DNA from: Aureococcus anophagefferens
Lineage: Eukaryota > Sar > Pelagophyceae > Pelagomonadales > Pelagomonadaceae
DNA length: 64,000 nucleotides
Assembly (NCBI RefSeq): GCF_000186865.1
Contig: NW_008705561.1
Coordinates: 883,621 to 947,620, forward strand
Direction of reading: 5' to 3'
Of the stretch, positions 1 to 64,000 are shown one piece after another (position 1 is the first letter of the stretch; each line of letters starts with the position of its first letter). The notes under the pieces were generated by a model. The model ran no database searches, was not told the origin of the DNA, and saw nothing but the letters and a program-made list of their open reading frames with translations. The position numbers and the translations under genes were made by a program.

Positions 1-1471
1 GCGAGATGCGCACGCACAGTTGACCGTCGAACGCGAAGCAGGGCACCTCGACGGCGTGCGTATTCCACAGGTAATCGTGGACGTAGGTCTTGAGTTTCTT
101 GAGCCGGATACCGCCTAAAGGCCGGCCCCCTCTGGGGCCCTCCGGAACGAGACCAGAGGGGTCCGCCGGAACGAGACTGAGCAGCCTGTCCATGGGCAGG
201 AAGACGGACGCCATCGAGACGCACATGCTCTCGGAGACGAGCGGCGGCGAGCCCCAGTGCAGCGCGAGGGAGTTGAGCCCGGGCGCGTTGCTCAGGACCT
301 TGGGCAGCATCTTCGCCCGGTGAGCGAGGAACGCGGGCTCGCGGCGCCGCGCGATGGCGACGCAGAGCGGCAGCACGATAAAATTCGCATAGTCGCGCGT
401 CGCCTCGTCGTAGAGGCCGCGCGTCAGGTGGTCGATGCGGTAGCTCGGCGACCCCGTGTCGAACCAGGAAGCGTCGATCCAGGGCGCAAGGGGCCGGGAC
501 CCGAGGATGAGCGCGCCGGACGGTCGCGGCGCGTAGAGCCATTTATGGAAGTTCACGGCGTAAAAGTCCGCGCCGATGTCGTCGACGTCGAGGTCCGGCA
601 ACGATCCCGGCGCGTGGGCGCCGTCGACGAGGCAGGGGATCCCTTTCTCGTGGCAGATTCGGACCATCTCCTTGACGGGGAAGAGCACTGACGGCTTCGA
701 GCTCACGTGGTCGAAGACCGCGAGGCGCACGGGGCCTTTTTTCGCCGCGGCGTCGAGTTCGTGCGGGAGATAAGTGAGGATCGTGGCGGCTGATTCAAAC
801 CACTTCGCGCTGAGCTTGATGGTGTGGAGCGTCGCGCCCGCGCGCTCGCACAGGTCCGCGAGCGCGTCGTCCACGGAGTGGTAGCGCACGTTCGTCGTCA
901 CGACGACCGGCGGTCGAGTGTCGGGAGTTTGAGCGTCGGAAGCCGGCCTTCCACGCCCACGAGCGGGCGCGGCGGCGGGCGCGAGCGAGCACGCTTTCAG
1001 CGCCGCGAAGATGCCCACGGACACGTTCTCCACGAAGTGGAGCCGCGCGGGGTCGCGGCAACCCACGTAGCTCGCGACAGTATCTTCCGCGCGCGCGACG
1101 AGCGCCGGCGCGACGGCGCGGTGCCACTCCATCGGCTGGCGATTCGCCATCTCGTCGACGGTGCGTTTCAGCGCGAGCGCGCCGACGCAAGGGCCGCTGC
1201 AGCCGCCGTGGTTCAAGAAGGTCGTCTTTGCGGTCGACGCGAAGGGGAATTTGTGCGAACCCTCCTGTGCGAGGAGCCGCCGCTCCTCCTGCTCGATCTC
1301 CACCACGGCCGCCGCGGCGGCCCGGTCGTCGCGATCCAGGGTCACGTAGTCCGCGACGTGCTCCACGACGTTTTCCGGAAGTCGTATGAGGTTGCTCCGC
1401 TCGCAGCCGTTGCCCGTGAAGAGCAGCGAGAGCTGGTCTTGCTGGTTTCCATGCCAAAGCATGGACGCCAT
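1..1471 (-). CDS. Class V (PLP-dependent) aminotransferase, isopenicillin-N-epimerase-like; C-terminus off the window
   Basis: The minus strand is open from ATG 1471 to the window edge, 490 codons. The frame shows the fold-type I aminotransferase class V pattern: TTFLNHGGCSGPC near residue 60, CLVDGAHAPGSLPDLDVDD before a cofactor-lysine motif NFHKWLYAPRPSGAL, and a late VEVPCFAFDGQLCVRIS segment. In this family the Lys of HKW binds pyridoxal phosphate and the Asp of DGAH contacts its pyridine ring. The nearest relatives by motif are isopenicillin-N epimerase or cysteine-desulfurase-like enzymes; the substrate cannot be read from sequence. An in-frame stop lies just upstream of the chosen ATG, though an upstream exon is possible. 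Between RLLS and IRLKKLK there is an odd Pro/Gly-rich insert containing an imperfect DNA repeat (about 105-180). The last residues are outside the window. Confidence 0.85.
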   Translation of the reverse strand, partial: MASMLWHGNQQDQLSLLFTGNGCERSNLIRLPENVVEHVADYVTLDRDDRAAAAAVVEIEQEERRLLAQEGSHKFPFASTAKTTFLNHGGCSGPCVGALALKRTVDEMANRQPMEWHRAVAPALVARAEDTVASYVGCRDPARLHFVENVSVGIFAALKACSLAPAAAPARGRGRPASDAQTPDTRPPVVVTTNVRYHSVDDALADLCERAGATLHTIKLSAKWFESAATILTYLPHELDAAAKKGPVRLAVFDHVSSKPSVLFPVKEMVRICHEKGIPCLVDGAHAPGSLPDLDVDDIGADFYAVNFHKWLYAPRPSGALILGSRPLAPWIDASWFDTGSPSYRIDHLTRGLYDEATRDYANFIVLPLCVAIARRREPAFLAHRAKMLPKVLSNAPGLNSLALHWGSPPLVSESMCVSMASVFLPMDRLLSLVPADPSGLVPEGPRGGRPLGGIRLKKLKTYVHDYLWNTHAVEVPCFAFDGQLCVRIS

Positions 1472-2188
1472 GCTGTGGCAAATCTCGATGCCTCAAGGTG
1501 CAAGCGCTGAGGAGGGGGGGGTTTGCTCCGTAGTGGCGCCCCGGCCGACCCCTCCAGCGCAGCGACGCGGTACTCGAAAGTCACGATCTTGAGCGCGATC
1601 GAACCTTCATAGTACCGTCGACTAGGAAACCAAGGGGCACGTCCAACACCATCGATGGTGGCGAGATCGGCTGTGCCGGATTTGTCCGTAGGAGCGCGGT
1701 GGACGAGCGAGGCCCGTAGGGTGGATTTTGGACCGACACCGAAACGGCGTCTCCGGAACTCACCAACCGTCCAGGGCGACGCCAGGGGTCATGGGGCGTC
1801 GCCCCGACCACAAAAAGCGACCGTTCTGCACCTATACGCAGCGCATGGCTGGCGCGTATACGCGCGTATTCGTACGTAGGCGGTCCTTTTTCGAGGATAT
1901 TGTGCCGAGATCGTCGAGTTAGAAAGAGCTTGCTTCACGCGAGCGTAGCCACCGGACCTCTCCCGGCGCATGCAAAAAAGAGTGACTTTAGACGCCGCCG
2001 TCGCGCGACGGCGCCGACCTTGCCGAAGCAACCCCCCCCATGCTGAGGTCGATCGTGAGTTGCCGGCCCTTGACGACTTGAGCTCTGGGCTCGCGTCGCG
2101 TGTTCTCACCGCGCCCGCGCGACGTCGGCCCGGTCGCGCGGACACCGCGCAGCACCGCACCACGGCGCGCCAGGTCCGAACCGAGCCG
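1472..2188. other. Intergenic region, divergent 5' regions of the aminotransferase and TLC genes
   Basis: No convincing gene is visible in about 0.7 kb. It should hold the promoters of the two divergently transcribed neighbours. It contains a perfect 14-bp palindrome, GCGCGTATACGCGC, at 1852-1865, next to GTACG-type alternating sequence. An upstream in-frame ATG at 1970 would extend the TLC protein by 73 basic, low-complexity residues, so 1970-2188 is more likely 5' UTR. Confidence 0.5.
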
Positions 2189-2950
2189 ATGGGTGGCGTC
2201 CACGCCGCGTGGCTCGTCGCCGCGTGGTGCGCCGTCATCTTCGCCGTCTTCGGCGCCGTCTACTGCGTCACGCGCGTACACGCCGACTTCAAGGAGAAGC
2301 CGGCGCTGGCGGCCATGAACATCACGCACATGCTGCCCATCGTCGCCCTCTGCTACTACGGCGTGCTCGGGTACCGCGCGCGGCCGGATGAAATCGAGCG
2401 GCGCATGTACGAGTACGACGGCGACGCGGAGATGATCTGCGTCGTGCAGATCGCGCTGCAGGTCTTCGTGACGACGATGGCGCTGTCGACGCGGGACAAG
2501 AGCCTCTTCAAGCCCGAGCTGCTGGGCCACCACGCGACGACGGCCGCGCTCATGGTGCTGTGCCTGCGGGGCACGTTCGCGCACAGCTACCTCGCGGTCT
2601 TCTTCGGCGTCACGGAGCTGTCGACGATCCCCCTCAACGTCATGGACACGCTCAAGAACTTCAAGGGCCTGCGCAAGAAGCACCCGACGCTCGACTTCGC
2701 GTCGAAGCTCTCGTTCGCGGTGTTGTTCCTGTCGCTCCGCGTGGGCCTGAGCTCCAAGGTGAGCGTCGAGTTCCAGGCGGATTTGTACGAGCTCTGGCAG
2801 GACGACCGCGCCGCGTCCGTGGGAACCTGCGCCTTCATGTCCGTGGCGAACCTCTTCGTCTGCGCGCTCCAGCTCTACTGGGCGTCGCTCATCGTCAAGG
2901 GCCTCTACAAGATCGCCACGGGGCAGGACAAGAAGGGCAAGGAGGAGTAA
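2189..2950 (+). CDS. TLC-domain (TRAM/LAG1/CLN8-type) multi-pass membrane protein
   Basis: The predicted protein has 253 residues. It starts with a hydrophobic segment (AAWLVAAWCAVIFAVFGAVY) and has several further membrane segments (THMLPIVALCYYGVLGY, MICVVQIALQVFVTTMAL, SFAVLFLSLRVGL, MSVANLFVCALQLYWASLIV). The centre carries the TLC hallmark: a double histidine (LLGHHATTAALMVL) followed by AVFFGVTELSTIPLN. TLC proteins act in the ER or other membranes in ceramide synthesis or lipid sensing; this one lacks features that would identify a ceramide synthase. The tail ends in GQDKKGKEE, a possible ER-retrieval-like lysine-rich end (inference). ATG 2189 is preferred over 1970 because homology-like sequence begins there. 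Its stop lies only 18 bp from that of the convergent K+ channel gene. Confidence 0.8.
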   Translation: MGGVHAAWLVAAWCAVIFAVFGAVYCVTRVHADFKEKPALAAMNITHMLPIVALCYYGVLGYRARPDEIERRMYEYDGDAEMICVVQIALQVFVTTMALSTRDKSLFKPELLGHHATTAALMVLCLRGTFAHSYLAVFFGVTELSTIPLNVMDTLKNFKGLRKKHPTLDFASKLSFAVLFLSLRVGLSSKVSVEFQADLYELWQDDRAASVGTCAFMSVANLFVCALQLYWASLIVKGLYKIATGQDKKGKEE

Positions 2951-2968
2951 GGTCGCACGCGGGGCTCC

Positions 2969-4948
2969 CTAGCAGGCGCAGAGCGAGCCCGCGGCGCCGG
3001 GGTCGTTCTCGTAGAAGACCTTGGCGGACGCGGAGATGCGCGTGAGGAGCGTCTTGAGGGGCTCCTCGACGTGGGGGAGGACCGCCGTCTTCCACGCGTC
3101 GGGCCCGGCGTGGAGCACGGCGTAGTCGACGAAGTGGGCGTCCGCGCGGAGCCGCGGGCTCGCGTACTGGAACGCCGCGGCGTCCTCGCCGACGGCGATC
3201 TCGCAGAGGGGCTGCGTGTCCTTCATGGCGTCGGACACGTCCTTGAGCTTGTGGGGGTCCGACGACACGGCCTGGTAGCACTCGACGAGGTCGCCCGTGT
3301 TGAAGAGGAGCGACGTCGTCGACGGGCCGCGCGCGAGGCGCGACGGCCGCTTGTGCTGGACCTTCATCTGCTTCACCTTGCGGATGAGGGCGCTGAAGAC
3401 GCGCGCCCACATGACGGGCATGCGCTCCTCGGGGAAGTCGCGCAGGATCTCGAACAAATTCTCCTTGGCGAGGCGCTCGACCTCGACGTAGTTGAGCGCG
3501 CGCATCATGAGCACGAGGCGGAGCTCGCCGACGAGGAAGAAGTCCAAGTTCAGCGCCATGCCCGACGTGTAGATGCGGCCGTCGGAGCCGATGACGCCCT
3601 GGTTCGCGATGATGAGCAGCCGGTCCTCGTAGATGAGCTCCTGGGGGCAGAAGAGGCGCCGCGTCATGCGCTTGAAGAGCGCGAGCCGGAAGTTCGACGA
3701 CCGGTGCTGGAAGTACTTGATCGCCGTGAGCCGCTTCGCCGAGATCTCCTCGCAGAGCACGCCCTGGAGCTCCGGGCTCAGGAACTCGATGAGGTCGCTG
3801 TAGCCGATGCGCCGCTCCATCTCCTCCGTCTGGAAGAGGAACGACCGCACGGACGCGGCGACGGGCCGCGTGATCGCGAGGTCCACGAGCATGTTGTTGA
3901 TCTGGTCGTAGAGCTGCTGGTGCTCGATCTTCTTGATGTCGAGCGTCGACGTGATGGCGCAGACGGCGCCGATGATGTAGGCCCACATGAACCCGCCTAG
4001 AAACATCATGACGATCATCAGCGCGTACTCGGAGATGTTCTGCGCGAGCACGTCGCCGTAGCCCACGGTCGTCAGCGTCATGATCGCGAAGTAGAGCGAG
4101 ATGACGTACTGGTGCTTCGGGTTTTTGATGTTCCACTTGGGCAGCGGGTTGTCGTCGTCCAAACCGTCGCCGCGCACGAACGCCGTCATCCACGAGTTGC
4201 CAAAGCCGGAGCTCGACGCGTTCGCCGTGTAGCCCCAGAGGCAGGCCATCCAGTGGCAGGCGATGACCGCGAGGATGACGAACCCCCAGAGCTGGATGAT
4301 GCCGTAGGACACGCTCATGTCCGCGCGGTAGCGGTTGATGAGCCGCGACGACCGCATGATCCGCAGGAGCTTCGCGAGGCGGAGCAGCCGCAGGAGCCGC
4401 GCCGCCGCCAGGTCCCCCATCGCGGGGAACATCATGCCTAGGGCGCCAAAGGGGATGGACGAGAAGAAGTCGAGGCAGAAGTAGCCCTTGAGGTAGTGCG
4501 CGACGATGCGCTTGTGGTTCCGGACCCACGTCAAACCCTTCTCCTTGGGCAGCTGGTAGTGGAGGAAGAACTGGAGGGCGACGTCGCAGAGGAAGATGGC
4601 GTTGACGAACATGTTCACGCCGAAGAGCGCCATGTAGTCGTTGACCTTGTCCTCGTCCGTCACGAAGCCGACCTCCGCGGGCGTGACGACGGCCGTGTAG
4701 ACGAGCGCGAAGCAGAGCACGACGTCCCAGTTCTGGACGTGCTTGTTCTTGTCCGGCGCGATGGTCCAGGAGCCGGCCTCCGTGTGCTTCATCTGCTTCG
4801 CCGCCTCCTGGGCGGCGCTGACGTCCGACGCCGCCGTCGGGCTCTTCGGCCCGAGGTCCGGCCGGTCCCCCTTCTCCACGTTCATGATCTCGAGGTTCTT
4901 CGCCGTGAGGTCGCTGGGCTTCTCCGTGGGGGTCACGAACTGGACCAT
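2969..4948 (-). CDS. Voltage-gated K+ channel of the EAG/HCN/plant-Shaker (CNBD) superfamily
   Basis: The protein has 659 residues from ATG 4948. A 70-residue soluble N-terminus leads into six membrane segments. S4 (about residues 183-206) is arginine/lysine-patterned, RLLRLLRLAKLLRIMR. The pore loop carries the K+ selectivity filter LTTVGYGD at about 292-299. The S2-S3 region has the family phrase YFCLDFFSSIPFG. After S6 comes a C-linker (IEHQQLYDQINNMLVD) and a region where a cyclic-nucleotide-binding domain would sit (LFCPQELIYEDRLLIIANQG), but its phosphate-binding cassette is not recognisable, so ligand gating is doubtful. It should act as a plasma- or endomembrane K+ channel. No intron is needed to read it. 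It is convergent with the TLC gene. Confidence 0.92.
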   Translation of the reverse strand: MVQFVTPTEKPSDLTAKNLEIMNVEKGDRPDLGPKSPTAASDVSAAQEAAKQMKHTEAGSWTIAPDKNKHVQNWDVVLCFALVYTAVVTPAEVGFVTDEDKVNDYMALFGVNMFVNAIFLCDVALQFFLHYQLPKEKGLTWVRNHKRIVAHYLKGYFCLDFFSSIPFGALGMMFPAMGDLAAARLLRLLRLAKLLRIMRSSRLINRYRADMSVSYGIIQLWGFVILAVIACHWMACLWGYTANASSSGFGNSWMTAFVRGDGLDDDNPLPKWNIKNPKHQYVISLYFAIMTLTTVGYGDVLAQNISEYALMIVMMFLGGFMWAYIIGAVCAITSTLDIKKIEHQQLYDQINNMLVDLAITRPVAASVRSFLFQTEEMERRIGYSDLIEFLSPELQGVLCEEISAKRLTAIKYFQHRSSNFRLALFKRMTRRLFCPQELIYEDRLLIIANQGVIGSDGRIYTSGMALNLDFFLVGELRLVLMMRALNYVEVERLAKENLFEILRDFPEERMPVMWARVFSALIRKVKQMKVQHKRPSRLARGPSTTSLLFNTGDLVECYQAVSSDPHKLKDVSDAMKDTQPLCEIAVGEDAAAFQYASPRLRADAHFVDYAVLHAGPDAWKTAVLPHVEEPLKTLLTRISASAKVFYENDPGAAGSLCAC

Positions 4949-5027
4949 GGAGGGCGCGTGGCCGTCCAAACGGCGGACGAAATCGGCAGAGGCAGCCCTC
5001 GCCCGGGCCGCAATCGATGGATCTCTG

Positions 5028-5220
5028 ATTTTTCAACAACAGGAATGCCGTTCATGCAGACTTCATAATGCCGTTAATGCAGACTTCAACAATTATCCGG
5101 TCCTAGGCGAACCAGGCGCCCGCCTCATTTTTCAACAACAGGAATGCCGTCATGCGTGGCCTTCAACGGCAGACTTCAAGGGCATTATCCGGGGTCCTAG
5201 GCGAACCAGGCGCCCGCCTC
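5028..5220. repeat. Tandem duplication covering the 3' end of the downstream gene
   Basis: Two head-to-tail copies of about 99 and 94 bp (5028-5126 and 5127-5220) both start ATTTTTCAACAACAGGAATG and end in a 27-base block ending CCAGGCGCCCGCCTC. The second copy contains the stop codon and last codons of the glycoside-hydrolase-like gene on the minus strand; the first copy repeats that tail in the 3' flank. Confidence 0.85.
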
Positions 5221-6450
5221 CACGCACCCGTCCACGCCGCGGTCGTCGAGGTAGGACGTGTTCGTGCCGTCGCTCCAGAGCACGCAGCCGCCGCCGGCCG
5301 TGTAGTTGACGAACACCCTCGTGCCCGTCGCGAACGCGCGGTCGCGGACGCAGTACTCGCCGGGCGCGTGGCAGGACGGGTCGCAGGTCGCGTTCCGAGC
5401 GCAGCAGCCCTTCTCCGGCGCGCAGCCCGCGGTCTCGTTCGCATCACCCCGGGGCGCGCCGAGGGGCGCCGCGTACGCGCGCTCGACCGCGTCGGACCGC
5501 GCGAGCCAGCCGTCGGCGCCGCACTCGTAGCCGAAGCCCGAGCCGTGGTACTGGTAGTCCGAGGCCGCGATCAAGAACTGGGCCATGGACTTGAGCAGCG
5601 TGTGGTCGTCGTTGGCGTGGGGCACGTGCGTCAGCATCGCGTAGTCGCCCTGCGTCGCTTCGATCTCCGCGATCGACGCCACGTGGTCGAAGTTGCCGCC
5701 GCCGCGCTCGTCGTTCGTGCCGTCGCAGGGGCACTCCGCGATGGGCTTCGACGGGTCGCAGGTGAAGGGGCCCGGCGTGTAGTTGCAGATCAGGGTCCCG
5801 TTCTTCCCCAGGATCTCGCGCTTGAGCCGCCAGAGCGCGGCGACCAGGCCCGCGTTCCACCGCTTCATGGTCTCGTCGTCGCAGCCCGCCTCGGACGTGC
5901 AGACGCGCACGCAGCCCATGTCGCCCTCGAAGGGGTTGCAGCCCTGGAAGCCGTCGATGAAGACGCCGTTCAACTTACCCGCGGTGACGAGCGCGCGGCT
6001 CGTGTTGAGCCACCGCTCCGCGCCGCACTCGGACCCAAAATCCCAGACCGTGCGCGGCACGGCGTCGCCGTTGACGTCGCGCAGCTGGCACTCGGGGTGC
6101 GCCTCCATCCAGTGGTCGTTCTCGAAGTTGTGCACGCGGACGAGATCGATCGCGTAGTAGAACCACTGCCGCTGGTCGGGGTTGAGCGCCCGGAGCGCCG
6201 CGGCCTGGGCGGGCATGCGCACCTCGCTGCGGTCGATGCTGCCCGCGGGCCGCGTGAGCACGGGGTTGTTCAGGAAGATGGGCTGCTTGGCGACGTAGGC
6301 GAGGGCCTCGTCGTTCAAGGGGCCGCTGCTGTTCACGCAGAAGGTGTAGCGGGGCAGCGTGTCCCAGGAGAAGGGCAGGTAGCCCAGCGTGTGGTTCACG
6401 GCGGACGCGCCGGCGAGGGCGCAGGCGAGGACGAGGCGCGGCAGCGACAT
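5197..6450 (-). CDS. Secreted glycoside-hydrolase-like protein
   Basis: The 417-residue protein opens with a clear signal peptide (MSLPRLVLACALAGASA). It is rich in cysteine and in N-glycosylation sequons (NHT, NTS, NGT, NYT, NAT, NTS), which fits a secreted or cell-surface protein. The middle carries phrases typical of putative TIM-barrel glycosidases: WFYYAIDLVRVHNFENDHW, then WDFGSECGAERWLN and a likely catalytic strand NGVFIDGFQGC with an acidic residue at its end. This resembles uncharacterised glycosyl-hydrolase-like families seen in marine algae; no substrate can be assigned. The C-terminus is Cys-rich and ends at a tandemly duplicated sequence. It could instead be a non-catalytic relative. 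Confidence 0.6.
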   Translation of the reverse strand: MSLPRLVLACALAGASAVNHTLGYLPFSWDTLPRYTFCVNSSGPLNDEALAYVAKQPIFLNNPVLTRPAGSIDRSEVRMPAQAAALRALNPDQRQWFYYAIDLVRVHNFENDHWMEAHPECQLRDVNGDAVPRTVWDFGSECGAERWLNTSRALVTAGKLNGVFIDGFQGCNPFEGDMGCVRVCTSEAGCDDETMKRWNAGLVAALWRLKREILGKNGTLICNYTPGPFTCDPSKPIAECPCDGTNDERGGGNFDHVASIAEIEATQGDYAMLTHVPHANDDHTLLKSMAQFLIAASDYQYHGSGFGYECGADGWLARSDAVERAYAAPLGAPRGDANETAGCAPEKGCCARNATCDPSCHAPGEYCVRDRAFATGTRVFVNYTAGGGCVLWSDGTNTSYLDDRGVDGCVEAGAWFA

Positions 6451-6647
6451 GGGTGCGTGCGTGTGGGCGGTGCGCGGTGCGAAGGGTGTGTTCGGTTCGG
6501 AGAGCGGCGGTGCGCGGCTCGTCGCGACTCGGCCGGCGGCGCTTCAAATCTTCAACTTGATCTTCAACTTACAGCATCGCCACCGTCTATCCGCAACACG
6601 CGACCCCATCAGCGAGCAGACCGGTCCATTTTAGCGAACGCGGTGCC

Positions 6648-9136
6648 CTAGGCGTCGGGCGTCGGCGCCGAGGACTCGATCTGCGTCGACTCCCAGAAGC
6701 CCGCGGAGTAGTTGAAGTAGAGCTCCTCGCCCGGCGCGATCTCGCGCTTCGCGAAGAGGCCGATGCGGTGGTCGCCGTCGACGAGCGCCACGCGCGCCGC
6801 GCAGTTCGGGTCCGCGTGGTGGTTCGCGAACTTCATCTTCGCGCCCTTGCGCGTCGCGTCGACGACGAGCTCGTCGTCGAGGTTGAAGAGGAACGAGCAG
6901 TTCAGCTTGTCGTAGATCTTGCCGCGGCGGTCCGCCTCGTCCTGGCTCACGAGCTCGCCGCGGTACTCGCCCACGAGGTCGCCCACGCGGCAGCGCTCCA
7001 GCGCGAAGGCGCCCCAGCCGTGCGTGCACGACCGGCCGATGGCGACGCGCTTGTGGCGCCGGAGGCGGATCGCGACGTTGCGGCAGCCCGCGCAGCGCGC
7101 CGCGATGTCGTCGACGGCCGTCGGGTCCCCGGACACGGGCGCCGACGAGCAGCAGCGGCAGAGGTCCGGGTCGCACTCGCGGCCCGCGGCGACGCAGTCG
7201 CACGCCCCCGCGGTGCGGCAGCCCTGGCGCTCCGGGTCGAGGTTCGGCGCGCAGCGGCAGCCCGGGAAGCGCGCGCGGCAGTCCGGCCCGCAGGCGCAGT
7301 ACTTCTCGCAGAACGCGGCGCCCCGGGCCACGCACGAGCACGCGTCCGTGTCGCAGGGGCCGTCGTGGTTGCAGGGCATGAACGTGTGCGGCGTGTCCCT
7401 CCGGCTCGCGAAGCCCTTGGAGCCCAGGGCGAGCTTCTGGCGCCGGAACAGGGCCGCGTGGGCCGTCGCCCAGCGCGAGTGCGCGGGGATCTTCTTCGCC
7501 TTGCGCTTGCCCAGCGTGAGCGAGAGGCCGTTCGACCCCGTCTGGTACCGCTTGCGCTTCGCGCCCTTCTTCGGCGACGGCGACCCGGTCTCGAGCTGGG
7601 GCTCCGGCGCGGCGGCGACGTCCTCGGCGACGTCGTCGGCGGCGCCGTCGAAGACGCCCGGCGGCGCGAAGCCCAGCGCGGACGCGGCCTTGGCGCCGGC
7701 GCCGAGCGCGGCGCGCGCCTTCGCCGCGAGCAGCAGATCCGCGGCGTCGACGTCGAAGGCCGGCGGCGGCGGCATGGCGCGGTCCCGGGCGTCGTAGGCC
7801 GCGTCGTCGGGCCAGGCCGCCTCGCGCTCCTGCTCCGTGTGGAACACGGGGTCGCACCGCGCGCGCGGCAGCGGCTGCCTCACGCCGTGCTGCGCGCAGT
7901 CGTAGACGAAGCAGCGCCGGCAGAAGAGGTCGCGGTAGGACTCGCTGAGCTCCGCGTAGGTCCTGGCCGCGACGCGCAGGCCGCGGCCGTTCGCGTCGTT
8001 CCGCGCGTTCCGCGGCGCCGGCGCCGCCTTGGCGTTCTGCGCCTTTGCCGCGGCGAGCGCGGCGAGCGCGAGGTCCCGCGGCGCGCCGCCGAGCGCCTTC
8101 TCCAGCGCCGTCGCCAGCGGCTGCAGCTCCGCGTCGCCGCCGCCGCTCCCGCCGCGGAACGTGCCGTAGGTGCGCCACGCGACCCACTCCTCGACCTCCG
8201 TCAGTCGGCCGCGGCGCCGGGGCCCCGGCGCCGCGAGGCGCCGCTTCTTCGGGTCCGGCTGGTCGTCGGCGGCCTGGCGCGCCGACTCGGGCACGGCCTC
8301 GTAGGCCGACACGTCGATGCCCCTCGCGTCGTCGTCGCCGAAGTAGGGCACGTAGCGGAGCACGGGATCGTCGTCGGCGTGGTAGTTGGACCGGAGGCCG
8401 TTCCAGGCCACGGACTGGGGGATGGGCACGTGGCGCTCGAGGGCGAAGCGGCCCGCGGGCCAGGGCGCCGCGGCAAAGTCGGACGCGTCGCCGTCGCCCG
8501 CCGGCCTCGCCCGGAGGAACGCGTCCGTCGCGGTCCGATTCAGCGCGACGACGCCCGCGTCCCGCTCGCGGCGCCGCGCCTCCATGGCGTCGCGCGTGCG
8601 CCGCGCGAAGGCCGCGACCTTCTCCGCCGTCGGCGCCGGCGCGCCGGGCGTCGCCGCGCCGCGGCCGTTGACCGTGACCGTGAGCGCGAGGCCGCGTTTG
8701 ACGCGCGAGAGCGCGGGCGCGGCGCCGGCGCCCGCGCCCGCGGGCGGGCCGACCCACTCGACGCTCGGCGCCGCGAGGGGCGCCACGGGCGGCGGGCACG
8801 GCGGCGGCGGGAACGCCGCGTCCTCGCGCAGGGTCGTCTCGCGCGCCGCGCGCGCCAACGTCGTCAGCGGCGGCGCGGCGCCCGCCGCGCACGCGCGGCC
8901 CGCGCCTGCGAGGGGGGGGGGGACGGGGGTCTCGTTGCGCGGCGCCGCGGCGCGCGCGGCGGCGGCGCACCTTTGTCCAGCGACTCCCAGACGCCCGCGA
9001 GCGCCGGTCGCCGGCGCTCCGACGACGCGTAGGCGCTGTCCCGGACGCTCGTCTCGAGGCGGGTCACGCAGCGCGTCGACGTCGGCTTAAAGTTCGGCTT
9101 CGCCGCCGGCGACGACCGGCCGTCGCCGTCGGCCAT
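6648..9136 (-). CDS. EZH: Polycomb-type histone H3K27 methyltransferase, E(z)/EZH (two exons)
   Basis: Exon 1 is 9136-8971 and exon 2 is 8905-6648; joining them keeps frame and gives 807 residues. The C-terminal third has the E(z) arrangement: a CXC cysteine cluster (CDTDACSCVARGAAFCEKYC, then CRCAPNLD and CDCVAAGRECDPDLCRCC) directly before a SET domain in the last 130 residues. SET motifs seen are GWGAFALE, GEYRGELVSQDEADRRG, FLFNLDDELVVDATRKG, FANHHADPNC and GDHRIGLFAKREIAPGEELY. Family members methylate H3K27 within PRC2 in the nucleus. The usual NHS triplet reads NHH and the terminal FDY reads FNY, both near the cofactor pocket, so activity should be tested. The N-terminal half is low complexity. 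Confidence 0.93.
8906..8970 (-). other. 65-bp spliceosomal intron (GT-AG) of the E(z) gene
   Basis: On the minus strand the donor is AAAG|GTGCGC and the acceptor is a cytosine-rich tract ending CCCCTCGCAG|GCGCGG. Removal joins exon 1 (...VWESLDK) to the long exon 2 in frame. Without it exon 2 has no ATG start. Confidence 0.8.
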
Positions 9137-9480
9137 GTTCCTGCGTGCTAATCGACGACGGGTCGCGCGCTTACGGCGCCGCAAGACGAGGCTCGACGCC
9201 CATCGGAGAGCCCGCGACCCGAACCCGATCGGGCCCGAGCCGCTTGTGAAGCTCACATTGAAGCCGGCGAGACCCCGCTCCCTCGGCCTCCCGGGTGCGC
9301 GGCCCTCGCTTTCGCGCCACCTCCCCGCAATCTCTATGCGCTAAGGGAGCGTTCGTCTTCGCCTTACGGCGGCTTCTCTACGCGATCGGCGCGCTGCGCG
9401 AAGGGCGCGTTCGCCGCGCGGCTCCGCGCCGCGCGGCCGCCGCCGTCGTCGAACTCGACGGTGTTACCCCTGCCATTCCC
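9137..9480. other. Intergenic region
   Basis: About 340 bp between the E(z) start (minus strand) and the 3' end of the PDZ-protein gene. It should contain the E(z) promoter. I see no further gene or repeat. Confidence 0.4.
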
Positions 9481-9954
9481 CTAAAATTCATACTTCGGGA
9501 GTGGTGGTAGAGTGCGGTCGAATTCGAGGCGGCGCGCGTTTGCGGCCCGCTCCTCGAGAAGCTGCGTCGCGGCCGCGCCGGTCATCTTCGACACGTCGAC
9601 GTCGTCTACCTTCTCGAGCTTCCAGCCCACCTTCACCTTGCCATGCAGCGACGACAACGCGGCGAGGCCCGTGACCGTAGGCGGCGTCGTGGTCTCGTCG
9701 AAGAGCAGTCCCAGCTTACCGGCCGGCGCCGTGACGGTCGTGGAGCGCCTCCTGTACTTGTACCGTGTGTAGATACACACGAATAAAATCCCTAGCCACA
9801 CAGCGCTTCCGCCGACGATTTCATACCATGCCACACCCTTAGCCGCCACCGCGGTCGGCAGCAGCGCGAGGACAAGGGCGCGCGGGCCCATCATGGTCGA
9901 TCGGTGCAGCCCGAGCATGAGCATTCCCCTGCAGCATGCGCAAAAGGTCATCAT
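9481..9954 (-). CDS. Small single-pass membrane protein with a PDZ-like domain
   Basis: The frame from ATG 9954 gives 157 residues; a second methionine pair at 9894/9891 gives a better signal sequence (MMGPRALVLALLPTAVAAKG) and may be the real start. A transmembrane helix follows (IVGGSAVWLGILFVCIYTRY) with a basic stop-transfer KYRRR. The rest reads as a compact PDZ-like fold: GKLGLLFDE for the carboxylate-binding loop, then VKVGWKLEKVDDVDVSKMTG and a final helix AATQLLEERAANARRLEF. PDZ domains bind C-terminal peptides; many algal proteins carry this short form. No partner can be named. Confidence 0.6.
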   Translation of the reverse strand: MMTFCACCRGMLMLGLHRSTMMGPRALVLALLPTAVAAKGVAWYEIVGGSAVWLGILFVCIYTRYKYRRRSTTVTAPAGKLGLLFDETTTPPTVTGLAALSSLHGKVKVGWKLEKVDDVDVSKMTGAAATQLLEERAANARRLEFDRTLPPLPKYEF

Positions 9955-10289
9955 CTCCTCAACTTGACCTACCTACCGGCCCAACGACGCGATCATCTGG
10001 CCGACGCTGCACCCCCCGACGCCGACGGCCCAATCGACGACGGCCGCATCGGCCACATCGCCGCCGGTTCTTGAAGGGCAAGCGGCGGTGTTGAGGAGTA
10101 CGCGGCTTGATATCATGATTAGGGGGCGACACTGAAAACCCGGGATTTTGCCGTCGTCGAGCCGAGCTCCGAGACTGCGCCTATCCCGAGGAGCCCGCGT
10201 AGGAACTCGAAAACGACTTTCGGTTCGTCCTGATCCGTCCGGATTGAGCGAAGTTATGGTACTAGAAGAGGTCGTTTTTTTTCCGCGGA

Positions 10290-10520
10290 ACGCGCGTCGG
10301 GGACGCGCGGACGTTTCGAGGATGTTCCTGTGCTGCGGGTCCGGGAGGATGACATCCAGGAACTTGGCGTAGTGAGGGCGGTTCACGTAGACGGCGACCG
10401 ACGCCTCGAACTCGAGGTCCTGGCGCCCGCCGGAGGCGCGGGACTCGCCGACGTAGAAGGCCTTGGAGTACTTCGCCTCGAGCCACGTGTAGTAGTCCCT
10501 GGCGCCCTTGCCCTTCCTCC
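10290..10520 (-). pseudogene. Orphan coding-like fragment, function unknown
   Basis: About 75 codons on the minus strand look protein-coding: GC-rich third positions and phrases such as ARDYYTWLEAKYSKAFYVGE, QDLEFEASVAVYVN and HYAKFLDVILPDPQHRNIL. There is no ATG and the frame decays on both sides. It may be one exon of a spliced gene or a gene remnant. I do not recognise the family. Confidence 0.4.
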
Positions 10521-10822
10521 GTGGACCTTCTGAGACCGCGCGAAGCTGTCGAGACGTCGACGCGGCGAATAGAAGCACGCTGGTGACCTGGTTTGGATCA
10601 GGACCCAGCAAAGTCTCTCTCTTGCAGAGCGAGCTTTAGGCGCCGACGAGCGCTGCGGTTGCTGCGGCCATTCGGGCTGGCGCAAGGCGCGGGGAATCGA
10701 ATCCAAACGCCCGCAGGCGCACAGCCGGGCCGACGGGCGGCGACACGGGCAGCCCAGCTCTCACAAAACGCTCTCCCTGGTCCGACAAGTGCAGGGCACT
10801 GTGACCCATTCCAGCCGGGGCG

Positions 10823-10906
10823 ATTTAGTGGGGAGCCCTAAACCGGCGCATTCGCCGCGGGGCGGCGCCCCACGCAGTTCCCCTAATTTTCGCGTCCCCA
10901 CTAAAC
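10823..10906. repeat. Short inverted-repeat element
   Basis: Perfect 11-bp arms TTTAGTGGGGA (10824-10834) and TCCCCACTAAA (10895-10905) flank about 60 bp that contain a second GC-rich hairpin (GGGGCGGCGCCCC). It could be a foldback or MITE-like relic. It lies in a 0.9-kb stretch without genes. Confidence 0.55.
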
Positions 10907-11091
10907 CGGGAAGTCGCTCCAGGGACGCCTCCAAAAACCAGGCGCCAGCGGGGGCGGAGCGGAGCCCGGAGAGCACCCGGGCTCAGTGACCCCCCCTATT
11001 GATATTCAAGACTAAGTGGAAGCGCCGGCCACGCCGGCGGGATTCGCAACGCCGGAAAACACAGGGCTCGTAGCTTAGGAGGGGCGGCTTT

Positions 11092-11350
11092 TGGCGGGCG
11101 GGCGTCGTACCGCGTGGTGGTACGCGCCCGGTGACACGCCGCCCGGGGGGTTGCGGGCCGCCGTTCTCCGCGAGCTGCGAGGTCTTCTTCTCGTGTCCGT
11201 GGAACGCCTGGTGGCGGGCGGGCGCTACGTCGCGTAGCGTCCGGTGACCGCCGCCCGGGGAGCGGAATCCCCGGGCCGTCGTTCCGCGATGCGTCCTTCG
11301 ACGCGCCGGCCGGGCGCGCGTACCCCTCGCGGGGGGGTACGCGCGGTGAC
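11092..11350. repeat. Three diverged repeats, each a hairpin followed by GGTGAC
   Basis: Stem-loops at 11102-11127 (nine pairs, one bulged T), 11223-11239 (CGCTACG-TCG-CGTAGCG) and 11316-11344 (11-bp stem GCGCGTACCCC) are each followed closely by GGTGAC, at 11130, 11243 and 11345. The first two are also followed by a shared GCCGCCCGGGG block. They lie just downstream of the minus-strand SAM-domain gene, so they may be its 3' UTR or processing signals (inference). Confidence 0.6.
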
Positions 11351-11405
11351 CGTCGGCGCGAGCCCCGCGCGCGCCTCCTCGGGCGCGCGCGGGGCGTGTT
11401 CGTGT

Positions 11406-13670
11406 TCATGCGGTGGCCTCCTTGGCGAGGGCGAGGAGCTTGATGCGGGGCCCGTAGGGGAGGCCGACGTCCTTGAGGTCGTCGGCCGTGAGCAAACGGA
11501 GCGTGCCGACGTCGTGGATCTCCTCCTGGCGCAGCAGGTCGTGGTAGCGCTCGAGCCCGGCGGCCCGGAGGAACCCCGCAAAGTCCGCCGGCGGGGCGGC
11601 GACGGCCGGGGCCGCGTACGGCGGCGCGTCGTACGACGGATACGCCGGCGAACCGTCGTACGCCGGCGCGCGGTCGTAATGATCGTAGGCTGGGGCGCCG
11701 TAGCTCGACGAGGCGGGGGCGCCGTAGCTCGACGGGGCCGGGGCGCCGTCGTACGGATCGTAGGCGGGGGCGCCGCGGGGCGGCTCGCCGTACCCGTACG
11801 CGGGTTGGCGCGGGGCGGGGTCTCCGACGGCGCCGAGGCTCCGCGACGACCCGATGCCCGGCGGCGCCGCGGCGGGCGCGGCGTAGGACTCGGCGAGCTC
11901 CTGCAAGCTCCGGCGGCCCGACGCGTCGCCGCGCGACGCCGCGGAGAACCGCTGGAGCGCCTCGGCCTGCGCGTCGACGGCGGACGGCGGCGGCGCGACG
12001 GGCGCGGGCGGCGTCACGACGGGCGCCGGCGGCGGCGCCCCGCCGCCCGACTCGTCGACGAAGTCGCGCGGGTCGAAGTTGTCCATCCAGCTGGGCCGCG
12101 GCGGCGGGGCCGCCGGCGGCGGCGTCGGCGGCCGCGGCGCGGGCGCGCGCCGCGCCGCGTAGTCCGCGGCGAACTCCTTCTTCGACTCGGCGAGCACCAT
12201 CTGCAGGATGGCCTCCTCGCGCGCGGCGACCTCGGCGGCGCTGGGCCCGGCGCCCCGCACGCGGCTCGCCGCGAGCGCCGCGCCGCGCGTCGCCGGCGGC
12301 GCCCACGCGGCCGCGGCCGCGGGCCGCGGCGCGCGGCGCGGCGGCGCCGCCTGCCGGGCCGGCGGCGCTGGCGCAGCCTGCCTCCCCGGGTGCGACGCCG
12401 TCTGCAGGCTCAGCGCGAGCTGGCGCTGCGCGTGCGCCGCGGCCCTGCGGACGACGTTGCCGTCGTCCTTGACGGCGACGACCTTGTGCTTCTTGTAGAT
12501 GAGGCGAGCGCGCACGTAGAGCCAGGCCTCCTTGGCGCGGTGGTGGTCGCGGCAGGCGCCGCGCATGCGCTTCTTGAAGGCCTTGCTCAGCGCGTCGACG
12601 GTCGCGCCCGCGCCGCCGGCGCCCTCGAGCGCCGCGCGCGCGCCGCGGATCCACTCCGCGCGGAGCCGCGTGAGCTCCGCGTCGGCCTCCTGGGCCGCGG
12701 CGGCGTAGGCGGGGTCGTCCAGGCGGCTCGAGATCTCCGAGCCCGTCTTCGTGTCGTCGTCGTCGTCGTCCGGCGCGCCGCCGCCGTCGCCGTCGGCCTC
12801 GTCCTCGCTCTCCGAGACCTCCTTGCGCTCGCAGGACGCGAGCATGCTCCCCAGGGTCGGGGCCTTCTTCGCGCGCCGCGGCGCCGCGGCGGGCTTGTCC
12901 TCCTGGGCCTTGGCCCGCGCCGCCTCGATCTCGCGCGCCGTCTCCAGCACCTCGTCGCGGCGCGCGAGCTCCGCGGTCTCGCAGCGGCAGCTGCAGAACT
13001 CGTCGGACGCGTATTCCAGCGACGCCAGCAGGCCGGGGCAGGCGCGGCCGCAGCGCTCGCCGGACTGCGCGTAGACGCGGACGCACTTCGGCGTACAGTC
13101 CACGGCGGGCTCGAAGCTCGCGACGGGCGCGACGAAGGACGCGTCGCCGGCCGTGCCGCTCTTCCCGTCGTACTTGCGCCCGCGGTCGTCGGCCGCGCGC
13201 CGCAGAGAGGGCGCGGACTCGTCGACCTCCTCGCCGGGCCTCGCCTCGGCCTTGTACGCGGCGACCTTCTTGTGGCTGTTGACGCCGCCGTAGTAGGACT
13301 CGCCGGCGTCGCGCGCGATGGCGGCGAGCACCTTGACGACGGCCTTGGAGCAGGCCGTGTCGCAGTCGCCGCCGTGCTTCTCGTAGTTGAGCCCGCGCTT
13401 CTTCCGCCCGATTCCGATGCGGCGGCTGCACGCGGAGCACCGCGTGCCGTCCTTCGGCGGCGGCGCCGACGAACGCGTCGCGGCGTCGAGGCTGAACCAG
13501 AGGCCCGTGAACTTGCCCAGCGCGTCGTCGCAGATGCCGAGCCGCGCGGCCCAGGCGAGGCCCAGCGCGTCCAATCGAGACGGGTCGCACTCGTCGGGCG
13601 CGTCGTCGTCGGCCGCGCCGGCGTCGGCGCCCCTTTTACTCTTGTCCCTCAGGTGGCTGGAGCCGCCCAT
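11406..13670 (-). CDS. Cys-rich, proline-rich scaffold-like protein with a C-terminal SAM domain
   Basis: The chosen start is ATG 13670 (MGGSSHLRDKSKRG), giving 754 residues; the open frame upstream is basic low complexity. The N-terminal 300 residues hold spaced Cys pairs (CSACSRRIGIG, CDTACSK, CTPKCVRVYAQ, CGRACPG, FCSCRCE) that look like a zinc-binding module. An acidic linker follows, then a short ubiquitin-interacting-motif-like helix EEAILQMVLAESKKEF, proline-rich linkers, and Tyr/Pro repeats (SSYGAPASSSYGAPAYDHYD). The last about 55 residues are a good SAM domain: FAGFLRAAGLERYHDLLRQE, then LRLLTADDLKDVGLPYGPRI. SAM domains mediate protein self-association or RNA binding. The cellular role is unknown. 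Confidence 0.7.
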   Translation of the reverse strand: MGGSSHLRDKSKRGADAGAADDDAPDECDPSRLDALGLAWAARLGICDDALGKFTGLWFSLDAATRSSAPPPKDGTRCSACSRRIGIGRKKRGLNYEKHGGDCDTACSKAVVKVLAAIARDAGESYYGGVNSHKKVAAYKAEARPGEEVDESAPSLRRAADDRGRKYDGKSGTAGDASFVAPVASFEPAVDCTPKCVRVYAQSGERCGRACPGLLASLEYASDEFCSCRCETAELARRDEVLETAREIEAARAKAQEDKPAAAPRRAKKAPTLGSMLASCERKEVSESEDEADGDGGGAPDDDDDDTKTGSEISSRLDDPAYAAAAQEADAELTRLRAEWIRGARAALEGAGGAGATVDALSKAFKKRMRGACRDHHRAKEAWLYVRARLIYKKHKVVAVKDDGNVVRRAAAHAQRQLALSLQTASHPGRQAAPAPPARQAAPPRRAPRPAAAAAWAPPATRGAALAASRVRGAGPSAAEVAAREEAILQMVLAESKKEFAADYAARRAPAPRPPTPPPAAPPPRPSWMDNFDPRDFVDESGGGAPPPAPVVTPPAPVAPPPSAVDAQAEALQRFSAASRGDASGRRSLQELAESYAAPAAAPPGIGSSRSLGAVGDPAPRQPAYGYGEPPRGAPAYDPYDGAPAPSSYGAPASSSYGAPAYDHYDRAPAYDGSPAYPSYDAPPYAAPAVAAPPADFAGFLRAAGLERYHDLLRQEEIHDVGTLRLLTADDLKDVGLPYGPRIKLLALAKEATA

Positions 13671-14363
13671 CGCGCCTATGGGGTCGGCGGGGTCGCGCGC
13701 GGCGCTTGGGCGCGTCGAAAGGTGGCGAGGTTCCGCGATTTGAAAAAGTGGCGGCGCGCGCGGCGCCGCGCGCGGCGGCGCGCGCGCGGCTCGTCGCGGG
13801 CGACGAGAGGGAGGTTGAGGTGTGTGTAGGGTGGGATCGGGGGCCGCGGGGTGGCACCTGGAACGACGCGCGCGACGACACCGAGGTGGTCGGGCCTCTT
13901 GCGAGAGCGGACTCGATCGAGAGCGAGCGCAAGGGGGGGTGCCGCCTGCGCACCGTCCGAGGCGCGCGCGCGCGCGCGCGCGCGGCCCAATGAACTTCCG
14001 CATTGGCGAGTCTGTACCAGTACTGCAGTCCTGCCCGGGAGGCTCCGAGAAGTGCAGTGTCGCCCCACGTACGAGCTACGGACGAATCCGCCACCGCCGA
14101 TCTCGGCGCCATCGACGCCGCTGTACGCGCCCCTTGGTTTCGGGACGCTTCAGGGGCCGAGGCTCCGGGAACACCAAAATGCGGAAAATCAATCGACCGC
14201 TGTGGAGCGGTGGCAGCAGTGGCGCGGGCTGCACTATGCCGGCAAGGCGGCAACACCCCCCGGGGAGCGAGCTCGACTTGGAGCATCGCGCTGAGCACGC
14301 TCTTCAACGCGTCGTCGACCGCCCGCGCACACCACCCGCAGGACCGCCGCAAGCAATTCAGAC
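13671..14363. other. Divergent promoter region
   Basis: About 0.7 kb between the starts of the SAM-domain gene (minus) and the ubiquitin-like gene (plus). It holds an uninterrupted alternating (GC)n tract at about 13961-13984, which can adopt Z-DNA. I see no additional gene. Confidence 0.45.
13961..13984. repeat. (GC)n dinucleotide tract
   Basis: A pure alternating G/C run of about 24 bp sits in the divergent promoter region. Confidence 0.9.
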
Positions 14364-14717
14364 ATGTTCCGCGCGCTCCTCGTCTTCGCGCTCTCCCTCG
14401 GCGGCGCGTCGGCGCTCGGCCCGCGCCGGACGCGCCACGCGTCGCTGCGGCTCCAGGCGCTCGCCGTGCCGCGCGGCGGCATGCAGCTCTTCGTCAAGAC
14501 GCTCTCGGGGAAGACCGTGAGCATCGAGTGCGAGGAGTCGGACAAGATCGAGGACGTCAAGGCCAAAATCGAGGAGAAGGAGGGCGTGCCCGTCGACCAG
14601 CAGCGGCTCATCTTCGCCGGCAAGCAGCTCGACGGCCAGAAGACGCTCCAGGAGGTCGGCATCGACGAGGGCGCGTCCCTGTCCATGGTCCTCCGCCTCC
14701 GCGGCGGGCCTCGGTAG
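14364..14717 (+). CDS. Plastid (periplastidal) ubiquitin-like protein with bipartite presequence
   Basis: The 117-residue protein has a 39-residue presequence before a complete ubiquitin fold. Residues 1-17 form a signal peptide ([17 protein letters not shown]). The next about 20 residues ([20 protein letters not shown]) are basic and hydroxylated like a transit peptide. This bipartite signal is how algae with four-membrane red plastids send proteins across the chloroplast ER. The ubiquitin part, from [12 protein letters not shown], keeps K6, K11, K27, K29, K33, K48, L8, I44, V70 and the C-terminal LRLRGG, followed by two residues (PR) to be cleaved. K63 is Glu, S65 is Ala and H68 is Ser. The natural interpretation is the ubiquitin-like modifier of SELMA, the ERAD-derived import machinery of the second outermost plastid membrane. 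Confidence 0.85.
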
Positions 14718-14788
14718 ACGCGCGGCGAAATTGCGGGCGCGCCGCGCGACGACGCGCGCGGTAACGACGTTCGCGCGACACGCGTGCC

Positions 14789-16027
14789 TTAGAAGAAGCG
14801 GTCGAGCACGGGGCTCGCCGCGGCGCCCGTCGGGCTCGCGCCCGCGGCGAGCTGGCCCTCGAGCGCGGCGATGCGCGCGAGGAGCGTGGCGACGATCTCG
14901 TCGTCCGCGTGCCGCAGCGCGCGCGCCTTGAGCGCGGCGTCGTCGCCGTCGTCGGCGTTCGGCGGCGGCGACGGCGTCCGCGGCGCCGCGGGGGCCGGAC
15001 GCGGCGGCGACGGCGGCGCGTCGAGGGCGGGCCGCGGCGGCGACGGCGGCGCGCGGCGGACGCGCGGCGACGGCGGGCCGTCTTCGCGGAGGCCCGCGCA
15101 GACGACCTCGGAGATGAGGTCGACGACGGCGGCGGCGTCCCGCCGCGCGTAGGCCCGCGCCGCGGCGGCCTCGGCGGCCGCGTCGAGGTCCGCGAGGGTC
15201 GGGCTCGGCGCGGCGGCCGGCGGCTGCGGCGGCTGCGGCGGCTGCGGCGGCTGCGGCGGCGCGGCGGCCGGCGGCTGCGGCGGCGCGGCCGGCGGCGGCG
15301 CGAGCGCGGGGAGCGCCGGCGGCGACGGCGGCAGCTCGAGGGGCGGCGGCGGCGCCGCCTCCGCGGGCGGCGGCGCCGGCGTTTCGAGGAGCGGCGGCGG
15401 CGCCTCCGCGGGCGGCGCCGGCCTTTCGAGGAGCGGCGACGCCGACTCGACCGGCGGCGGCGGCGGCGCCTCGAACGGTGGCGCGTCGAGGAGCGGCGGC
15501 GGCGGGTCCTCGACGGGCGGCGGCGCCTCGACGACGCGCGTCGGCCAATTCGCGGCGCCGCCCTTGGCCGCGTCGAAGCCCGCCCACGCGTCGTCCGCGG
15601 GGCTCCCGGGCGGCTCCGGCGGCGCGAGGCGCACCCGGTCGAGGTCCTCGAGGGACGCGGCGACGGCCGACGGCGCCGGCGCCGCGGGCGCGTCGTCCGC
15701 CGGCGCCGCCGCGAGCGGCCGCCGGTCGAGTAGCGCGTCGCACCGCGAGAGGAGGTCGGCCGCGCGCGCGTCCAGGTCCGCGGAGTCGGCGACGCCCTCG
15801 TCGTAGGCCGGCGGCGCCGAGTCGACGCTGTCGCGCATCGCGTCGCGCGGCGCCGAGTCGACGCTGTCGCTGCTCTCGTCGGCCGCCGGCGACGCCGCGG
15901 GCCGCGACCGCCGGCGCAGGCGCTCGGCCTTGGACGAGTTCATGCTGCGCCGCAGCGGGCTCAGCGCGTCGGGACCCGTCGCCGCGTCGTAGCGCGACCG
16001 GCTGCTCCGCGGGCTCAGCGCGTCCAT
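14789..16027 (-). CDS. Proline/alanine-rich protein of unknown function
   Basis: The frame from ATG 16027 (MDALSPRSSRSRYD) gives 412 residues. The N-terminus is serine/arginine-rich with a DSVDSAP repeat. The centre is proline-rich, including PPQPPQPPQPPQPPAAAP encoded by a 9-bp GGCTGCGGC tandem run. The last 40 residues form a likely helix (DDEIVATLLARIAALEGQLAAG) that could be a coiled coil. No domain is recognised. Its 5' end is partly duplicated upstream. Composition alone could give a spurious frame, but the non-repetitive ends and codon use favour a real gene. Confidence 0.5.
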   Translation of the reverse strand: MDALSPRSSRSRYDAATGPDALSPLRRSMNSSKAERLRRRSRPAASPAADESSDSVDSAPRDAMRDSVDSAPPAYDEGVADSADLDARAADLLSRCDALLDRRPLAAAPADDAPAAPAPSAVAASLEDLDRVRLAPPEPPGSPADDAWAGFDAAKGGAANWPTRVVEAPPPVEDPPPPLLDAPPFEAPPPPPVESASPLLERPAPPAEAPPPLLETPAPPPAEAAPPPPLELPPSPPALPALAPPPAAPPQPPAAAPPQPPQPPQPPQPPAAAPSPTLADLDAAAEAAAARAYARRDAAAVVDLISEVVCAGLREDGPPSPRVRRAPPSPPRPALDAPPSPPRPAPAAPRTPSPPPNADDGDDAALKARALRHADDEIVATLLARIAALEGQLAAGASPTGAAASPVLDRFF

Positions 16028-16310
16028 CGCGCTTCGCCTCAGCAAGGCAGGGAGAGCACCATTGCTCTCTGGCAAATCAGCTCAAACCTTGGGCGCGAAG
16101 GCAGCCCTGGCGGCCGCTGGGCGCAGGCACTCGGCGGCGAGCTCATGCTGCGCAGCGGGCTCCACGCGCCGAGACCCGTCCCCGCGTCGTAGCGAGACAA
16201 GCGACTCCGTGGGTATCCATCGTTTCGCCTCAGGTAGAGCTATTTGGGAGCCCATTTTGCCCTCCTGTAAAACTTTAAATCCTGGGCGCGAAGGCAGCCC
16301 TCGAGCGGGA
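15905..16310. repeat. Degenerate tandem duplication of a gene's 5' end
   Basis: Unit 1 (about 15905-16110) spans the first codons and 5' flank of the proline-rich gene. Unit 2 (about 16105-16310) repeats it in the same order: GCGCAGGC-CTCGGC, TCATGCTGCG, CAGCGGGCTC, GACCCGTC-CCGCGTCGTAGCG, a matching start codon, TTCGCCTCAG and GGGCGCGAAGGCAGCCCT. Small deletions in unit 2 break the reading frame. Confidence 0.75.
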
Positions 16311-16376
16311 CTTCCTTCGGCATCAAAGTCCCCTGCTGTGTTCACTGTCGTCGGCCGCCGCCGCAGCCCCCCCCCC

Positions 16377-17294
16377 ATGGCCTCCCACGGGAAGAAGGTG
16401 TCGAAGGGCGCGAAGCGGTCGTCGGGCGGCGCCGTGGGCCGCATGCTGAGCCGCGTCTGGAAGAAACGCCCGGCGAACCGGCGGACGCCGACGACGCCCG
16501 GCCCGTCGCCCCGCGGCGCCGGCACGCCGCGGGGCCTCATGCGGCCCGTGTCGCCGCGCGAGGCGCGCGTCGTCGACGGCGCGAAGCGGCCGGCCATGCC
16601 CGTGGGCTTCGACGGCGACGCCAAGCGGTCGCCGCGGTCGCCCGCGTCGTCCGCGAGTTCGCCCGCGAGCCCGGAGATGGCCGCGTTCTTCGCGCGGCCG
16701 CCGGCCCTCGCGCCGCCGCCCTACCCCGCGCGGAGCGGGCGGCCCGCGTCGCCGGAGATGGCCCTCTGGGACGCCATCGACCTCCCGAGCCGGTCGCCCG
16801 TGTCGCGCCGGCCGGCCGCGAGCCCCGTCGCGGCCGTCGCGCCCTCCCAGCTCGGCCCCTGCGCGGCGCCGCTCCGCGCCCTCGACGTGTCCGCCCTCGC
16901 GCGGCCGACGCTCGCCGCCGCGCGCGCGGCGCTCGCGGCGTCCTACGGCGCCGCGGTCGCCGAGGGGCCCGTCTACGCGGTGTCGCGCGCCGACGGCGCG
17001 CTCGTCGAGCTCCGCGACGACCGCGACGTCGCGCGCGCCCTGGGCGCCGCCGCCAAGATCGCCGGCCTGCCCCGGGCCGACACGGAGCCGCGCCTCTCGC
17101 CCGATTTCTCGCGCGAGGTCGCGGTGCCGGATCCGCACCTCGTCATCGAGGGCCTCGCGTCCCTCGCCGCGCTCGAGGCCGCGCTCCCCGGCGGCTTCGC
17201 CGGGCCCGTCGAGGCCGAGTCGCCGGTCAAGCGCAAGCTCCTCGCCAAGATCCGCCGCGCGCGCGATCGCGTCGCGGCCTTCCAGGCGCGCTGA
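16377..17294 (+). CDS. Basic protein with a C-terminal PB1/ubiquitin-fold-like domain
   Basis: ATG 16377 (MASHGKKVSKGAKRSSGG) opens a 305-residue frame. The first 150 residues are basic and rich in SPR/SPA motifs (possible proline-directed phosphorylation sites). From about residue 165 a compact domain appears: LRALDVSALARPTLAAARAAL, then EGPVYAVSRADGALVELRDD and RDVARALGAAAKIAGLPRAD. The order of strand, helix, acidic strand and DDRDVARAL recalls PB1 or related ubiquitin-fold modules, where an acidic stretch binds a basic partner. A paralogous domain occurs in the gene at 49448. The C-terminus is basic (KRKLLAKIRRARDRVAAF). Function is unknown. Confidence 0.6.
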   Translation: MASHGKKVSKGAKRSSGGAVGRMLSRVWKKRPANRRTPTTPGPSPRGAGTPRGLMRPVSPREARVVDGAKRPAMPVGFDGDAKRSPRSPASSASSPASPEMAAFFARPPALAPPPYPARSGRPASPEMALWDAIDLPSRSPVSRRPAASPVAAVAPSQLGPCAAPLRALDVSALARPTLAAARAALAASYGAAVAEGPVYAVSRADGALVELRDDRDVARALGAAAKIAGLPRADTEPRLSPDFSREVAVPDPHLVIEGLASLAALEAALPGGFAGPVEAESPVKRKLLAKIRRARDRVAAFQAR

Positions 17295-17988
17295 GCCGCG
17301 CGCCGCGGCGGGCGCCGAGGAGCGCGCGGCGCGTTGCCCGGCGCGCGCGGCGTTCTTTTCGGCCCGCCGTCGCGACCCCCTGCTGTTCCCCTCCCCCCGC
17401 GCGGCTCGGGATCTCCTCCCTGTCGCCGCGCGCCGCCGTTTCCCGCGCGCGCCCATGCCCTGCCGCCCCTTCGCTTTTTGTTGACCGGCCTCGCTGTCTG
17501 CGTTCGCTGGGGGTGGGGCATAGGCGCGCGCTCCAGGGCCTGCGACGACGACGGACGCGTTGGTTCAAGGAAAAGGTCGAGGCACCGAGGTGATGATGAA
17601 CTGATGAATCTAAACCCGCCTCGCTCAGCCAGCGATTGCCACGCCCTCCGTCCATTACACACAACCGTGCTGTCCCGCGTCCTCGTGCAATGGTTCGTCG
17701 GGTCGGCGCGTCGCCGCTTTTCCCGGCCACTTCGACTAGCGCGCGGGCGCCCGCGCGCCGCGGCGCGCGCGGGAGAGCTGCGATTTCGGCGACGCGCGCC
17801 GGTCCCCGGCCCAAAAGAAAGGATTCACGCCTTCGCCGGCCGCGGCGACCGAGGACGGGGCCGACGCGCGCGACCCGGCCCGCCCGCGACCGCCGCGGAG
17901 CGCCCGCCGGGGCGACGGGCCGCATCGCAGCTTGTCGAAGCGCCGGATTCCCCGCGGACCGACCCGCCCGCCCGCAGGTTCGAGCGTC
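17295..17988. other. Promoter and 5' region of the phosphate carrier gene
   Basis: About 0.7 kb with a less GC-rich patch around 17560-17660. A pyrimidine-rich CGCCCGCAG lies just before the ATG at 17989 and could be a 3' splice site for a 5' UTR intron. No other gene is seen. Confidence 0.4.
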
Positions 17989-18933
17989 ATGTCGGACATG
18001 GTGATGGGCCAGGGGCCCTTTGACATGAAGTACTTCCTGTCCGGCGCTTTGGCCGGCGGCATCTGCTGCTCCATCACCCACGGCGGCCTCGTGCCCGTCG
18101 ACGTCGTGAAGACGAAGATCCAGCTGCAGCCCGACGTCTACAACAAGGGCTTCATCGGCGGCTTCGGCCAGGTCATCGCCAAGGAGGGCACGGGGGGCCT
18201 GCTCACGGGCCTGGGCCCCACGGCCCAGGGCTACTTCATCCAGGGCTGGTTCAAGTTCGGCGGCGTCGAGTTCTTCAAGATCAACATCACGCGCAAGGTC
18301 GGCGAGGAGACGGCGTGGAACAACAAGACGCCCATCTACCTCCTCTCGTCGGCCATGGCCGAGTTCATCGCCGACATCTTCCTCTGCCCCTACGAGGCCT
18401 GCCGCATCCGCCTCGTCTCCGACCCGTCCTACGCGGAGTCGATGGTCGGCTGCGCGCAGAAGATGATGGCCGAGAGCGGCTTCGTCGGCGCGTTCTACAG
18501 CGGCTTCGTGCCCATCCTCTTCAAGCAGATCCCCTACACCATGGCCAAGTTCGCCGTCCAGGGCAAGGCCGCCGACTCCATCTACGGCGCGCTCGGCGCG
18601 TCGCCGGACCAGCCGCCGGCGATCGGCAACCTCGGCGTGTCGCTCGCGTCGGGCGTCGTCGCGGGCGTCGCCGCGGCCATCATCTCCCACCCGGCGGACA
18701 CGCTCCTGTCCAAGATCAACAAGGGCGGCGCCGGCGGCGACGGCTCCATGTTCCAGCGCATGGGCAACATCGTCGCGGAGACGGGCCTCATGAAGCTCTG
18801 CACGACGGGCCTCGGCGCGCGCTGCGTCATGATCGGCACGCTCACCGCGGGCCAGTTCGGCATCTTCGACATCATCATGAACGCGACGGGCGCCGCCAAG
18901 TTCCACTTCCACGACCCCAAGAAGCTCCACTAG
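17989..18933 (+). CDS. Mitochondrial phosphate carrier (SLC25A3/Mir1 type)
   Basis: The 314-residue protein has the three-fold mitochondrial carrier repeat. The Px[DE]xx[KR] signatures are PVDVVKTKIQ in repeat 1, PYEACRIRLV in repeat 2 and PADTLLSKIN in repeat 3. Residues FLSGALAGGICCSITHGGLV and the GLGPTAQGYFIQGWFKFGGVEFFK stretch (in pieces) match phosphate carriers closely. It exchanges phosphate with protons across the inner mitochondrial membrane to supply ATP synthase. There is no long presequence. ATG 17989 is the first methionine in a frame whose upstream part has only non-ATG codons. It is convergent with the deaminase-like gene. Confidence 0.95.
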   Translation: MSDMVMGQGPFDMKYFLSGALAGGICCSITHGGLVPVDVVKTKIQLQPDVYNKGFIGGFGQVIAKEGTGGLLTGLGPTAQGYFIQGWFKFGGVEFFKINITRKVGEETAWNNKTPIYLLSSAMAEFIADIFLCPYEACRIRLVSDPSYAESMVGCAQKMMAESGFVGAFYSGFVPILFKQIPYTMAKFAVQGKAADSIYGALGASPDQPPAIGNLGVSLASGVVAGVAAAIISHPADTLLSKINKGGAGGDGSMFQRMGNIVAETGLMKLCTTGLGARCVMIGTLTAGQFGIFDIIMNATGAAKFHFHDPKKLH

Positions 18934-19008
18934 GGAGCTCCGCGCCGCGCGCCGCGCGCCCGTCCCCCCCCTTGCGCCGCCGCATCCCTATAACACACCC
19001 CGACTCCC

Positions 19009-21153
19009 TCACCCGGACCCCGCGACGGGCTCCACGTAGACGCCGTGGCAGTGGGCGTCCGTGAAGGTGACGACCTTGAAGTTCGGGTTCACCTCCGTGA
19101 TCTTGCGGAGCCACTCCGCGCACGCGCCGCAGGGCTTGAGCGGGTTCATGTCCTTGGTGTCTGACACGACGACGCGCGTCGTCGACGCGGGCGTGACGCG
19201 CTTCTTGCCGCTGTGGCGCATCTTCGGGTACGCGCGGACCATCTGGCGCCGGCCGCTCGGGCTCGGCGGGCACGACCGGTCCGCGGACGACGGCGGCGGG
19301 CTCGCCTGGGCGTCGCCCGACGGGGACCGCCGCGGCGGGTCCCGCGCGCGTTCGCCGGCGGCGGCCGCGGCGACGGCGCGCGCGAAGGACGCGGGCGACA
19401 GGCTCGGGTCGGATCCGCTCCGCGGCCGCCGGTCGGCCCAGCCGGCGCCGGGCGAGTTCGCGGAGCTCGCCTGGGCCGACGGCGACGGCGGCGGCGTGAG
19501 CCAGGAGGGCTCGGACGCCGTCGCGCTCTCCGGTGGTGGTAAATTTAAACCCAGCACGGCGATGAGCTGGAGGTGCGACCGCTTCAGGCCCAGGTCGTCC
19601 GCGAGCGCGGTGCCGATGACGTTCCGCTCCGCGCAGAGGCTCCCCGTGGGCATGGACACCTCCATGTTCGTGCCGTGGTAGACCTTGGGCGCCTCGCCGT
19701 CGCCCTTGCGCACGAGCAGCACGGCGAGCACGACCTTGCGCGACTTCCGGTGCCAGAACGCGCGCATGTCGTGGCCCGCGGGGTCCGCGACGGCCGCGTC
19801 CCAGGCCGCCCGCAGGCGCCGCACCTCGGCCACGAGCACGCGCACGTCGCCCGTCGCCTCCGCCGTCGGCGTCGCCGGCACGGTCTCCGCGGCCTCGAAG
19901 GGCAGCACCTCGACGTCGTCCTCAGACAGTACGCGCTGCTCCCAGAACGTCTTGAGCTGCCAGACGTACATGCACGTCGGCCGGTAGAGGCGCAGCGACT
20001 TGTGGATCGTCGACACGCGCGCCGGCGCGCCGTCGGCGAAGGAGATGGCCACGCGGAAGCGGTCCGCCCAGTCGTCGCCGGGCTCGGCGCCGACGACGGT
20101 CTGGCGCAACGCCACGACCGCGGGCTCGAGCTCGTGGCGCACAAAACTAATATTCTCGTCGTAGCGGAAGACGTTCGCCTCGGAGTGGAGGCGCACGACC
20201 GTGACCGCGAAGGGCAGCGCGCCGACCTCGCACGCGCGCGCGAGGAAGAGCTCCATGAGCTCCGCGACGTGTTCCGTCGAGTTGTCGCGCGCGTCGCGGT
20301 TCGCGTCGCGGGGCGTCCCCGCGCCGGACACGAGCAGGACGACGCGGTCCTTGGACGCCTCGCCGTCGTCCGTCGACGCGAGCCAGGCCCGCAGCAGCAC
20401 CGCGAGGAGCGGGAAGTAGACGCGGCGCGGCGCGACCGGGTCCGGGTCGGGGTTCGCGTTCGCGTCCGCGTGGTCCCGGAGCGTCGTCGTCTTGAAGAAC
20501 CGCGTCTTCAGCTCGTTCCGCACGCGCGCCGCGGACCAGGGCGCGGCGCCCCGGAGCGCGAGGCCGCAGGGCATGCGGTCCTCGCCGCCACGGCCCGGGT
20601 CGCCGAGCGACGGCACGACGGGGTACTTGGCGCAGGTGTCGTCGCGCCGCCGCGACCGGCACTGGGCGACGACGGCGGACCTCCGCGCCGCGTCGAGCAG
20701 CTCCGCGGAGACGGCGGCGAAGTGGGAGAACTTGGGCCGCGCGAAGAGCGCCGCGTCGTCGTCGAGGTCGTCGAAGCCGTCGTCGGGCCCGCCGAAGGAC
20801 ACGACGAGGTCCGTGTGGCTCACGTTGTGCACGAGCAGCTCCGTGACGTGCTGCTTCGGCGGCGAAGACGCCGGCGCCTCGTCGCGGGCCGTCGCGACGG
20901 AACCGGCGTCGGACTCGTAGTCGCTCGACCGCGCGCGCGCGCGCGGCCGCGGCGGTCGCCTGGGAGCGTCGTCGGCGTCGCCGTCGTGCCCTTCGAGCCG
21001 GAGCAGCAGGTCCACCGCGGCGAGCGCCAGCGACGCGCCGGCGCAGGCCGCCGCCAGCGCCCGGTCGCGCCGCGACAGGGCGAAGGAGCCGACGCAGAGG
21101 AGCGACGACAGCGCGCGCAGCGCGTCCGCCGTTGTTGTGGTTTTGTTGCGCAT
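19009..21153 (-). CDS. Cytidine/deoxycytidylate-deaminase-like protein with N-terminal membrane segment
   Basis: The protein is 714 residues from ATG 21153. Near the N-terminus two hydrophobic stretches (LRALSSLLCVGSFALS and LAAACAGASLALAAVDLLL) suggest membrane anchoring. A central 250-residue region of unknown fold includes DRVVLLVSGAGTPRDANRD and FRVAISFADGAPARVSTIHK. The C-terminal third holds a split cytidine deaminase motif: MPTGSLCAERNVIGTALADD (Cys-Ala-Glu, zinc ligand and proton shuttle) and LKPCGACAEWLRKI (PCxxC), separated by a long low-complexity insert. The family deaminates cytidine-type bases. The anchoring and the insert are unusual for a metabolic deaminase, so it may be a nucleotide-sensing relative (inference). 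Confidence 0.75.
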   Translation of the reverse strand: MRNKTTTTADALRALSSLLCVGSFALSRRDRALAAACAGASLALAAVDLLLRLEGHDGDADDAPRRPPRPRARARSSDYESDAGSVATARDEAPASSPPKQHVTELLVHNVSHTDLVVSFGGPDDGFDDLDDDAALFARPKFSHFAAVSAELLDAARRSAVVAQCRSRRRDDTCAKYPVVPSLGDPGRGGEDRMPCGLALRGAAPWSAARVRNELKTRFFKTTTLRDHADANANPDPDPVAPRRVYFPLLAVLLRAWLASTDDGEASKDRVVLLVSGAGTPRDANRDARDNSTEHVAELMELFLARACEVGALPFAVTVVRLHSEANVFRYDENISFVRHELEPAVVALRQTVVGAEPGDDWADRFRVAISFADGAPARVSTIHKSLRLYRPTCMYVWQLKTFWEQRVLSEDDVEVLPFEAAETVPATPTAEATGDVRVLVAEVRRLRAAWDAAVADPAGHDMRAFWHRKSRKVVLAVLLVRKGDGEAPKVYHGTNMEVSMPTGSLCAERNVIGTALADDLGLKRSHLQLIAVLGLNLPPPESATASEPSWLTPPPSPSAQASSANSPGAGWADRRPRSGSDPSLSPASFARAVAAAAAGERARDPPRRSPSGDAQASPPPSSADRSCPPSPSGRRQMVRAYPKMRHSGKKRVTPASTTRVVVSDTKDMNPLKPCGACAEWLRKITEVNPNFKVVTFTDAHCHGVYVEPVAGSG

Positions 21154-21465
21154 GGTATGCGGCGCGTTTTGCCGGCTTACGTGGCTTGGGATGGTGGTTG
21201 CGCGCCCAGGACGCCTCCCATCCCGCCTTGCCACAGAACGTCACAGAGTTCGCGGAGCTCGACTCGAGCCTCGAGCCAGCGCCCGCTTCGCGCGCGGCGG
21301 CCGCCGGCGCCCGCCTCGCGCGATCGCCCGGCCAGCGGCTCGCCAGGCGCCTCGCGCAATTCCTCGCGCGCAGGGCTCCGCAGGCCTCGCCGCCGCGCAG
21401 TCGATAGAATGTCGATGACATACATGGGGTTCTTATTGTGGGACATGGGTGCTTGCGGCCGGCGC
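21154..21465. other. Intergenic region
   Basis: About 310 bp between the start of the deaminase-like gene and the 3' end of the RING/PHD/MBD gene. It should hold the deaminase-like gene's promoter. No gene or repeat is visible. Confidence 0.4.
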
Positions 21466-23382
21466 CTAGTACGTCTTGTTGTGGGAGTAGACGGCCGCCA
21501 TGAGCGAAGCGAACGCGCGCTGCTCCGCGGTGCCGCCCGTGCGGTCCACGGCGGCCTCGGCCGCGCGCACCGTCGCGGTCGGGTGCGGCGGGACGTCGCG
21601 GCCCGGCGCGGCGGCGCGCGCCGCGGCCTGCTCCCGCTTCGAGAGGCCGCCCCAGATCTCCCGGAGCGCGCCGTTGATCTCGCTCCGCGCGGGCACCGGC
21701 GGGCAGCGCGCGCGGCCGGCCGCGTGGCGGAAGTCGAAGGCGTCGAGGTCGACGTCGCCGGGCGCGACGAAGGCGCGCAGCGACGCCAGGGAGCGAAACT
21801 GGCGGCCGCTGCGGGCGTCGTAGAAGTGGACGTCGGCCTCGCGGGGGTCGTGCTTCCGCGGGATGATCTCCTTGTGCCACCCCGGCGCGGGGTCGCCGTT
21901 GGGGATGCCCGGCGCGGCGCCCGCGCGGAGCGCGACGGCCGCGGCGGCGCGGCCGAGGTAAGCCGGGCACGACTTGACGAAGGACGGCAGCGCCGTCGCG
22001 CGCTGCGCCCGGGGCGGCGGCGTCGGCGCGCGGTCGACGACGACGACGTAGCCGAGGGCGATGTCGTGGCGCAGGTCCGCGCGCGTGCCGCCGAGCTCGA
22101 GAAACTCGCGCACCGTCGACGCGGACTTGTAGGCGTCGTAGCGCAGCGCGCTCTTGGAGCCGGCCTTCTTCGGGTTCTCCCGCTCGACGCGGATGCGCGG
22201 GTCGCGCGCGACGAGCGCGTCGACGTCCGCCGGCGGCGCGCCGCGGCGCGGCCGCGCGGGCGCGGGCGCCGGGGACGGCGCGCGGCGCGGCGCGCGGCGC
22301 GGCGGCGGCGCCGGTTCCGCGGGCGGCCGGCGGGGCGCGCGCGCGTCCTCGGCGGCGGCGAGCGCGAGGGCGCCCGCGGCGGGGGGCGCGTCGCGGCGCG
22401 GCGAGCGGCGGGGCGGCGCCGCGGGCTCGGGCGTCGCGACGCGGGGCCGCCGCGCGGGCCGCGCGTCGTCGTCGTCCCCCGACTCGCAGAGGCCGCACAC
22501 GAAGCCGCCGCGGCGCCGCTTCGCCAGGCAGCCCGCGTGGGCGTAGGACACGCCGCAGCTCTCGCAGGCCAGCAGGTTCCAGACCGCCGCGCTCGTCGAC
22601 CGCGTCGCGCGCGCCGTCGCCGCGTCGAAGGCCGGGCCGTGCGGGCACGCGCAGCAGGACGCGGCGCACGCGGGCAGCGCCGGGCAGAGGTCGTCGCCGG
22701 CGTCGGCGTCCCAGGCCGGCAGCGCCTCGAGGTCGACGCGCGCGCCGACGGAGCGCGCGAAGGCGTAGAACGCCGGGGACGCGTCCAAGCAAAAAGCACA
22801 TTTGAATGCCGCGTTCGCGGACGCCGCGGCGCGCGCGACGCAAGCCGCGCAGATGGCGGTGCCGCAGCAGGGCGTGCGCGCGCCGCCCGCGGCGTCGTCG
22901 CAGATGGCGCACGCGGCGTCGTCGGGCGCCGCCTCCTCCGGAGCGAAGGCCGGCGCGTCCTCCTCGGGGAACGGCGGCGGCGGCGGCGCGGCCGCGGCCT
23001 CCTCCTCGGGAAACGGCGGCGGCGGCGGCGCGGCCGCGGGCGCCTCCTGGAGGAACGGTGGCGGCGGCGCCGCGGCCGCGGGCGCCTGCTCGGGGAACGG
23101 CGGCGGCGGCGCCGCGGCCGCGGGCACCTCGAGGACGCTCGTCGGAGTCGGCGCGGCGGGCGGCGGCGGCGCGGCGAGCAGCGGCCACTGCGCGGCGGGC
23201 GGCGGCGGCGCGGCGAGCAGCGGCCACGGGGGCTGGTACATCGCCCACGGATTGTAGTACACCTGCAGCGCCAGCGCCTGCGCCTGCGCCTGAAGCGCGC
23301 CCGCGCCGCCGTACATCTCGAGCGAGTGACCTTCGGGTAACTGGAATCCGATGGTGCCGTCTGGCATGAGAACGAACGACAT
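21466..23382 (-). CDS. Chromatin-type protein with RING-like, PHD-like and methyl-CpG-binding domains
   Basis: The frame from ATG 23382 gives 638 residues; an ATG at 23460 would add 26. After a proline/alanine-rich N-terminus comes a cysteine module, ACAICDDAAGGARTPCCGTA, then CAACV and FKCAFCLD (RING-like). A second module reads WNLLACESCGVSYAHAGCL...FVCGLCES, as in the G2E3/PHF7 type of extended PHD. Near the C-terminus PGWHKEIIPRKHDP, ADVHFYDARSGRQFRSL and DLDAFDFRHAAGR match the core of a methyl-CpG-binding domain, including the DFDF-like end of MeCP2. This combination points to a nuclear reader of methylated DNA with possible E3 ligase activity. The middle is a disordered Pro/Arg linker. 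Confidence 0.75.
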   Translation of the reverse strand: MSFVLMPDGTIGFQLPEGHSLEMYGGAGALQAQAQALALQVYYNPWAMYQPPWPLLAAPPPPAAQWPLLAAPPPPAAPTPTSVLEVPAAAAPPPPFPEQAPAAAAPPPPFLQEAPAAAPPPPPFPEEEAAAAPPPPPFPEEDAPAFAPEEAAPDDAACAICDDAAGGARTPCCGTAICAACVARAAASANAAFKCAFCLDASPAFYAFARSVGARVDLEALPAWDADAGDDLCPALPACAASCCACPHGPAFDAATARATRSTSAAVWNLLACESCGVSYAHAGCLAKRRRGGFVCGLCESGDDDDARPARRPRVATPEPAAPPRRSPRRDAPPAAGALALAAAEDARAPRRPPAEPAPPPRRAPRRAPSPAPAPARPRRGAPPADVDALVARDPRIRVERENPKKAGSKSALRYDAYKSASTVREFLELGGTRADLRHDIALGYVVVVDRAPTPPPRAQRATALPSFVKSCPAYLGRAAAAVALRAGAAPGIPNGDPAPGWHKEIIPRKHDPREADVHFYDARSGRQFRSLASLRAFVAPGDVDLDAFDFRHAAGRARCPPVPARSEINGALREIWGGLSKREQAAARAAAPGRDVPPHPTATVRAAEAAVDRTGGTAEQRAFASLMAAVYSHNKTY

Positions 23383-23613
23383 GGTTGTTGCGGATTCACG
23401 CGCCAATTCCAAGACCCATCGCACTACCGCGAAGAAAAAGTCAAACTTTGTGTTCATCATCAACACGTTCAAACTCGCTCGCGCCGCACTTCGCGCCGCA
23501 CGCTCAGGAGTCCTGGCCTACCTCGTACAAATGGCGCTACTCACGTGCGCTAGCGCGATGAAGTGCGCTGTGCTCGCGCTGCCAAACAAAGACACGAAAC
23601 CCCGAACGCGCGC

Positions 23614-25149
23614 TTACCGAATCTCCAGGAGCTCGGCGTCCTGGGGGTCGTCGGGCGTGGGCCTCTTGGGCTTCGTCGACGTCCACATGATGACCTCCTG
23701 GGCGACGAAGTGGGCCCACGTGCCCGGCGCGCGGCCGACGTCGGGCCCGCCCGCGGCCTCGTCGCCGCAGCGCCAGCAGAAGGTGAGCTCGATGTAGGCG
23801 TCGGTGAAGTTCGCCGTGTCGACGACCTCGACGTCGAAGTCCCAGCGGTCGCCCGGCGCGAGGTCCGCGGGCATCTTGCGGCCCTTGACGTGGACGAAGC
23901 GCGGGTTCCCCAGGTCGCAGGTGCAGAGCCGCAGCGGCAGCGTCGCGTGGTCGTTCGTCAGGGCCACGTGGAACTCGCCTCCGCCGGGAGCGAGGGGCGC
24001 GACGGCGACGGTCAGGGGCCGTTCGACGTGGAGCTCCGCGCCGAGCTCGACGACGCGGTCCGGCGGCCGGGGGACGTTGTTGCACCGCCAGAGCACCTTG
24101 TCCATGATCGCGATCTCCTCGTCGAGCGTGTACTCGAAGGTGCCGTCCGCGCGGGGCCCGGCGCCGACGCCCCGCGGCGGCTCGTAGGCCTCGAAGGAGC
24201 TCCGGATGCGCAGGTAGGCGTCGAAGGCGACGCCGCGCAGGCCCTCGTCCGTGACCTGGTGGTCCAGGTACGTCCGCGACAGCTTGAGGTCGAAGTCGGC
24301 GCGGAACCGCGTCTTCGTCCTGTTGGACCCGACCTCAGTGACGACGCCGCGCGTGAGCAGGCGCTGGTCCTTGGTCCGCGGGCAGCCGCAGGGCTGCGAC
24401 GCGCAGCAGCAGATGCGCCCGATGGGCGTGAGGATCAGGTCGATCCTCGGCTGGTGGATCTCGATGGACGCGCGCGTCGTCTTTATATCCACGTCGAGGG
24501 CCAGAGGCTCGCCCTCGAGCAGGGGGCGCGCGGGCACGCCGCGGAGCGTGATGGGCACGAAGTCCCAGGCGTCGCGCTCCTCCCAGGACTCGATGACGGT
24601 GTCGTCGTCCTGCACGGGGCCGACCACGAACGGCTCGGCCTCCTCGTCCGAGTCGAGCACCGCGACGCGCAGGCGGCCGAGGCCGCCCGCCACCAGACCG
24701 ATCTCGTCCGCGCTGATGCCGACGTCGTCCTCCGGCGCGACGACGCACGGCTTCGGCTGTCTGACCGCCTTGGGCGCCTGGCGCGAGAACGTCTTCGCGG
24801 CCGGCTTTGACGCCGGCGGCTCCGGCGGATCGTCGGCGCCGGACGCCGCCTCCAGCGTATCGCTGACGGCGCCGGCGAGCGCGTGCAGCTCGGCCGGCAC
24901 GTCGGCGTCCGCCGTCTGGGCCATGGCCGCCTCCAGCGCCTCCGTCGCCGCCGCCGCCAGCGCGGCCGGGTCCTCGGCGTCGATGGCCGTCTCGTCGTCG
25001 CTCTCGTCGCTATCGTGGTAGCGCACGAAGTCCGTGCCGCCCTCGACGGGCTCGACGACCTTCTGCTCCTCCGTCATCGGTCGGCAGCGCTGCGGCGCGG
25101 CGAGAGCTGCGCGCGCCGACGGTGCCTGCGGCGAGACGGCACCCTTCAT
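23614..25149 (-). CDS. Acidic protein of unknown function with Cys-rich centre
   Basis: ATG 25149 gives 511 residues; ATG 25077 (MTEEQKVVEPVEGG) is an equally good start. The first 200 residues are acidic and alanine-rich. The rest looks globular, beta-rich and non-repetitive: SIEIHQPRIDLILTPIGRIC, CCCASQPCGCPRTKDQRLL, LSRTYLDHQVTDEGLRGVAF, VALTNDHATLPLRLCTCDLG, DAYIELTFCWRCGDE. I do not recognise a family. The density of aromatic residues and normal composition make it a real gene. It lies head-to-tail with the RING/PHD/MBD gene upstream of which it is transcribed. Confidence 0.6.
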   Translation of the reverse strand: MKGAVSPQAPSARAALAAPQRCRPMTEEQKVVEPVEGGTDFVRYHDSDESDDETAIDAEDPAALAAAATEALEAAMAQTADADVPAELHALAGAVSDTLEAASGADDPPEPPASKPAAKTFSRQAPKAVRQPKPCVVAPEDDVGISADEIGLVAGGLGRLRVAVLDSDEEAEPFVVGPVQDDDTVIESWEERDAWDFVPITLRGVPARPLLEGEPLALDVDIKTTRASIEIHQPRIDLILTPIGRICCCASQPCGCPRTKDQRLLTRGVVTEVGSNRTKTRFRADFDLKLSRTYLDHQVTDEGLRGVAFDAYLRIRSSFEAYEPPRGVGAGPRADGTFEYTLDEEIAIMDKVLWRCNNVPRPPDRVVELGAELHVERPLTVAVAPLAPGGGEFHVALTNDHATLPLRLCTCDLGNPRFVHVKGRKMPADLAPGDRWDFDVEVVDTANFTDAYIELTFCWRCGDEAAGGPDVGRAPGTWAHFVAQEVIMWTSTKPKRPTPDDPQDAELLEIR

Positions 25150-25326
25150 GTTGACCAAGTTATTGAAGGGGATGCGCGCCCGACTGCGTCCGTCCGGGGG
25201 GGGGGAGCATGTTGAATGCTCGCAGCCACGTCCTCGCGAGGACGTGGCTCCACGAAGCGCGCGCGCCGGCGAAGCGACCGCGTGCGACGCGCGCCGGCGA
25301 CCGCGTGCGACGCGGCAATCAAGTTA

Positions 25327-27930
25327 TCACATGCGCCACAGCCCCAGCCCCGAGATGCGCGCGAGGCGCTCCTCCGTGCGTCGCCGGTTGGCCACGTCGG
25401 TATCGTGGCGTTTGTGGCAGTTGGCGCACAGCAATCGGCATCGCGCGATGTACTGGAAGTAGTGCAGTTTCCACGCGTCGTCGAAGGCCGACCAGCCATT
25501 GATGATGCCGCTCGCGAAGAAAGAGTCGATGTACTTGGTGATCTCCGCGCCGACGTGGTGCGCCCAGTCGAACGCGCATTCGATGCCTGGGCGCACCACG
25601 AGCCCGCAGGACGCGCAGGCGCCGACTGAGCGCTTGAAGCTGTTGTTGAACTCCTTCTTCGCGTAATAGTTGGCGCGGCGTTCGACGGCCTGCCCGTCGG
25701 TGCTGTGCGCGCCCTCCTCGAGCCGCGCGAGGACCTCGGCCTCGTACTCCTCCTGCGTCTCGAGGCGGTGGCAGACCGCGCAGACGAGCGCCTCGCAGGT
25801 TTCCACCTCGTTGACCAAAGCCTCGAGAGACTCGAAGGCAGCGACGGACGTCGGGCTGATCGTCCGGCCGTCGGCGTCCCGCGCCTTCGCGCCGCGGGCG
25901 TTGCCGTGATGCAGCTGCATCACGGCCCAGTTGCGCGCGTCCGTGAGCGACAGGCCGTCGCCGCCGTCGCCCTTGCAGCCGTCGCCCTTGCAGTTCGAGC
26001 CCATCCGCCGCCGGCGCATGACCTCGAGGACCGCGCGCCGGTAGCGGTAGGTCGTCGACGGGTTCAGCTTCCGCAGGAAATCCAGGTCGCGGCAGCAGAG
26101 GCAGTCGTCGAAGGCGACGTCGAGGAGGAAGGCGCGCGCGTCGTCGAGCGGGAGGTCGCCCCCCGGGAGCTTCGCGGCGAGGTAGGTCGCCGAGGCGCGG
26201 TCGAACTCGGCCTGCTCCCCGGGCTGCTCGGGGACGAAGAAGCGGAGGGGCAGGTCCGCGCCGCAGCCGCGGCAGATCTTGTCGACGTCGTCGAGGAGCG
26301 GGTGCAGGAAGGGCGTGCTGTAGTCCTCGATGGGCGTCTGCTGCACGCGCTCCTTCATCACCGCGAGCTCCATGGCCTTGAGCACCTCCGACGCCTCGCT
26401 CATCTCGGCGGCGAGGCAGTGGATCGCGGACGACCTCCTCACCTCTAACTTCTTCGCGCGCCGCTCGTAGTCGCCCTCGGAGAGCGGCACGCCGAAGCCG
26501 TAGGGGAGCCGCACCGTGGAGAGGAGCGCGCGCGCGTCCGTCGCGACGCCCGCGCAGTTGCCGCGCGAGCACGCGGCGCCGTCGCAGCCGACGGCGCAGC
26601 TCGCGAAGACCCGCGCGTCCGCGACCTGGCAGACGCCGTAGGGGCAGTCGTCGCCGTAGCAGCTGTCGCCGCACTTGCCGAGGCAGCGGTCGGAGTCGAG
26701 CTGCGCCGTCGCGCCCGGCGTGGGCGGCAGGTCGGGCACGCGGGACCGCTCCGCGGCGACCTCCTCGCGGTGCGCGATGGCGCCGTCGCGGCCGCCGCCG
26801 GTGCCCGTGAGGGCCCTGGAGGCCCGCGCCGCGCCCTGCGTCTGCGCCTTCCAGACGAGGCGGCGTTCCTCGACTGTCTGCGCGTAGCCGCCGTACGGGC
26901 AGGTCTGGCTCTTGTGCGCGGGATCGCCGCAGCCGCGGCACTTCGGCCCGCCGCCGAAGTACGGCCCGGCCGTCGCGCGGTGCTCCAATACCGCCACGGC
27001 GTTGGACCACGCCACGTCCGGGTCGCGCCGGCGCTCGCGCTGCTGCGCGGCCTGGTGCTCGCGCTGCTGCGCGGCCTGGTGCGCGGCCGACTCGGCGCGC
27101 AGCTTGCGCGCTTTCTCGTGGTGCTCGTCGCTGAAGTATGAGGTGACCTGGAACTCGCCCCGGGCTTCCGGGACGGCCCGCTCGACGACGCGCGGGCCCG
27201 CGTTCTCCGCGGGCCCCGCGCCCGGCGCGGCCCGCTTTCGCGGCGGCCGCGCCCCGTCGTCCTCCTCGCCGTTGCCGTCGTTCTCCTCGCCGCCGTCGCG
27301 CGGGCGCTTGCGCTGCGAGCTCCGCGGGCGCCGCGTGGAGCGCCGCGGAACCTGGTCCGCGCCGTTCTCCTGCTCGAAAAGCGACATTATTGTCCTAAAC
27401 AGGCGGCCTCGAGCAGCAGCACAGCTCGACGGCGTGTCGATGAGCCCCAGCGATGATTGGACAAGGCACCGCAAGGTCGGCACAGCCGGGTAAACGCAAT
27501 CCATCGACGTGTCGACCTTGAAGCACGCTCCCTCGTCCAGGGGCTGCCCATCGATGGGCTGCTCGAAGCGTTGACAACATGCGACATGGTGGTGCTGCAG
27601 CGATCCAGGAGGCGCATCGAAACCCGCGGTGACGGAACGCAGCTCTTGCAAGGGCGCCGCGACAAGCACCTGGGACGCGCCGTAGTCAGTCGCTCCTGGA
27701 GAACGCGGCGTCATCGTCGACGCCCGGCCCCTCGGCCACGACGTCGGCCGTGCCGAGGACGCATCGGTGAAGCCGTACGTGCCATCGAACCCCACGGACA
27801 CGTTCAACGCCGTCGCCGGCGCTGCCGAGGGCGGGGGTCGAACCGCGCCGCCTCGCGCTCGGACGCGATCACCCGCCGCTGCACACAGCAGGTCGTCGGC
27901 GACGGCGCTGCTCAGCGTGCTCCAAGGCAT
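25327..27930 (-). CDS. Large protein with zinc knuckle, Cys clusters and a C-terminal HNH-like domain
   Basis: From ATG 27930 the frame has 867 residues; ATG 27387 (MSLFEQENGADQV) is an alternative start that would drop the first 181. Features in order: a basic acidic-patterned linker, a Gln/Arg helical repeat (QAAQQREHQAAQQRERRR), a zinc-knuckle-like CRGCGDPAHKSQTCPYGGY, a Cys cluster (CLGKCGDSCYGDDCPYGVC, CSRGNC), CRGCGADLPLRFF, CCRDLDF and CAVCHRLET. The last 90 residues carry an HNH-type metal finger: CASCGLVVRPGIECAFDWAHH and later CRLLCANCHKRHD. HNH folds are nucleases in many contexts. The role here is unknown; a mobile-element origin is possible. It ends in GLGLWRM. Confidence 0.6.
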   Translation of the reverse strand: MPWSTLSSAVADDLLCAAAGDRVRARGGAVRPPPSAAPATALNVSVGFDGTYGFTDASSARPTSWPRGRASTMTPRSPGATDYGASQVLVAAPLQELRSVTAGFDAPPGSLQHHHVACCQRFEQPIDGQPLDEGACFKVDTSMDCVYPAVPTLRCLVQSSLGLIDTPSSCAAARGRLFRTIMSLFEQENGADQVPRRSTRRPRSSQRKRPRDGGEENDGNGEEDDGARPPRKRAAPGAGPAENAGPRVVERAVPEARGEFQVTSYFSDEHHEKARKLRAESAAHQAAQQREHQAAQQRERRRDPDVAWSNAVAVLEHRATAGPYFGGGPKCRGCGDPAHKSQTCPYGGYAQTVEERRLVWKAQTQGAARASRALTGTGGGRDGAIAHREEVAAERSRVPDLPPTPGATAQLDSDRCLGKCGDSCYGDDCPYGVCQVADARVFASCAVGCDGAACSRGNCAGVATDARALLSTVRLPYGFGVPLSEGDYERRAKKLEVRRSSAIHCLAAEMSEASEVLKAMELAVMKERVQQTPIEDYSTPFLHPLLDDVDKICRGCGADLPLRFFVPEQPGEQAEFDRASATYLAAKLPGGDLPLDDARAFLLDVAFDDCLCCRDLDFLRKLNPSTTYRYRRAVLEVMRRRRMGSNCKGDGCKGDGGDGLSLTDARNWAVMQLHHGNARGAKARDADGRTISPTSVAAFESLEALVNEVETCEALVCAVCHRLETQEEYEAEVLARLEEGAHSTDGQAVERRANYYAKKEFNNSFKRSVGACASCGLVVRPGIECAFDWAHHVGAEITKYIDSFFASGIINGWSAFDDAWKLHYFQYIARCRLLCANCHKRHDTDVANRRRTEERLARISGLGLWRM

Positions 27931-28019
27931 CTCGTCGTCCAAGATCACAGTCTTGCGCAGCGGGCAGCACGCGTGCCGCCGGTTCGTCGTCGATCCCCGC
28001 GCGCTGGGCCGGCGGCGCC

Positions 28020-28240
28020 GCGCCCTCGGATGGTCTGGGACTGGAACGGGAACGACATGTACGGGGCCACGAGCGTGCGCGTCGACACGTCGGACGACGG
28101 CTCGAGCTGGACGGAGGGCGCGACCTACGACGAGAACGACGGCATGCTCAGCGGCCTCGCCAAGCCGCCGCGGCGCTCCACCGCCGCGGGCCGAGCAAAA
28201 CTCGCGCCCGCCGCCGATCGAGGTAACACTACGATTCGTT
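28020..28240 (+). pseudogene. Orphan fragment resembling a discoidin (F5/8 type C)-like strand pair
   Basis: A plus-strand stretch reads MVWDWNGNDMYGATSVRVD followed by TSDDGSSWTEGATYDENDG. The V-x-V-D-x-S-x-DGxxW pattern is typical of F5/8 type C and related carbohydrate-binding beta sandwiches. Neither side continues in a coherent frame. It is best read as a gene fragment. Confidence 0.4.
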
Positions 28241-28259
28241 GCTAGTCAGCCCAACCCCG

Positions 28260-28553
28260 CTACTTCTTCATCTTAGGCTTGATCCCGAGGGCGACCATGG
28301 AGGTGATGGCGTCCTCGAGGGACGTCGTCAGGGGGATGAAGCCCGCGTCGAGGACGTGGGTCTTCGCGAGCGTGTTCGAGAAGTGGATCGGCATCGTCAT
28401 GAGGAGGCGCTGGAATTCCGTCATGGCGTACTTGCCGACGACGGCCAGGTGGCTCGCGGCCATGGCCAGGCTCAGCTTCCAGGGCGGGAGCAGCGGCACG
28501 GAGCGGAGGTCGTAGTCCGGGAACGAGGCCGCCGCCGCGGCGCCGACCGAGCA
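28260..28553 (-). pseudogene. C-terminal fragment of a 3-beta-HSD/NAD(P)-dependent epimerase-like protein
   Basis: After an in-frame TAA near 28553 the minus strand encodes about 97 residues to a stop at 28260, with no ATG at the front. The end reads FSNTLAKTHVLDAGFIPLTT then SLEDAITSMVALGIKPKMKK. This matches the C-terminal pattern of extended short-chain dehydrogenases (a Lys-rich helix, GF-P then TSLEDAI). The Rossmann half is absent. It abuts a truncated helicase, so it is probably a recombined remnant. Confidence 0.5.
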
Positions 28554-29099
28554 TTACGCGACGCAGGTTGCTCGCCTAAAAGCTCCAGCAGTCCGACCCG
28601 GCGGCACGCGTTGCCAGACGACGGTAACGCGCTTGTGCTTGACGTAGCCCCACCGCGCGGGCAAGGAAAAGCACAACGTCTTGCCGTACCCCGTCGGGAG
28701 GACGGCGACGCAGTCCTTCCCGTCGGCCCACGAGACCGCGAGCACGCGCTCCTGCAGCTCGCGGGCCTCGCTGGGCCAGGGTGCATCCCAGAGGAACGCG
28801 ACTTCGCCGTTCTCCACCTCGTCCTTCAACTGGTCGTAGGTCGGCGTGCCAACCGGGGCCATGGGCTCTTCCGGCACGTCCGACGGCGGCCCGCCAGACG
28901 GCGAGCTCGTCGCACGCAGCTCGGGCGCAAGCGAGTGGAAGAGCCTCTGCTTCGCGGCTTGGAGCTGCTCGATCTTGAGAGTTATTTCATCTATTTCGCG
29001 GAGCTGCGGCAGGTGCAGCGCCGGCGCCGGCGCCGCGTCGTCGGGCGGAGGCCCCTCGTCGTCGGACTGCGCCGCGGGCTGCTCGTCGAGCTCCATCAT
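28554..29099 (-). pseudogene. Truncated RecQ/DEAD-type helicase N-terminus
   Basis: From ATG 29099 (MMELDEQPAAQSDDEG) 181 residues run to a stop at 28554. After an acidic start and a helical stretch (REIDEITLKIEQLQAAKQRL) there is a Q-motif-like segment and a Walker A box: ELQERVLAVSWADG, then VAVLPTGYGKTLCFSLPARW. The frame ends about 25 residues later, so motifs Ia to VI are missing. RecQ-type DNA helicases have this exact motif I context. It is either a pseudogene or the first exon of a gene whose other exons are gone. Confidence 0.6.
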
Positions 29100-30233
29100 G
29101 TCCGAGACTACATCATGATGCGCATATGCGCATTCCGTCCAGGGACTCGTGAGGGAGATCCCTCGATCGATATACACATGATGTCACATAGATGCAAACA
29201 TTTTTTGTTTTGTTGAAGCTCTCTTGAACTCGACACCCGTCCCCCTCTGCTTCCGCGCGGCCGCCTCGGAAAGGCCGCGTCGCCGTGCGACGCGTCGGTG
29301 ACGCCCCCGCCGCGCCGCGCCTCGGAAAGAGCGAGCATCTTAGCGCGCGCGCGCCGCGCGCCACCGCGCGATCAGAGGCGTCGGTCGTCGCCTGGTGGCG
29401 CCGGCGACGCGCTCCGAGACGCCGTCGGCGGCGACGTCGCACCGCTGGCGCCTCGCGGCGCCGGCGACGCGCTCCGGGACACCGTCGGCGGCGTCGTGCT
29501 CCGCGAAGCCCTCGTCGTCGTTTCGGCCCGACGGCGCCGGCGCGCGGCCGCTCGGACAGTTCGAAGTCGTCGCTAGCCAAATCACTCCGAGGCGCGCCCA
29601 GTACCCCCTCGATGAGGACGCACCACGCGCTGGGCCGCCGCGCTGCCAAGACCGCCGGAGAAGGTCGATTCTCGAAGACGCTCCGTTTAGCCGACGACGA
29701 TCGTCGGACGGCGCCTCGCCGACGCCGGCGCCGACGCTGGCGAAAATGCCTCGAGGCACGCCGATGGACCCCCTGAAGGGCCTGACAGCGTCTCAAGCCT
29801 TGGCGCTGCGAGACGAGCGCGGCAGAGCCCGCAGCCGGGGGCACGAGCTCGAGGCGACGCAGAAAGTCGTCGCGTATCTTCGCCCTCGGCGTCGCGAGAG
29901 GGCCGCAACTGCTCGGCCCGACTCAGGGTAGCATGGGGCCTCGCCCAACGGGCCGGGGCGGCTGGAACGTGCCGGGGTGCGCTTAGCAATCGGGCTGTAA
30001 TGAGAGGTGCTGGGGCTGTGGCGAAGCCACAGCACCGGACGCTCGCCGAAGGTGAAGCGGCAGGCTCGGCATGCGGCAAGAACGGCCTCGCCGAACTCGC
30101 GAATCGATTGCCGGTGCTCCACGCTTGTGCGTGCCGCTGGCCATTGAGACTCTCGCGTTGGTACTAGCAGCACCGCGCGAGCCTCTCGAGCGACCCCGAA
30201 GTGTCGACTGAGAGCGGCGCGCCGGCCGCTTGC
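29100..30233. other. Gene-free region with short tandem repeats
   Basis: About 1.1 kb upstream of TPP2. The only clear structure is a 60-bp tandem duplication at about 29396-29515 (GGCGCCGGCGACGCGCTCCG at 29396 and again 60 bp later). An AT-rich patch with TTTTTTGTTTTGTTG lies near 29200. Open frames here are repetitive and unconvincing. Confidence 0.5.
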
Positions 30234-33200
30234 ATGCGAATTTCGCTCACCATGTTCTTCGCCGCCACCGCACCCCTGAGCCGCGCGCTGCGCATCGCCG
30301 CGCCGCGCGCGGCGCGGCGCGCGTCGAGCCATCGCCCGGGCGTCGCCCTCGCCGGCGCCCGCGGCAAGCGCCACCGTCGCGGCCGCTGGGAGGCGCCGGC
30401 GCTCGCCGGCGCCGCGGGCACGCTCGCGTGCTACGGGAGCGCCGTCGCCGACGCCGAGTGGGACGGCGACCGCGTCGGCGGGCCCTGGGCGGGCGTCATC
30501 GACAAGGAGACGACGGGCGTGCCGGCGTTGCGGAGCCGCGTCGCCGCCGGCGACGGCCGCGGCGTGCTCGTGGCCGTGCTCGACACGGGCGTCGATCCCG
30601 CGGCCGAGGGGCTCCTGGCGACGCCCGACGGGTCCATGAAGGTCGTCGACGTCATCGACGCCACGGGCTCCGGCGACGTCGACGTGTCCACCAAGGTCGC
30701 GGTGCCCGCCGACGGCTGGGTGACCAACGCCGCGAGCGGCCGCAGGCTCCGGCTGGACGCGTCGAAGTGGACCGTCGACGGGCGACCGTGCGAGAACCCC
30801 GCGGGCATGGAGTTCCGGCTGGGCGCGAAGCGCACGGACGCGCTCTGGCCCGCGGCTTTACGGGGCCGCCTCGCCGCCGCGGACCGCGCGAGCTTCGACG
30901 CCGCCGTCGCGCCGCTCCGCGCGGCCGCGCGCGCCGCGCGCGACGCCGCGGTCCGCGACGGCGCCGCGGACGCCGCGGAGCTCGACGCGCGCGTCGAGGC
31001 GCTCAACGCCGGCTGCAAGGCGCTCAAGCCGAGCCGCGAGTCCGCGGCGCCGCTGCTCGACGTCGTCACCTGGCGCGAGCCGTCGTCCGGCGCGTGGCGC
31101 TGCGTCGCGATCGACGGCGCCGCGGGCGGCGACCTCGTCGCGCGCGCGGAGGACGTGACGGTGCTCGGCGACTTCCGCGTCGCGACGGCGGCGGGCGAGC
31201 GCTCGAGCCGCTGGGGCACCTTCGGCGACGAGGACCTGCTGACGTGCAGCGCGTCGTTCTACGAGGGCGGCGACGTCGTCGCGCTGGTGGTGCCCGCGGG
31301 CGACCACGGCACGCACGTCGCGGCCATCGTCGGCGCCTACGACGCGGCGGACCCGGACAAGTGCGGCGTCGCGCCGGCCTGCAGGATCGTGAGCATCAAG
31401 ATCGGCGACTCGCGCCTGGGGACCATGGAGACGGGCGCGGGTTTGTGCCGCGCGCTGGTCGCGTGCCGGCGCCTCGGCGTGGACCTCGTGAACCTGTCCT
31501 ACGGCGAGGCGGCCTGCCTCTGCGACGTGGGCCGCTTCGTGGAGCTGAGCGAAAAGCTCGTGCGCGGCGGCGACCGGGGCGCCATCTTCTGCTCGAGCGC
31601 GGGCAACAACGGGCCGGCGCTTTCGACGGTCGGCGCGCCGGGCGCGACGTCGTCCGCGCTCCTGGGCATCGGCGCCTACGTGAACCCGGCCATGTGCGGC
31701 GACCTGTACGCCATGCGGTCCCCGGCGGTGAACCCCGGCGGCGCCGCGCCGGGGTCCGCCGAGGAGGCGCACCGCGGCGGCGTGCTCTACAGCTTCTCGT
31801 CGCGGGGCCCGAGCCCCGACGGCGGGCCGGGCGTGTCCGTCGTCGCGCCGGGCGGCGCCGTCGCGTCCATCCCCAAGTACACGCTCCAGCCCCAGCGCCT
31901 CATGCACGGCACGTCCATGTCGAGCCCGAACGCGTGCGGGTCCCTCGCGTGCCTCGTCGGCGCGCTCAAGGCCGAGCGCGTGCCCTACACGCCCGACGCC
32001 GTGCGCCGCGCGGTCGAGGCGACGGCGACGCCGTTGCCGGGCGTGCCGCCGACGGACCAGGGCCGCGGCCTGCTGGCCGTCGACGCGGCCTTCGACTTGT
32101 TGGCGGACTCCGCGGGCGCGCGGCAGAACTCCAACGTCCGCTACGAGGTCGCGGTGCCGTCGCGGGCGCCCGGCGGCCCCGGCGCGCCGCCGGGGCGGGG
32201 CATCTACCTGCGGGAGCTCGCGGAGACGTCGGCGCCCGCGGAGGTCGCCGTGTCCGTCGCGCCCCGGTTCCAGAACGACGCGCTCGTCGCCGCGCGGGCC
32301 AAGGCCGACTTCCGGCGGAACGTGGTGTTGGAATCGACGGCGCCCTGGGTCACCGTGGGCGAGAAGCTCGTGCTGACCCACGCGGGCAAGGCGCTGACCG
32401 TCAAGGTCGACCCGACGCAGGCCTGCGCCGTCGGCCGGGGGCCCGCGACGGCCCAGGTGATCGGCCGCGACGCGGACGCGGACCCCGGCGCGCCGCCGCT
32501 CTTCGTCGTGCCCGTCACCGTCGTGCGGCCGTCGCCGCCTCAGGAGACCGTGGCCTTCCCGGCCCAGACCTTCGAGGCCGGCGCCATCGCGCGCGCGTTC
32601 GTCGCGCCGCCCGAGGGCGCGGGCTCGGCGACGTTGAAAGTCTCGTGCCGGCCGACGGACGCGTCGTCGACGCGCGGCCGGCGCCTCTTCCACGTCCACA
32701 GCGTCCAGCTCGGCATGCAGGAGTCCTACGCGAGCCACAACGTCCACAAGCGCGCCTGGCTCCACGACGGCGACGACTTTGTCTACGAGCTCCCCGATTT
32801 GGCGCCGGGCCGGACGCTCGAGGTCTGCCTCTCCCAGGACTGGAACTCGCTCGAGCCCTGCCACGTCGAGGCGACGCTGACCTTCAAGGCCGGCGTCGCC
32901 GAGGCCGGCGACGTCGTGCTGCGGGGCACGCGGTCCCTCGCGGAGCTCGACGCGCACCTGCCGGCGTGGTCGCGCGAGTCCGTCGTCGTCTCCCCGCAGC
33001 TCAAGCTCAAGACCTGGCGCCGGCCCCTGCGGCCCCTCGCGAGCCGCATCCGGCCCTGCGTCGACGGCGAGCGCGACGCCTGGCCCGGCGACGCCGCCGC
33101 GGCCGCGGGCGACGGCCGCCGGGAAGATTCTGTAGCCTACGAGCTCGAGCTCGACTACGAGTGGGCGCACCCCAAGGACGGCGTCGCCGCCACGGTCGGC

Positions 33201-34616
33201 CTGCGCTTCGCCGGCGACGAGCTCGTCTACGACGCGCCCGTCGAGGGCCAGCACGCCGAGGTGCGCGACAAGGAGACGAAGAAGGTCGTCGGCTGGCGCG
33301 ACGCGCGCGTCTACGGCGACGCGGCGAAAGGCTGCGAGGGCGGCCGGTCCTACGAGGCGACGCTGACGCTCCGCCACGACGACCCGGCGGTGCTCGAGAC
33401 CATGCGCGACGCCGAGTGCTGGCTCGAGCACGCGCTGACGAAGGAGATCGCCTGCCCCGTCTACTCGCACAAGCACGCGGGCTACGCCGGCGACGCGAGC
33501 GGCAAGATGAAGGAGGTCAAGCTCCTCCCCGGCGAGCGGAAGCGGGCCTACGGCGCGCCGCCCAAGGAGAAGGACCTACCGAAGGACGCGCAGCCGGGCG
33601 ACGTGCTCCTGGGCACGTGCTCCCTCGCGCGCGAGGCGGCCAACTCCGAGGGCCCGAGCCGCCGCGCGGCGTCGACGCTCTGGTACCACGTGCCCCCGCG
33701 GTCCAAGAACACGAAGGACCCCAAGCCCAAGCCGCCGAAGAAAAACGCCACGGACGGCGCCGGCGACGCCGCCGCCGCGCGGACGTTCCTCGGCGCGGCC
33801 TTCGCGTCGCTCGACGACGAAGCCGCCGTCGCGCTCGCGAACGCGACCTTGGCGAAGCACTTGGCGACGCTCAAGAAGGAGGCGCCGAAGCTCGCGCTCG
33901 CCGACGAGGCCCTGTTCGCGCTGGGCGACGCCGTCGCGGCCTACGACGCGGACAAGAGGCTCGAGGTGGCCACGCGGAACCTCGAGCGCGCCGCGGCGAA
34001 GGCGTCGCCGCGGTGGCGCGCGGCGTACGGCGACCTCGACGGCGTCAACGGCACGCAGCCCGTGGAGCCGGGCAACGCGTCCCTCGTCGTCGACGCCGCC
34101 GCGGCGCTCCGCGCGGGCGTCGACGAGGCCGCCGTCGCGCGGCACCGGGCGACGCGCGCGCCCGACGAGGACGCGTTCGCCGCGCGCGAGGCCTTTGAAT
34201 CGGCCAAGGCCGCGCGGGCGACGGACGCCGCGTCGTACTCGGCGCTCCTCGCGGCCCTCCGCTGGACGGCCGAGGCGCGCGCGGCCCTCGCCAAGGACGG
34301 CGGCGCCGAGGAGGCGGCGGCGCTGGGCGCCGCGCTCGCGGACCTCGAGGCGTGGGTCGACCCCAAGAAGGGCGCGGCGGCCGACGCGCGCTTGAAGGCC
34401 GACCAGCTCGCGGGCGCGGGCAAGCCCGGGCTCGCGCTCGGCGCGCTCAACGCCTTCCTGTCGTCGAAGAAGGCGAAGACGGCGTCGCCCGACGACCTCA
34501 CGGACCTCAGCGAGGCGCGGCGCTTGCTCTACGCGGTCCTCGGCTGGCAGCCCCTCGCCGACGCCGCGGCGAAGAAGCTCCTCGACGACCTCCCGCCCAA
34601 GGGCGCGACGCCGTAG
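30234..34616 (+). CDS. TPP2: Tripeptidyl peptidase II (giant subtilisin-type serine protease)
   Basis: The protein is 1460 residues from ATG 30234. The subtilisin catalytic set is complete: Asp117 in VLVAVLDTGVDP, His358 in GDHGTHVAAI, oxyanion Asn458 in SSAGNNGP, Ser561 in MHGTSMSSPNACG. The about 240-residue spacing between Asp and His is the TPP II hallmark. Downstream are the usual beta-sandwich and helical regions (HSVQLGMQESYASHNVHKRA, LTLRHDDPAVLETMRDAECW), ending in a repeat-rich helical C-terminus. TPP II removes tripeptides from peptides released by the proteasome and forms large cytosolic assemblies. The first 45 residues are Arg/Ala-rich (LSRALRIAAPRAARRASS), like an organelle-targeting peptide, which is unusual. 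ATG 30252 is an alternative start. Confidence 0.95.
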   Translation: MRISLTMFFAATAPLSRALRIAAPRAARRASSHRPGVALAGARGKRHRRGRWEAPALAGAAGTLACYGSAVADAEWDGDRVGGPWAGVIDKETTGVPALRSRVAAGDGRGVLVAVLDTGVDPAAEGLLATPDGSMKVVDVIDATGSGDVDVSTKVAVPADGWVTNAASGRRLRLDASKWTVDGRPCENPAGMEFRLGAKRTDALWPAALRGRLAAADRASFDAAVAPLRAAARAARDAAVRDGAADAAELDARVEALNAGCKALKPSRESAAPLLDVVTWREPSSGAWRCVAIDGAAGGDLVARAEDVTVLGDFRVATAAGERSSRWGTFGDEDLLTCSASFYEGGDVVALVVPAGDHGTHVAAIVGAYDAADPDKCGVAPACRIVSIKIGDSRLGTMETGAGLCRALVACRRLGVDLVNLSYGEAACLCDVGRFVELSEKLVRGGDRGAIFCSSAGNNGPALSTVGAPGATSSALLGIGAYVNPAMCGDLYAMRSPAVNPGGAAPGSAEEAHRGGVLYSFSSRGPSPDGGPGVSVVAPGGAVASIPKYTLQPQRLMHGTSMSSPNACGSLACLVGALKAERVPYTPDAVRRAVEATATPLPGVPPTDQGRGLLAVDAAFDLLADSAGARQNSNVRYEVAVPSRAPGGPGAPPGRGIYLRELAETSAPAEVAVSVAPRFQNDALVAARAKADFRRNVVLESTAPWVTVGEKLVLTHAGKALTVKVDPTQACAVGRGPATAQVIGRDADADPGAPPLFVVPVTVVRPSPPQETVAFPAQTFEAGAIARAFVAPPEGAGSATLKVSCRPTDASSTRGRRLFHVHSVQLGMQESYASHNVHKRAWLHDGDDFVYELPDLAPGRTLEVCLSQDWNSLEPCHVEATLTFKAGVAEAGDVVLRGTRSLAELDAHLPAWSRESVVVSPQLKLKTWRRPLRPLASRIRPCVDGERDAWPGDAAAAAGDGRREDSVAYELELDYEWAHPKDGVAATVGLRFAGDELVYDAPVEGQHAEVRDKETKKVVGWRDARVYGDAAKGCEGGRSYEATLTLRHDDPAVLETMRDAECWLEHALTKEIACPVYSHKHAGYAGDASGKMKEVKLLPGERKRAYGAPPKEKDLPKDAQPGDVLLGTCSLAREAANSEGPSRRAASTLWYHVPPRSKNTKDPKPKPPKKNATDGAGDAAAARTFLGAAFASLDDEAAVALANATLAKHLATLKKEAPKLALADEALFALGDAVAAYDADKRLEVATRNLERAAAKASPRWRAAYGDLDGVNGTQPVEPGNASLVVDAAAALRAGVDEAAVARHRATRAPDEDAFAAREAFESAKAARATDAASYSALLAALRWTAEARAALAKDGGAEEAAALGAALADLEAWVDPKKGAAADARLKADQLAGAGKPGLALGALNAFLSSKKAKTASPDDLTDLSEARRLLYAVLGWQPLADAAAKKLLDDLPPKGATP

Positions 34617-34713
34617 ACACGCCGCCGTCTAAGAAAAACTCGCTCGAGCTCGACATGGGGGGCTGTTATATGCGACAGGGGGACTATGTGGGACGGGAGC
34701 TTTTCTTGGTCGG

Positions 34714-35845
34714 TCAGTCGAGCGGCGCGAAGAAGGGGAGCGCGTTCGCGCTCAGCGTGCTCCGGCGCGCGCGCTTGGAGCGGCGCGCGCGCCAGGAGCG
34801 CTGGAGCGGCGACAGGGCCTCGGCGAAGCCCGGCGACGCGCCCGAGAGCGCGAGCTTGAGCGCGCACGAGAAGCCCGGCCCCGCGGCCTCGGCGCTCGCG
34901 AGGAGCTCGGCGTCCGTCGCGAAGGCGCCGCCGCCCCAGACGGCCTTGGCGCGGACGACGGCGGCCGCGTCGCGGCGGCGCAGCGCGCGGCGCACGCAGC
35001 GCGCGGCGTAGTCCGCGCGGAGCTCCGCGTCCGCGTCCTCGCGCTCCGCCGCGGCGCGCGCGAGGCGCGCCAGATTCCGCACGGGGGCGAGGCGCCGCGT
35101 CTTGAGCGGCGCGCGCGTGAGGGGCGACAGCACGCGCCGCGCGCCCCGGCCCAGCGCCGTCGCCTGTGTGGAAATCAACCAGTGGAACGCCCTGTCCAGC
35201 AAAAACTTCAAACCTCTCTAGCTCGGTCAAATCGAAGTCGATTCGGCTGATTTTTGGACGGATCGATTGCTCTCGTCGAGTTCTCGAAGCACAGCGGAAG
35301 CGCTTGTGTCAAACCGTTCGATTACGCTCACATTGAAGTCGGGTTGAAGATTTGATTTCCACACAGGCCGTCGCGATCCAGCGCTCGATGGCCTCGCGCT
35401 CGTAGACGACGCCGTCGCTCGCGAGCACCGGGTCGAGCATGAGCGCGTGCGTGATCGGGCAGCTGCACTCGGCCTCGACGGCGTCGCGCGTCCCCGGCGG
35501 CAGCGGCGGCGCGCGCGGCCAGGGCGCGTCGTCACCGGCCGCGTCCTCGCCGTCGTCGTCCCAGCCGCCGTCGTCCCAGTCGCTGTCGAGCTCGCTCAGC
35601 GAGCTCGCGTCGCTCGCGGACTCGGCGAAGCCCCGGGAGGCCGCCGTGCGCGCCGCGACGAGGCGCACGAGCGCGTTGAGGCCGCTCGCCGCCGCGTCCA
35701 GCGTCTGCGGCGGCGTCCAGGCCACCTCCATGGCCTCGTCGTCCGGCAGCTCCGCGAAGGAGCCCCCGGGGAAGTCGTCGTCCTCGGAGACGCTCGCGCT
35801 GTCGTCGAAGCCTTCGCTCGAATCGCTCAGCTCCTCGAAGTCCAT
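34714..35845 (-). CDS. U-box protein (probable E3 ubiquitin ligase), split by an introner element
   Basis: Exon 1 is 35845-35375 and exon 2 is 35163-34714, giving 306 residues after removal of 35164-35374. The N-terminal 110 residues are acidic (SDSSEGFDDSASVSEDDDF; DSDWDDGGWDDDGED). The U-box starts in exon 1 (CPITHALMLDPVLASDGVVY, EREAIERWI) and finishes in exon 2 (SPLTRAPLKTRRLAPVRNLA). U-box proteins recruit E2 enzymes for ubiquitin transfer without zinc. Read unspliced, the U-box is cut in half and each half runs into noise, so splicing is needed. The C-terminus is Arg/Ala-rich helix. Substrates cannot be inferred. Confidence 0.8.
35164..35366 (-). mobile_element. Introner element A1 in the U-box gene
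   Basis: A 203-bp element has near-perfect terminal inverted repeats (CTGTGTGGAAATCAA at one end; the reverse complement TTGATTTCCACACAG, allowing one base slip, at the other). It is flanked by an 8-bp target duplication GCCGTCGC (35156-35163 and 35367-35374). On the gene strand the intron starts with the duplicated GCGACGGC and ends with the element's CACACAG, so splicing rejoins ATC|GCG-ACG-GCG-CTG exactly as before insertion. It is visibly less GC-rich than the host gene and encodes nothing. Confidence 0.93.
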
Positions 35846-36158
35846 GGCGGCGGCGTTTAAAAAACTGGCTCAACCTTCGGACGGCGTGCGCATTGGCCCC
35901 AGCCGCCTGATCTTCTTGAGCTCTGATGATGCCGCAAGCTTCAACTTCGTCGCGAACGGACAAGACGTGCGCGCGCAGCACTTGCGCAGCTTCGAGTGCT
36001 TCGGGCTGCTGTGCATGCCGGGCGTGAACGTAACGTGAGTTCCCCGAAGTCCACTTAACAGGGCCTCGAGCAGAGCAGCACACAGGGTGGGGGCCGCGGC
36101 GGTCTTCTGAGCGAGCGGCGCGCAGGGCGAAGTGCGGGGCGGGGAGGTTGCCGTCCGC
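35846..36158. other. Intergenic region with a coding-like segment on the plus strand
   Basis: About 310 bp between the U-box gene start and the PLAC8 stop. The plus strand at about 35890-36035 reads like protein (RLIFLSSDDAASFNFVANG, then SFECFGLLCMPGVNV) and ends at AAC|GTGAGTTCC, a textbook 5' splice site. It has no start codon. It may be a lost exon or chance. Confidence 0.3.
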
Positions 36159-36953
36159 TCACACGACGTGGACGCTGGCGTAGGGCGTGCCCGTCGGCGA
36201 GCAGCAGTCGCTGTAGGGCTGGCCGGGGCTGCGCGTCACGAGGTCGTGCCGGAACATCCAACATGTGACGCACGGCCAGCACCAGTAATGCTCGCAGTCG
36301 ATGCCGCAATTGGCGCACTCTTTGTTCGGGGCGTCCGTGATCCCGTCGCGGGCGACGATCGCCTTGCGAATCTTGTTCATGTAGGACATGAAGACGAACG
36401 CGGTGACGAGACTCGTGAGCCCACTAATGTCGATGCCGGTCGCGATCTGCACCCCCCAGTCGATGATGGTCTTGACGATCATCATCGCGGCCAGGGGCCA
36501 CGCGACCGACGAGCAGGATCCGGGTTGGACCACGCGGTCGTGCAGCTGCCCGACGACGATGCAGGGGCAGCACCAGGCCGCTAAGCAGAGGTTGCAGCCG
36601 CCCGGCGGCGCGGTGCAGGCGCACAGCTCGCCGCCCTGCCAGTAGTTGCTCTGGGGGACGGGGTTGACGATGACGCCGGTGTGCACGGGCGCGACCTGGC
36701 CGGGCTTCGCCATCATCATGGGCTGCTGCACGACCATGGGCTGCTGCACGACCATGGGCTGCTGCACGACCATGGGCTGCTGCTGCATCACGACTTGTCC
36801 CGGGACGACTTGTCCCGGGACGACTTGTCCCGGGACGACTTGCGCCGACACGATCGGGGGACCCTCCATCGACTTCTCCATCGAGCAGTGCCGAGGAGTT
36901 GGGGCGTGAATGCTCGTCGATGGCGGAACGTTGACAGTGTTGCAGTGCAACAT
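36159..36953 (-). CDS. PLAC8-family cysteine-rich membrane protein
   Basis: ATG 36953 gives 264 residues; ATG 36881 (MEKSMEGPP) gives 240 and better fits the family start. The N-terminal tail consists of two tandem peptide repeats: QVVPG three times and QQPMVV four times. The PLAC8 core follows: YWQGGELCACTAPPGGCNLC, LAAWCCPCIVVGQLHD, then a hydrophobic segment (VAWPLAAMMIVKTIIDWGV) and ANCGIDCEHYWCWPCVTCWM. The CCPCxxxGQ motif is diagnostic. PLAC8 proteins are small membrane proteins linked to cell size control and metal or calcium transport in plants and fungi. It shares a divergent promoter of under 200 bp with the DUF4470 gene. Confidence 0.88.
   Translation of the reverse strand: MLHCNTVNVPPSTSIHAPTPRHCSMEKSMEGPPIVSAQVVPGQVVPGQVVPGQVVMQQQPMVVQQPMVVQQPMVVQQPMMMAKPGQVAPVHTGVIVNPVPQSNYWQGGELCACTAPPGGCNLCLAAWCCPCIVVGQLHDRVVQPGSCSSVAWPLAAMMIVKTIIDWGVQIATGIDISGLTSLVTAFVFMSYMNKIRKAIVARDGITDAPNKECANCGIDCEHYWCWPCVTCWMFRHDLVTRSPGQPYSDCCSPTGTPYASVHVV
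36717..36846. repeat. Two coding minisatellites in the PLAC8 gene
   Basis: An 18-bp unit (GGGCTGCTGCACGACCAT) is repeated about four times and a 15-bp unit (CGACTTGTCCCGGGA) three times. Both are multiples of three and encode the QQPMVV and QVVPG peptides, so copy number can change without a frameshift. Confidence 0.9.
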
Positions 36954-37032
36954 TCACTGCTCGACCTTGACGATGCCGCTAGCGAGCGGGCTTGACGCTC
37001 GGCCTCGTCCGCTGCTGCTACCATCTCGGCAA

Positions 37033-39101
37033 ATGCAGCCTCGCATCGACGCCCTCCCACTGCCGCGTCGCAAGCTCTTCGATGCCTGCATGCGGTCCTT
37101 CGTCGTCGGCAACACGACGCCGACGCCGCTCGCGCCGCTCGACGATCCCACCGCGCAGCGCGCGCGCGTGCTCTACGCGGCCAGCGGCGACTGCCGCAAC
37201 GCGCTCGAGACCGTCGGCGCCTGGCGGCTGCCGGATTTGGAAGTGACGCTCAACGACGGCAACGTCGTCGTCTGCGCGCGGAACACGCTGCTCCTGCGGC
37301 TCCTGCGGCGGCCGGACGTCGCCGCGGCCGACGTCGCGCGCGTCTGGTGCGACGCGTGGCTCAGCGCGGCCGCGGCCGCGGCGCTCGACCGCGAGCTGCG
37401 GGCCGTCGTCGACGAGCTCGACGCCCGCGGCCGCCTCGCCGGCGCCGTGGCGCTCGACGGCGGCTGCGGCGCCGGCGCCGCGTGCCGCGCGTGGCTCGCG
37501 CGGCGGTCGCGGCCCGGCGGCGCGGCGGCGTTCGCGGCCGCGCGCGAGGCGGCGCTGGCGCTCGCCGGCGCCGGCCGCGGCCGGCGCGACGCCGGCGCGG
37601 CCTGGCGCGCGCACGGCTGCTGCGGCGGCGACGGCGCGGAGCTCCGGGCGCTCGGGCTCGCGAACGAGACGCTGCGCGACCCCGGGCCCGCGGCCGCGTT
37701 CCTCGAGACGCAGGGGCCCGGCGGCGCCCTCGGCACGGCCGCGGCCGTCGGCACGGCGGCGTTCCGCGCCGACGCCGCGCGGGCCTGGGCGCGCCTCGGC
37801 GCCTTCGCGAACGAGCCCGGCGCGCGCTTCGTCGTCTCGAGCCGCGACTGCTGCGCGCCGCGGTCCTGGCCCGCGCGGTCCTTCGACGCCGTCGACACGT
37901 CCAACGTCGCCGACTACGCGGGGCTGTGGAACCTGCTTTTGGCCTGTGGCCCGCTCGTCGCCGACGGCGGCTACGCGCAGACGGAGCACGCGCTGACCAG
38001 GGCAGCACAAGAGAGCGAAATTCCCAACTTCAAAGGCTCCGATCTCGGCCGCTTTCCACTCGTTTCGGCTGATTTTTGGACGAGCGATCATCTCTCGGAC
38101 CGGTCTCGAAGCGTGGATGTGTTTTCCGTGACGCGCGCGCGTGGAACACTCATGTTGAAGAGAACTTGAATCACCCTTTTCCTGCCCAGGCGCTGACCGT
38201 CGCGTCGGACGCGCGCGCGGTCCTCCTCGAGGAGCTGCCCTACGACGCCTGGGCCCACGCCTTCCTGCTCGCCTCCGTGGGCTGGGAGATGGCCGGCGCG
38301 CACACGACGGCCGGCGACGAGCGCGTGACGCGCCTGCGCTGGCGCCGCGCCGCGGCGTCGCGGGCGCCGCGCGACTGCCGGCGCCGCGACGCCGCGGCCA
38401 AGGCCAAACGCCGCGAGACGTTCCGGAGCGTGCTGGCGCAGCTGCTCCTTCGCGTGGCGCCCATCCCCATGCATCCGGACTTCTTCGCGAGCGCCGAGGC
38501 GCCCGTCGAGGGCTCGTACGCGTTCCCGAAGTCCACGGCCGCGACGGTCGTCCACGTCGCCGCGCGGTCCGCGTCGCGCGCGGCGACGGGCTGCCTCGAC
38601 GCGCTCCTCGCCGAGCTCGGCGGCGCGGCCGTCGCGCGGAACCTGCGCGTCGCGCTCGAGGCGGAGATGCTCCTGGAGCGGCGCGCGCTCCGGCTCGCGG
38701 CGCCGCGGTTCCGCTTCCGGAACCGCGCGGTGCTCCGCGCGGCGACCTTCGCCGTCGCGCCCCGGTCCGGCGACCTCGCGGCGCCGCGGGGCGGCGTCCA
38801 CGAGCCGGCGCTGGGCGTCGCGCTCCTCCGCGACGACGCGGTCCTCCGGGACGCGCTCGACGTCGACGGCAGGTGGGAGATCGACGGCGAGGGCGCCGTC
38901 GTGAACCTGCTCTACGAGCTCTTCTGCGACCTCGAGGGCGACGAGCTCCAGCTCCTGGACCGCGTCGCCTTCGACCCGGCGACGAACCGGCTCACGCTCC
39001 TCCTCCCGAGCGACCTCGCGGGCTTCTCGCGCGCCGTCCTCCTCGACGTCCAGCGCTTCGCCGTCATCGCCGAGCCGCTGTCGCTCGACTCGGACCTTTA
39101 A
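37033..39101 (+). CDS. DUF4470-domain protein, split by an introner element
   Basis: Exon 1 is 37033-37989 and exon 2 is 38190-39101, giving 622 residues. The N-terminal region has the DUF4470 signature: ARVLYAASGDCRNALETVGA, then LEVTLNDGNVVVCARNTLLL and a later FDAVDTSNVADYAGLWNLLL. These domains occur in fungal and animal MYND-finger and dynein-assembly-type proteins; here no MYND finger is seen. Exon 1 reads HALTRAAQESE into the element; splicing gives TEHALTVASDARAVLL, which restores a plausible helix. The C-terminal half is a globular region of unknown fold. ATG 37033 is preferred over 36910, which lies in the divergent promoter. Confidence 0.75.
37998..38189 (+). mobile_element. Introner element B1 in the DUF4470 gene
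   Basis: A 192-bp element is flanked by the 8-bp duplication GCGCTGAC (37990-37997 and 38190-38197). Its ends are CAGGGCAGCACAAGAG and, read inward from the other side, CTGGGCAGGAAAAGGG. The intron runs from the first target copy (GC donor) to the element's terminal CTGCCCAG, 200 bp in all, and splicing restores CAC|GCG-CTG-ACC-GTC. It shares over 80 bp of internal sequence with element B2, including TTCGGCTGATTTTTGGAC. Confidence 0.92.
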
Positions 39102-39123
39102 GGTAGACTCTAGAGTTAGACCT
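39102..39123. terminator. 22-bp convergent gene boundary with palindrome
   Basis: Only 22 bp separate the stop codons of two convergent genes. The gap holds the perfect palindrome ACTCTAGAGT, and both stop codons lie in copies of a direct repeat GACCTTTAAGG. Its use in 3' end formation is inference. Confidence 0.4.
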
Positions 39124-40041
39124 TTAAGGCGCCCCGACGTCGCGCGGGCAGACGCGCTCGAGGCGCACGGCCGCCAGCGCGCCGCGCTCGTAGGACCGCG
39201 TCGCGACGACGAACTCGCCCGCGCCGTCGTCGGAGAAGACGACGGAGCCGACGGCGACGTCGAGCGCGTCGCCCGCCGCCGTCGCCGAGATGAAGACGCC
39301 GCCCGGCAGCGCCGTGGCGCCCGGGGGCACGAGCGGCGCGCCGCCGGCGACGTCCGCCGGCGCGCGCGTCCACTTGGCGCGCGGCAGCAGCCAGGGGCTC
39401 GCGCGCGCCTCGAGGACGTCGTTCGTCGCGCCGCCCTCCCAGGCCGCCGCCGACGCGACGACGGAGAGCTGGCCGGAGAGCAGCGCCTGCGCCGAGGCGG
39501 CCGCGTCGCCCGCGCGCGCCTCGTGGACGACCTCGGCGACATCGACGGTCGTGCCGTCGAGCACGCAGCGCACGCGCCGCCGCGACCGGTCGCCGTGGCT
39601 CAAACAGACGTCGAAGGCCAGCGTCTCCGTCGTCGTCGGCCCGAAGCACCAGGAGCCGTCGTCGAAGTAGACGAAGCCGTCGTCTTGTCTGTTCAGCAGC
39701 GGGCCCTCGACGCCGTCCGTCGTCGCGCGGACGCCCTGGACGGCGCCGCCGCAGGACCGCATGACCTCGGCGACGTCCGTCTCGCTGGCCACGGGCACGG
39801 CGAGCCACCAGCGGTCGCCGTCGCCGGCGCTCAGCTCGACGTGGTCGTCGATGGGCCTCGAGCTCCAGGTGTAGCGCGAGCCGGCCCAGGCGCCCGTCGC
39901 CGCCGCGTTGAAGGCGTCGAAGTTCGGCGCCAGGGAGGCGGCTTGTGGGATGAGCAGGAGCGGGAGCAGCGCCCAGCGGCGAGTGCGGAGCGGACTGCGG
40001 CTCGCCGCGGCCGAGCACGACTGGGAGACCGCGGCCTCCAT
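39124..40041 (-). CDS. Predicted plastid-targeted protein of unknown function
   Basis: The protein has 305 residues from ATG 40041. The N-terminus has a hydrophobic signal core (RRWALLPLLLIPQAAS) followed by LAPNFDAFNAAATGAWAGSR, in the style of bipartite plastid presequences (cleavage before a hydrophobic residue). The mature part resembles beta-barrel lipocalin-type or CpcS-like plastid proteins: AWAGSRYTWSSRPIDDHVEL, LLNRQDDGFVYFDDGSWCFG, FDVCLSHGDRSRRRVRCVLD and AKWTRAPADVAGGAPLVPPG. Similar folds bind bilins or other chromophores, but this is only a suggestion. It is convergent with the DUF4470 gene. Confidence 0.55.
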   Translation of the reverse strand: MEAAVSQSCSAAASRSPLRTRRWALLPLLLIPQAASLAPNFDAFNAAATGAWAGSRYTWSSRPIDDHVELSAGDGDRWWLAVPVASETDVAEVMRSCGGAVQGVRATTDGVEGPLLNRQDDGFVYFDDGSWCFGPTTTETLAFDVCLSHGDRSRRRVRCVLDGTTVDVAEVVHEARAGDAAASAQALLSGQLSVVASAAAWEGGATNDVLEARASPWLLPRAKWTRAPADVAGGAPLVPPGATALPGGVFISATAAGDALDVAVGSVVFSDDGAGEFVVATRSYERGALAAVRLERVCPRDVGAP

Positions 40042-40168
40042 GCTTGTGGCAGCTCCACTATCAGTTCTAGCTGAGCACGTCTGAGCTCGCTAAAATGCAA
40101 AGTGCCGCTTCAACGTCGGTCGGTGAAGATCGTCGGTTGCCCGATGTTGTAAGGGCAGCCCAGTCTCA

Positions 40169-43114
40169 ATGGACGACATCGGCGCCGACGACGCGGCGCT
40201 CATGGAGGAGCTGCCCCCCGGCGCCGTCGCCGAGCCCGACGAGGAGCCGCCGACGGAGGCTCACCAGTGGAAGACCGGGTACGAGCTGCTGCGCGAGCGC
40301 CACGACAAGCTCAAGGCGGACCGGGCCAAATTTGTAGAAAAGGCCGGCCGCCTCGCGAAGAAGGTCGCGATCCAGGACGACTTCCTCAAGGTCGAGGGCG
40401 CGGGCGGCGGGTCGCGGGGCCGCCAGCTGGAGATCCTCCAGACGGAGCTCGACCGGCGCGACCGCGAGAACGCGCTCCTCAAGCGCAAGCTCGGCCGCGC
40501 GGCGCTCCAGGCCAAGGACGCGCCGTCGCTGTCCCAGTACCTGGACGCGGCGAACCCCGCCGCGCGCTTCGGCGCGGCGAACCGGCCGCGGTCGCCGGCG
40601 CGGCCCGGGTCCCTGTCCACGGAGGCCGCGCGGCTCGTCGCGCTCGAGGGCGAGCTCGCCAAGTTGAAGGCGAAGCAGCGGAGCGACCAGACGGACCTGC
40701 GGAGGACGCGCGAGGAGCTCGTGCGCCTGGGCAAGATGAACCAGGCGCTCCGCGCGAATTCGAAGCGCGCGCGCAAGGAGCGCGTCGACATCGCGCGCGC
40801 GGGCGCCTACGCGGACGCGTCGGCCCTCGCCGCGGAGCAGCGCGGCGCGTCCGACGACGTCCGGCGACACGTTCCGCCGGACCCCGTGATGAAATTCAGC
40901 AACCCGGCGAGCATGCTCGCGGGCGCCGGCCCCGGCGGCCCGGCGACGCCCTCGGCGGTCGAGCACACCTTCGGCGGCACGCGGAAGCCACCTTCGGAGC
41001 CCGCGACGCGGCTCGTGGAGGACGCGCTGCGGCGCGCCGCCGCCGAGGTCGAGGGCCCGAGCCCGAGAGCGTCCGCGGGCGCGGGCGGCGCCTTCGCCGT
41101 CGGCGCGAAGGTCGAGGCGCGGTTTCGCGGCGGAAAGAGGTCCTACGGCGGCGTCGTCGCCAGGGACCACGGCGACGGGACCTACGACATCGACTACGAC
41201 GACGGCGAGAAGGAGGCGCACGTCGCCGAGGCGCTCGTCGCGGAGAAGCCGTCGCCCCGCGCGTCGGGGCCGCCGCCGGTCGCGGCCGCGCCGCCGCCGG
41301 AGCTCGCGGAGCTCGCGGCGCTCCTGAAGCAGACCATCGCGAGCAGTGCCGGCGGCGACGCGGCGCGCGACCTCGAGGCCCAGCTCGCGGCCGCGCGCGA
41401 CGAGCTCCGGCTCGCGAAGCTCGGCGGCGACGCCGTGCCGCGCGAGCTCCACGACGACGCCGTGAAGCAGCTCGAGGAGTCCCAAACGACGATCAAAAAG
41501 CTCCGCGAGGCCCTCCTCGACTCGCAGCGGCAGGCCGAGGCCGCGACGTCGAACGGCGACGACGTGCGGCGGCTCCGGCGGGACCTCGCGGACGCGGAAG
41601 ACGAGGTCGCGCGGCTCCGACGGACGCCGGCGACCGACGGCGCGGCCGCGGCCGCGGACCGGCGCGCGGACGAGTACCGGGTCCTCTACGACGAGGCCAA
41701 GGTCGTCGCCATGGAGTTCGAGATGCGCTACTTCCGGGACCGCGACGACGTGGGCGCCGCGGCGTACGCGGCCGGCCGCGCGGCGGGCGCGGCGCGCCGG
41801 GCCCCCGCCGAACCCGCCGCCGCGAAGAAGCCGGCCGTCGCGAAGAAGCCGGCGGTCGCGCCTCTCGCGCTCGCGCCGACGACGCCCGCGCCCGCGCCGG
41901 CGCGCCCGGCGCCGCCCGCGTCGTTCCGGCGGCGGCTCTGCGTCGTGCGAAACTGCCGCGTGCGCCTCCGCCAGGCCCTCCCGGGCCACAACGACTTCGA
42001 GCCCAAGGACGGCCGCGGCGCGGCGCTCCAAATCGGCGCCCGGCTGCCCTACCTCCTCTGCGTGCGCGTCGCGAACCACCACTGGTCCAAGGACCGCGAG
42101 CCCGTGGACGTCTTCGCGTTCTGGGCCTGGCTCGACGGCAGCTGCGGCTGGGTCACGGGCCTCCACGAGGTCGGCGGCGGCGCGGACGAGCGAGGGTCGA
42201 CGCTGGGCTGGGCGACGGGCCGCGTCGCGCCGAGCCTCGTGCCGTGCACCGGCCAGCTGGCCGTGAAAGACGGGTTCCGCCGCGACCTGCGGCCCGAGTC
42301 CATCGTCGCCTGCGACGACCTCGAGCGGACCGTGCTCTCCGCCGAGGGCTGGCAGGCCGACGCGCCGGCGGCGCTCGTCGACGCGCGCATGGACGCGAAA
42401 ACCGGCGACGGCCTGCGCTACGCGAACTGCGAGGCCGCGGAGCACCCGAAGGGCAGCGGCACGGTCTGGCTGTCCTACGCGGTCGTCGCGCGCGCGCCCT
42501 CGAAGTGCTGCCCCGCGCCGGCGGGCCAGTGCGGCCGCGACCCGCCCCAGGAGCGCCTCGGCCGCTGGCTCTGGGTCCGCTTGGACGACGCCGCCGCGCC
42601 GCGGCCCGTGTCCGCGCCGGGAGACGCGCTGGTCCTCGACCGGTCCCTCGGCGTCTTCCCCGCGGCCTGGCCGCCCGCGCCGCCCCTGTCGCCGCGCCCC
42701 CCCGGCGACACGGCGGAGCAGCGGCTCTGGGCGTTGCTCGACCACGCCGTGGCCTTTGCTCGGTCCGCGCTCGACGTCGTCCATCGGGCGAACGCCGTCG
42801 TCGTCGCGGAGCGCGAGCTCCGGGGGCCCTCCGTCGACGCGCGCGACGCGGCCCTCGCGGCCCTCGCCGCCGCCGCCGACGAGGCCGCGCCGCCGGAGGG
42901 CGCCGACGCGCTCCGCGCCCTCGAGGCCGCGCTCGCGGAGCGGGCGCGCGGCGAGATCGGCGCCGCGGCCGCGCGCCTGTTCTCCGTGCTCCGCGCCTGG
43001 CTCCACCGCCGCTTCAAGGAGGGCCTCGACGTCGACGACCCGCCGCCGCCCGCGCCGGCGCCCGTCGCTGAGGAGGAGGAGGAGGGCGTGTCGCGGCTCT
43101 GGTGGGTCGGGTAA
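40169..43114 (+). CDS. Coiled-coil protein with a Tudor-like domain and a conserved C-terminal region
   Basis: The protein has 981 residues. Residues 33-230 are a long coiled coil (KLKADRAKFVEKAGRLAKKV; LEILQTELDRRDRENALLKR). At about 310-355 a Tudor/SGF29-like barrel appears: GAKVEARFRGGKRSYGGVVA then DHGDGTYDIDYDDGEKEAHV. A second coiled coil follows, with a short KKPAV repeat and proline-rich linker. The C-terminal 400 residues are globular: LPYLLCVRVANHHWSKDREP, VDVFAFWAWLDGSCGWVTGL, GSGTVWLSYAVVARAPSK, ending in an acidic tail and LWWVG. Tudor modules of this type bind methylated lysine or arginine. The role is unknown; cytoskeletal or chromatin scaffolds would both fit. Confidence 0.65.
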   Translation: MDDIGADDAALMEELPPGAVAEPDEEPPTEAHQWKTGYELLRERHDKLKADRAKFVEKAGRLAKKVAIQDDFLKVEGAGGGSRGRQLEILQTELDRRDRENALLKRKLGRAALQAKDAPSLSQYLDAANPAARFGAANRPRSPARPGSLSTEAARLVALEGELAKLKAKQRSDQTDLRRTREELVRLGKMNQALRANSKRARKERVDIARAGAYADASALAAEQRGASDDVRRHVPPDPVMKFSNPASMLAGAGPGGPATPSAVEHTFGGTRKPPSEPATRLVEDALRRAAAEVEGPSPRASAGAGGAFAVGAKVEARFRGGKRSYGGVVARDHGDGTYDIDYDDGEKEAHVAEALVAEKPSPRASGPPPVAAAPPPELAELAALLKQTIASSAGGDAARDLEAQLAAARDELRLAKLGGDAVPRELHDDAVKQLEESQTTIKKLREALLDSQRQAEAATSNGDDVRRLRRDLADAEDEVARLRRTPATDGAAAAADRRADEYRVLYDEAKVVAMEFEMRYFRDRDDVGAAAYAAGRAAGAARRAPAEPAAAKKPAVAKKPAVAPLALAPTTPAPAPARPAPPASFRRRLCVVRNCRVRLRQALPGHNDFEPKDGRGAALQIGARLPYLLCVRVANHHWSKDREPVDVFAFWAWLDGSCGWVTGLHEVGGGADERGSTLGWATGRVAPSLVPCTGQLAVKDGFRRDLRPESIVACDDLERTVLSAEGWQADAPAALVDARMDAKTGDGLRYANCEAAEHPKGSGTVWLSYAVVARAPSKCCPAPAGQCGRDPPQERLGRWLWVRLDDAAAPRPVSAPGDALVLDRSLGVFPAAWPPAPPLSPRPPGDTAEQRLWALLDHAVAFARSALDVVHRANAVVVAERELRGPSVDARDAALAALAAAADEAAPPEGADALRALEAALAERARGEIGAAAARLFSVLRAWLHRRFKEGLDVDDPPPPAPAPVAEEEEEGVSRLWWVG

Positions 43115-43272
43115 AGACGGCTCCTTGAACCCCAACTTGCCGGAACAGAGAGAGCGCTCTCTCAGCATGAGCCTGCTGTATCGAGTCAGGCGGCCGCGCC
43201 GCGGCGCCGCGGCCTGAGCGCCACCGCAAGGAGCGCGCGGTACAACCCGCGCGCACGACCGACGCCGACAGC

Positions 43273-45555
43273 ATGCGCTTCCAGCTCGACGAGCTCGACG
43301 TCTTCTTCCCCTACGACGCGCTGTACCCCGAGCAGTTCACCTATATTTGCGAGCTGAAGAAGGCCCTCGACGCCGAGGGCCACGCGCTGCTCGAGATGCC
43401 CACGGGCACGGGCAAGACGGCGTGCCTGCTGACGCTCATCACGGCCTACCAGTACGCGCACCCGGAGATGGGGAAGCTCATTTATTGCACGCGGACGGTG
43501 CCCGAGATGGAGAAGTGCCTCGCGGAGCTCAAGCGCCTGCGCGCGTACCGCGACGCGCAGCGCGGCGTGGGCGCGTCCAAGGCGCCGTTCCTCGCGCTCT
43601 GCCTGTCGTCGCGGCGCAACATGTGCGTCCACGAGCGGGTCGTCCGGGACGCGGACCGCGACCGGGTGGACGTCGAGTGCCGGAAGATGACGGCGTCGTG
43701 GGCGCGGAGCCGCGACGACGCGGAGAAGTGCCCCTTCTTCGAGGCCTGGGACGAGGCGGGCACGGAGGCCGAGGTGCCCGACGGCGTCTACGACGTCGAC
43801 GACCTCCGGGTTTTGGGCAAGGCCAAGGGCTGGTGCCCCTACTTCCTCGCGCGCCACGCCATCGCCCACGCGAACGTCATCGTCTACAACTACCAGTACA
43901 TGCTCGACCCCAAGGTCGCGGGCCTCGTGAGCCGCGAGTTGGAGGCGGAGTCGGTCGTCGTCTTCGACGAGGGCCACAACATCGACAACATCTGCATCGA
44001 GGCGCTGAGCGTGGAGCTCGACGCGCGGCGCCTGGACCAGGCCCAGCGCTGCGTCGCGCGGCTGGCGCGGAGCGTCGACGCGCTCCGCGCGTCGGACGCG
44101 GGCCGGGTCCGCGCGGAGTACGACCGCCTCGTGTCGGGGCTCCGCGCCGCGGGGAGCCTCCCGGGCGACGAGCTCGGCGGCGCGAGCCCCGTGCTGCCCC
44201 AGGACGTGCTCGACGAGGCCGTGCCGGGCAACGTGCGCAAGGCCGAGCACTTCCTGCGGCTGCTGCGGGTGCTCGTGCTCCACCTCAAGAAGAAGCTCGC
44301 CGGGACGCGCGTCGCCGTCGAGTCGCCCGCGGCGTTCCTGCTCGGGCTCCAGCAGGCGACGGGCCTCGACGCGAAGCCGCTCAAGTTCTTCCACACGCGG
44401 CTCCACCAGCTGCTGCGGACCGTCGAGGCCGCGGGGCTCGAGGACTCGGCCGCGCTCGGCGACGTCGCGAACTTCGCGTCGATCGTGTCGACGTACGACG
44501 ACGGCTTCTCCGTCGTCGCGGACCCGACGTCGCGGGGGCCGAGCGGCCTGCCCCAGGCGCGCCTCGACCTGGCCTGCCTCGACGCGTCGCTGGCCATCAA
44601 GCCCGTGCTCGAGCGGTTCCGGTCCGTCGTCATCACGTCCGGTACTTTGAGCCCGCTCGAGCTCTACCCGAAGCTGCTCAACTTCAGCCCCGTCGTGCGC
44701 GAGTCGCTCCAGATGTCCATCTTCCGGCCCTGCATTTTGCCATTGGTCGTCACCAAGGGCGCGGACCAGCAGCCCGTGTCGACGCGCTTCGAGAGCCGCG
44801 ACGACGCGTCGGTCGTGCGGAACTTCGGCCAGTTATTGGCGGGGCTCTGCGGCGACGTGCCCGACGGCATGGTCGTCTTCTTTCCGTCCTACTCCTACAT
44901 GGAGCGCACGGTGACGACCTGGGACGAGCTCGGGGTCCTGCGCAAGGTCGCGGAGCACAAGCTGCTCTTCGTCGAGACGAAGGACGTCGTCGAGACGACG
45001 ATCGCGCTGGACAACTTCCGCCGCGCCTGCGACACGGGCCGGGGCGCCGTCTTCCTCTCCATCGCCCGGGGCAAGGTCGCCGAGGGCATCGACTTCGACC
45101 GCCACTACGGCCGCTGCGTGCTCAACGTCGGCGTGCCCTTCCAGTACACGCAGTCGCCGGTGCTCCGGACGCGGCTCGAGTACCTCCTCTCCAAGTTCGC
45201 CATCCGCGAGGCCGACTTCCTGAGCTTCGACGCCCTGCGCCAGACGGCCCAGTGCGTCGGCCGCGTCATCCGGTCGAAGACGGACTACGGCATCGTCATC
45301 CTCGCGGACGCGCGCTTCGCGCGCCACGACAAGCGGTCGAAGCTGCCGGGCTGGGTCCAGCAGTTCATGACCGACGCGAACCTGAACCTCTCCTCGGACG
45401 CGGCCCTCGCCATCACGCGCACCTTCCTCAAGCAGATGGCCCAGCCCATCGACGACCGCGACCTCAGGCAGATGCTCCTCGACGACCGGAAGCTCGGCGC
45501 CATGCTCAAGGACCGCGACGCGCGCGCGCCCGCCGACGACGCCGCGCCGGACTAA
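43273..45555 (+). CDS. ERCC2: XPD/ERCC2/Rad3 DNA helicase of TFIIH
   Basis: The 760-residue protein is full length for XPD. Walker A is EMPTGTGKTA with Lys48. The four Fe-S cysteines are at C118, C136, C153 and C188, spaced as in human XPD. Motif II is VVVFDEGHNIDN (DEAH class). Later motifs include SGTLSPLELYPKLL, VVFFPSYSYMERTV, GAVFLSIARGKVAEGIDFD, and motif VI QCVGRVIRSKTDYGI. XPD is a 5'-3' helicase required for nucleotide excision repair and a structural part of TFIIH in transcription. No intron is needed. The start MRFQLDELDVFFPYDALYPE is the family N-terminus. Confidence 0.97.
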   Translation: MRFQLDELDVFFPYDALYPEQFTYICELKKALDAEGHALLEMPTGTGKTACLLTLITAYQYAHPEMGKLIYCTRTVPEMEKCLAELKRLRAYRDAQRGVGASKAPFLALCLSSRRNMCVHERVVRDADRDRVDVECRKMTASWARSRDDAEKCPFFEAWDEAGTEAEVPDGVYDVDDLRVLGKAKGWCPYFLARHAIAHANVIVYNYQYMLDPKVAGLVSRELEAESVVVFDEGHNIDNICIEALSVELDARRLDQAQRCVARLARSVDALRASDAGRVRAEYDRLVSGLRAAGSLPGDELGGASPVLPQDVLDEAVPGNVRKAEHFLRLLRVLVLHLKKKLAGTRVAVESPAAFLLGLQQATGLDAKPLKFFHTRLHQLLRTVEAAGLEDSAALGDVANFASIVSTYDDGFSVVADPTSRGPSGLPQARLDLACLDASLAIKPVLERFRSVVITSGTLSPLELYPKLLNFSPVVRESLQMSIFRPCILPLVVTKGADQQPVSTRFESRDDASVVRNFGQLLAGLCGDVPDGMVVFFPSYSYMERTVTTWDELGVLRKVAEHKLLFVETKDVVETTIALDNFRRACDTGRGAVFLSIARGKVAEGIDFDRHYGRCVLNVGVPFQYTQSPVLRTRLEYLLSKFAIREADFLSFDALRQTAQCVGRVIRSKTDYGIVILADARFARHDKRSKLPGWVQQFMTDANLNLSSDAALAITRTFLKQMAQPIDDRDLRQMLLDDRKLGAMLKDRDARAPADDAAPD

Positions 45556-45561
45556 CGCGGC

Positions 45562-46653
45562 TTAGTAGGTCCCCGACCGGCGCCGCGTGCCGCAATTCGT
45601 CCGGTCCGCGAGCGCGGAGCGCGGCGCCTCCGCCGGCGCGATGATGCGGCGCCGGTGGGGCGACGGAGCCTCGAGGTCGAGCGGCGACGTCGCCGAGGGC
45701 GGCGCCGGAGCCGCGGCCGCCGCGCGCGGCGCCTCGGCCGCCGCGCGCGGCGCCGGCGCTGGAGCCTCGGCCGCCTCAGCCGCCGCGCGCGGCGCGGGAG
45801 GAGCCGGCGCCTCGACCGCCGGCGCTGGAGCCTCGGCCGCCTGTGTCGCCGCGCGCGGCGCGGGAGCCGGCGCCTCGGCCGGCGGCGCCTCGGCCGGCGC
45901 CTCGGCCTCCACGGGCACGGGCGCCTCGAGGTCGAGCGGCGACGGCGCCGGCGCCTCGAGGTCGAGGCCGAAGGCCGCGCTGGCGAGGTCGTCGACGACG
46001 CGCGGGTGCGACGCGAGGTGCTTCGGCGGCGACTCCGGCGCCGACGGCGGGTACCAGTCCGGGACGCCGTCCGCCGCGGCCTCGAGCTCGAGCGACAGCG
46101 ACCGCGGGCCGCCGGTCCGCCGCGCGGCGGCCCCCGTCGCCGCGGCGTCGAGCTCGCCCTCGAGCGACCGGCCCGCGGGCCGCGCGTCGCGCGCGACGGC
46201 CGCGAGGTCCTTGGCGAGCGCCTCGAGGGCGCCCGCGCCGTCGAGGCGCGCGTGGTCCGCGCTGAAGCGGAAGAGCCGCGGCGGCGACGGCGCGTGGAAC
46301 GAGCCGCCCTCGCCCGTCGTGCCGTGGCTGAAGAAGCTCCAGTCGGAGCCGTTGGACGGCTCGCGCGCGTGGCCGCGCCGCGCGCTCGCGTCGACGCCCG
46401 CGGAGAGGCGGTCGAGCCACGCGCGCTCCGCATGGATGCGCTCGCGCAACGCGACGCGGCGCCGCGGGCTCGTGCACGCGCGGAGCGCCGCCCGCAGCAC
46501 GCGCAGCTTCGTCCGGATCTTCGCGGCGTCGTCGGCCGGCCGGCCCCGGGGCGCCGCCTTGGCGTCCTCGAGGCGGCTCCACTCCGCGAGCTCGTCCAGG
46601 AGCGCCTGCTCCTCGTCGTCGCTGTCGTCGTACTCCGTCGCGTCGATGATCAT
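45562..46653 (-). CDS. Alanine/proline-rich protein of unknown function
   Basis: ATG 46653 (MIIDATEYDDSDDEEQALLD) gives 363 residues. The first 110 residues are helical and charged (LLDELAEWSRLEDAKAAPRG; RIHAERAWLDRLSAGVD). A middle part has NGSDWSFFSHGTTGEG and DWYPPSAPESPPKHLASHP. The C-terminal half is built of LDLEAP units and APAPRAA repeats. No domain is recognised. A similarly long frame on the opposite strand exists because of GC skew; the minus frame is preferred for its acidic, non-repetitive start. Its stop lies 7 bp from that of the convergent XPD gene. Confidence 0.5.
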   Translation of the reverse strand: MIIDATEYDDSDDEEQALLDELAEWSRLEDAKAAPRGRPADDAAKIRTKLRVLRAALRACTSPRRRVALRERIHAERAWLDRLSAGVDASARRGHAREPSNGSDWSFFSHGTTGEGGSFHAPSPPRLFRFSADHARLDGAGALEALAKDLAAVARDARPAGRSLEGELDAAATGAAARRTGGPRSLSLELEAAADGVPDWYPPSAPESPPKHLASHPRVVDDLASAAFGLDLEAPAPSPLDLEAPVPVEAEAPAEAPPAEAPAPAPRAATQAAEAPAPAVEAPAPPAPRAAAEAAEAPAPAPRAAAEAPRAAAAAPAPPSATSPLDLEAPSPHRRRIIAPAEAPRSALADRTNCGTRRRSGTY

Positions 46654-46947
46654 CGCGCTAATCGTGCTAATGTGTCCGGCGATGGCGGAGGGCGTGGCGC
46701 GGTCTGCAACGGTGTCGATGGACCCAGCGATGGCGAAGGGGGTGGACGCGTGCGCCAACGACGAGAAGTGTCCTCCAGTTCTTGCTCGCTTGCTCGATGC
46801 TCGTCTTGAAAAACTCAACGTTGTCCTGCCCGTGCAGCCCTGAAGGGGGTCTGAAACCTCAACGACGCAGCGCGCGATGAGCGCCGAGACGATCGTGCTG
46901 AGAACTTGACGGAGGCCATACGACAGGAGCTTGTCGCCCAGGGCTTC

Positions 46948-47642
46948 ATGGACTGGGCCGAGGACGAGGACGAGGGCGTCGCGCCCGAGCCGGCGGCATT
47001 GACCGACGCGGTCGTGAAGCGTGCCGTCCTGGAGGTCATGGAGCAGAGGCACCTCGCCGCGGGGGACGATGCGGTGGCCGAGGATCTCGACCTGACGGAG
47101 TTGCCGAGTGCCGTGGCGAAGCACCTCGGGGAGTCGGACGGAGGCGAGCGTCTGGGGAAGGACTTCTTGGATGCAATGATTGAGGGAATGGAAGATTACT
47201 TGCGTCGGCTCAAGTTGAAGGAGATCGCCTGCCGGAGGAGATCGCCTGCCGGAGATCCCCTGCCGGAGCAGAGCGCGGAGCCGGAGCAGATCGCGGAGCC
47301 GGATCAGAGCGCGGAGCCGGAGCAGATCGCGGAGCCGCAACTGAACGCGAAGCAACCGATGCTTTCGCTGGAGGACATCCACAAGAAATTCAGCGCTCTG
47401 ACAAAGCCGCGGCGCGCGTTCGCCTTGTTCGCCCGCGACAAGCGCCCGGCGTTGGAGGCCAGCGCGACGCCTCTGAGTCCGCGACCTCCGGATGGCGACA
47501 CGCCAGCGTCGAGGACTACGGGGTGGCGATGCGCGCCGCTCTCGAGGAGCTCGCCGAGAGCGACCGCCGCGAGATCGAGTGCTTTCGCCGGGAGCAATAC
47601 GAGCTCGTGGCGGAGGTGGAACGCGAGCCCTGGCCGGGTTGA
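46948..47642 (+). CDS. HMG-box protein with a short intron or frameshift inside the box
   Basis: From ATG 46948 (MDWAEDEDEGVAPEPA) the frame encodes an acidic helical N-terminus, a Glu/Pro repeat (EPEQIAEPDQSAEPEQIAEP, from a 36-bp DNA repeat) and the first half of an HMG box: KKFSALTKPRRAFALFARDK then RPALEA. The second half lies in another frame: EDYGVAMRAALEELAESDRR, EIECFRREQYELVAEVERE, stop at 47642. Removing 38 bp (GCCTCTGAG...CACGCCAG) joins the halves in frame with normal HMG spacing, as a very short GC-AG intron. A simple indel is the alternative. HMG boxes bend DNA. The first ATG is uncertain, as only non-ATG codons lie upstream. Confidence 0.55.
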
Positions 47643-47849
47643 GGAACGATGACACCCGGCGGAGATGGAGTGCCGTCGAGATCCCAGATGTAACATTGTG
47701 AACTCGACGCCGGGGAGCAATAGCGACCAGCCTGCACTGCGGCCCCAGGTAATCTTACGATTTATTTTTTTGCGGTGTTGTTGCAGTGCAAAGTGCAGTA
47801 CTTAGTAGGGCTGCCCAGACATGCTTATGGCCTGAGAGCTCTCTCTACG

Positions 47850-49373
47850 ATGCCAGCCGCGCCGGACACAATGATGACCGACGCCATCGCGGCCTTCGAC
47901 GCGCGCCTGCCGCCGCCGGCGTTCCGGCCGTTCCACGCGTCGCAGCCCGAGTTCGTCGAGGCGCACGTCGACGCGCTCTGCCGCCGCGGCCCGTCGCCGG
48001 AGGCGCCGCCGGCGCGCGACGAGGGCACGAGCGCCATCATGGAGCCGACGCGCCAGCCCGGGGACGTGCTCTCCGTGTCGCGCGCCTGGCGCGAAGCCGT
48101 CGGATGCGCGCGCGCGGCCTACGAGGCGCGCGGCGGGTCCGCGCTCGGCGTCGGCCCCCGGGCGTCGGCGCGCGGGCCGCTCGTGACGTGCACGACGCCG
48201 ACGAGCCACCGGCGGCACCACTTCCACGCCCAGCTCTACGCGAGCTTCTGCCAGCAGAGCTGGGAGCCCAAGGAGCTGCTCGTCCTCGACACGGACGGGC
48301 CGCCGTCGCCGTTTTTTACAGAGGATCCCCTCGCGTCGACGGACCCGCGCGCGACCTTCCCGCGTCCGGGAACGGGAGATGGCGATTACCCGCGCCGTAC
48401 ATAGGTCACCTACGTGCACCGCGCCACGACGGCGGCGACGCTGGGCGACAAGCGCAACGAGCTCGTGTTGGGCGCGCGCGGCGACTTCGTCGCGCTCTTC
48501 GACGACGACGCGGTCTACGGCCGCGACTACGTCGCGACGCTCGTCGCCGCGTGCGCCCACGCGCGCGCGCAGTGCTGCGTCCTCGAGGGCGCCTTCTGGC
48601 GCTGGCGCCTCGACACGCGGACCTACGAGTTCGTCGACTCCGCGGCGGGCACGGGCGAGCGCCAGCTCTTCCGGCGCGACGCGTTCCGCCTCGACGTGCC
48701 CGAGCGGCGCTTCTCGTCGGTGGCCATCGGCGAGGAGACGAGCGAGTGGCTCACGCACGGCGTCAAGGCGCCCGAGGGGAGCGCCTGCTTCCTCCAGGTG
48801 TTCCACGACGGCCACACGAGCCACGTGGGCAAACCGGACCGGAACCCGACGTCCGCGGGCGTCGCGAAGCCCGAGGCCGACGTGCCGGCGAACCTCCGGG
48901 CGCTCCTCGCGCCGCTGCTGAGGTCGCCCTTCCTTCGGGCGGCCGACGTGCGCCGCTGGCGGGCCCTCTTCCGCCGCGACGGCGACGGCCGCGACGACCG
49001 CGGCGGCGGCCGCGGCGACCGCGACGCGATCCTCGACTCGGCCGACGCGCGGCGCGCGCGCCAGGCGGCGCTCGGCGCCGTCGCCGAGGGGCGCGGCCGG
49101 CTCGCGGTCGTCGGGCCCCGGGGCGTCCTCCTCCGCGGCGCCGTCCACCTCGACGCGCCGCGCGTCGGCGCGGCGCCCCGCGGCGCGACGTGCGAGCCCC
49201 GCGAGGTCGGCCTCGCGAAGGAGGGCGCCGCGACGTGGCGCGTGCGCGTCGCCGCGGCGGGCCTCGAGGGCTGGTGCACGCTCAAGCCCGAGCTCCTCGC
49301 GCCGGACTTCGACGACGACGCCGCGGTCGACATCCTCCTCGGCCTCGAGCCGCCGCCGGGCCTGGAGCTGTGA
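47850..49373 (+). CDS. GT-A fold glycosyltransferase (GT2-like), two exons
   Basis: Exon 1 is 47850-48350 and exon 2 is 48405-49373, giving 489 residues. The glycosyltransferase family 2 pattern crosses the junction: LVTCTTPTSHRRHHFHAQLY, ASFCQQSWEPKELLVLDTDG, then TYVHRATTAATLGDKRNELV and GARGDFVALFDDDAVYGRDY, whose DDD is the metal/nucleotide-sugar site. The 54-bp intron has a GC donor (CGC|GCGACC) and the acceptor GTACATAG|GTC; without it exon 1 stops and the catalytic motif is separated. The C-terminal part has SH3-like phrases (RGAVHLDAPRVGAAPRGA; WCTLKPELLAPDFDDD). Sugar and acceptor cannot be deduced. ATG 47871 is another possible start. Confidence 0.75.
48351..48404 (+). other. 54-bp GC-AG intron of the glycosyltransferase gene
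   Basis: GCGACC...TACATAG removal joins DPR to VTYVHR in phase 0 and reunites the GT2 motifs. The only nearby GT (48363) gives the wrong phase. Confidence 0.65.
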
Positions 49374-49447
49374 TTTATAAAGCGCGTTCCGCGAACATGA
49401 GAAACCGCTCTCGACGCGATGCTGCCCCGACTCAAAACACAGCCACG

Positions 49448-50137
49448 ATGACCGAGATCACGTACGAGCACGATGATGATGCGACGGCCAAGGCGCCGCC
49501 CGCAACGACGAACGCCGCCGCGCCGCCGAGCCCCGCCGCGCCGCCGAGCCCCGCCGCGCCGCCGAGCCCCGACGCGCCCATCGCCTCGGGCAGCCCCGAA
49601 AAACCCATCGCCTCGCCCGCGGCCACGGCGCCGCCCGTCGTCGCCGGCGAGCCCTGGGCGCCCGACGCCACGGTCGTCGCCGTCGCCGTGTCCGCGGGGA
49701 ACCTCGCGACGCTCTGCTTCGGCGGCGCCGCGAGCTCGGCGCGCCTCGAACGGCCGACGCTCGCGTGCGCGCGCGGCGCCATGGCGGCCCTCTACGGCGA
49801 CGACGTCGCCCATGGTCCGCTCTACGCCCTCAAGCACGGCGCCCTCGTCGAACTCCTCGGCGACGGCGACGTCGCGCGCGCGATGAACAGCTTCGAGCCC
49901 GTCAAGATCGTCGCGCTCCCGCGGGAAGCCGACGCCAAGACCGAGCGCCGCCCCGCCGCGGGGCCCGAGCCCGTCCCGCCGCGCGGCCCGCCCCGCTGGA
50001 CCGAGTGGTTCGCCGGCCCGCCGCCGCCGCCCCGCTGCCGCGGCGACGAGTTCCCGAAGGTCCGGGAGTGGATCCGCTGGGCCGCGGGCCGCCCGACGGT
50101 CGAGGACCGCCTCCGCGCGCGCGGCTGGTGGCCGTGA
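49448..50137 (+). CDS. Small protein with PB1/ubiquitin-fold-like domain, paralogous to the gene at 16377
   Basis: ATG 49448 (MTEITYEHDDDATAKAPP) gives 229 residues; ATG 49397 would add 17. An Ala/Pro-rich start with a PPSPAA repeat (9-residue DNA repeat) leads to the domain: TVVAVAVSAGNLATLCFGGA, RLERPTLACARGAMAALYGD, GPLYALKHGALVELLGDGD, VARAMNSFEPVKIVALPREA. This matches the domain in the gene at 16377 over about 65 residues. The C-terminus is Trp-rich (RWTEWFAGPPPPPRCRG; VREWIRWAAGRPTVEDRLRA). Function is unknown. Confidence 0.6.
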   Translation: MTEITYEHDDDATAKAPPATTNAAAPPSPAAPPSPAAPPSPDAPIASGSPEKPIASPAATAPPVVAGEPWAPDATVVAVAVSAGNLATLCFGGAASSARLERPTLACARGAMAALYGDDVAHGPLYALKHGALVELLGDGDVARAMNSFEPVKIVALPREADAKTERRPAAGPEPVPPRGPPRWTEWFAGPPPPPRCRGDEFPKVREWIRWAAGRPTVEDRLRARGWWP

Positions 50138-50310
50138 ACAGCGCGCGCGCGCGAAAGAATAGACGAAACGATCACCGCCGCCGCGAAGCCCGAGCCGCCG
50201 CTGCGCGTAGTTTAGCCACTCCCCCCGTGTAAGGATAGCACTCGACTTAGAAGCCGGCTTCGTGATGGGGGGCGCGGGCGGGGAAGAGGGTCTTCGCGCC
50301 GCGGGAGTGT

Positions 50311-51129
50311 TCAGGCGCGGGGGAGGTGGAGCTCGACGACCGCGCGGACGAGGCTCGCGGCGTCGCGGGCGTCGCAGCCCGGGGGCGCGAGGCGCGCCGC
50401 GTCCGCGGCGAAGGTCGGGCTGGCCGCGAGGGCGTCGGCGTCGACGACGACCTTGAGGGGCGCCCAGTCGAAGCCCACCGCGCGGCCCGCGCCGACGCCG
50501 TGGCCGACGGACGACGCGGCGCGGGCGGCGGCGCCGAGGGTCGTCGGCACGTGGACGAGGCCGATGCCGCGGTGGAGCGTGCCGGCGACGAAGCCGACGA
50601 CGTCGCAGACGGCTTCGCCGCCGACGGCGAAGAGGATCGAGTGCTTGTCGATGCCGGCCGAGAGCACGGCGTCGGCCGCGGCCGCGTAGGCGCCGAGGGA
50701 CGCGTCACCCGCCAGCGCGAGCACTTTCACGACGTGGCCGAGGCGCTCGAGGCCCGCGGCGAAGGATTCGCCGTGGAATTTGAGCGAGTGCTCGTCGCCG
50801 AGGACGATCAAGGGCGAACTCGCGGACGCGGCGGGCACGAGCGGCGTCGCCGCGCGGTCGGGCGCCGCGACGAGTCCAGCGCCCACAACGACCTCCGTTG
50901 TCGCCGGCGCGCCCGTCGTGAACGCGTAGGCCGCCGCGGGGATCGGCGCCGCGCACGCGAAGCCGCGGAAGGCCGCGAGCGCCGCCGCCGCCGCCGCCGC
51001 GCGCGCCTCCGCGACGCGCTCCGCGGCGCGCGCCGCCGCGACCTCGACGACCCAGGCGGCGTCACGCCGCGCCAGGGGCGCGTGGACGCGGCCCCGGCGG
51101 AGCTTGGCGTTCTTCGCGCGCGCCGCGGC
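50311..51129 (-). pseudogene. Degenerate 3-dehydroquinate-synthase-like frame
   Basis: The minus-strand frame is open from a stop at 51130 to 50311 but has no ATG. Its second half aligns with the NAD-binding and metal region of AroB: TTEVVVGAGLVAAP, SSPLIVLGDEHSLKFHG, VGGEAVCDVVGFVAGTLHRG, IGLVHVPTTLGAAARAASSV and LKVVVDADALAASP. In true enzymes the segment after PTTL contains a catalytic Asp and Lys (VDSSVGGK); here they read Ala and Gly (AASSVGHG). The C-terminal helical domain of about 200 residues is missing. It is either a decayed gene or a diverged regulatory relative with unseen exons. Confidence 0.5.
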
Positions 51130-51240
51130 TCACTGGATCGCCATGTGGCAGTAGCGGAAGGGCGAGTTGATGTCGCGCGAGTCGCAGATCTCGCCCTTGC
51201 TGTGGACGGAATACATCGTGTTCTGGATGTGTGGGGGGCA
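51130..51240 (-). pseudogene. Orphan exon-like segment, family unknown
   Basis: The minus strand reads CPPHIQNTMYSVHSKGEICD then SRDINSPFRYCHMAIQ and a TGA. The composition is normal protein, unlike the surrounding low-complexity frames. It could be the last exon of a gene after an acceptor at ACATCCAG, or an exon that ends at CCA|GTGAGCC, a good 5' splice site overlapping the stop. I do not recognise it. Confidence 0.4.
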
Positions 51241-51366
51241 GCGGCGGCGCCGCGGTTTGCGCGACAGCGCTGCTGTCGATGCGTGGCGAGGCAAGCCTCA
51301 AGTGCCTCAGGGATACGAGCGGCATCTCTGATGATGTTGAGGTCGCGGCAGCCCATCAGAGAGAGC

Positions 51367-52772
51367 ATGGCTTCACAGAAAACGATCGACCTGGGCGCCC
51401 AGCACCTGCCCGTCGGGTCGGCGGCGGACCAGTTGCGGGCGCTGGCCGACGCCGCGGAGGCGACGGGCTACGCCTTCGACACCTACGGCGCCGGCGACGG
51501 CTTGAACGCCTTCGAGGCCAAGGTCGCGGCCATGCTGGGCAAGGAGGCGGGCCTCTTCGTGGCGACGGGCACCATGGCCCAGCAGAGCGTGCTGCGGGCC
51601 GCGACCTGGGTCCACGGCCTCGGGTCCAAGCCCAAGGTCTTCGTGCACGGCACGAGCCACCTCGTGCACCAGGACTGCCTCCGCGACGGCGCGGAGCAGG
51701 CGAAGAAGTTCGCGCGGCACGCGGCGGTGAACCTGCCCGACTTCGACGCCGCGGCCCTCGGGTCCTTCGATCGCGTCATTCAGCTCCGGGACGTCGTCAC
51801 GGCCTTCTACGTGCCCGGCGCGGAGCGCAACGCGGCCGTCGTTTTGGAGCTCCCGCAGCGCATGAACGGCGCGCGGCCCGCGCGGAGGAAACGGAGGCCG
51901 CCATAGAGCGCGCGCGAGACACCGCGCGCCCGCAGGCGGCGGCGCGCCGTCCCTCGCGGACCTGAAGGAGATCTCGCGCTACCTGCGCGGCCGGGGCGTG
52001 CACCTGCACATGGACGGCGCGCGCGGCGCCGGCGCGGGACCGGGCGCGACGTCGACGAGAGCATTCGAGAACGTCTCCGCGGGCGACGACGCGCCGCCCC
52101 CGCAGGCGGCTCTGGGAGGTCCAGCCCTTCTACGGCGTGCCCCTCTCGGAGCTCGCGGAGCTCTTCGACACGGTCTACGTGTCCTTCTACAAGGGCGTCG
52201 GCGCGCTCGCGTCGGCCATGGTCCTCGGGTCCGCCGCCATCGTCGCCAAGGTGCGGCGCGAGGTCGCCATCCACGGCGGCAAGCTCCACACGGCCGGGCC
52301 CCTCGCGCTCTCCGCGGAGCTCGCGCTCGCCAAAAGCGCGGGCGCGTTCGCGCCGCGCTTCGAGCGGCTCCGGGCCATGGTCGCGGTCGTCAGCGCCGCG
52401 GCCGCGGACGCGGGCGTCGCCGTCGAGTTCGACCCGCCGGTGCCCGAGAGCGCCATGGTCCACTGCTACCTCCCGGGCCGCGCGGAAGACCTCGAGCGGC
52501 TCCACGCGGCCGCGGCCGCGGCCACTGGCGTGACCCTCTGGAACAAACTCCGCGGGCCGGGCCACGCGCGCGACGGCACCTGGTCCTACTTCGAGTGGAG
52601 CGCCGGCCCGGGCAACGTCGCCGCGACCGACGACGACGTCACACGGGGCTGGGCCCACTTCCTCGCGCTCTGCAAGGCCGAGCTCCCGGCGCCCGCGCCC
52701 GCGGCCGAGCCGGAGACGGAAGTCCCGCCGGAGCCCCCGGCGGCGGAGCCCCCGGCGGCGGCGGCGGCCTAG
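51367..52772 (+). CDS. L-threonine aldolase / beta-eliminating-lyase family enzyme, three exons
   Basis: Exons 51367-51868, 51936-52020 and 52106-52772 give 417 residues. The family order is intact after splicing: LGAQHLPVGSAADQLRALAD, YGAGDGLNAFEAKVAAMLGK, EAGLFVATGTMAQQSVLRAA, AVVLELPQRMNG, DLKEISRYLRGRGVHLHMDG, ARLWEVQPFYGV and the PLP-lysine segment VYVSFYKGVGALASAMVLGS. Such enzymes cleave threonine or allo-threonine to glycine and acetaldehyde. Both introns (67 and 85 bp) are read as GC-AG: AACG|GCGCGC...CCCGCAG|GCGG and GGCGC|GCGCGG...CCCGCAG|GCGG; intron 1 has no GT alternative, intron 2 could use GTCGACG with a 9-residue insertion. The Ala/Pro/Glu tail is low complexity. Note RLWEV replaces the more usual RLWN. 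Confidence 0.8.
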
Positions 52773-52781
52773 GTCGCCGCC

Positions 52782-55321
52782 TTACTCCAGCACGCCGCTG
52801 TCCGGGCCGAAGGAGTCGCTCGGCCCGCCCCGGGGCGCGGCGTCGCGCTCGAAGAGGCGCTCCATCTTGTAGCTGACGCTGAGGAAGAAGACGCCGAAGA
52901 GCAGCGGGCACCTTCGGATCGCGCCGTCGATGAACGTCTCGCGGTCGACGCCGTCGGTCGCCTCCGGCGCCGCGCGCGCGAGGAGCGACGCGGCGACGAC
53001 GGCGTCGACGTCCGCGCGGGGCCGGCCGCCGCGCGGCGACGTCTTGCCCTGCGACGGCGCCGGCGCCGCCGCGCGGCGCGCCGCGAGGTCCGCGTTGTGC
53101 GCCGCGATGGCCGCGGCGACGTGGTCCGGCGTGATCGCGGGCCGGCCCGCGCCGTCGAGCCGCGGCGGCGAGAGCGCGCGGTGGTAGGCGTCGAAGGCCA
53201 GGCCCGCGTGCTCGTAGGCCGGGCTCCCCGGGGGGAAGGTCTCGGCGTCGTCGGACACCATGGCCCGGCGCACGGCCGTCACGCAGCGCGCGAAGTCCTC
53301 CGCGGACACGGTGCCCGCGCGCGTGCGGTCGTAGATGGGGAAGAGCACGTCGGGCGTGAAGGGCATGTCGAGCGCGGCCATGACGCGCCCGAAGTCGACG
53401 ATGGAGAGATGCTCGCCGCCGTCGCCGGACACCGCGCGGAACAGGCGCCGGACGGACTCGATCTCCTCGTCGAACCTGTGTGAAAACCAAATCTTCAACC
53501 CGACTTCAATGTGCGCATATGCGACAGTTTGACACGACTCTNNNNNNNNNNNNNNNNNNNNNNNNNNNNNNNNNNNNNNNNNNNNNNNNNNAGAACTCGA
53601 CGAGAGCGATCGATCCGTCCAAAAATCAGCCGAATCGACTTCGATTTGACCGAGCTAGAGAATTCTCAAGTTTGGCCCCGACGTCCCAGCTCACTGGTTG
53701 ATTTGCACACAGCGTCGAACCACGCCGCGTCCGCGTCGACCCCTTCCAGGAGCGTCTCGACGGCGTCGCGGTCGCCGGCGCCGGCGTCGCTCGCGCCGCC
53801 CCGCGAGCTCCGCCGCGCGCCGACGCGGTCCGCCGCGAGGCACGACAGCCGCGCGCGCGCGCGGTCGAGCGACCGCCGCGGCGCGGGCGCCGCGTCCGGC
53901 GCCGGCCCGGGGCTCGCGGCGCCGCCGCGCGCCGGCGCCGCGGCGAGCCAGGCGTGCTCCAGGAGCGCACCGACGTCGGGCCGGTGCTTCGGGTTCCGCT
54001 CGAGCGTCTCGGCGACGAAGAGCTTCGCGGCCGTCGAGATGCCGACCCAGTCCTCGTTGTCGTACGCGACGCGGCACTGGGCCGTGCAGGCGAAGATCTC
54101 GCGCGCCGTCGCCTTGCGGTCGAGGCAGAAGGGCTCGCGCCCCGTGAGGAGCGCGTGCGCGACGACGCCGAGCGCGAAGACGTCGCACTTGGGGGTGGCG
54201 GCGCCGTCGGTGACGAGCTCGGGCGCCATGTAGCCCGGCGTGCCCCGGAGCACCCAGGGCCGGGGCTCGTCGCCCGTGTCCTCCACGGACGCCGCGAGCC
54301 CAAAGTCGACGATCTTTAGCGGCGCGCCGCGGGCCAGGGACGCGTAGAGGAGGTTCGCCGGCTTCACGTCGAGGTGGACGACGCCGGCGCCTGGGCAGCG
54401 CAAGAGTGATTCAACGTCGTTTCAACGTGAGTGTTCCGCGCGCGCGCGTTACGGAAAAAGCATCCACGCTTCGAGACCGTTCCGAGAGATGATCGCTCGT
54501 CCAAAAAGTCAGCCGAAACGAGTGGAAAATGGCCGAGATATGAGCCTTTGAAGTTGGGAATTTCGCTCTCTTGTGCTGCCCTGGCCGGCGCCGTGGAGCG
54601 CGCCGAGGCCCCCCAGGACCTGGCGCACGGCGCCCGCGCAGGCGGCCTCGGAGTAGGTGCCCCGCTCGACGATGCGGCTGTAGAGGTCGCCGCCGCTGCA
54701 GAGCTCGAGGACGAGGACGCACTTGGGACCTCCCGCGTCGCACTCGAAGGCCTCGAGGAGCCGCACGACGTGGGCCGTCGCGCACTCGCGGCCGACGCGG
54801 CGCATGAGCTCGAACTCGCGGCAGGCGACGCGCTTCTCCTTGGACGTGCGGAACGGCAGCGCCTTGCCCGCGCGCCGCGCGCCGTCCTCGCCCGCGACGA
54901 GGCGCACGACGCCCTGCGCGCCGCGGCCCAGCACCGCGCCGAAGCGGTAGCCGGACCCGACGCGCGCCGTCGCCGCGCAGGACGACACCGCGGCGACGAA
55001 GGCGTCGCGCGCCGCCGCCGCGGGGAAGCGCAGGTGCGCCGCGGCGTCGGCCGCGACGACGGCCGCGGCGAACCCTCCGCCGAAGAGCCGCCAGCCGTCC
55101 GCGCGCGCGGCGCAGGCCCCGCCGATGCGGAAGTCGCGGAGCACGCGGACGGCGCTCTCGGCGCCGGTCACGGGCGCCTCGACGCGCACGCGGCCCTGGC
55201 GCACGCGCACGACCGCCGGCAGCCACTCGCCGACGTAGGACTCGAGCAGGCCCGCCTCGCCCTGCCACCACTCGACGTCGTCCGGCGCAAAGTCCGCGAA
55301 GCGGTGGAAGCGAGCGGACAT
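52782..55321 (-). CDS. PH-like / Ser-Thr kinase / EF-hand-like protein (CDPK-type), carrying two introner elements
   Basis: Exons 55321-54592, 54390-53721 and 53475-52782 join in frame to 697 residues. Residues 20-115 look like a PH domain (GLLESYVGEWLPAVVRVRQG; LRFPAAAARDAFVAAV). The kinase follows: LGRGAQGVVRL, Lys153 in RRAGKALPF, catalytic loop VVHLDVKPANLL, DFGLAASVED, GTPGYMAPELV and DVFALGVVAHALLTGREPF. The usual HRD reads HLD. After it, FDEEIESVRRLFRAVSGDGG and YDRTRAGTVSAEDFARCVTA look like weak EF-hand pairs, so calcium control is possible but not proven. Unspliced, the catalytic loop is separated from the N-lobe; the two introners explain the break. Likely cytosolic or membrane-associated signalling kinase. 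Confidence 0.8.
53476..53712 (-). mobile_element. Introner element A2 in the kinase gene (contains an assembly gap)
   Basis: The element has A-type ends (CTGTGTGAAAACCAAATC; from the other side CTGTGTGCAAATCAACC) and the 8-bp duplication CGTCGAAC (53468-53475 and 53713-53720). On the gene strand the duplication reads GTTCGACG, so the intron begins with GT and ends with the element's CACACAG. Splicing restores GCG-TG|G-TTC-GAC-GAG. Its orientation relative to the host gene is opposite to A1. Fifty N bases (53542-53591) interrupt it, so the true length is unknown. Confidence 0.9.
53542..53591. other. Assembly gap (50 N)
   Basis: Exactly 50 N bases lie inside introner A2, probably a nominal gap at a repeat the assembler could not resolve. 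Confidence 0.98.
54391..54583 (-). mobile_element. Introner element B2 in the kinase gene
   Basis: A 193-bp element is flanked by GCCGGCGC (54383-54390 and 54584-54591). On the gene strand the duplication is GCGCCGGC, the element starts CAGGGCAGCACAAGAG and ends TTGCGCTGCCCAG. The 201-bp intron therefore has a GC donor from the target and an AG acceptor from the element; splicing gives LHGAGVVHLD. It is closely similar to B1 along its whole length and has the same orientation relative to transcription. Confidence 0.93.
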
Positions 55322-55576
55322 GGTGGTTGTCGTTGCAGGTCGCTAGCGTGGATTACGAGAGCGTGCGCCGCGCATTGCGCGCGCTCATTGCAATACTGCT
55401 CAGAGCTTCACAGCAACATGCTCTGGAATGCATGATCAACGTGGGCTAAATGTCACGCGCGCGCGCGCTCGTGCTTTGTCGCTGCTCTAGATCTGGAGAG
55501 TGCGGTGCAAAGGCTCCATGGGCGCGAAAGAAGCTTGGCCTCCCAGTCTATGATCTTCTTAATATTGCACTCAGAT

Positions 55577-57120
55577 TTATTTCCAGGCGCAAGGGCCTCC
55601 TGCGTTGTAAATGAACTTGGCCCAGTCCGGGCACGACTGAAGACCTGAGTCAACGAACGCGTCCCCCATATCAGACACCTGCGACGCGTCCCAGGCGTCG
55701 ATGTCCTGGCTGAAGGCGGAGGCGTTTTTGAACATACTGTTCATGTTGCCATTCTTCGACACGTCCCAGTCGCCGATGTCCTGATTGAAAGCAACGGCGT
55801 TAATAAACATCCAGCGCATGTCCGCCGCCTTTGCCACATCCCAGGCGCCAATGGGCTGATTGAAAGCGACGGCAGTGTTCAACATATCTTGTGTATAAAA
55901 CACCTTCGACACGTCCCAGTCGCCGATGGGTTGGTTGAAGGCGGCGGCGGGTCCAAACGTCCCGTATGTTCTCGTCACCTTCGACGTGTCCCAGTCGCTG
56001 ATGTCCGCGTTGAAGGCGGAGGCGCCTCGGAACAGGGAGTCGATGTCGGTCACCTTCGACACATCCCAACCTTTGATGTTCGCGTTGAAGGCGGACTTCA
56101 ACGCGTTGTTGAAGAACGTCGCGGACATACGCGTCACCGACGACACGTCCCAGTCGCCGATGGGTCTGTTGAAGGTGGGAGCGTCCCAGAACGTGCTGCT
56201 CATGGTTGTCACCTTGGACGTGTCCCAGTCGCCAATGTCCGCGTTGAAGGCGGCGGCGTCCTTGAACGTTCCGTAAAGGGTCGTCACCGACGACGTGTCC
56301 CAGCCTCCGATGGGCGCGTTAAAGGTGGAGGCTTCGTAGAACGCGCTGTCCATGGTCGTCACCTTGGACGTGTCCCAGTTGCCGATGTCCTGGTCGAAAG
56401 CGGCGGCGTCGCGGAACGCGTAGCGCAAGTTCGTCACCTTCGACGTGTCCCAGGCGCCGACGTCCTGGTTGAAGGTGGCCGCGTATCCGAAGGTTCGTGT
56501 CATGTCCGTCACCTTAGACGTGTCCCAATCGCCGATGTCCGCGTTGAACGTCTCGTCCGTGCTTGTACAGTCCGCCCAGTCAGCGCGCCCGTCCATCCAG
56601 CCCTGCCGCACGCAAAACTGTAGGGACATGTCCGTGACCTCCGACGTGTCCCATTCGCTGATGTGCGTGTATTTGGCCTCCGCGCTCGTCGAATTGTCGA
56701 GCCACTCGCCGACCGCGGTCCTGAGGTCGTCGTCCGTCGGAGAGTACGTCGCGTCGATGCCGTCGCACGTCGCGCTGGCCGGGCACTCGAGGCACTCGTT
56801 GTCGTCGACGTACTTGAGGTCGTCGCACTCCGTCGCGTTGGCGCCGTCGCACGTGAAGCCGGTCGGGCACTCGAGGCACTCGTTGTTGTCGACGTACTTG
56901 TTGACGTAGTCGCACACGGCGTCGACGCCGTCGCACGTGGCGTTGGCGGGGCACTCGAGGCAGACGTTGTTCTCGACGTACTTGTCGACGGCGCACTCCG
57001 TCGCGTTGGCGCCGTCGCACGTGAAGCCGGTCGGGCACTCGAGGCACTCGTTGTCGTCGACGTACTTGTCGACGGCGCAGGCCGTCGCGTTGGCGCCGTC
57101 GCACGTGAAGCAGGGAGCAC
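55577..57120 (-). CDS. BspA/DUF285-type repeat protein with Cys-rich N-terminus; no start codon found
   Basis: More than ten tandem units of about 33-36 residues follow the DUF285 pattern, for example FNADIGDWDTSKVTDMTRTF and FNQPIGDWDVSSVTRMSATF. These leucine-rich-repeat-like units form surface-exposed solenoids in bacteria and protists. Before them are at least four Cys-rich units (KYVDDNECLECPTGFTCDGA), as in GCC2/GCC3 or ephrin-receptor-like modules of secreted proteins. The frame stays open upstream to about 57210 but only through CGGTTACGG-rich repeats, with no ATG and no signal peptide. The 5' end is probably lost, or lies in an upstream exon beyond this region. It ends at CPDWAKFIYNAGGPCAWK. 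Confidence 0.75.
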
Positions 57121-57310
57121 TTCGGTTAGGGTTAGTAACCGAAAACCGTAAAAAACCGGCTTCGGTACGGTTACGGTCAGCCCCCCCGTCGACGCGGTGA
57201 CGGTTCCGGTACGGTTACGGTTTTTACACGGTTATTGGGGCTCTAGGACGGTTCCGGTTACGGTGAGATCCGGGGCCGTCCGGTTACGGTGCCGGTGACG
57301 ACGCCCGTCC
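57121..57310. repeat. Degenerate CGGTTACGG-type repeat region
   Basis: About 190 bp carry many copies of short motifs such as GGTTACGGT, GGTACGGTTACGG and GACGGTTCCGG, starting with GGTTAGGGTTAG. It lies between the truncated BspA-type gene and the transposase gene and might be the subterminal repeat (transposase-binding) region of the transposon. No matching block was seen on the other side of the transposase. Confidence 0.55.
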
Positions 57311-57521
57311 GAAAACCAGAGAAGAGTTGCCGTCCGTCGGCCACGGGGCCGCGAGGACGGCGTCGACGCTGCGTCCCCGTACGCTCTCGAAGCCTGTAGT
57401 GCGCACATTTATTACAAAAAAGTGCAATCATCATTTATATCTTCCGTAAAAACAGCTAACGAAAAACGCTGCCCGAGCTCGCCGGAGAACAAAAGACGAC
57501 TTCTACGTTTGAAATCAAATC

Positions 57522-60276
57522 ATGGTGAACACGCTCAAGGGCTTCCGCAAGTGGCGGTCGCTCAAGGGCAGCGACATGGCGGCGCTCATCGGCAAGCGCT
57601 CCTCCGTCATGGGCAAGTTCTGGGACGGCTGCTCCAAGGACGACGAGGACAAGCTCTACCCGTGCGTGATCAAGGAGTACGACGACCGGAAGAAGATCGC
57701 GCGCATCGCGGCGCTGCAGCAGATGGTGCGCGTCGAGATGATCGACGACGCGGCGGTCTACAACGAGGAGGAGGGCCTCTGGATCGCGCTCACGATGATG
57801 TCCGAGTACCACGCCGCGCACCTCGCGGCCAACCCGCCGGCTCCGGCGCCCGTCGAGGAGGACTCGCAGGCGACCGAGGACGAGCCCGAGGCCGGCGAGG
57901 AGGCCCCCGTGCCTCTGACCAAGGAGGAGGTCCGGCAGAAGAAGGCGCTCGCCGCGTCGCGCAAGGCGTCCGGCTTCCGCGTGTGCTTCACGGCGCCGCA
58001 GCTGGTCAAGTACGTCACGGAGAACAACGGCAAGTCGCTCCTCGCCGTCAACAAGTGGACCTGCCTCGACAACTTCACGGCCGGGGACCCGCCGTGCGGG
58101 CGGATGCTCATCGACGAGCGCGGCACGTCGACGGGGCGGCTCAGCGGCCACATCGAGAGGTGCCACCCGGAGCAGTACAAGATGATGCTCCGCTCCGGCG
58201 AGACCAAGGCCGGCGGCAAGACCATCGTGTCGGCCGACGGCTCCCTGATCACGCGCCTCAAGTTCGAGGACGCGTTCAACTACCACGTCGACTGGGTCTC
58301 CATGTGCTACACGGACGCGGTCCCGTTCCACCGGGCGAAGACGCCGGGGACGCGGCGCTTCGCGGCGTCGCTGCGGCCGGGCTACGTCCCGCCGACGCGC
58401 GACACTTCCATCAAGGTCCTCGCGGTGATGGACGAGCTCATGACGGAGGCCGCGGACGCGAAGATCAGCGCGCACGTCCGCGCCGTGGGCGGCGCCTGCG
58501 TGAGCTGGCAGCTCGACATGATGACGTCGTGCGGCGTCGCGTACGTGACGCTCAACCTGTCCTTCGTCGACGACGAGAAGAGCGGCTTCGTGCACAAGAA
58601 CGTGCAGCTCGCGTACGAGGAGTTTCCCGAGGGCCCCCACACGGGCAAGAACATCGCGACGTGGATCGCCAACACCCTCGCGCTCCACGGCATCGACATC
58701 GAGAACGTCGGCGCGCCGACGATCGACGGCGCGGCCAACGGCAAGCGCGCGATGAAGATCCTCAAGCTCGCCTTCCGCATCTGCGCGTTCCACCAGGGCA
58801 TGCGCTGCGTGCACTACGCGCTCCGGCCGCTCGCGTTGAAGGCCATGTTCAAGGTCTTCAAGAAGCTCGCCTTGTACACGACCAAGGAGTCCACCAAGTT
58901 CAACGAGGCCATGAAGGCGGCCCAGCGCGCGTGCGGCATCGTCTCGGAGCCCCAGCCGGCGCTCAACATGCTGAACCCGGCGGACACGCGCGCCGACGGC
59001 GCGGCGACCATGCTCGAGCGGGCCATCGAGATCGAGCCCGCCCTCCGCATGACCCTCAAGAAGACCCACGCGGACCTGCGCGGCGACGAGATCATCGACG
59101 GCGAGCTCGACGAGGCGGCGGTCGAGGAGACGGCGTCCATCGTGTCTTCCGACGACGAGGATTCGTCGTCTTCGGACGACGACGACGACGAGCGGCCGAA
59201 GCTGTCGAAGAAGAAGGCCATGGACGAGGCCAAGCTCATGAAGCGCACGCCGACGCCGGCGCAGTGGAACCTGGCGCGCCAGATGCTCCCGGTGTTGCTC
59301 AAGGTCAAGGAGTTCAACAAACTCGTCCAGTACAGCACGGTGCCGACGACGGACCGCACGCTGCCCATGGCGCGCCAGCTGCTGCGCTCCCTCGAGAAGA
59401 AGTCCTGGTCCGTGCACGTGGAAGAAGAACTCGGACGGCGTCTACTCGAAGACCTTCGTGCAGATCGAGTCCAAGGATCTGCTCCCGGAGGTCCGCGAGG
59501 CGATCTCGATCATGATCAGCCAGGTGAAGGAGCGCTTCTTCGCCCCGGGCATGGTCACGGACCGCGACATGATCGCGCTCCACATGAACCCGCTCGTCAA
59601 GGTCTCCGACGTGTTCGGCGGCGGCTCCGCCGGCGACGCCGCCTCCAAGGCGGCCACGCAGCTCTACTCCGCGTTGTACTTCGAGACGTCCGCGCGCATC
59701 GGCCGCCAGGCGGGCGAGAAGACGAAGCTCTCCGAGGTCGAGAGCAACCGCACGAAGCGCAGCAAAGGCGAGAAGTCGCTCCTGGACCAGGCCTTCGACG
59801 ATCTGGACGGCAGCAGCGACGACGACGCGTCCATGGACGTCGACGCCTGCGAGATGACGTGGCTCGACGAGCTCCGGTCGACGCCCAAGAAGGAGAGGAA
59901 GGACCGCTTCGAGTTCAAGGCCGGGCTCGACGGCGAGAAGCACTTCAGCGCGCTCCAGTTCTACAGCAAGCTCCGCATGCGCGCGCCGGTCCACGCGGCC
60001 ATGGCGCAGCAGATCTTCGCCGACGAGGCGACGGAGGCCGTGTCGGAGCGGTCGTTCTCGATCCACAGCCTCTACACGAGCAAGCTGCGCAAGGCGCTCC
60101 AGGGCAAGGTCATCGCGCCCATGCTGCGCTGCAAGGCCAACCACGACCTCTTCTTCGAGGAGATCAAGGCGAAGATCTACGAGCGCTACTTCCGCAAGTA
60201 CCGCAACAACGTCGACGCCTTCCCCGACTGCGTGCCCGGCTCCAAGGACGACGCCGACGACGACGTCGCCAACTGA
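57522..60276 (+). pseudogene. hAT-superfamily transposase with one frameshift
   Basis: ATG 57522 opens a frame (MVNTLKGFRKWRSLKGSDMA) that runs to about 59425; the continuation to the stop at 60276 is in another frame. The shift lies in GTGGAAGAAGAACTCGG, between SLEKKSWSVHVE and KKNSDGVYSKTFVQIESKD. Motifs: a BED-type finger (TCLDNFTAGDPPCGRMLIDE, STGRLSGHIERCHPEQ), a core with VGAPTIDGAANGKRAMKIL and RICAFHQGMRCVHYALRPLA, an acidic serine linker, and a C-terminal dimerisation segment (EAVSERSFSIHSLYTSKLRK). hAT transposases make 8-bp target duplications, the same length as the introners here. Apart from the one shift the frame is intact, so it is a recent copy or a sequencing error. Confidence 0.7.
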
Positions 60277-60548
60277 GCGCCCAGCTCGCGCTCCAGCCGA
60301 ACATTGATCGACGCGCGCGAACCCGCGGCCCGCATCTCACGGCCGCGCCGCGTCGAGACGGGCGTCGTGCCCGCCACGTCGCGCACCGGCGCCCCAAGCG
60401 CCGACGCCGGAGCTGAGTCTGGAGAAATCGCAGCGGGCAACGTCGGCCCTGGCAGTCGGCCCCCTGCTACGGTATGCTCCCCCGTCTGGACCTCGCGGCC
60501 TCCGAGTGCGCAGCGTCCCCGATCGAGAGCCAAGCTCCGCGGGCCGCG

Positions 60549-62789
60549 TCAGGAGCCAAGCTCCGCGCCAGGGACGTCTGGGCCCCTGCAACAGGGACGA
60601 ACCCGGCCCCTCAAAAGGAGCCCCCCCGGGGCCCGGTGCGGCTTTAGTGGGCCCCCCAGTGCCCGCGCCCGCCCAAGGCAGGCGCGTAGGCGGGGTGCGT
60701 CGCCTAATGCGCTAGAGAGAGATCGAATACACGCGCGCGTGGCCCGCGTTGGAGCCGGCGCCGTCGTTCCTGATACGCCCCGACGGCCAGCGCCGTGCCG
60801 TCCGCGCTCAGCGACACCGAGTAGCCCGACTGGTCGTGCGCGGCCTCGCCGTCGACGTCGTCGCCGCGCTGAACCCACGTTCTCGACGGAGTCCCACGCG
60901 AACACGCGCGCGTGGCCCGCGTAGGAGCCGGCGCCGTCGTTTCCGTACGCCCCGACGGCCAGCGTCGTGCCGTCCGCGCTCAGCGACACCGAGATGCCCG
61001 ACTCGTCGTACGCGGCCTCGCCGTCGATGTCGTCGCCGCGCTGCTTCCACGTCTCGTCGACGGGGTCCCACGCGAACACGCGCGCGTGGCCCGCGTAGGA
61101 GCCGGCGCCGTCCAGCGACACCGAGTAGCCCGACCGGTCGTCCGCGGCCTCGCCGTCGATGTCGTCGCCGCGCTGAACCCACGTCTCGTCGACGGGGTCC
61201 CACGCGAACACGCGCGCGTGGCCCGCGTTGGAGCCGGCGCCGTCGTTGTAGCGCGCCCCGACGGCCAGCGTCGTGCCGTCCGCGCTCAGCGACACCGAGT
61301 ATCCCGACCAGTCGTCCGCGGCCTCGCCGTCGATGTCGTCGCCGCGCTGAACCCACACCGCGGGCGTCGGAGAGACCGACGGCGCGGGCGTCGGGCTGGT
61401 CGTGGGGGCGGCCGTCGGGCTGGTCGTGGGAGCCGAGGTCGGCGCGCCCGTGGGGGCGGCCGTCGGGCTGGTCGTGGGAGCCGAGGTCGGCGCGCCCGTG
61501 GGGGCGGCCGTCGGGCTGGTCGTGGGGGCGGCCGTCGGGCTGGTCGTGGGAGCCGAGGTCGGCGCGCCCGTGGGGGCGGCCGTCGGGCTGGTCGTGGGAG
61601 CCGAGGTCGGCGCGCCCGTGGGGGCGGCCGTCGGGCTGGTCGTGGGAGCCGAGGTCGGCAGGCCCGTGGGCGCGGCCGACGGGCTGGTCGTGGGAGCCGA
61701 GGTCGGCAGGCCCGTGGGCGCGGCCGACGGGTCGGCCGTGGGCAGGTCTGTGGGCAGGTCCGTGGGCAGGCCCGTGGGCAGGCCCGTGGGCAGGCCCGTG
61801 GGCGCGGCCGTCGGGTCCGCCGTCGGGTCGCCCGTCGGCGCGGCCGACGGGTCGGCCGTCGGCACGGCCGTGGGCCCGGCCGACGGGTCGGCTGTGGGCC
61901 TGGCCGTGGGCAGGTCCGTGGGCAGGTCCGTGGGCAGGTCCGTGGGCAGGTCCGTGGGCAGGTCTGTGGGGACGGGCAAGACGAGGGCCGTGGGCTTGGC
62001 CGTGGGCAGATCCGTGGGCAGGTCCGTGGGCAGGTCCGTGGGCTTGGCCGTGGGCTCGGCCGTGAGCTCCATCTCGAAGGAGGCGTCGCCGTCGGTGACG
62101 GCTCCGGCGTCGGCGACGGAGCGCTTCTTCCGGCACTGCTTGTCCTTCCACTCGCAGCCCTTCTTGCTGGTCCTGCGCGACGGCTTGCAGTCCCGCTTCG
62201 CGTCGATCTCCTTGCACTTGACCTTGCGGCACTTCGTCTTCTTGTAGCTCCACTTGCAGAAGTTGTGGTACTTGGACTTGTGGCACTTCTTCTTGGAGGC
62301 GAGCGACGCGCACGCCTTGCGCTTGCCCTTGCACTTCTTCTTGTGGTGGATCCAGGAGCACGTGTCCTTGTTCGCGGCGTTCTTGCACTCCTTGCGCTTC
62401 TTGATGGCGGCGCAGAACTTCCGCGCCGCGAGGTTGCGGTGGTACTTGGACGACTTGCGGCCGAGCTTGGAGTGCTCGCCCGCGACGATGCCGTCGCGCT
62501 TGGAGTGCTCGCCCGCGACGATGCCGTCGAGCTTGGAGTGCTCGCCCGCGACGATGCGGTCGAGCGTGGAGGACTCGCGCTCGAGCTTGGACAGCTCGGT
62601 CGCGAAGAAAGCGTGAACAACCGACGAGACCATCGGCGGCAGGTCCTTGACCAATGCCGATTCCTCGACCAGGCCGGCCTTGCTTGCCGCGGGCTCCGCG
62701 GTCGGCTTCTTGTCCAGCTTGACGCCCCCCGCCGCCGTGGCGAAGGTGAAGGCGCAGGAAAGTACGGTCGCGCGGATGATGACGTGCAT
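60549..62789 (-). CDS. Secreted Cys-rich, Pro-Thr-repeat protein with FG-GAP-like repeats; decayed C-terminus
   Basis: ATG 62789 opens 746 residues. A signal peptide ([20 protein letters not shown]) is followed by a 12-residue repeat ([11 protein letters not shown]), a Lys/Cys-rich module of about 100 residues ([39 protein letters not shown]), then about 230 residues of [10 protein letters not shown] and [14 protein letters not shown] repeats, a mucin-like stalk. Next come beta-propeller units of the integrin FG-GAP type: [59 protein letters not shown]. The second unit lacks the [11 protein letters not shown] strand. The last is frameshifted at VEN (2 bp missing) and again 90 bp on, so the frame ends in noise. 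Likely a cell-surface or matrix protein. Confidence 0.7.
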
Positions 62790-62879
62790 GGTCGAGATTG
62801 CGGGTGCCTGCGGGGGAATCGACGCGGTTCCGCGGCGACGATCGACGGACGAGGCGCGCGAATCAGGGGTTGAAGACCA

Positions 62880-64000
62880 TTCAGGCACGTCCGCCGACGG
62901 CCGGGAGGCCGGCCGCCGGCCGCGCCGCGGAAGAGCGAGTCGCTCTTCGCCGTCGTCGAGGTGCCCGCCGCGGACCACGCCGCCGGCGGGCGACGAGGTC
63001 GGAGGCCGGGCTTCCATGCGCTTGACGTGCACCGAGGACTCGAAGACGTAGCGGAGCGGGTCCCGGCGCGCCGGCCGCCGGCCGCGCCGAGTCGCTCTTC
63101 GCCGTCGTCGAGGTGCCCGCCGCGGACCACGCCGCCGGCGGGCGACGAGGTCGGAGGCCGGGCTTCCATGCGCTTGACGTGCACCGAGGACTCGAAGACG
63201 TAGCGGAGCGGGTCCCGGCGCGCCGGCCGCCGGCCGCGCCGAGTCGCTCTTCGCCGTCGTCGAGGTGCCCGCCGCGGACCACGCCGCCGGCGGGCCGCGA
63301 GGTGGGAGGCCGGGCTTGCATGCGCTTGGCGTGCACCGAGGACTTGAAGACGTAGCGGAGCGGGTCCCGGCGCGCCGGCCGCCGGCCGCGCCGCGCAAGA
63401 GCGAGTCGCTCTGCCGCGAGGTTGGAGGCCGGGCCTCCATGCGCTTGACGTGCACCGAGGACTCGAAGACGTAGCGGAGCGGGTCCCGGCGCGCCGGCCG
63501 CCGGCCGCGCCGCGCAAGAGCGAGTCGCTCTTCGCCGTCGTCGAGGTGCCCGCCGCGGACCACGCCGCCGGCGGGCCGCGAGGTCGGAGGCCGGGCTTCC
63601 ATGCGCTTGACGTGCACCGAGGACTCGAAGACGTAGCGGAGCGGGTCCCGGCGCGCCGGCCGCCGGCCGCGCCGCGCAAGAGCGAGTCGCTCTTCGCCGT
63701 CGTCGAGGTGCCCGCCGCGGACCACGCCGCCGGCGGGCCGCGAGGTCGGAGGCCGGGCCTCCATGCGCTTGACGTGCACCGAGGACTCGAAGACGTAGCG
63801 GAGCGGGTCCCGGCGCGCCGGCCGCCGGCCGCGCCGCGCAAGAGCGAGTCGCTCTTCGCCGTCGTCGAGGCGCCCGCCGCGGACCACGCCGCCGGCGGAC
63901 CGCGAGGTCGGAGGCCGGGCTTCCATGCGCTTGACGTGCACCGAGGACTCGAAGACGTAGCGGAGCGGGTCCCGGCGCGCCGGCCGCCGGCCGCGCCGCG
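62880..64000. repeat. 152-162-bp tandem satellite, continuing past the right edge
   Basis: At least seven units share TCGCTCTTCGCCGTCGTCGA, GGAGGCCGGGCTTCCATGCG and CGGAGCGGGTCCCGGCGCGC. The TCGCTCTTC landmark is at 62940, 63092 and 63244 (152-bp spacing) and at 63525, 63687 and 63849 (162-bp spacing, with an extra CGCAAGAGCG). One unit at 63405 has lost about 60 bp. The array lies upstream of the secreted-protein gene. Confidence 0.9.

Follow-up and report, generated by a model that had tools for sequence, protein, structure and literature searches.

Two families of short DNA transposons that probably act as introners in three genes of Aureococcus anophagefferens

Four sequences that interrupt three genes within the window, that is, the whole 64-kb stretch of DNA that was analysed, are very probably introners, namely short, non-autonomous, MITE-like DNA transposons that become spliceosomal introns upon insertion into exons. 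According to the mechanism that we propose, the element would bring the 3′ splice site as its own final bases, CAG, while the 5′ splice site would come from the target duplication, whose upstream copy would need only to start with GC or GT. Splicing would then take out one target copy together with the element, and the original mRNA would be restored. The anatomy of the elements, their copy number, the restoration of the reading frame and the strand-specific GY and AG are directly observed, and from these we infer the splicing reaction at the four elements. Moreover, insertions that cannot be spliced would be lost to selection, and a transposase would presumably act in trans.

Introners are a leading explanation for the mass gain of new introns, and the present genome provides thousands of natural experiments on intron gain. 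In particular, since each copy records both the target that was taken and the strand that survived, the tolerance of splice sites becomes measurable without RNA.

The four elements and their host genes

The exact ends of the elements and their target copies (Table 1) confirm the original prediction of four elements of about 200 bp, with inverted repeats and exact 8-bp duplications, in three genes. Read in gene sense, the target copies are GCGACGGC for A1, GCGCTGAC for B1, GTTCGACG for A2 and GCGCCGGC for B2, all of them exact. With intron bounds defined as the element plus the upstream target copy, the predicted junctions (35375/35163, 37989/38190, 54592/54390 and 53721/53475) correspond exactly to the flanking exon bases.

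Table 1. Positions of host genes, elements and target duplications in the window
Feature	Position	Strand	Remarks
U-box protein gene	34714..35845	-	306 aa once A1 intron removed
DUF4470 gene	36910..39101	+	663 aa counted from first ATG
Calcium/calmodulin-dependent-like protein kinase gene	52782..55321	-	697 aa once B2 and A2 introns removed
Element A1 (family A)	35164..35366	-	203 bp; ends CTGTGTGGAAATCAA...TTGATTTCCACACAG
Element B1 (family B)	37998..38189	+	192 bp; ends CAGGGCAG...CTGCCCAG
Element A2 (family A)	53476..53712	-	237 bp including 50-N assembly gap at 53542-53591
Element B2 (family B)	54391..54583	-	193 bp
A1 target duplication, donor copy (GC)	35367..35374	-	putative intron 35374-35164, 211 nt, GC-AG
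A1 target duplication, copy retained in exon 2	35156..35163	-	
B1 target duplication, donor copy (GC)	37990..37997	+	putative intron 37990-38189, 200 nt, GC-AG
B1 target duplication, copy retained in exon 2	38190..38197	+	
A2 target duplication, donor copy (GT)	53713..53720	-	putative intron 53720-53476, GT-AG
A2 target duplication, copy retained in downstream exon	53468..53475	-	
B2 target duplication, donor copy (GC)	54584..54591	-	putative intron 54591-54391, 201 nt, GC-AG
B2 target duplication, copy retained in downstream exon	54383..54390	-	

Within the first 24 bases, the terminal inverted repeats match at 17 positions in A1 (the first 15 unbroken), at 14 in B1 and at 16 in both A2 and B2. 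The ends of family B show a constant mismatch at base 2 in 50 of 50 paired ends, a set covering 85 of the 100 left-end and 52 of the 100 right-end places among the matches listed and omitting those places that were judged by eye to lack a partner in the other list. The A2 core lies in gene sense, opposite to that of A1, and the B2 core carries one inserted base. RNA folding gives a terminal stem of 15 bp for A1 and a stem of 6 bp for B1, with CA and AG left unpaired in the latter; since the A1 and B1 introns are not unusually stable (z of -1.31 and +0.88, respectively), no structural role is claimed for them.

Both B2 and A2 are located within the single kinase gene, the B2 junction inside the kinase domain, beside what we take to be the catalytic loop, and the A2 junction downstream of that domain. 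The A1 junction falls inside the U-box domain; the B1 junction is in the DUF4470 gene, yet outside the DUF4470 domain. When the element and one target copy are taken out, the protein is restored in each of the three genes, as had been foreseen, and database proteins with 96-99% identity run continuous across all four junctions. Specifically, P0125-P0128 are uninterrupted across the A1 junction, P0121 (whose start lies 41 residues later) and P0122 across B1, P0001 across both B2 and A2, and P0003 across A2; these database proteins may have their source in spliced transcripts or in empty sites. The divergent relatives P0123, P0124 (46%) and P0130 (43%) also cross the junction without a gap. As a correction to the original prediction, three of the four putative introns start with GC, not GT, and splicing as such is presumed.

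The close named relatives of the window proteins belong to A. anophagefferens; residues 1-198 and 244-383 of the kinase, for instance, are identical to protein P0002 of that species. Here, named gene models of Aureococcus continue into an element or are interrupted at its junctions. For example, protein P0129 runs into A1 and stops inside it, with A1-encoded residues at the same site. Such models are of practical relevance to annotation, with the GC donors as a likely cause.

Copy number and spread in the genome

A genome-wide search for the termini, by which the original prediction was to be checked, returned 642 matches to the A end pattern and 761 to the B end pattern, and 3,392 matches were obtained with the core common to both families, with 0 control matches for each of the three. 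The core thus occurs once per 14.5 kb, or an expected 4.4 times or so in 64 kb, so that four elements in 20 kb represent the ordinary density of this genome. A hot spot was considered and rejected, as four points placed at random in 64 kb would lie within 19.4 kb of one another with p of about 0.09 (hand calculation). The earlier remark that the density suggests active or recent spread is accordingly weakened. Recent spread itself appears moderately supported by the resemblance among copies: the nearest to A1 among the matches listed is 99% identical, and copies diverge from their family consensus by a median of 8.2% in A and 4.7% in B. A1 has at least 39 more near-full-length matches with identities of 90-99%, in addition to a partial one, and B1 has at least 39 more copies at 93-95%.

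In the window, a script search for the core with up to four mismatches and both ends found no fifth element; one core match with four mismatches, at 10928-10945, is without element ends. Five low-GC stretches (4963-5209, 23307-23546, 29074-29287, 47662-47889 and 57337-57600), which are among the lowest-GC others of the 43 listed in the window, were inspected as further candidates and rejected, as they contain neither A or B ends nor the core. As regards an autonomous partner, the genome had no match to the hAT dimerisation profile PF05699, a profile that gave no match in the control genomes either and is thus uninformative, nor to the MULE profile PF10551, which matched three control genomes. 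A search for U1 RNA was uninformative too, as it gave no match in any control genome.

A symmetric and a polar family

Families A and B would share their core by common descent. As A has a CTG...CAG end on both sides, it can be predicted to form an intron in either orientation, and its copies are core-sense in 22 cases and core-antisense in 28 (n=50), with orientation scattered over the copy tree (15 changes against a shuffled mean of 16.5; 139 of 500 shuffles as low). The base at the 5′ end that matches the AG end is changed in 6 of the 50 A copies. Family B is polar (CA...AG) and would therefore persist only if its AG terminus comes last in gene sense, as it does in 39/39 copies; a B subfamily with a flipped core retains the same terminal polarity. 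CA...AG sites number 1,120 (controls 0 and 1) versus 7 CT...AG sites (control 3), an excess that we take as a founder effect plus mutation, selection not being claimed. A CT...AG element would likewise yield an AG end.

On balance, we lean towards a model in which A and B, derived from one ancestor, took opposite ways to spliceable insertion: A would carry an identical 3′ splice module at both ends and be usable in either orientation, B, with ends that differ at the second base, in one only. A few terminal bases rather than the body would decide which strand is tolerated, and the 5′ site would need only a G followed by C or T, GT being accepted about 2.8 times as well as GC.

Reading frame, splice sites and alternative explanations

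The 96 loci that were fetched gave 105 elements that could be scored, each having the core, a target duplication and inverted repeats, one of 106 being left unscored for too short a flank. This sample was selected for A or B ends that are intact, and it comes mostly from contigs C1 and C2, so that decayed or unspliceable copies are under-sampled; in addition, the element finder used for the frame and splice-site counts required inverted repeats and a terminal G. Both flanks are confidently coding in 94 of the 105 elements, a number that includes A1, B1 and A2 of the window (B2 is absent from the scored set) and one copy, L017 of family '?', with a mis-called boundary. Upon removal, strand and frame agree in 94/94 copies, 91/91 outside the window, by a test that is blind to shifts by multiples of three and gives 94/94 also with 3 extra bases. 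The coding-frame model, partly trained on the loci that it scored, called the right frame in 144/144 240-bp windows of four window genes, all in the training set. The target duplication is exact in 41/52 A copies and 33/36 B copies, with a finder that tolerated up to 2 mismatches and in a set omitting 6 A and 2 B candidates whose end the script did not find.

Splice-site counts are based on 89 copies, 5 of the 94 lying outside them. In gene sense, the target starts with GC in 50, GT in 38 and GA in 1 (48, 37 and 1 of the 86 outside the window). In other words, GY is present in 88/89 against a background of 20.4% (p = 1.4e-59), on the gene strand only, and target positions 3-8 carry little information. 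The gene-sense element end is AG in 89/89 copies. Taken together, these counts agree with the earlier proposal of a 3′ site carried by the element and a 5′ site drawn from the duplicated target.

A first alternative is that GY at the target start stems from what the transposase prefers rather than from selection for splicing. The target sites are in fact not sampled free of selection, as none of the 105 elements has both flanks non-coding, compared with 204 of 1,515 window positions, and the C that precedes the target in 53/89 copies (27/38 at GT targets) may reflect such a preference. However, the symmetric family A, inserted in both orientations, has GY on the gene strand only, GY has no mirror image at target positions 7-8, and, once background is taken into account, GT is favoured 2.8-fold over GC, the pattern expected of a splicing filter. 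We hence regard this alternative as unlikely, even though a transposase preference may act in addition to a splicing filter.

It is very improbable that ordinary MITEs have simply broken these genes, leaving unspliced pseudogenes, although at the nucleic-acid level the anatomy is that of a MITE and P0129 does enter A1 and stop within it. Strand and frame would not be expected to persist in every two-flank copy, nor a gene-sense GY donor in all copies but one; moreover, the flanking exons still score as coding, the joined genes have intact domains, and one gene is otherwise open with two elements. Even less credible is an RNA-based spread in which excised introns re-enter by reverse splicing, a route put forward for introners in fungi: the terminal polarity of B is indeed constant relative to transcription, but the 8-bp target duplications, the inverted repeats and the presence of A in both orientations, scattered over the copy tree, are against it. 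Finally, precise excision at the DNA level, similar to that of ciliate internal eliminated sequences, would equally remove the element with one target copy, but has no need for a strand-specific GY at the gene-sense 5′ end and AG at the 3′ end, and can be practically dismissed.

Comparison with known introners

Introners formed from DNA transposons thus being the preferred reading, the elements belong to a kind that is already known, as had been suspected: introner elements were reportedly described in A. anophagefferens, the species of the named relatives of the window proteins, by Huff, Zilberman and Roy in 2016, and are said to insert between nucleosomes. The passages seen of papers citing Huff et al. 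2016 make no mention of GC donors outnumbering GT, of sister families of which A is symmetric and B polar with a flipped-core subfamily, or of gene models that run into elements or break at them.

In the literature, A. anophagefferens introners are reported to co-opt splice sites and to insert in both orientations (PMC10228655), and the families described here resemble them as short DNA transposons with inverted repeats, target duplication, co-opted splice sites and both orientations. The characteristic intron length is given as ~210 bp (PMC9481584, in part), close to the 211 nt of the A1 intron. An excerpt of PMC7789003 attributes canonical splicing motifs to the A. anophagefferens elements, whereas the donors found here are mostly GC.

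Outside this species, introner family 4 of an Aureococcus sp. from the TARA metagenome, of the same genus, has an 8-bp target duplication as well, but, as the legend of Fig. 2F in Gozashti et al. 2022 (PMC9860276) states, both of its splice sites are borne by the element and the mRNA gains 12 bp, whereas the families described here would add nothing. In Amoebophrya, a passage of PMC7789003 reports introns whose ends bear inverted repeats and whose boundaries are marked by direct repeats, as here; unlike those found here, these direct repeats measure 3-5 nt, and the splice sites are non-canonical and vary widely. The introners of Symbiodinium microadriaticum differ by a 4-bp rather than an 8-bp duplication and, according to the legend of Fig. 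2B in PMC9860276, share with our elements the inverted repeats, a 3′ site located in the element and a 5′ site derived from the duplication.

Anatomy of the Elements

The four elements proposed for the window, two of family A and two of family B, are present at the expected positions, and each is flanked on both sides by an exact 8-bp direct repeat. Family A elements start with CTGTGTG and end with CACACAG, while family B elements start with CAGGGCAG and end with CTGCCCAG. One gene hosts both B2 and A2, and no fifth element was found anywhere in the window. Since a 50-N assembly gap lies inside A2, its true length may differ from the printed 237. Other repetitive features of the window include a repeat protein, which presumably resembles bacterial surface repeat proteins, and a low-GC segment that, by eye, has no kinship to A or B.

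Elements and other repetitive features of the window (target repeats in gene sense, listed beside the elements in the order reported)
Feature	Position	Gene or strand	Target repeat	Description
A1	35164-35366	U-box gene (-)	GCGACGGC	family A
B1	37998-38189	DUF4470 gene (+)	GCGCTGAC	family B
A2	53476-53712	kinase gene (-)	GTTCGACG	family A
B2	54391-54583	kinase gene (-)	GCGCCGGC	family B
Repeat protein	55577-57214	(-)		many ~25-residue repeats (AFNQPIGDWDVSKVT type); repeat family D4, period 75
Tandem repeats	60700-64000			dense, periods 12-24 and ~152-162 bases, reaching the window end
Low-GC segment	4963-5209			repeated internally, with TTTTTCAACAACAGGAATGCCGT and CCTAGGCGAACCAGGCGCCCGCCTC in two partial copies

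Restored Genes and Their Relatives

Removal of each element together with the upstream target copy restores the three host genes, as the original prediction had claimed. The joined products are a kinase of 697 aa, a U-box protein of 306 aa and a DUF4470 protein of 663 aa, in which Pfam recognizes a full protein kinase domain (residues 125-392), a U-box (127-188) and DUF4470 (66-152), respectively. The A1 junction falls inside the U-box and that of B2 inside the kinase domain; the B1 junction lies outside DUF4470 and that of A2 downstream of the kinase domain. Among 5.8 billion proteins, all three have near-identical, uninterrupted relatives, which contain exact residue strings spanning each of the junctions. 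Specifically, these are P0001 (99%, 697 aa, on a 4,050-bp contig) and P0003 (96%, A2 region only) for the kinase, P0121 (97% over 93%, on a 12,190-bp contig) and P0122 (98% over 63%) for the DUF4470 protein, and P0125 (97%, on a 13,513-bp contig) and P0126-P0128 (99% over 56-72%) for the U-box protein. Distant relatives (46%, 46% and 43%) are also gapless at the junction. The near-identical relatives are probably environmental entries from ENA or JGI and would represent either spliced transcripts or empty genomic sites, the 12-13-kb contigs being long for transcripts; either origin supports the introner reading.

Those close relatives that bear a species name come from Aureococcus anophagefferens, with P0002 identical to kinase residues 1-198 and 244-383, and their models are disturbed at the same places. 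P0129 (JL721_12686) finishes with the residues that A1 encodes before its first internal stop; therefore, A1 occupies this position in its strain too, and the model extends into the element, so that public annotation counts part of it as protein. All five named kinase models (P0002, P0004-P0007) are defective, being truncated, chimeric or skipping residues. The B2 junction (residue 244) affects four of the five, with P0002 and P0005 resuming there in the alignment and P0006 and P0007 ceasing to match at 242; near the A2 junction (residue 467), three of the five (P0002, P0004 and P0005) pick up again no more than a few residues away. Gene finders may have been confused by GC donors.

Reading Frame and Splice Sites

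The frame was followed with a codon model that called the right frame in 144/144 segments of 240 bp from four genes of the window, genes that belong to its training set. The 96 fetched loci yielded 106 elements with core, target duplication and inverted repeats, 105 of them with enough flank. Coding sequence was called with confidence on both sides of 94 (including A1, B1 and A2) and on one side of 11; no element lacked it on both. After removal, strand and frame matched between the flanks in 94/94; by arithmetic, agreement falls to 0/94 with 1, 2, 8, 200 or 211 extra bases and returns to 94/94 with 3. For comparison, at 1,515 window positions both flanks were coding in one frame in 56% of cases and in different frames in 3%, with one flank coding in 27% and none in 13.5%. 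An earlier count with stricter ends found the frame kept in 46/46 A and 33/33 B copies.

For the 89 copies of A and B whose gene strand is known, the first two target bases are GC in 50, GT in 38 and GA in 1, a GC or GT excess over the 20.4% background of the same coding sequence (p = 1.4e-59). GC donors outnumber GT in each family (A 27/50, B 23/39); once background is taken into account, acceptance of GT is ~2.8-fold that of GC (p = 5e-6). Target positions 3 to 8 are nearly uninformative, and the 89 copies show no mirror-image signal at the other side of the target. The preceding exon base is C in 53/89, possibly reflecting an insertion preference. Intron phases 0/1/2 number 34/19/36, near the background of such sites (41%/26%/33%). 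The gene-sense end of the element is AG in 89/89, where the finder demanded the G but left the A free. At the 5' end, the corresponding base is off consensus in 6/50 A and 3/39 B copies. The claim that the element carries the 3' site and co-opts the other from the target is supported by AG in 89/89 and GC or GT in 88/89. Neither a symmetric transposase preference nor excision at the DNA level predicts this strand-specific pattern, which is what RNA splicing would be expected to leave in the sequence.

Copy Number, Kinship and Orientation

Further copies of the termini, anticipated by the original prediction, were found in the 49.05-Mb genome (86 contigs): 642 matches to the A ends, 761 to the B ends and, with at most one mismatch, 3,392 to the 18-bp core common to both, with 0 control matches in each case. 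Core density is one per 14.5 kb, and the four elements whose density had been taken to suggest active or recent spread are thus the number expected for the window. The A and B consensuses are identical at 98/186 positions, with a peak in and around the core, and a single change divides A from B on the core-sequence tree, so they are sister families. Copies differ from the family consensus by a median of 8.2% in A and 4.7% in B, and among the matches listed the nearest copy to A1 has 99% identity.

Neighboring elements a few hundred bases to a few kb apart were seen at L044/L045 (G000:C1 near 2651791-2652535), L093 (G000:C2:1962100-1966500) and G000:C1:2490559-2490995, and close-set elements include two B copies ~60 bp apart. 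Loci L016, L072, L093 and L096 hold A-like elements whose ends are different (CTGTGCCG...CGGCACAG, for example) or mixed; in L093 and L096 the gene-sense 3' side again holds an intact CAG end.

The A core lies in gene sense in 22/50 copies and antisense in 28/50 (in the window, A2 and A1, respectively), and the two orientations are dispersed across the tree (15 changes against a mean of 16.5 on shuffling). At each A end, TTGATTT is followed by CACACAG; therefore, a similar 3' module terminates either strand, with TTGAT as a putative branch point. Family B is polar. Among the matches listed, the second base differs between its two ends, A versus T, in 50/50 pairs, while bases 9 and 11 are alike between ends in 43/50 and 44/50. 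The AG end lies at the gene-sense 3' side in 39/39 B copies. In 33 of these the core is in sense; the other 6 have a reversed core, relative to which the end bases are swapped. CT left ends make up 199/960, so the reversed kind may account for about one fifth of family B. On the tree, the six reversed copies group together (2 changes against a minimum of 3 on shuffling, 0/500 as low), which fits one or few core flips followed by spread.

Comparison with Known Introners

In the portions of the literature consulted, the primary Huff et al. 2016 account aside, no statement on B polarity or a flipped core was found, and those of PMC12768974, PMC11782384 and PMC9942856 added nothing on Aureococcus. 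Elsewhere, introners are reported to insert in both orientations with co-opted splice sites (Huff et al. 2016, as given in PMC10228655), and those of A. anophagefferens are described as having a characteristic length of ~210 bp (PMC9481584) and as carrying repeats of constant length and canonical splicing motifs (PMC7789003). Depending on the introner family, GC donors make up 0 to 50%, and one family from Aureococcus sp. has 8-bp duplications (PMC9860276). The four elements are real and well built, and they exemplify a known class that had been described in this same species.
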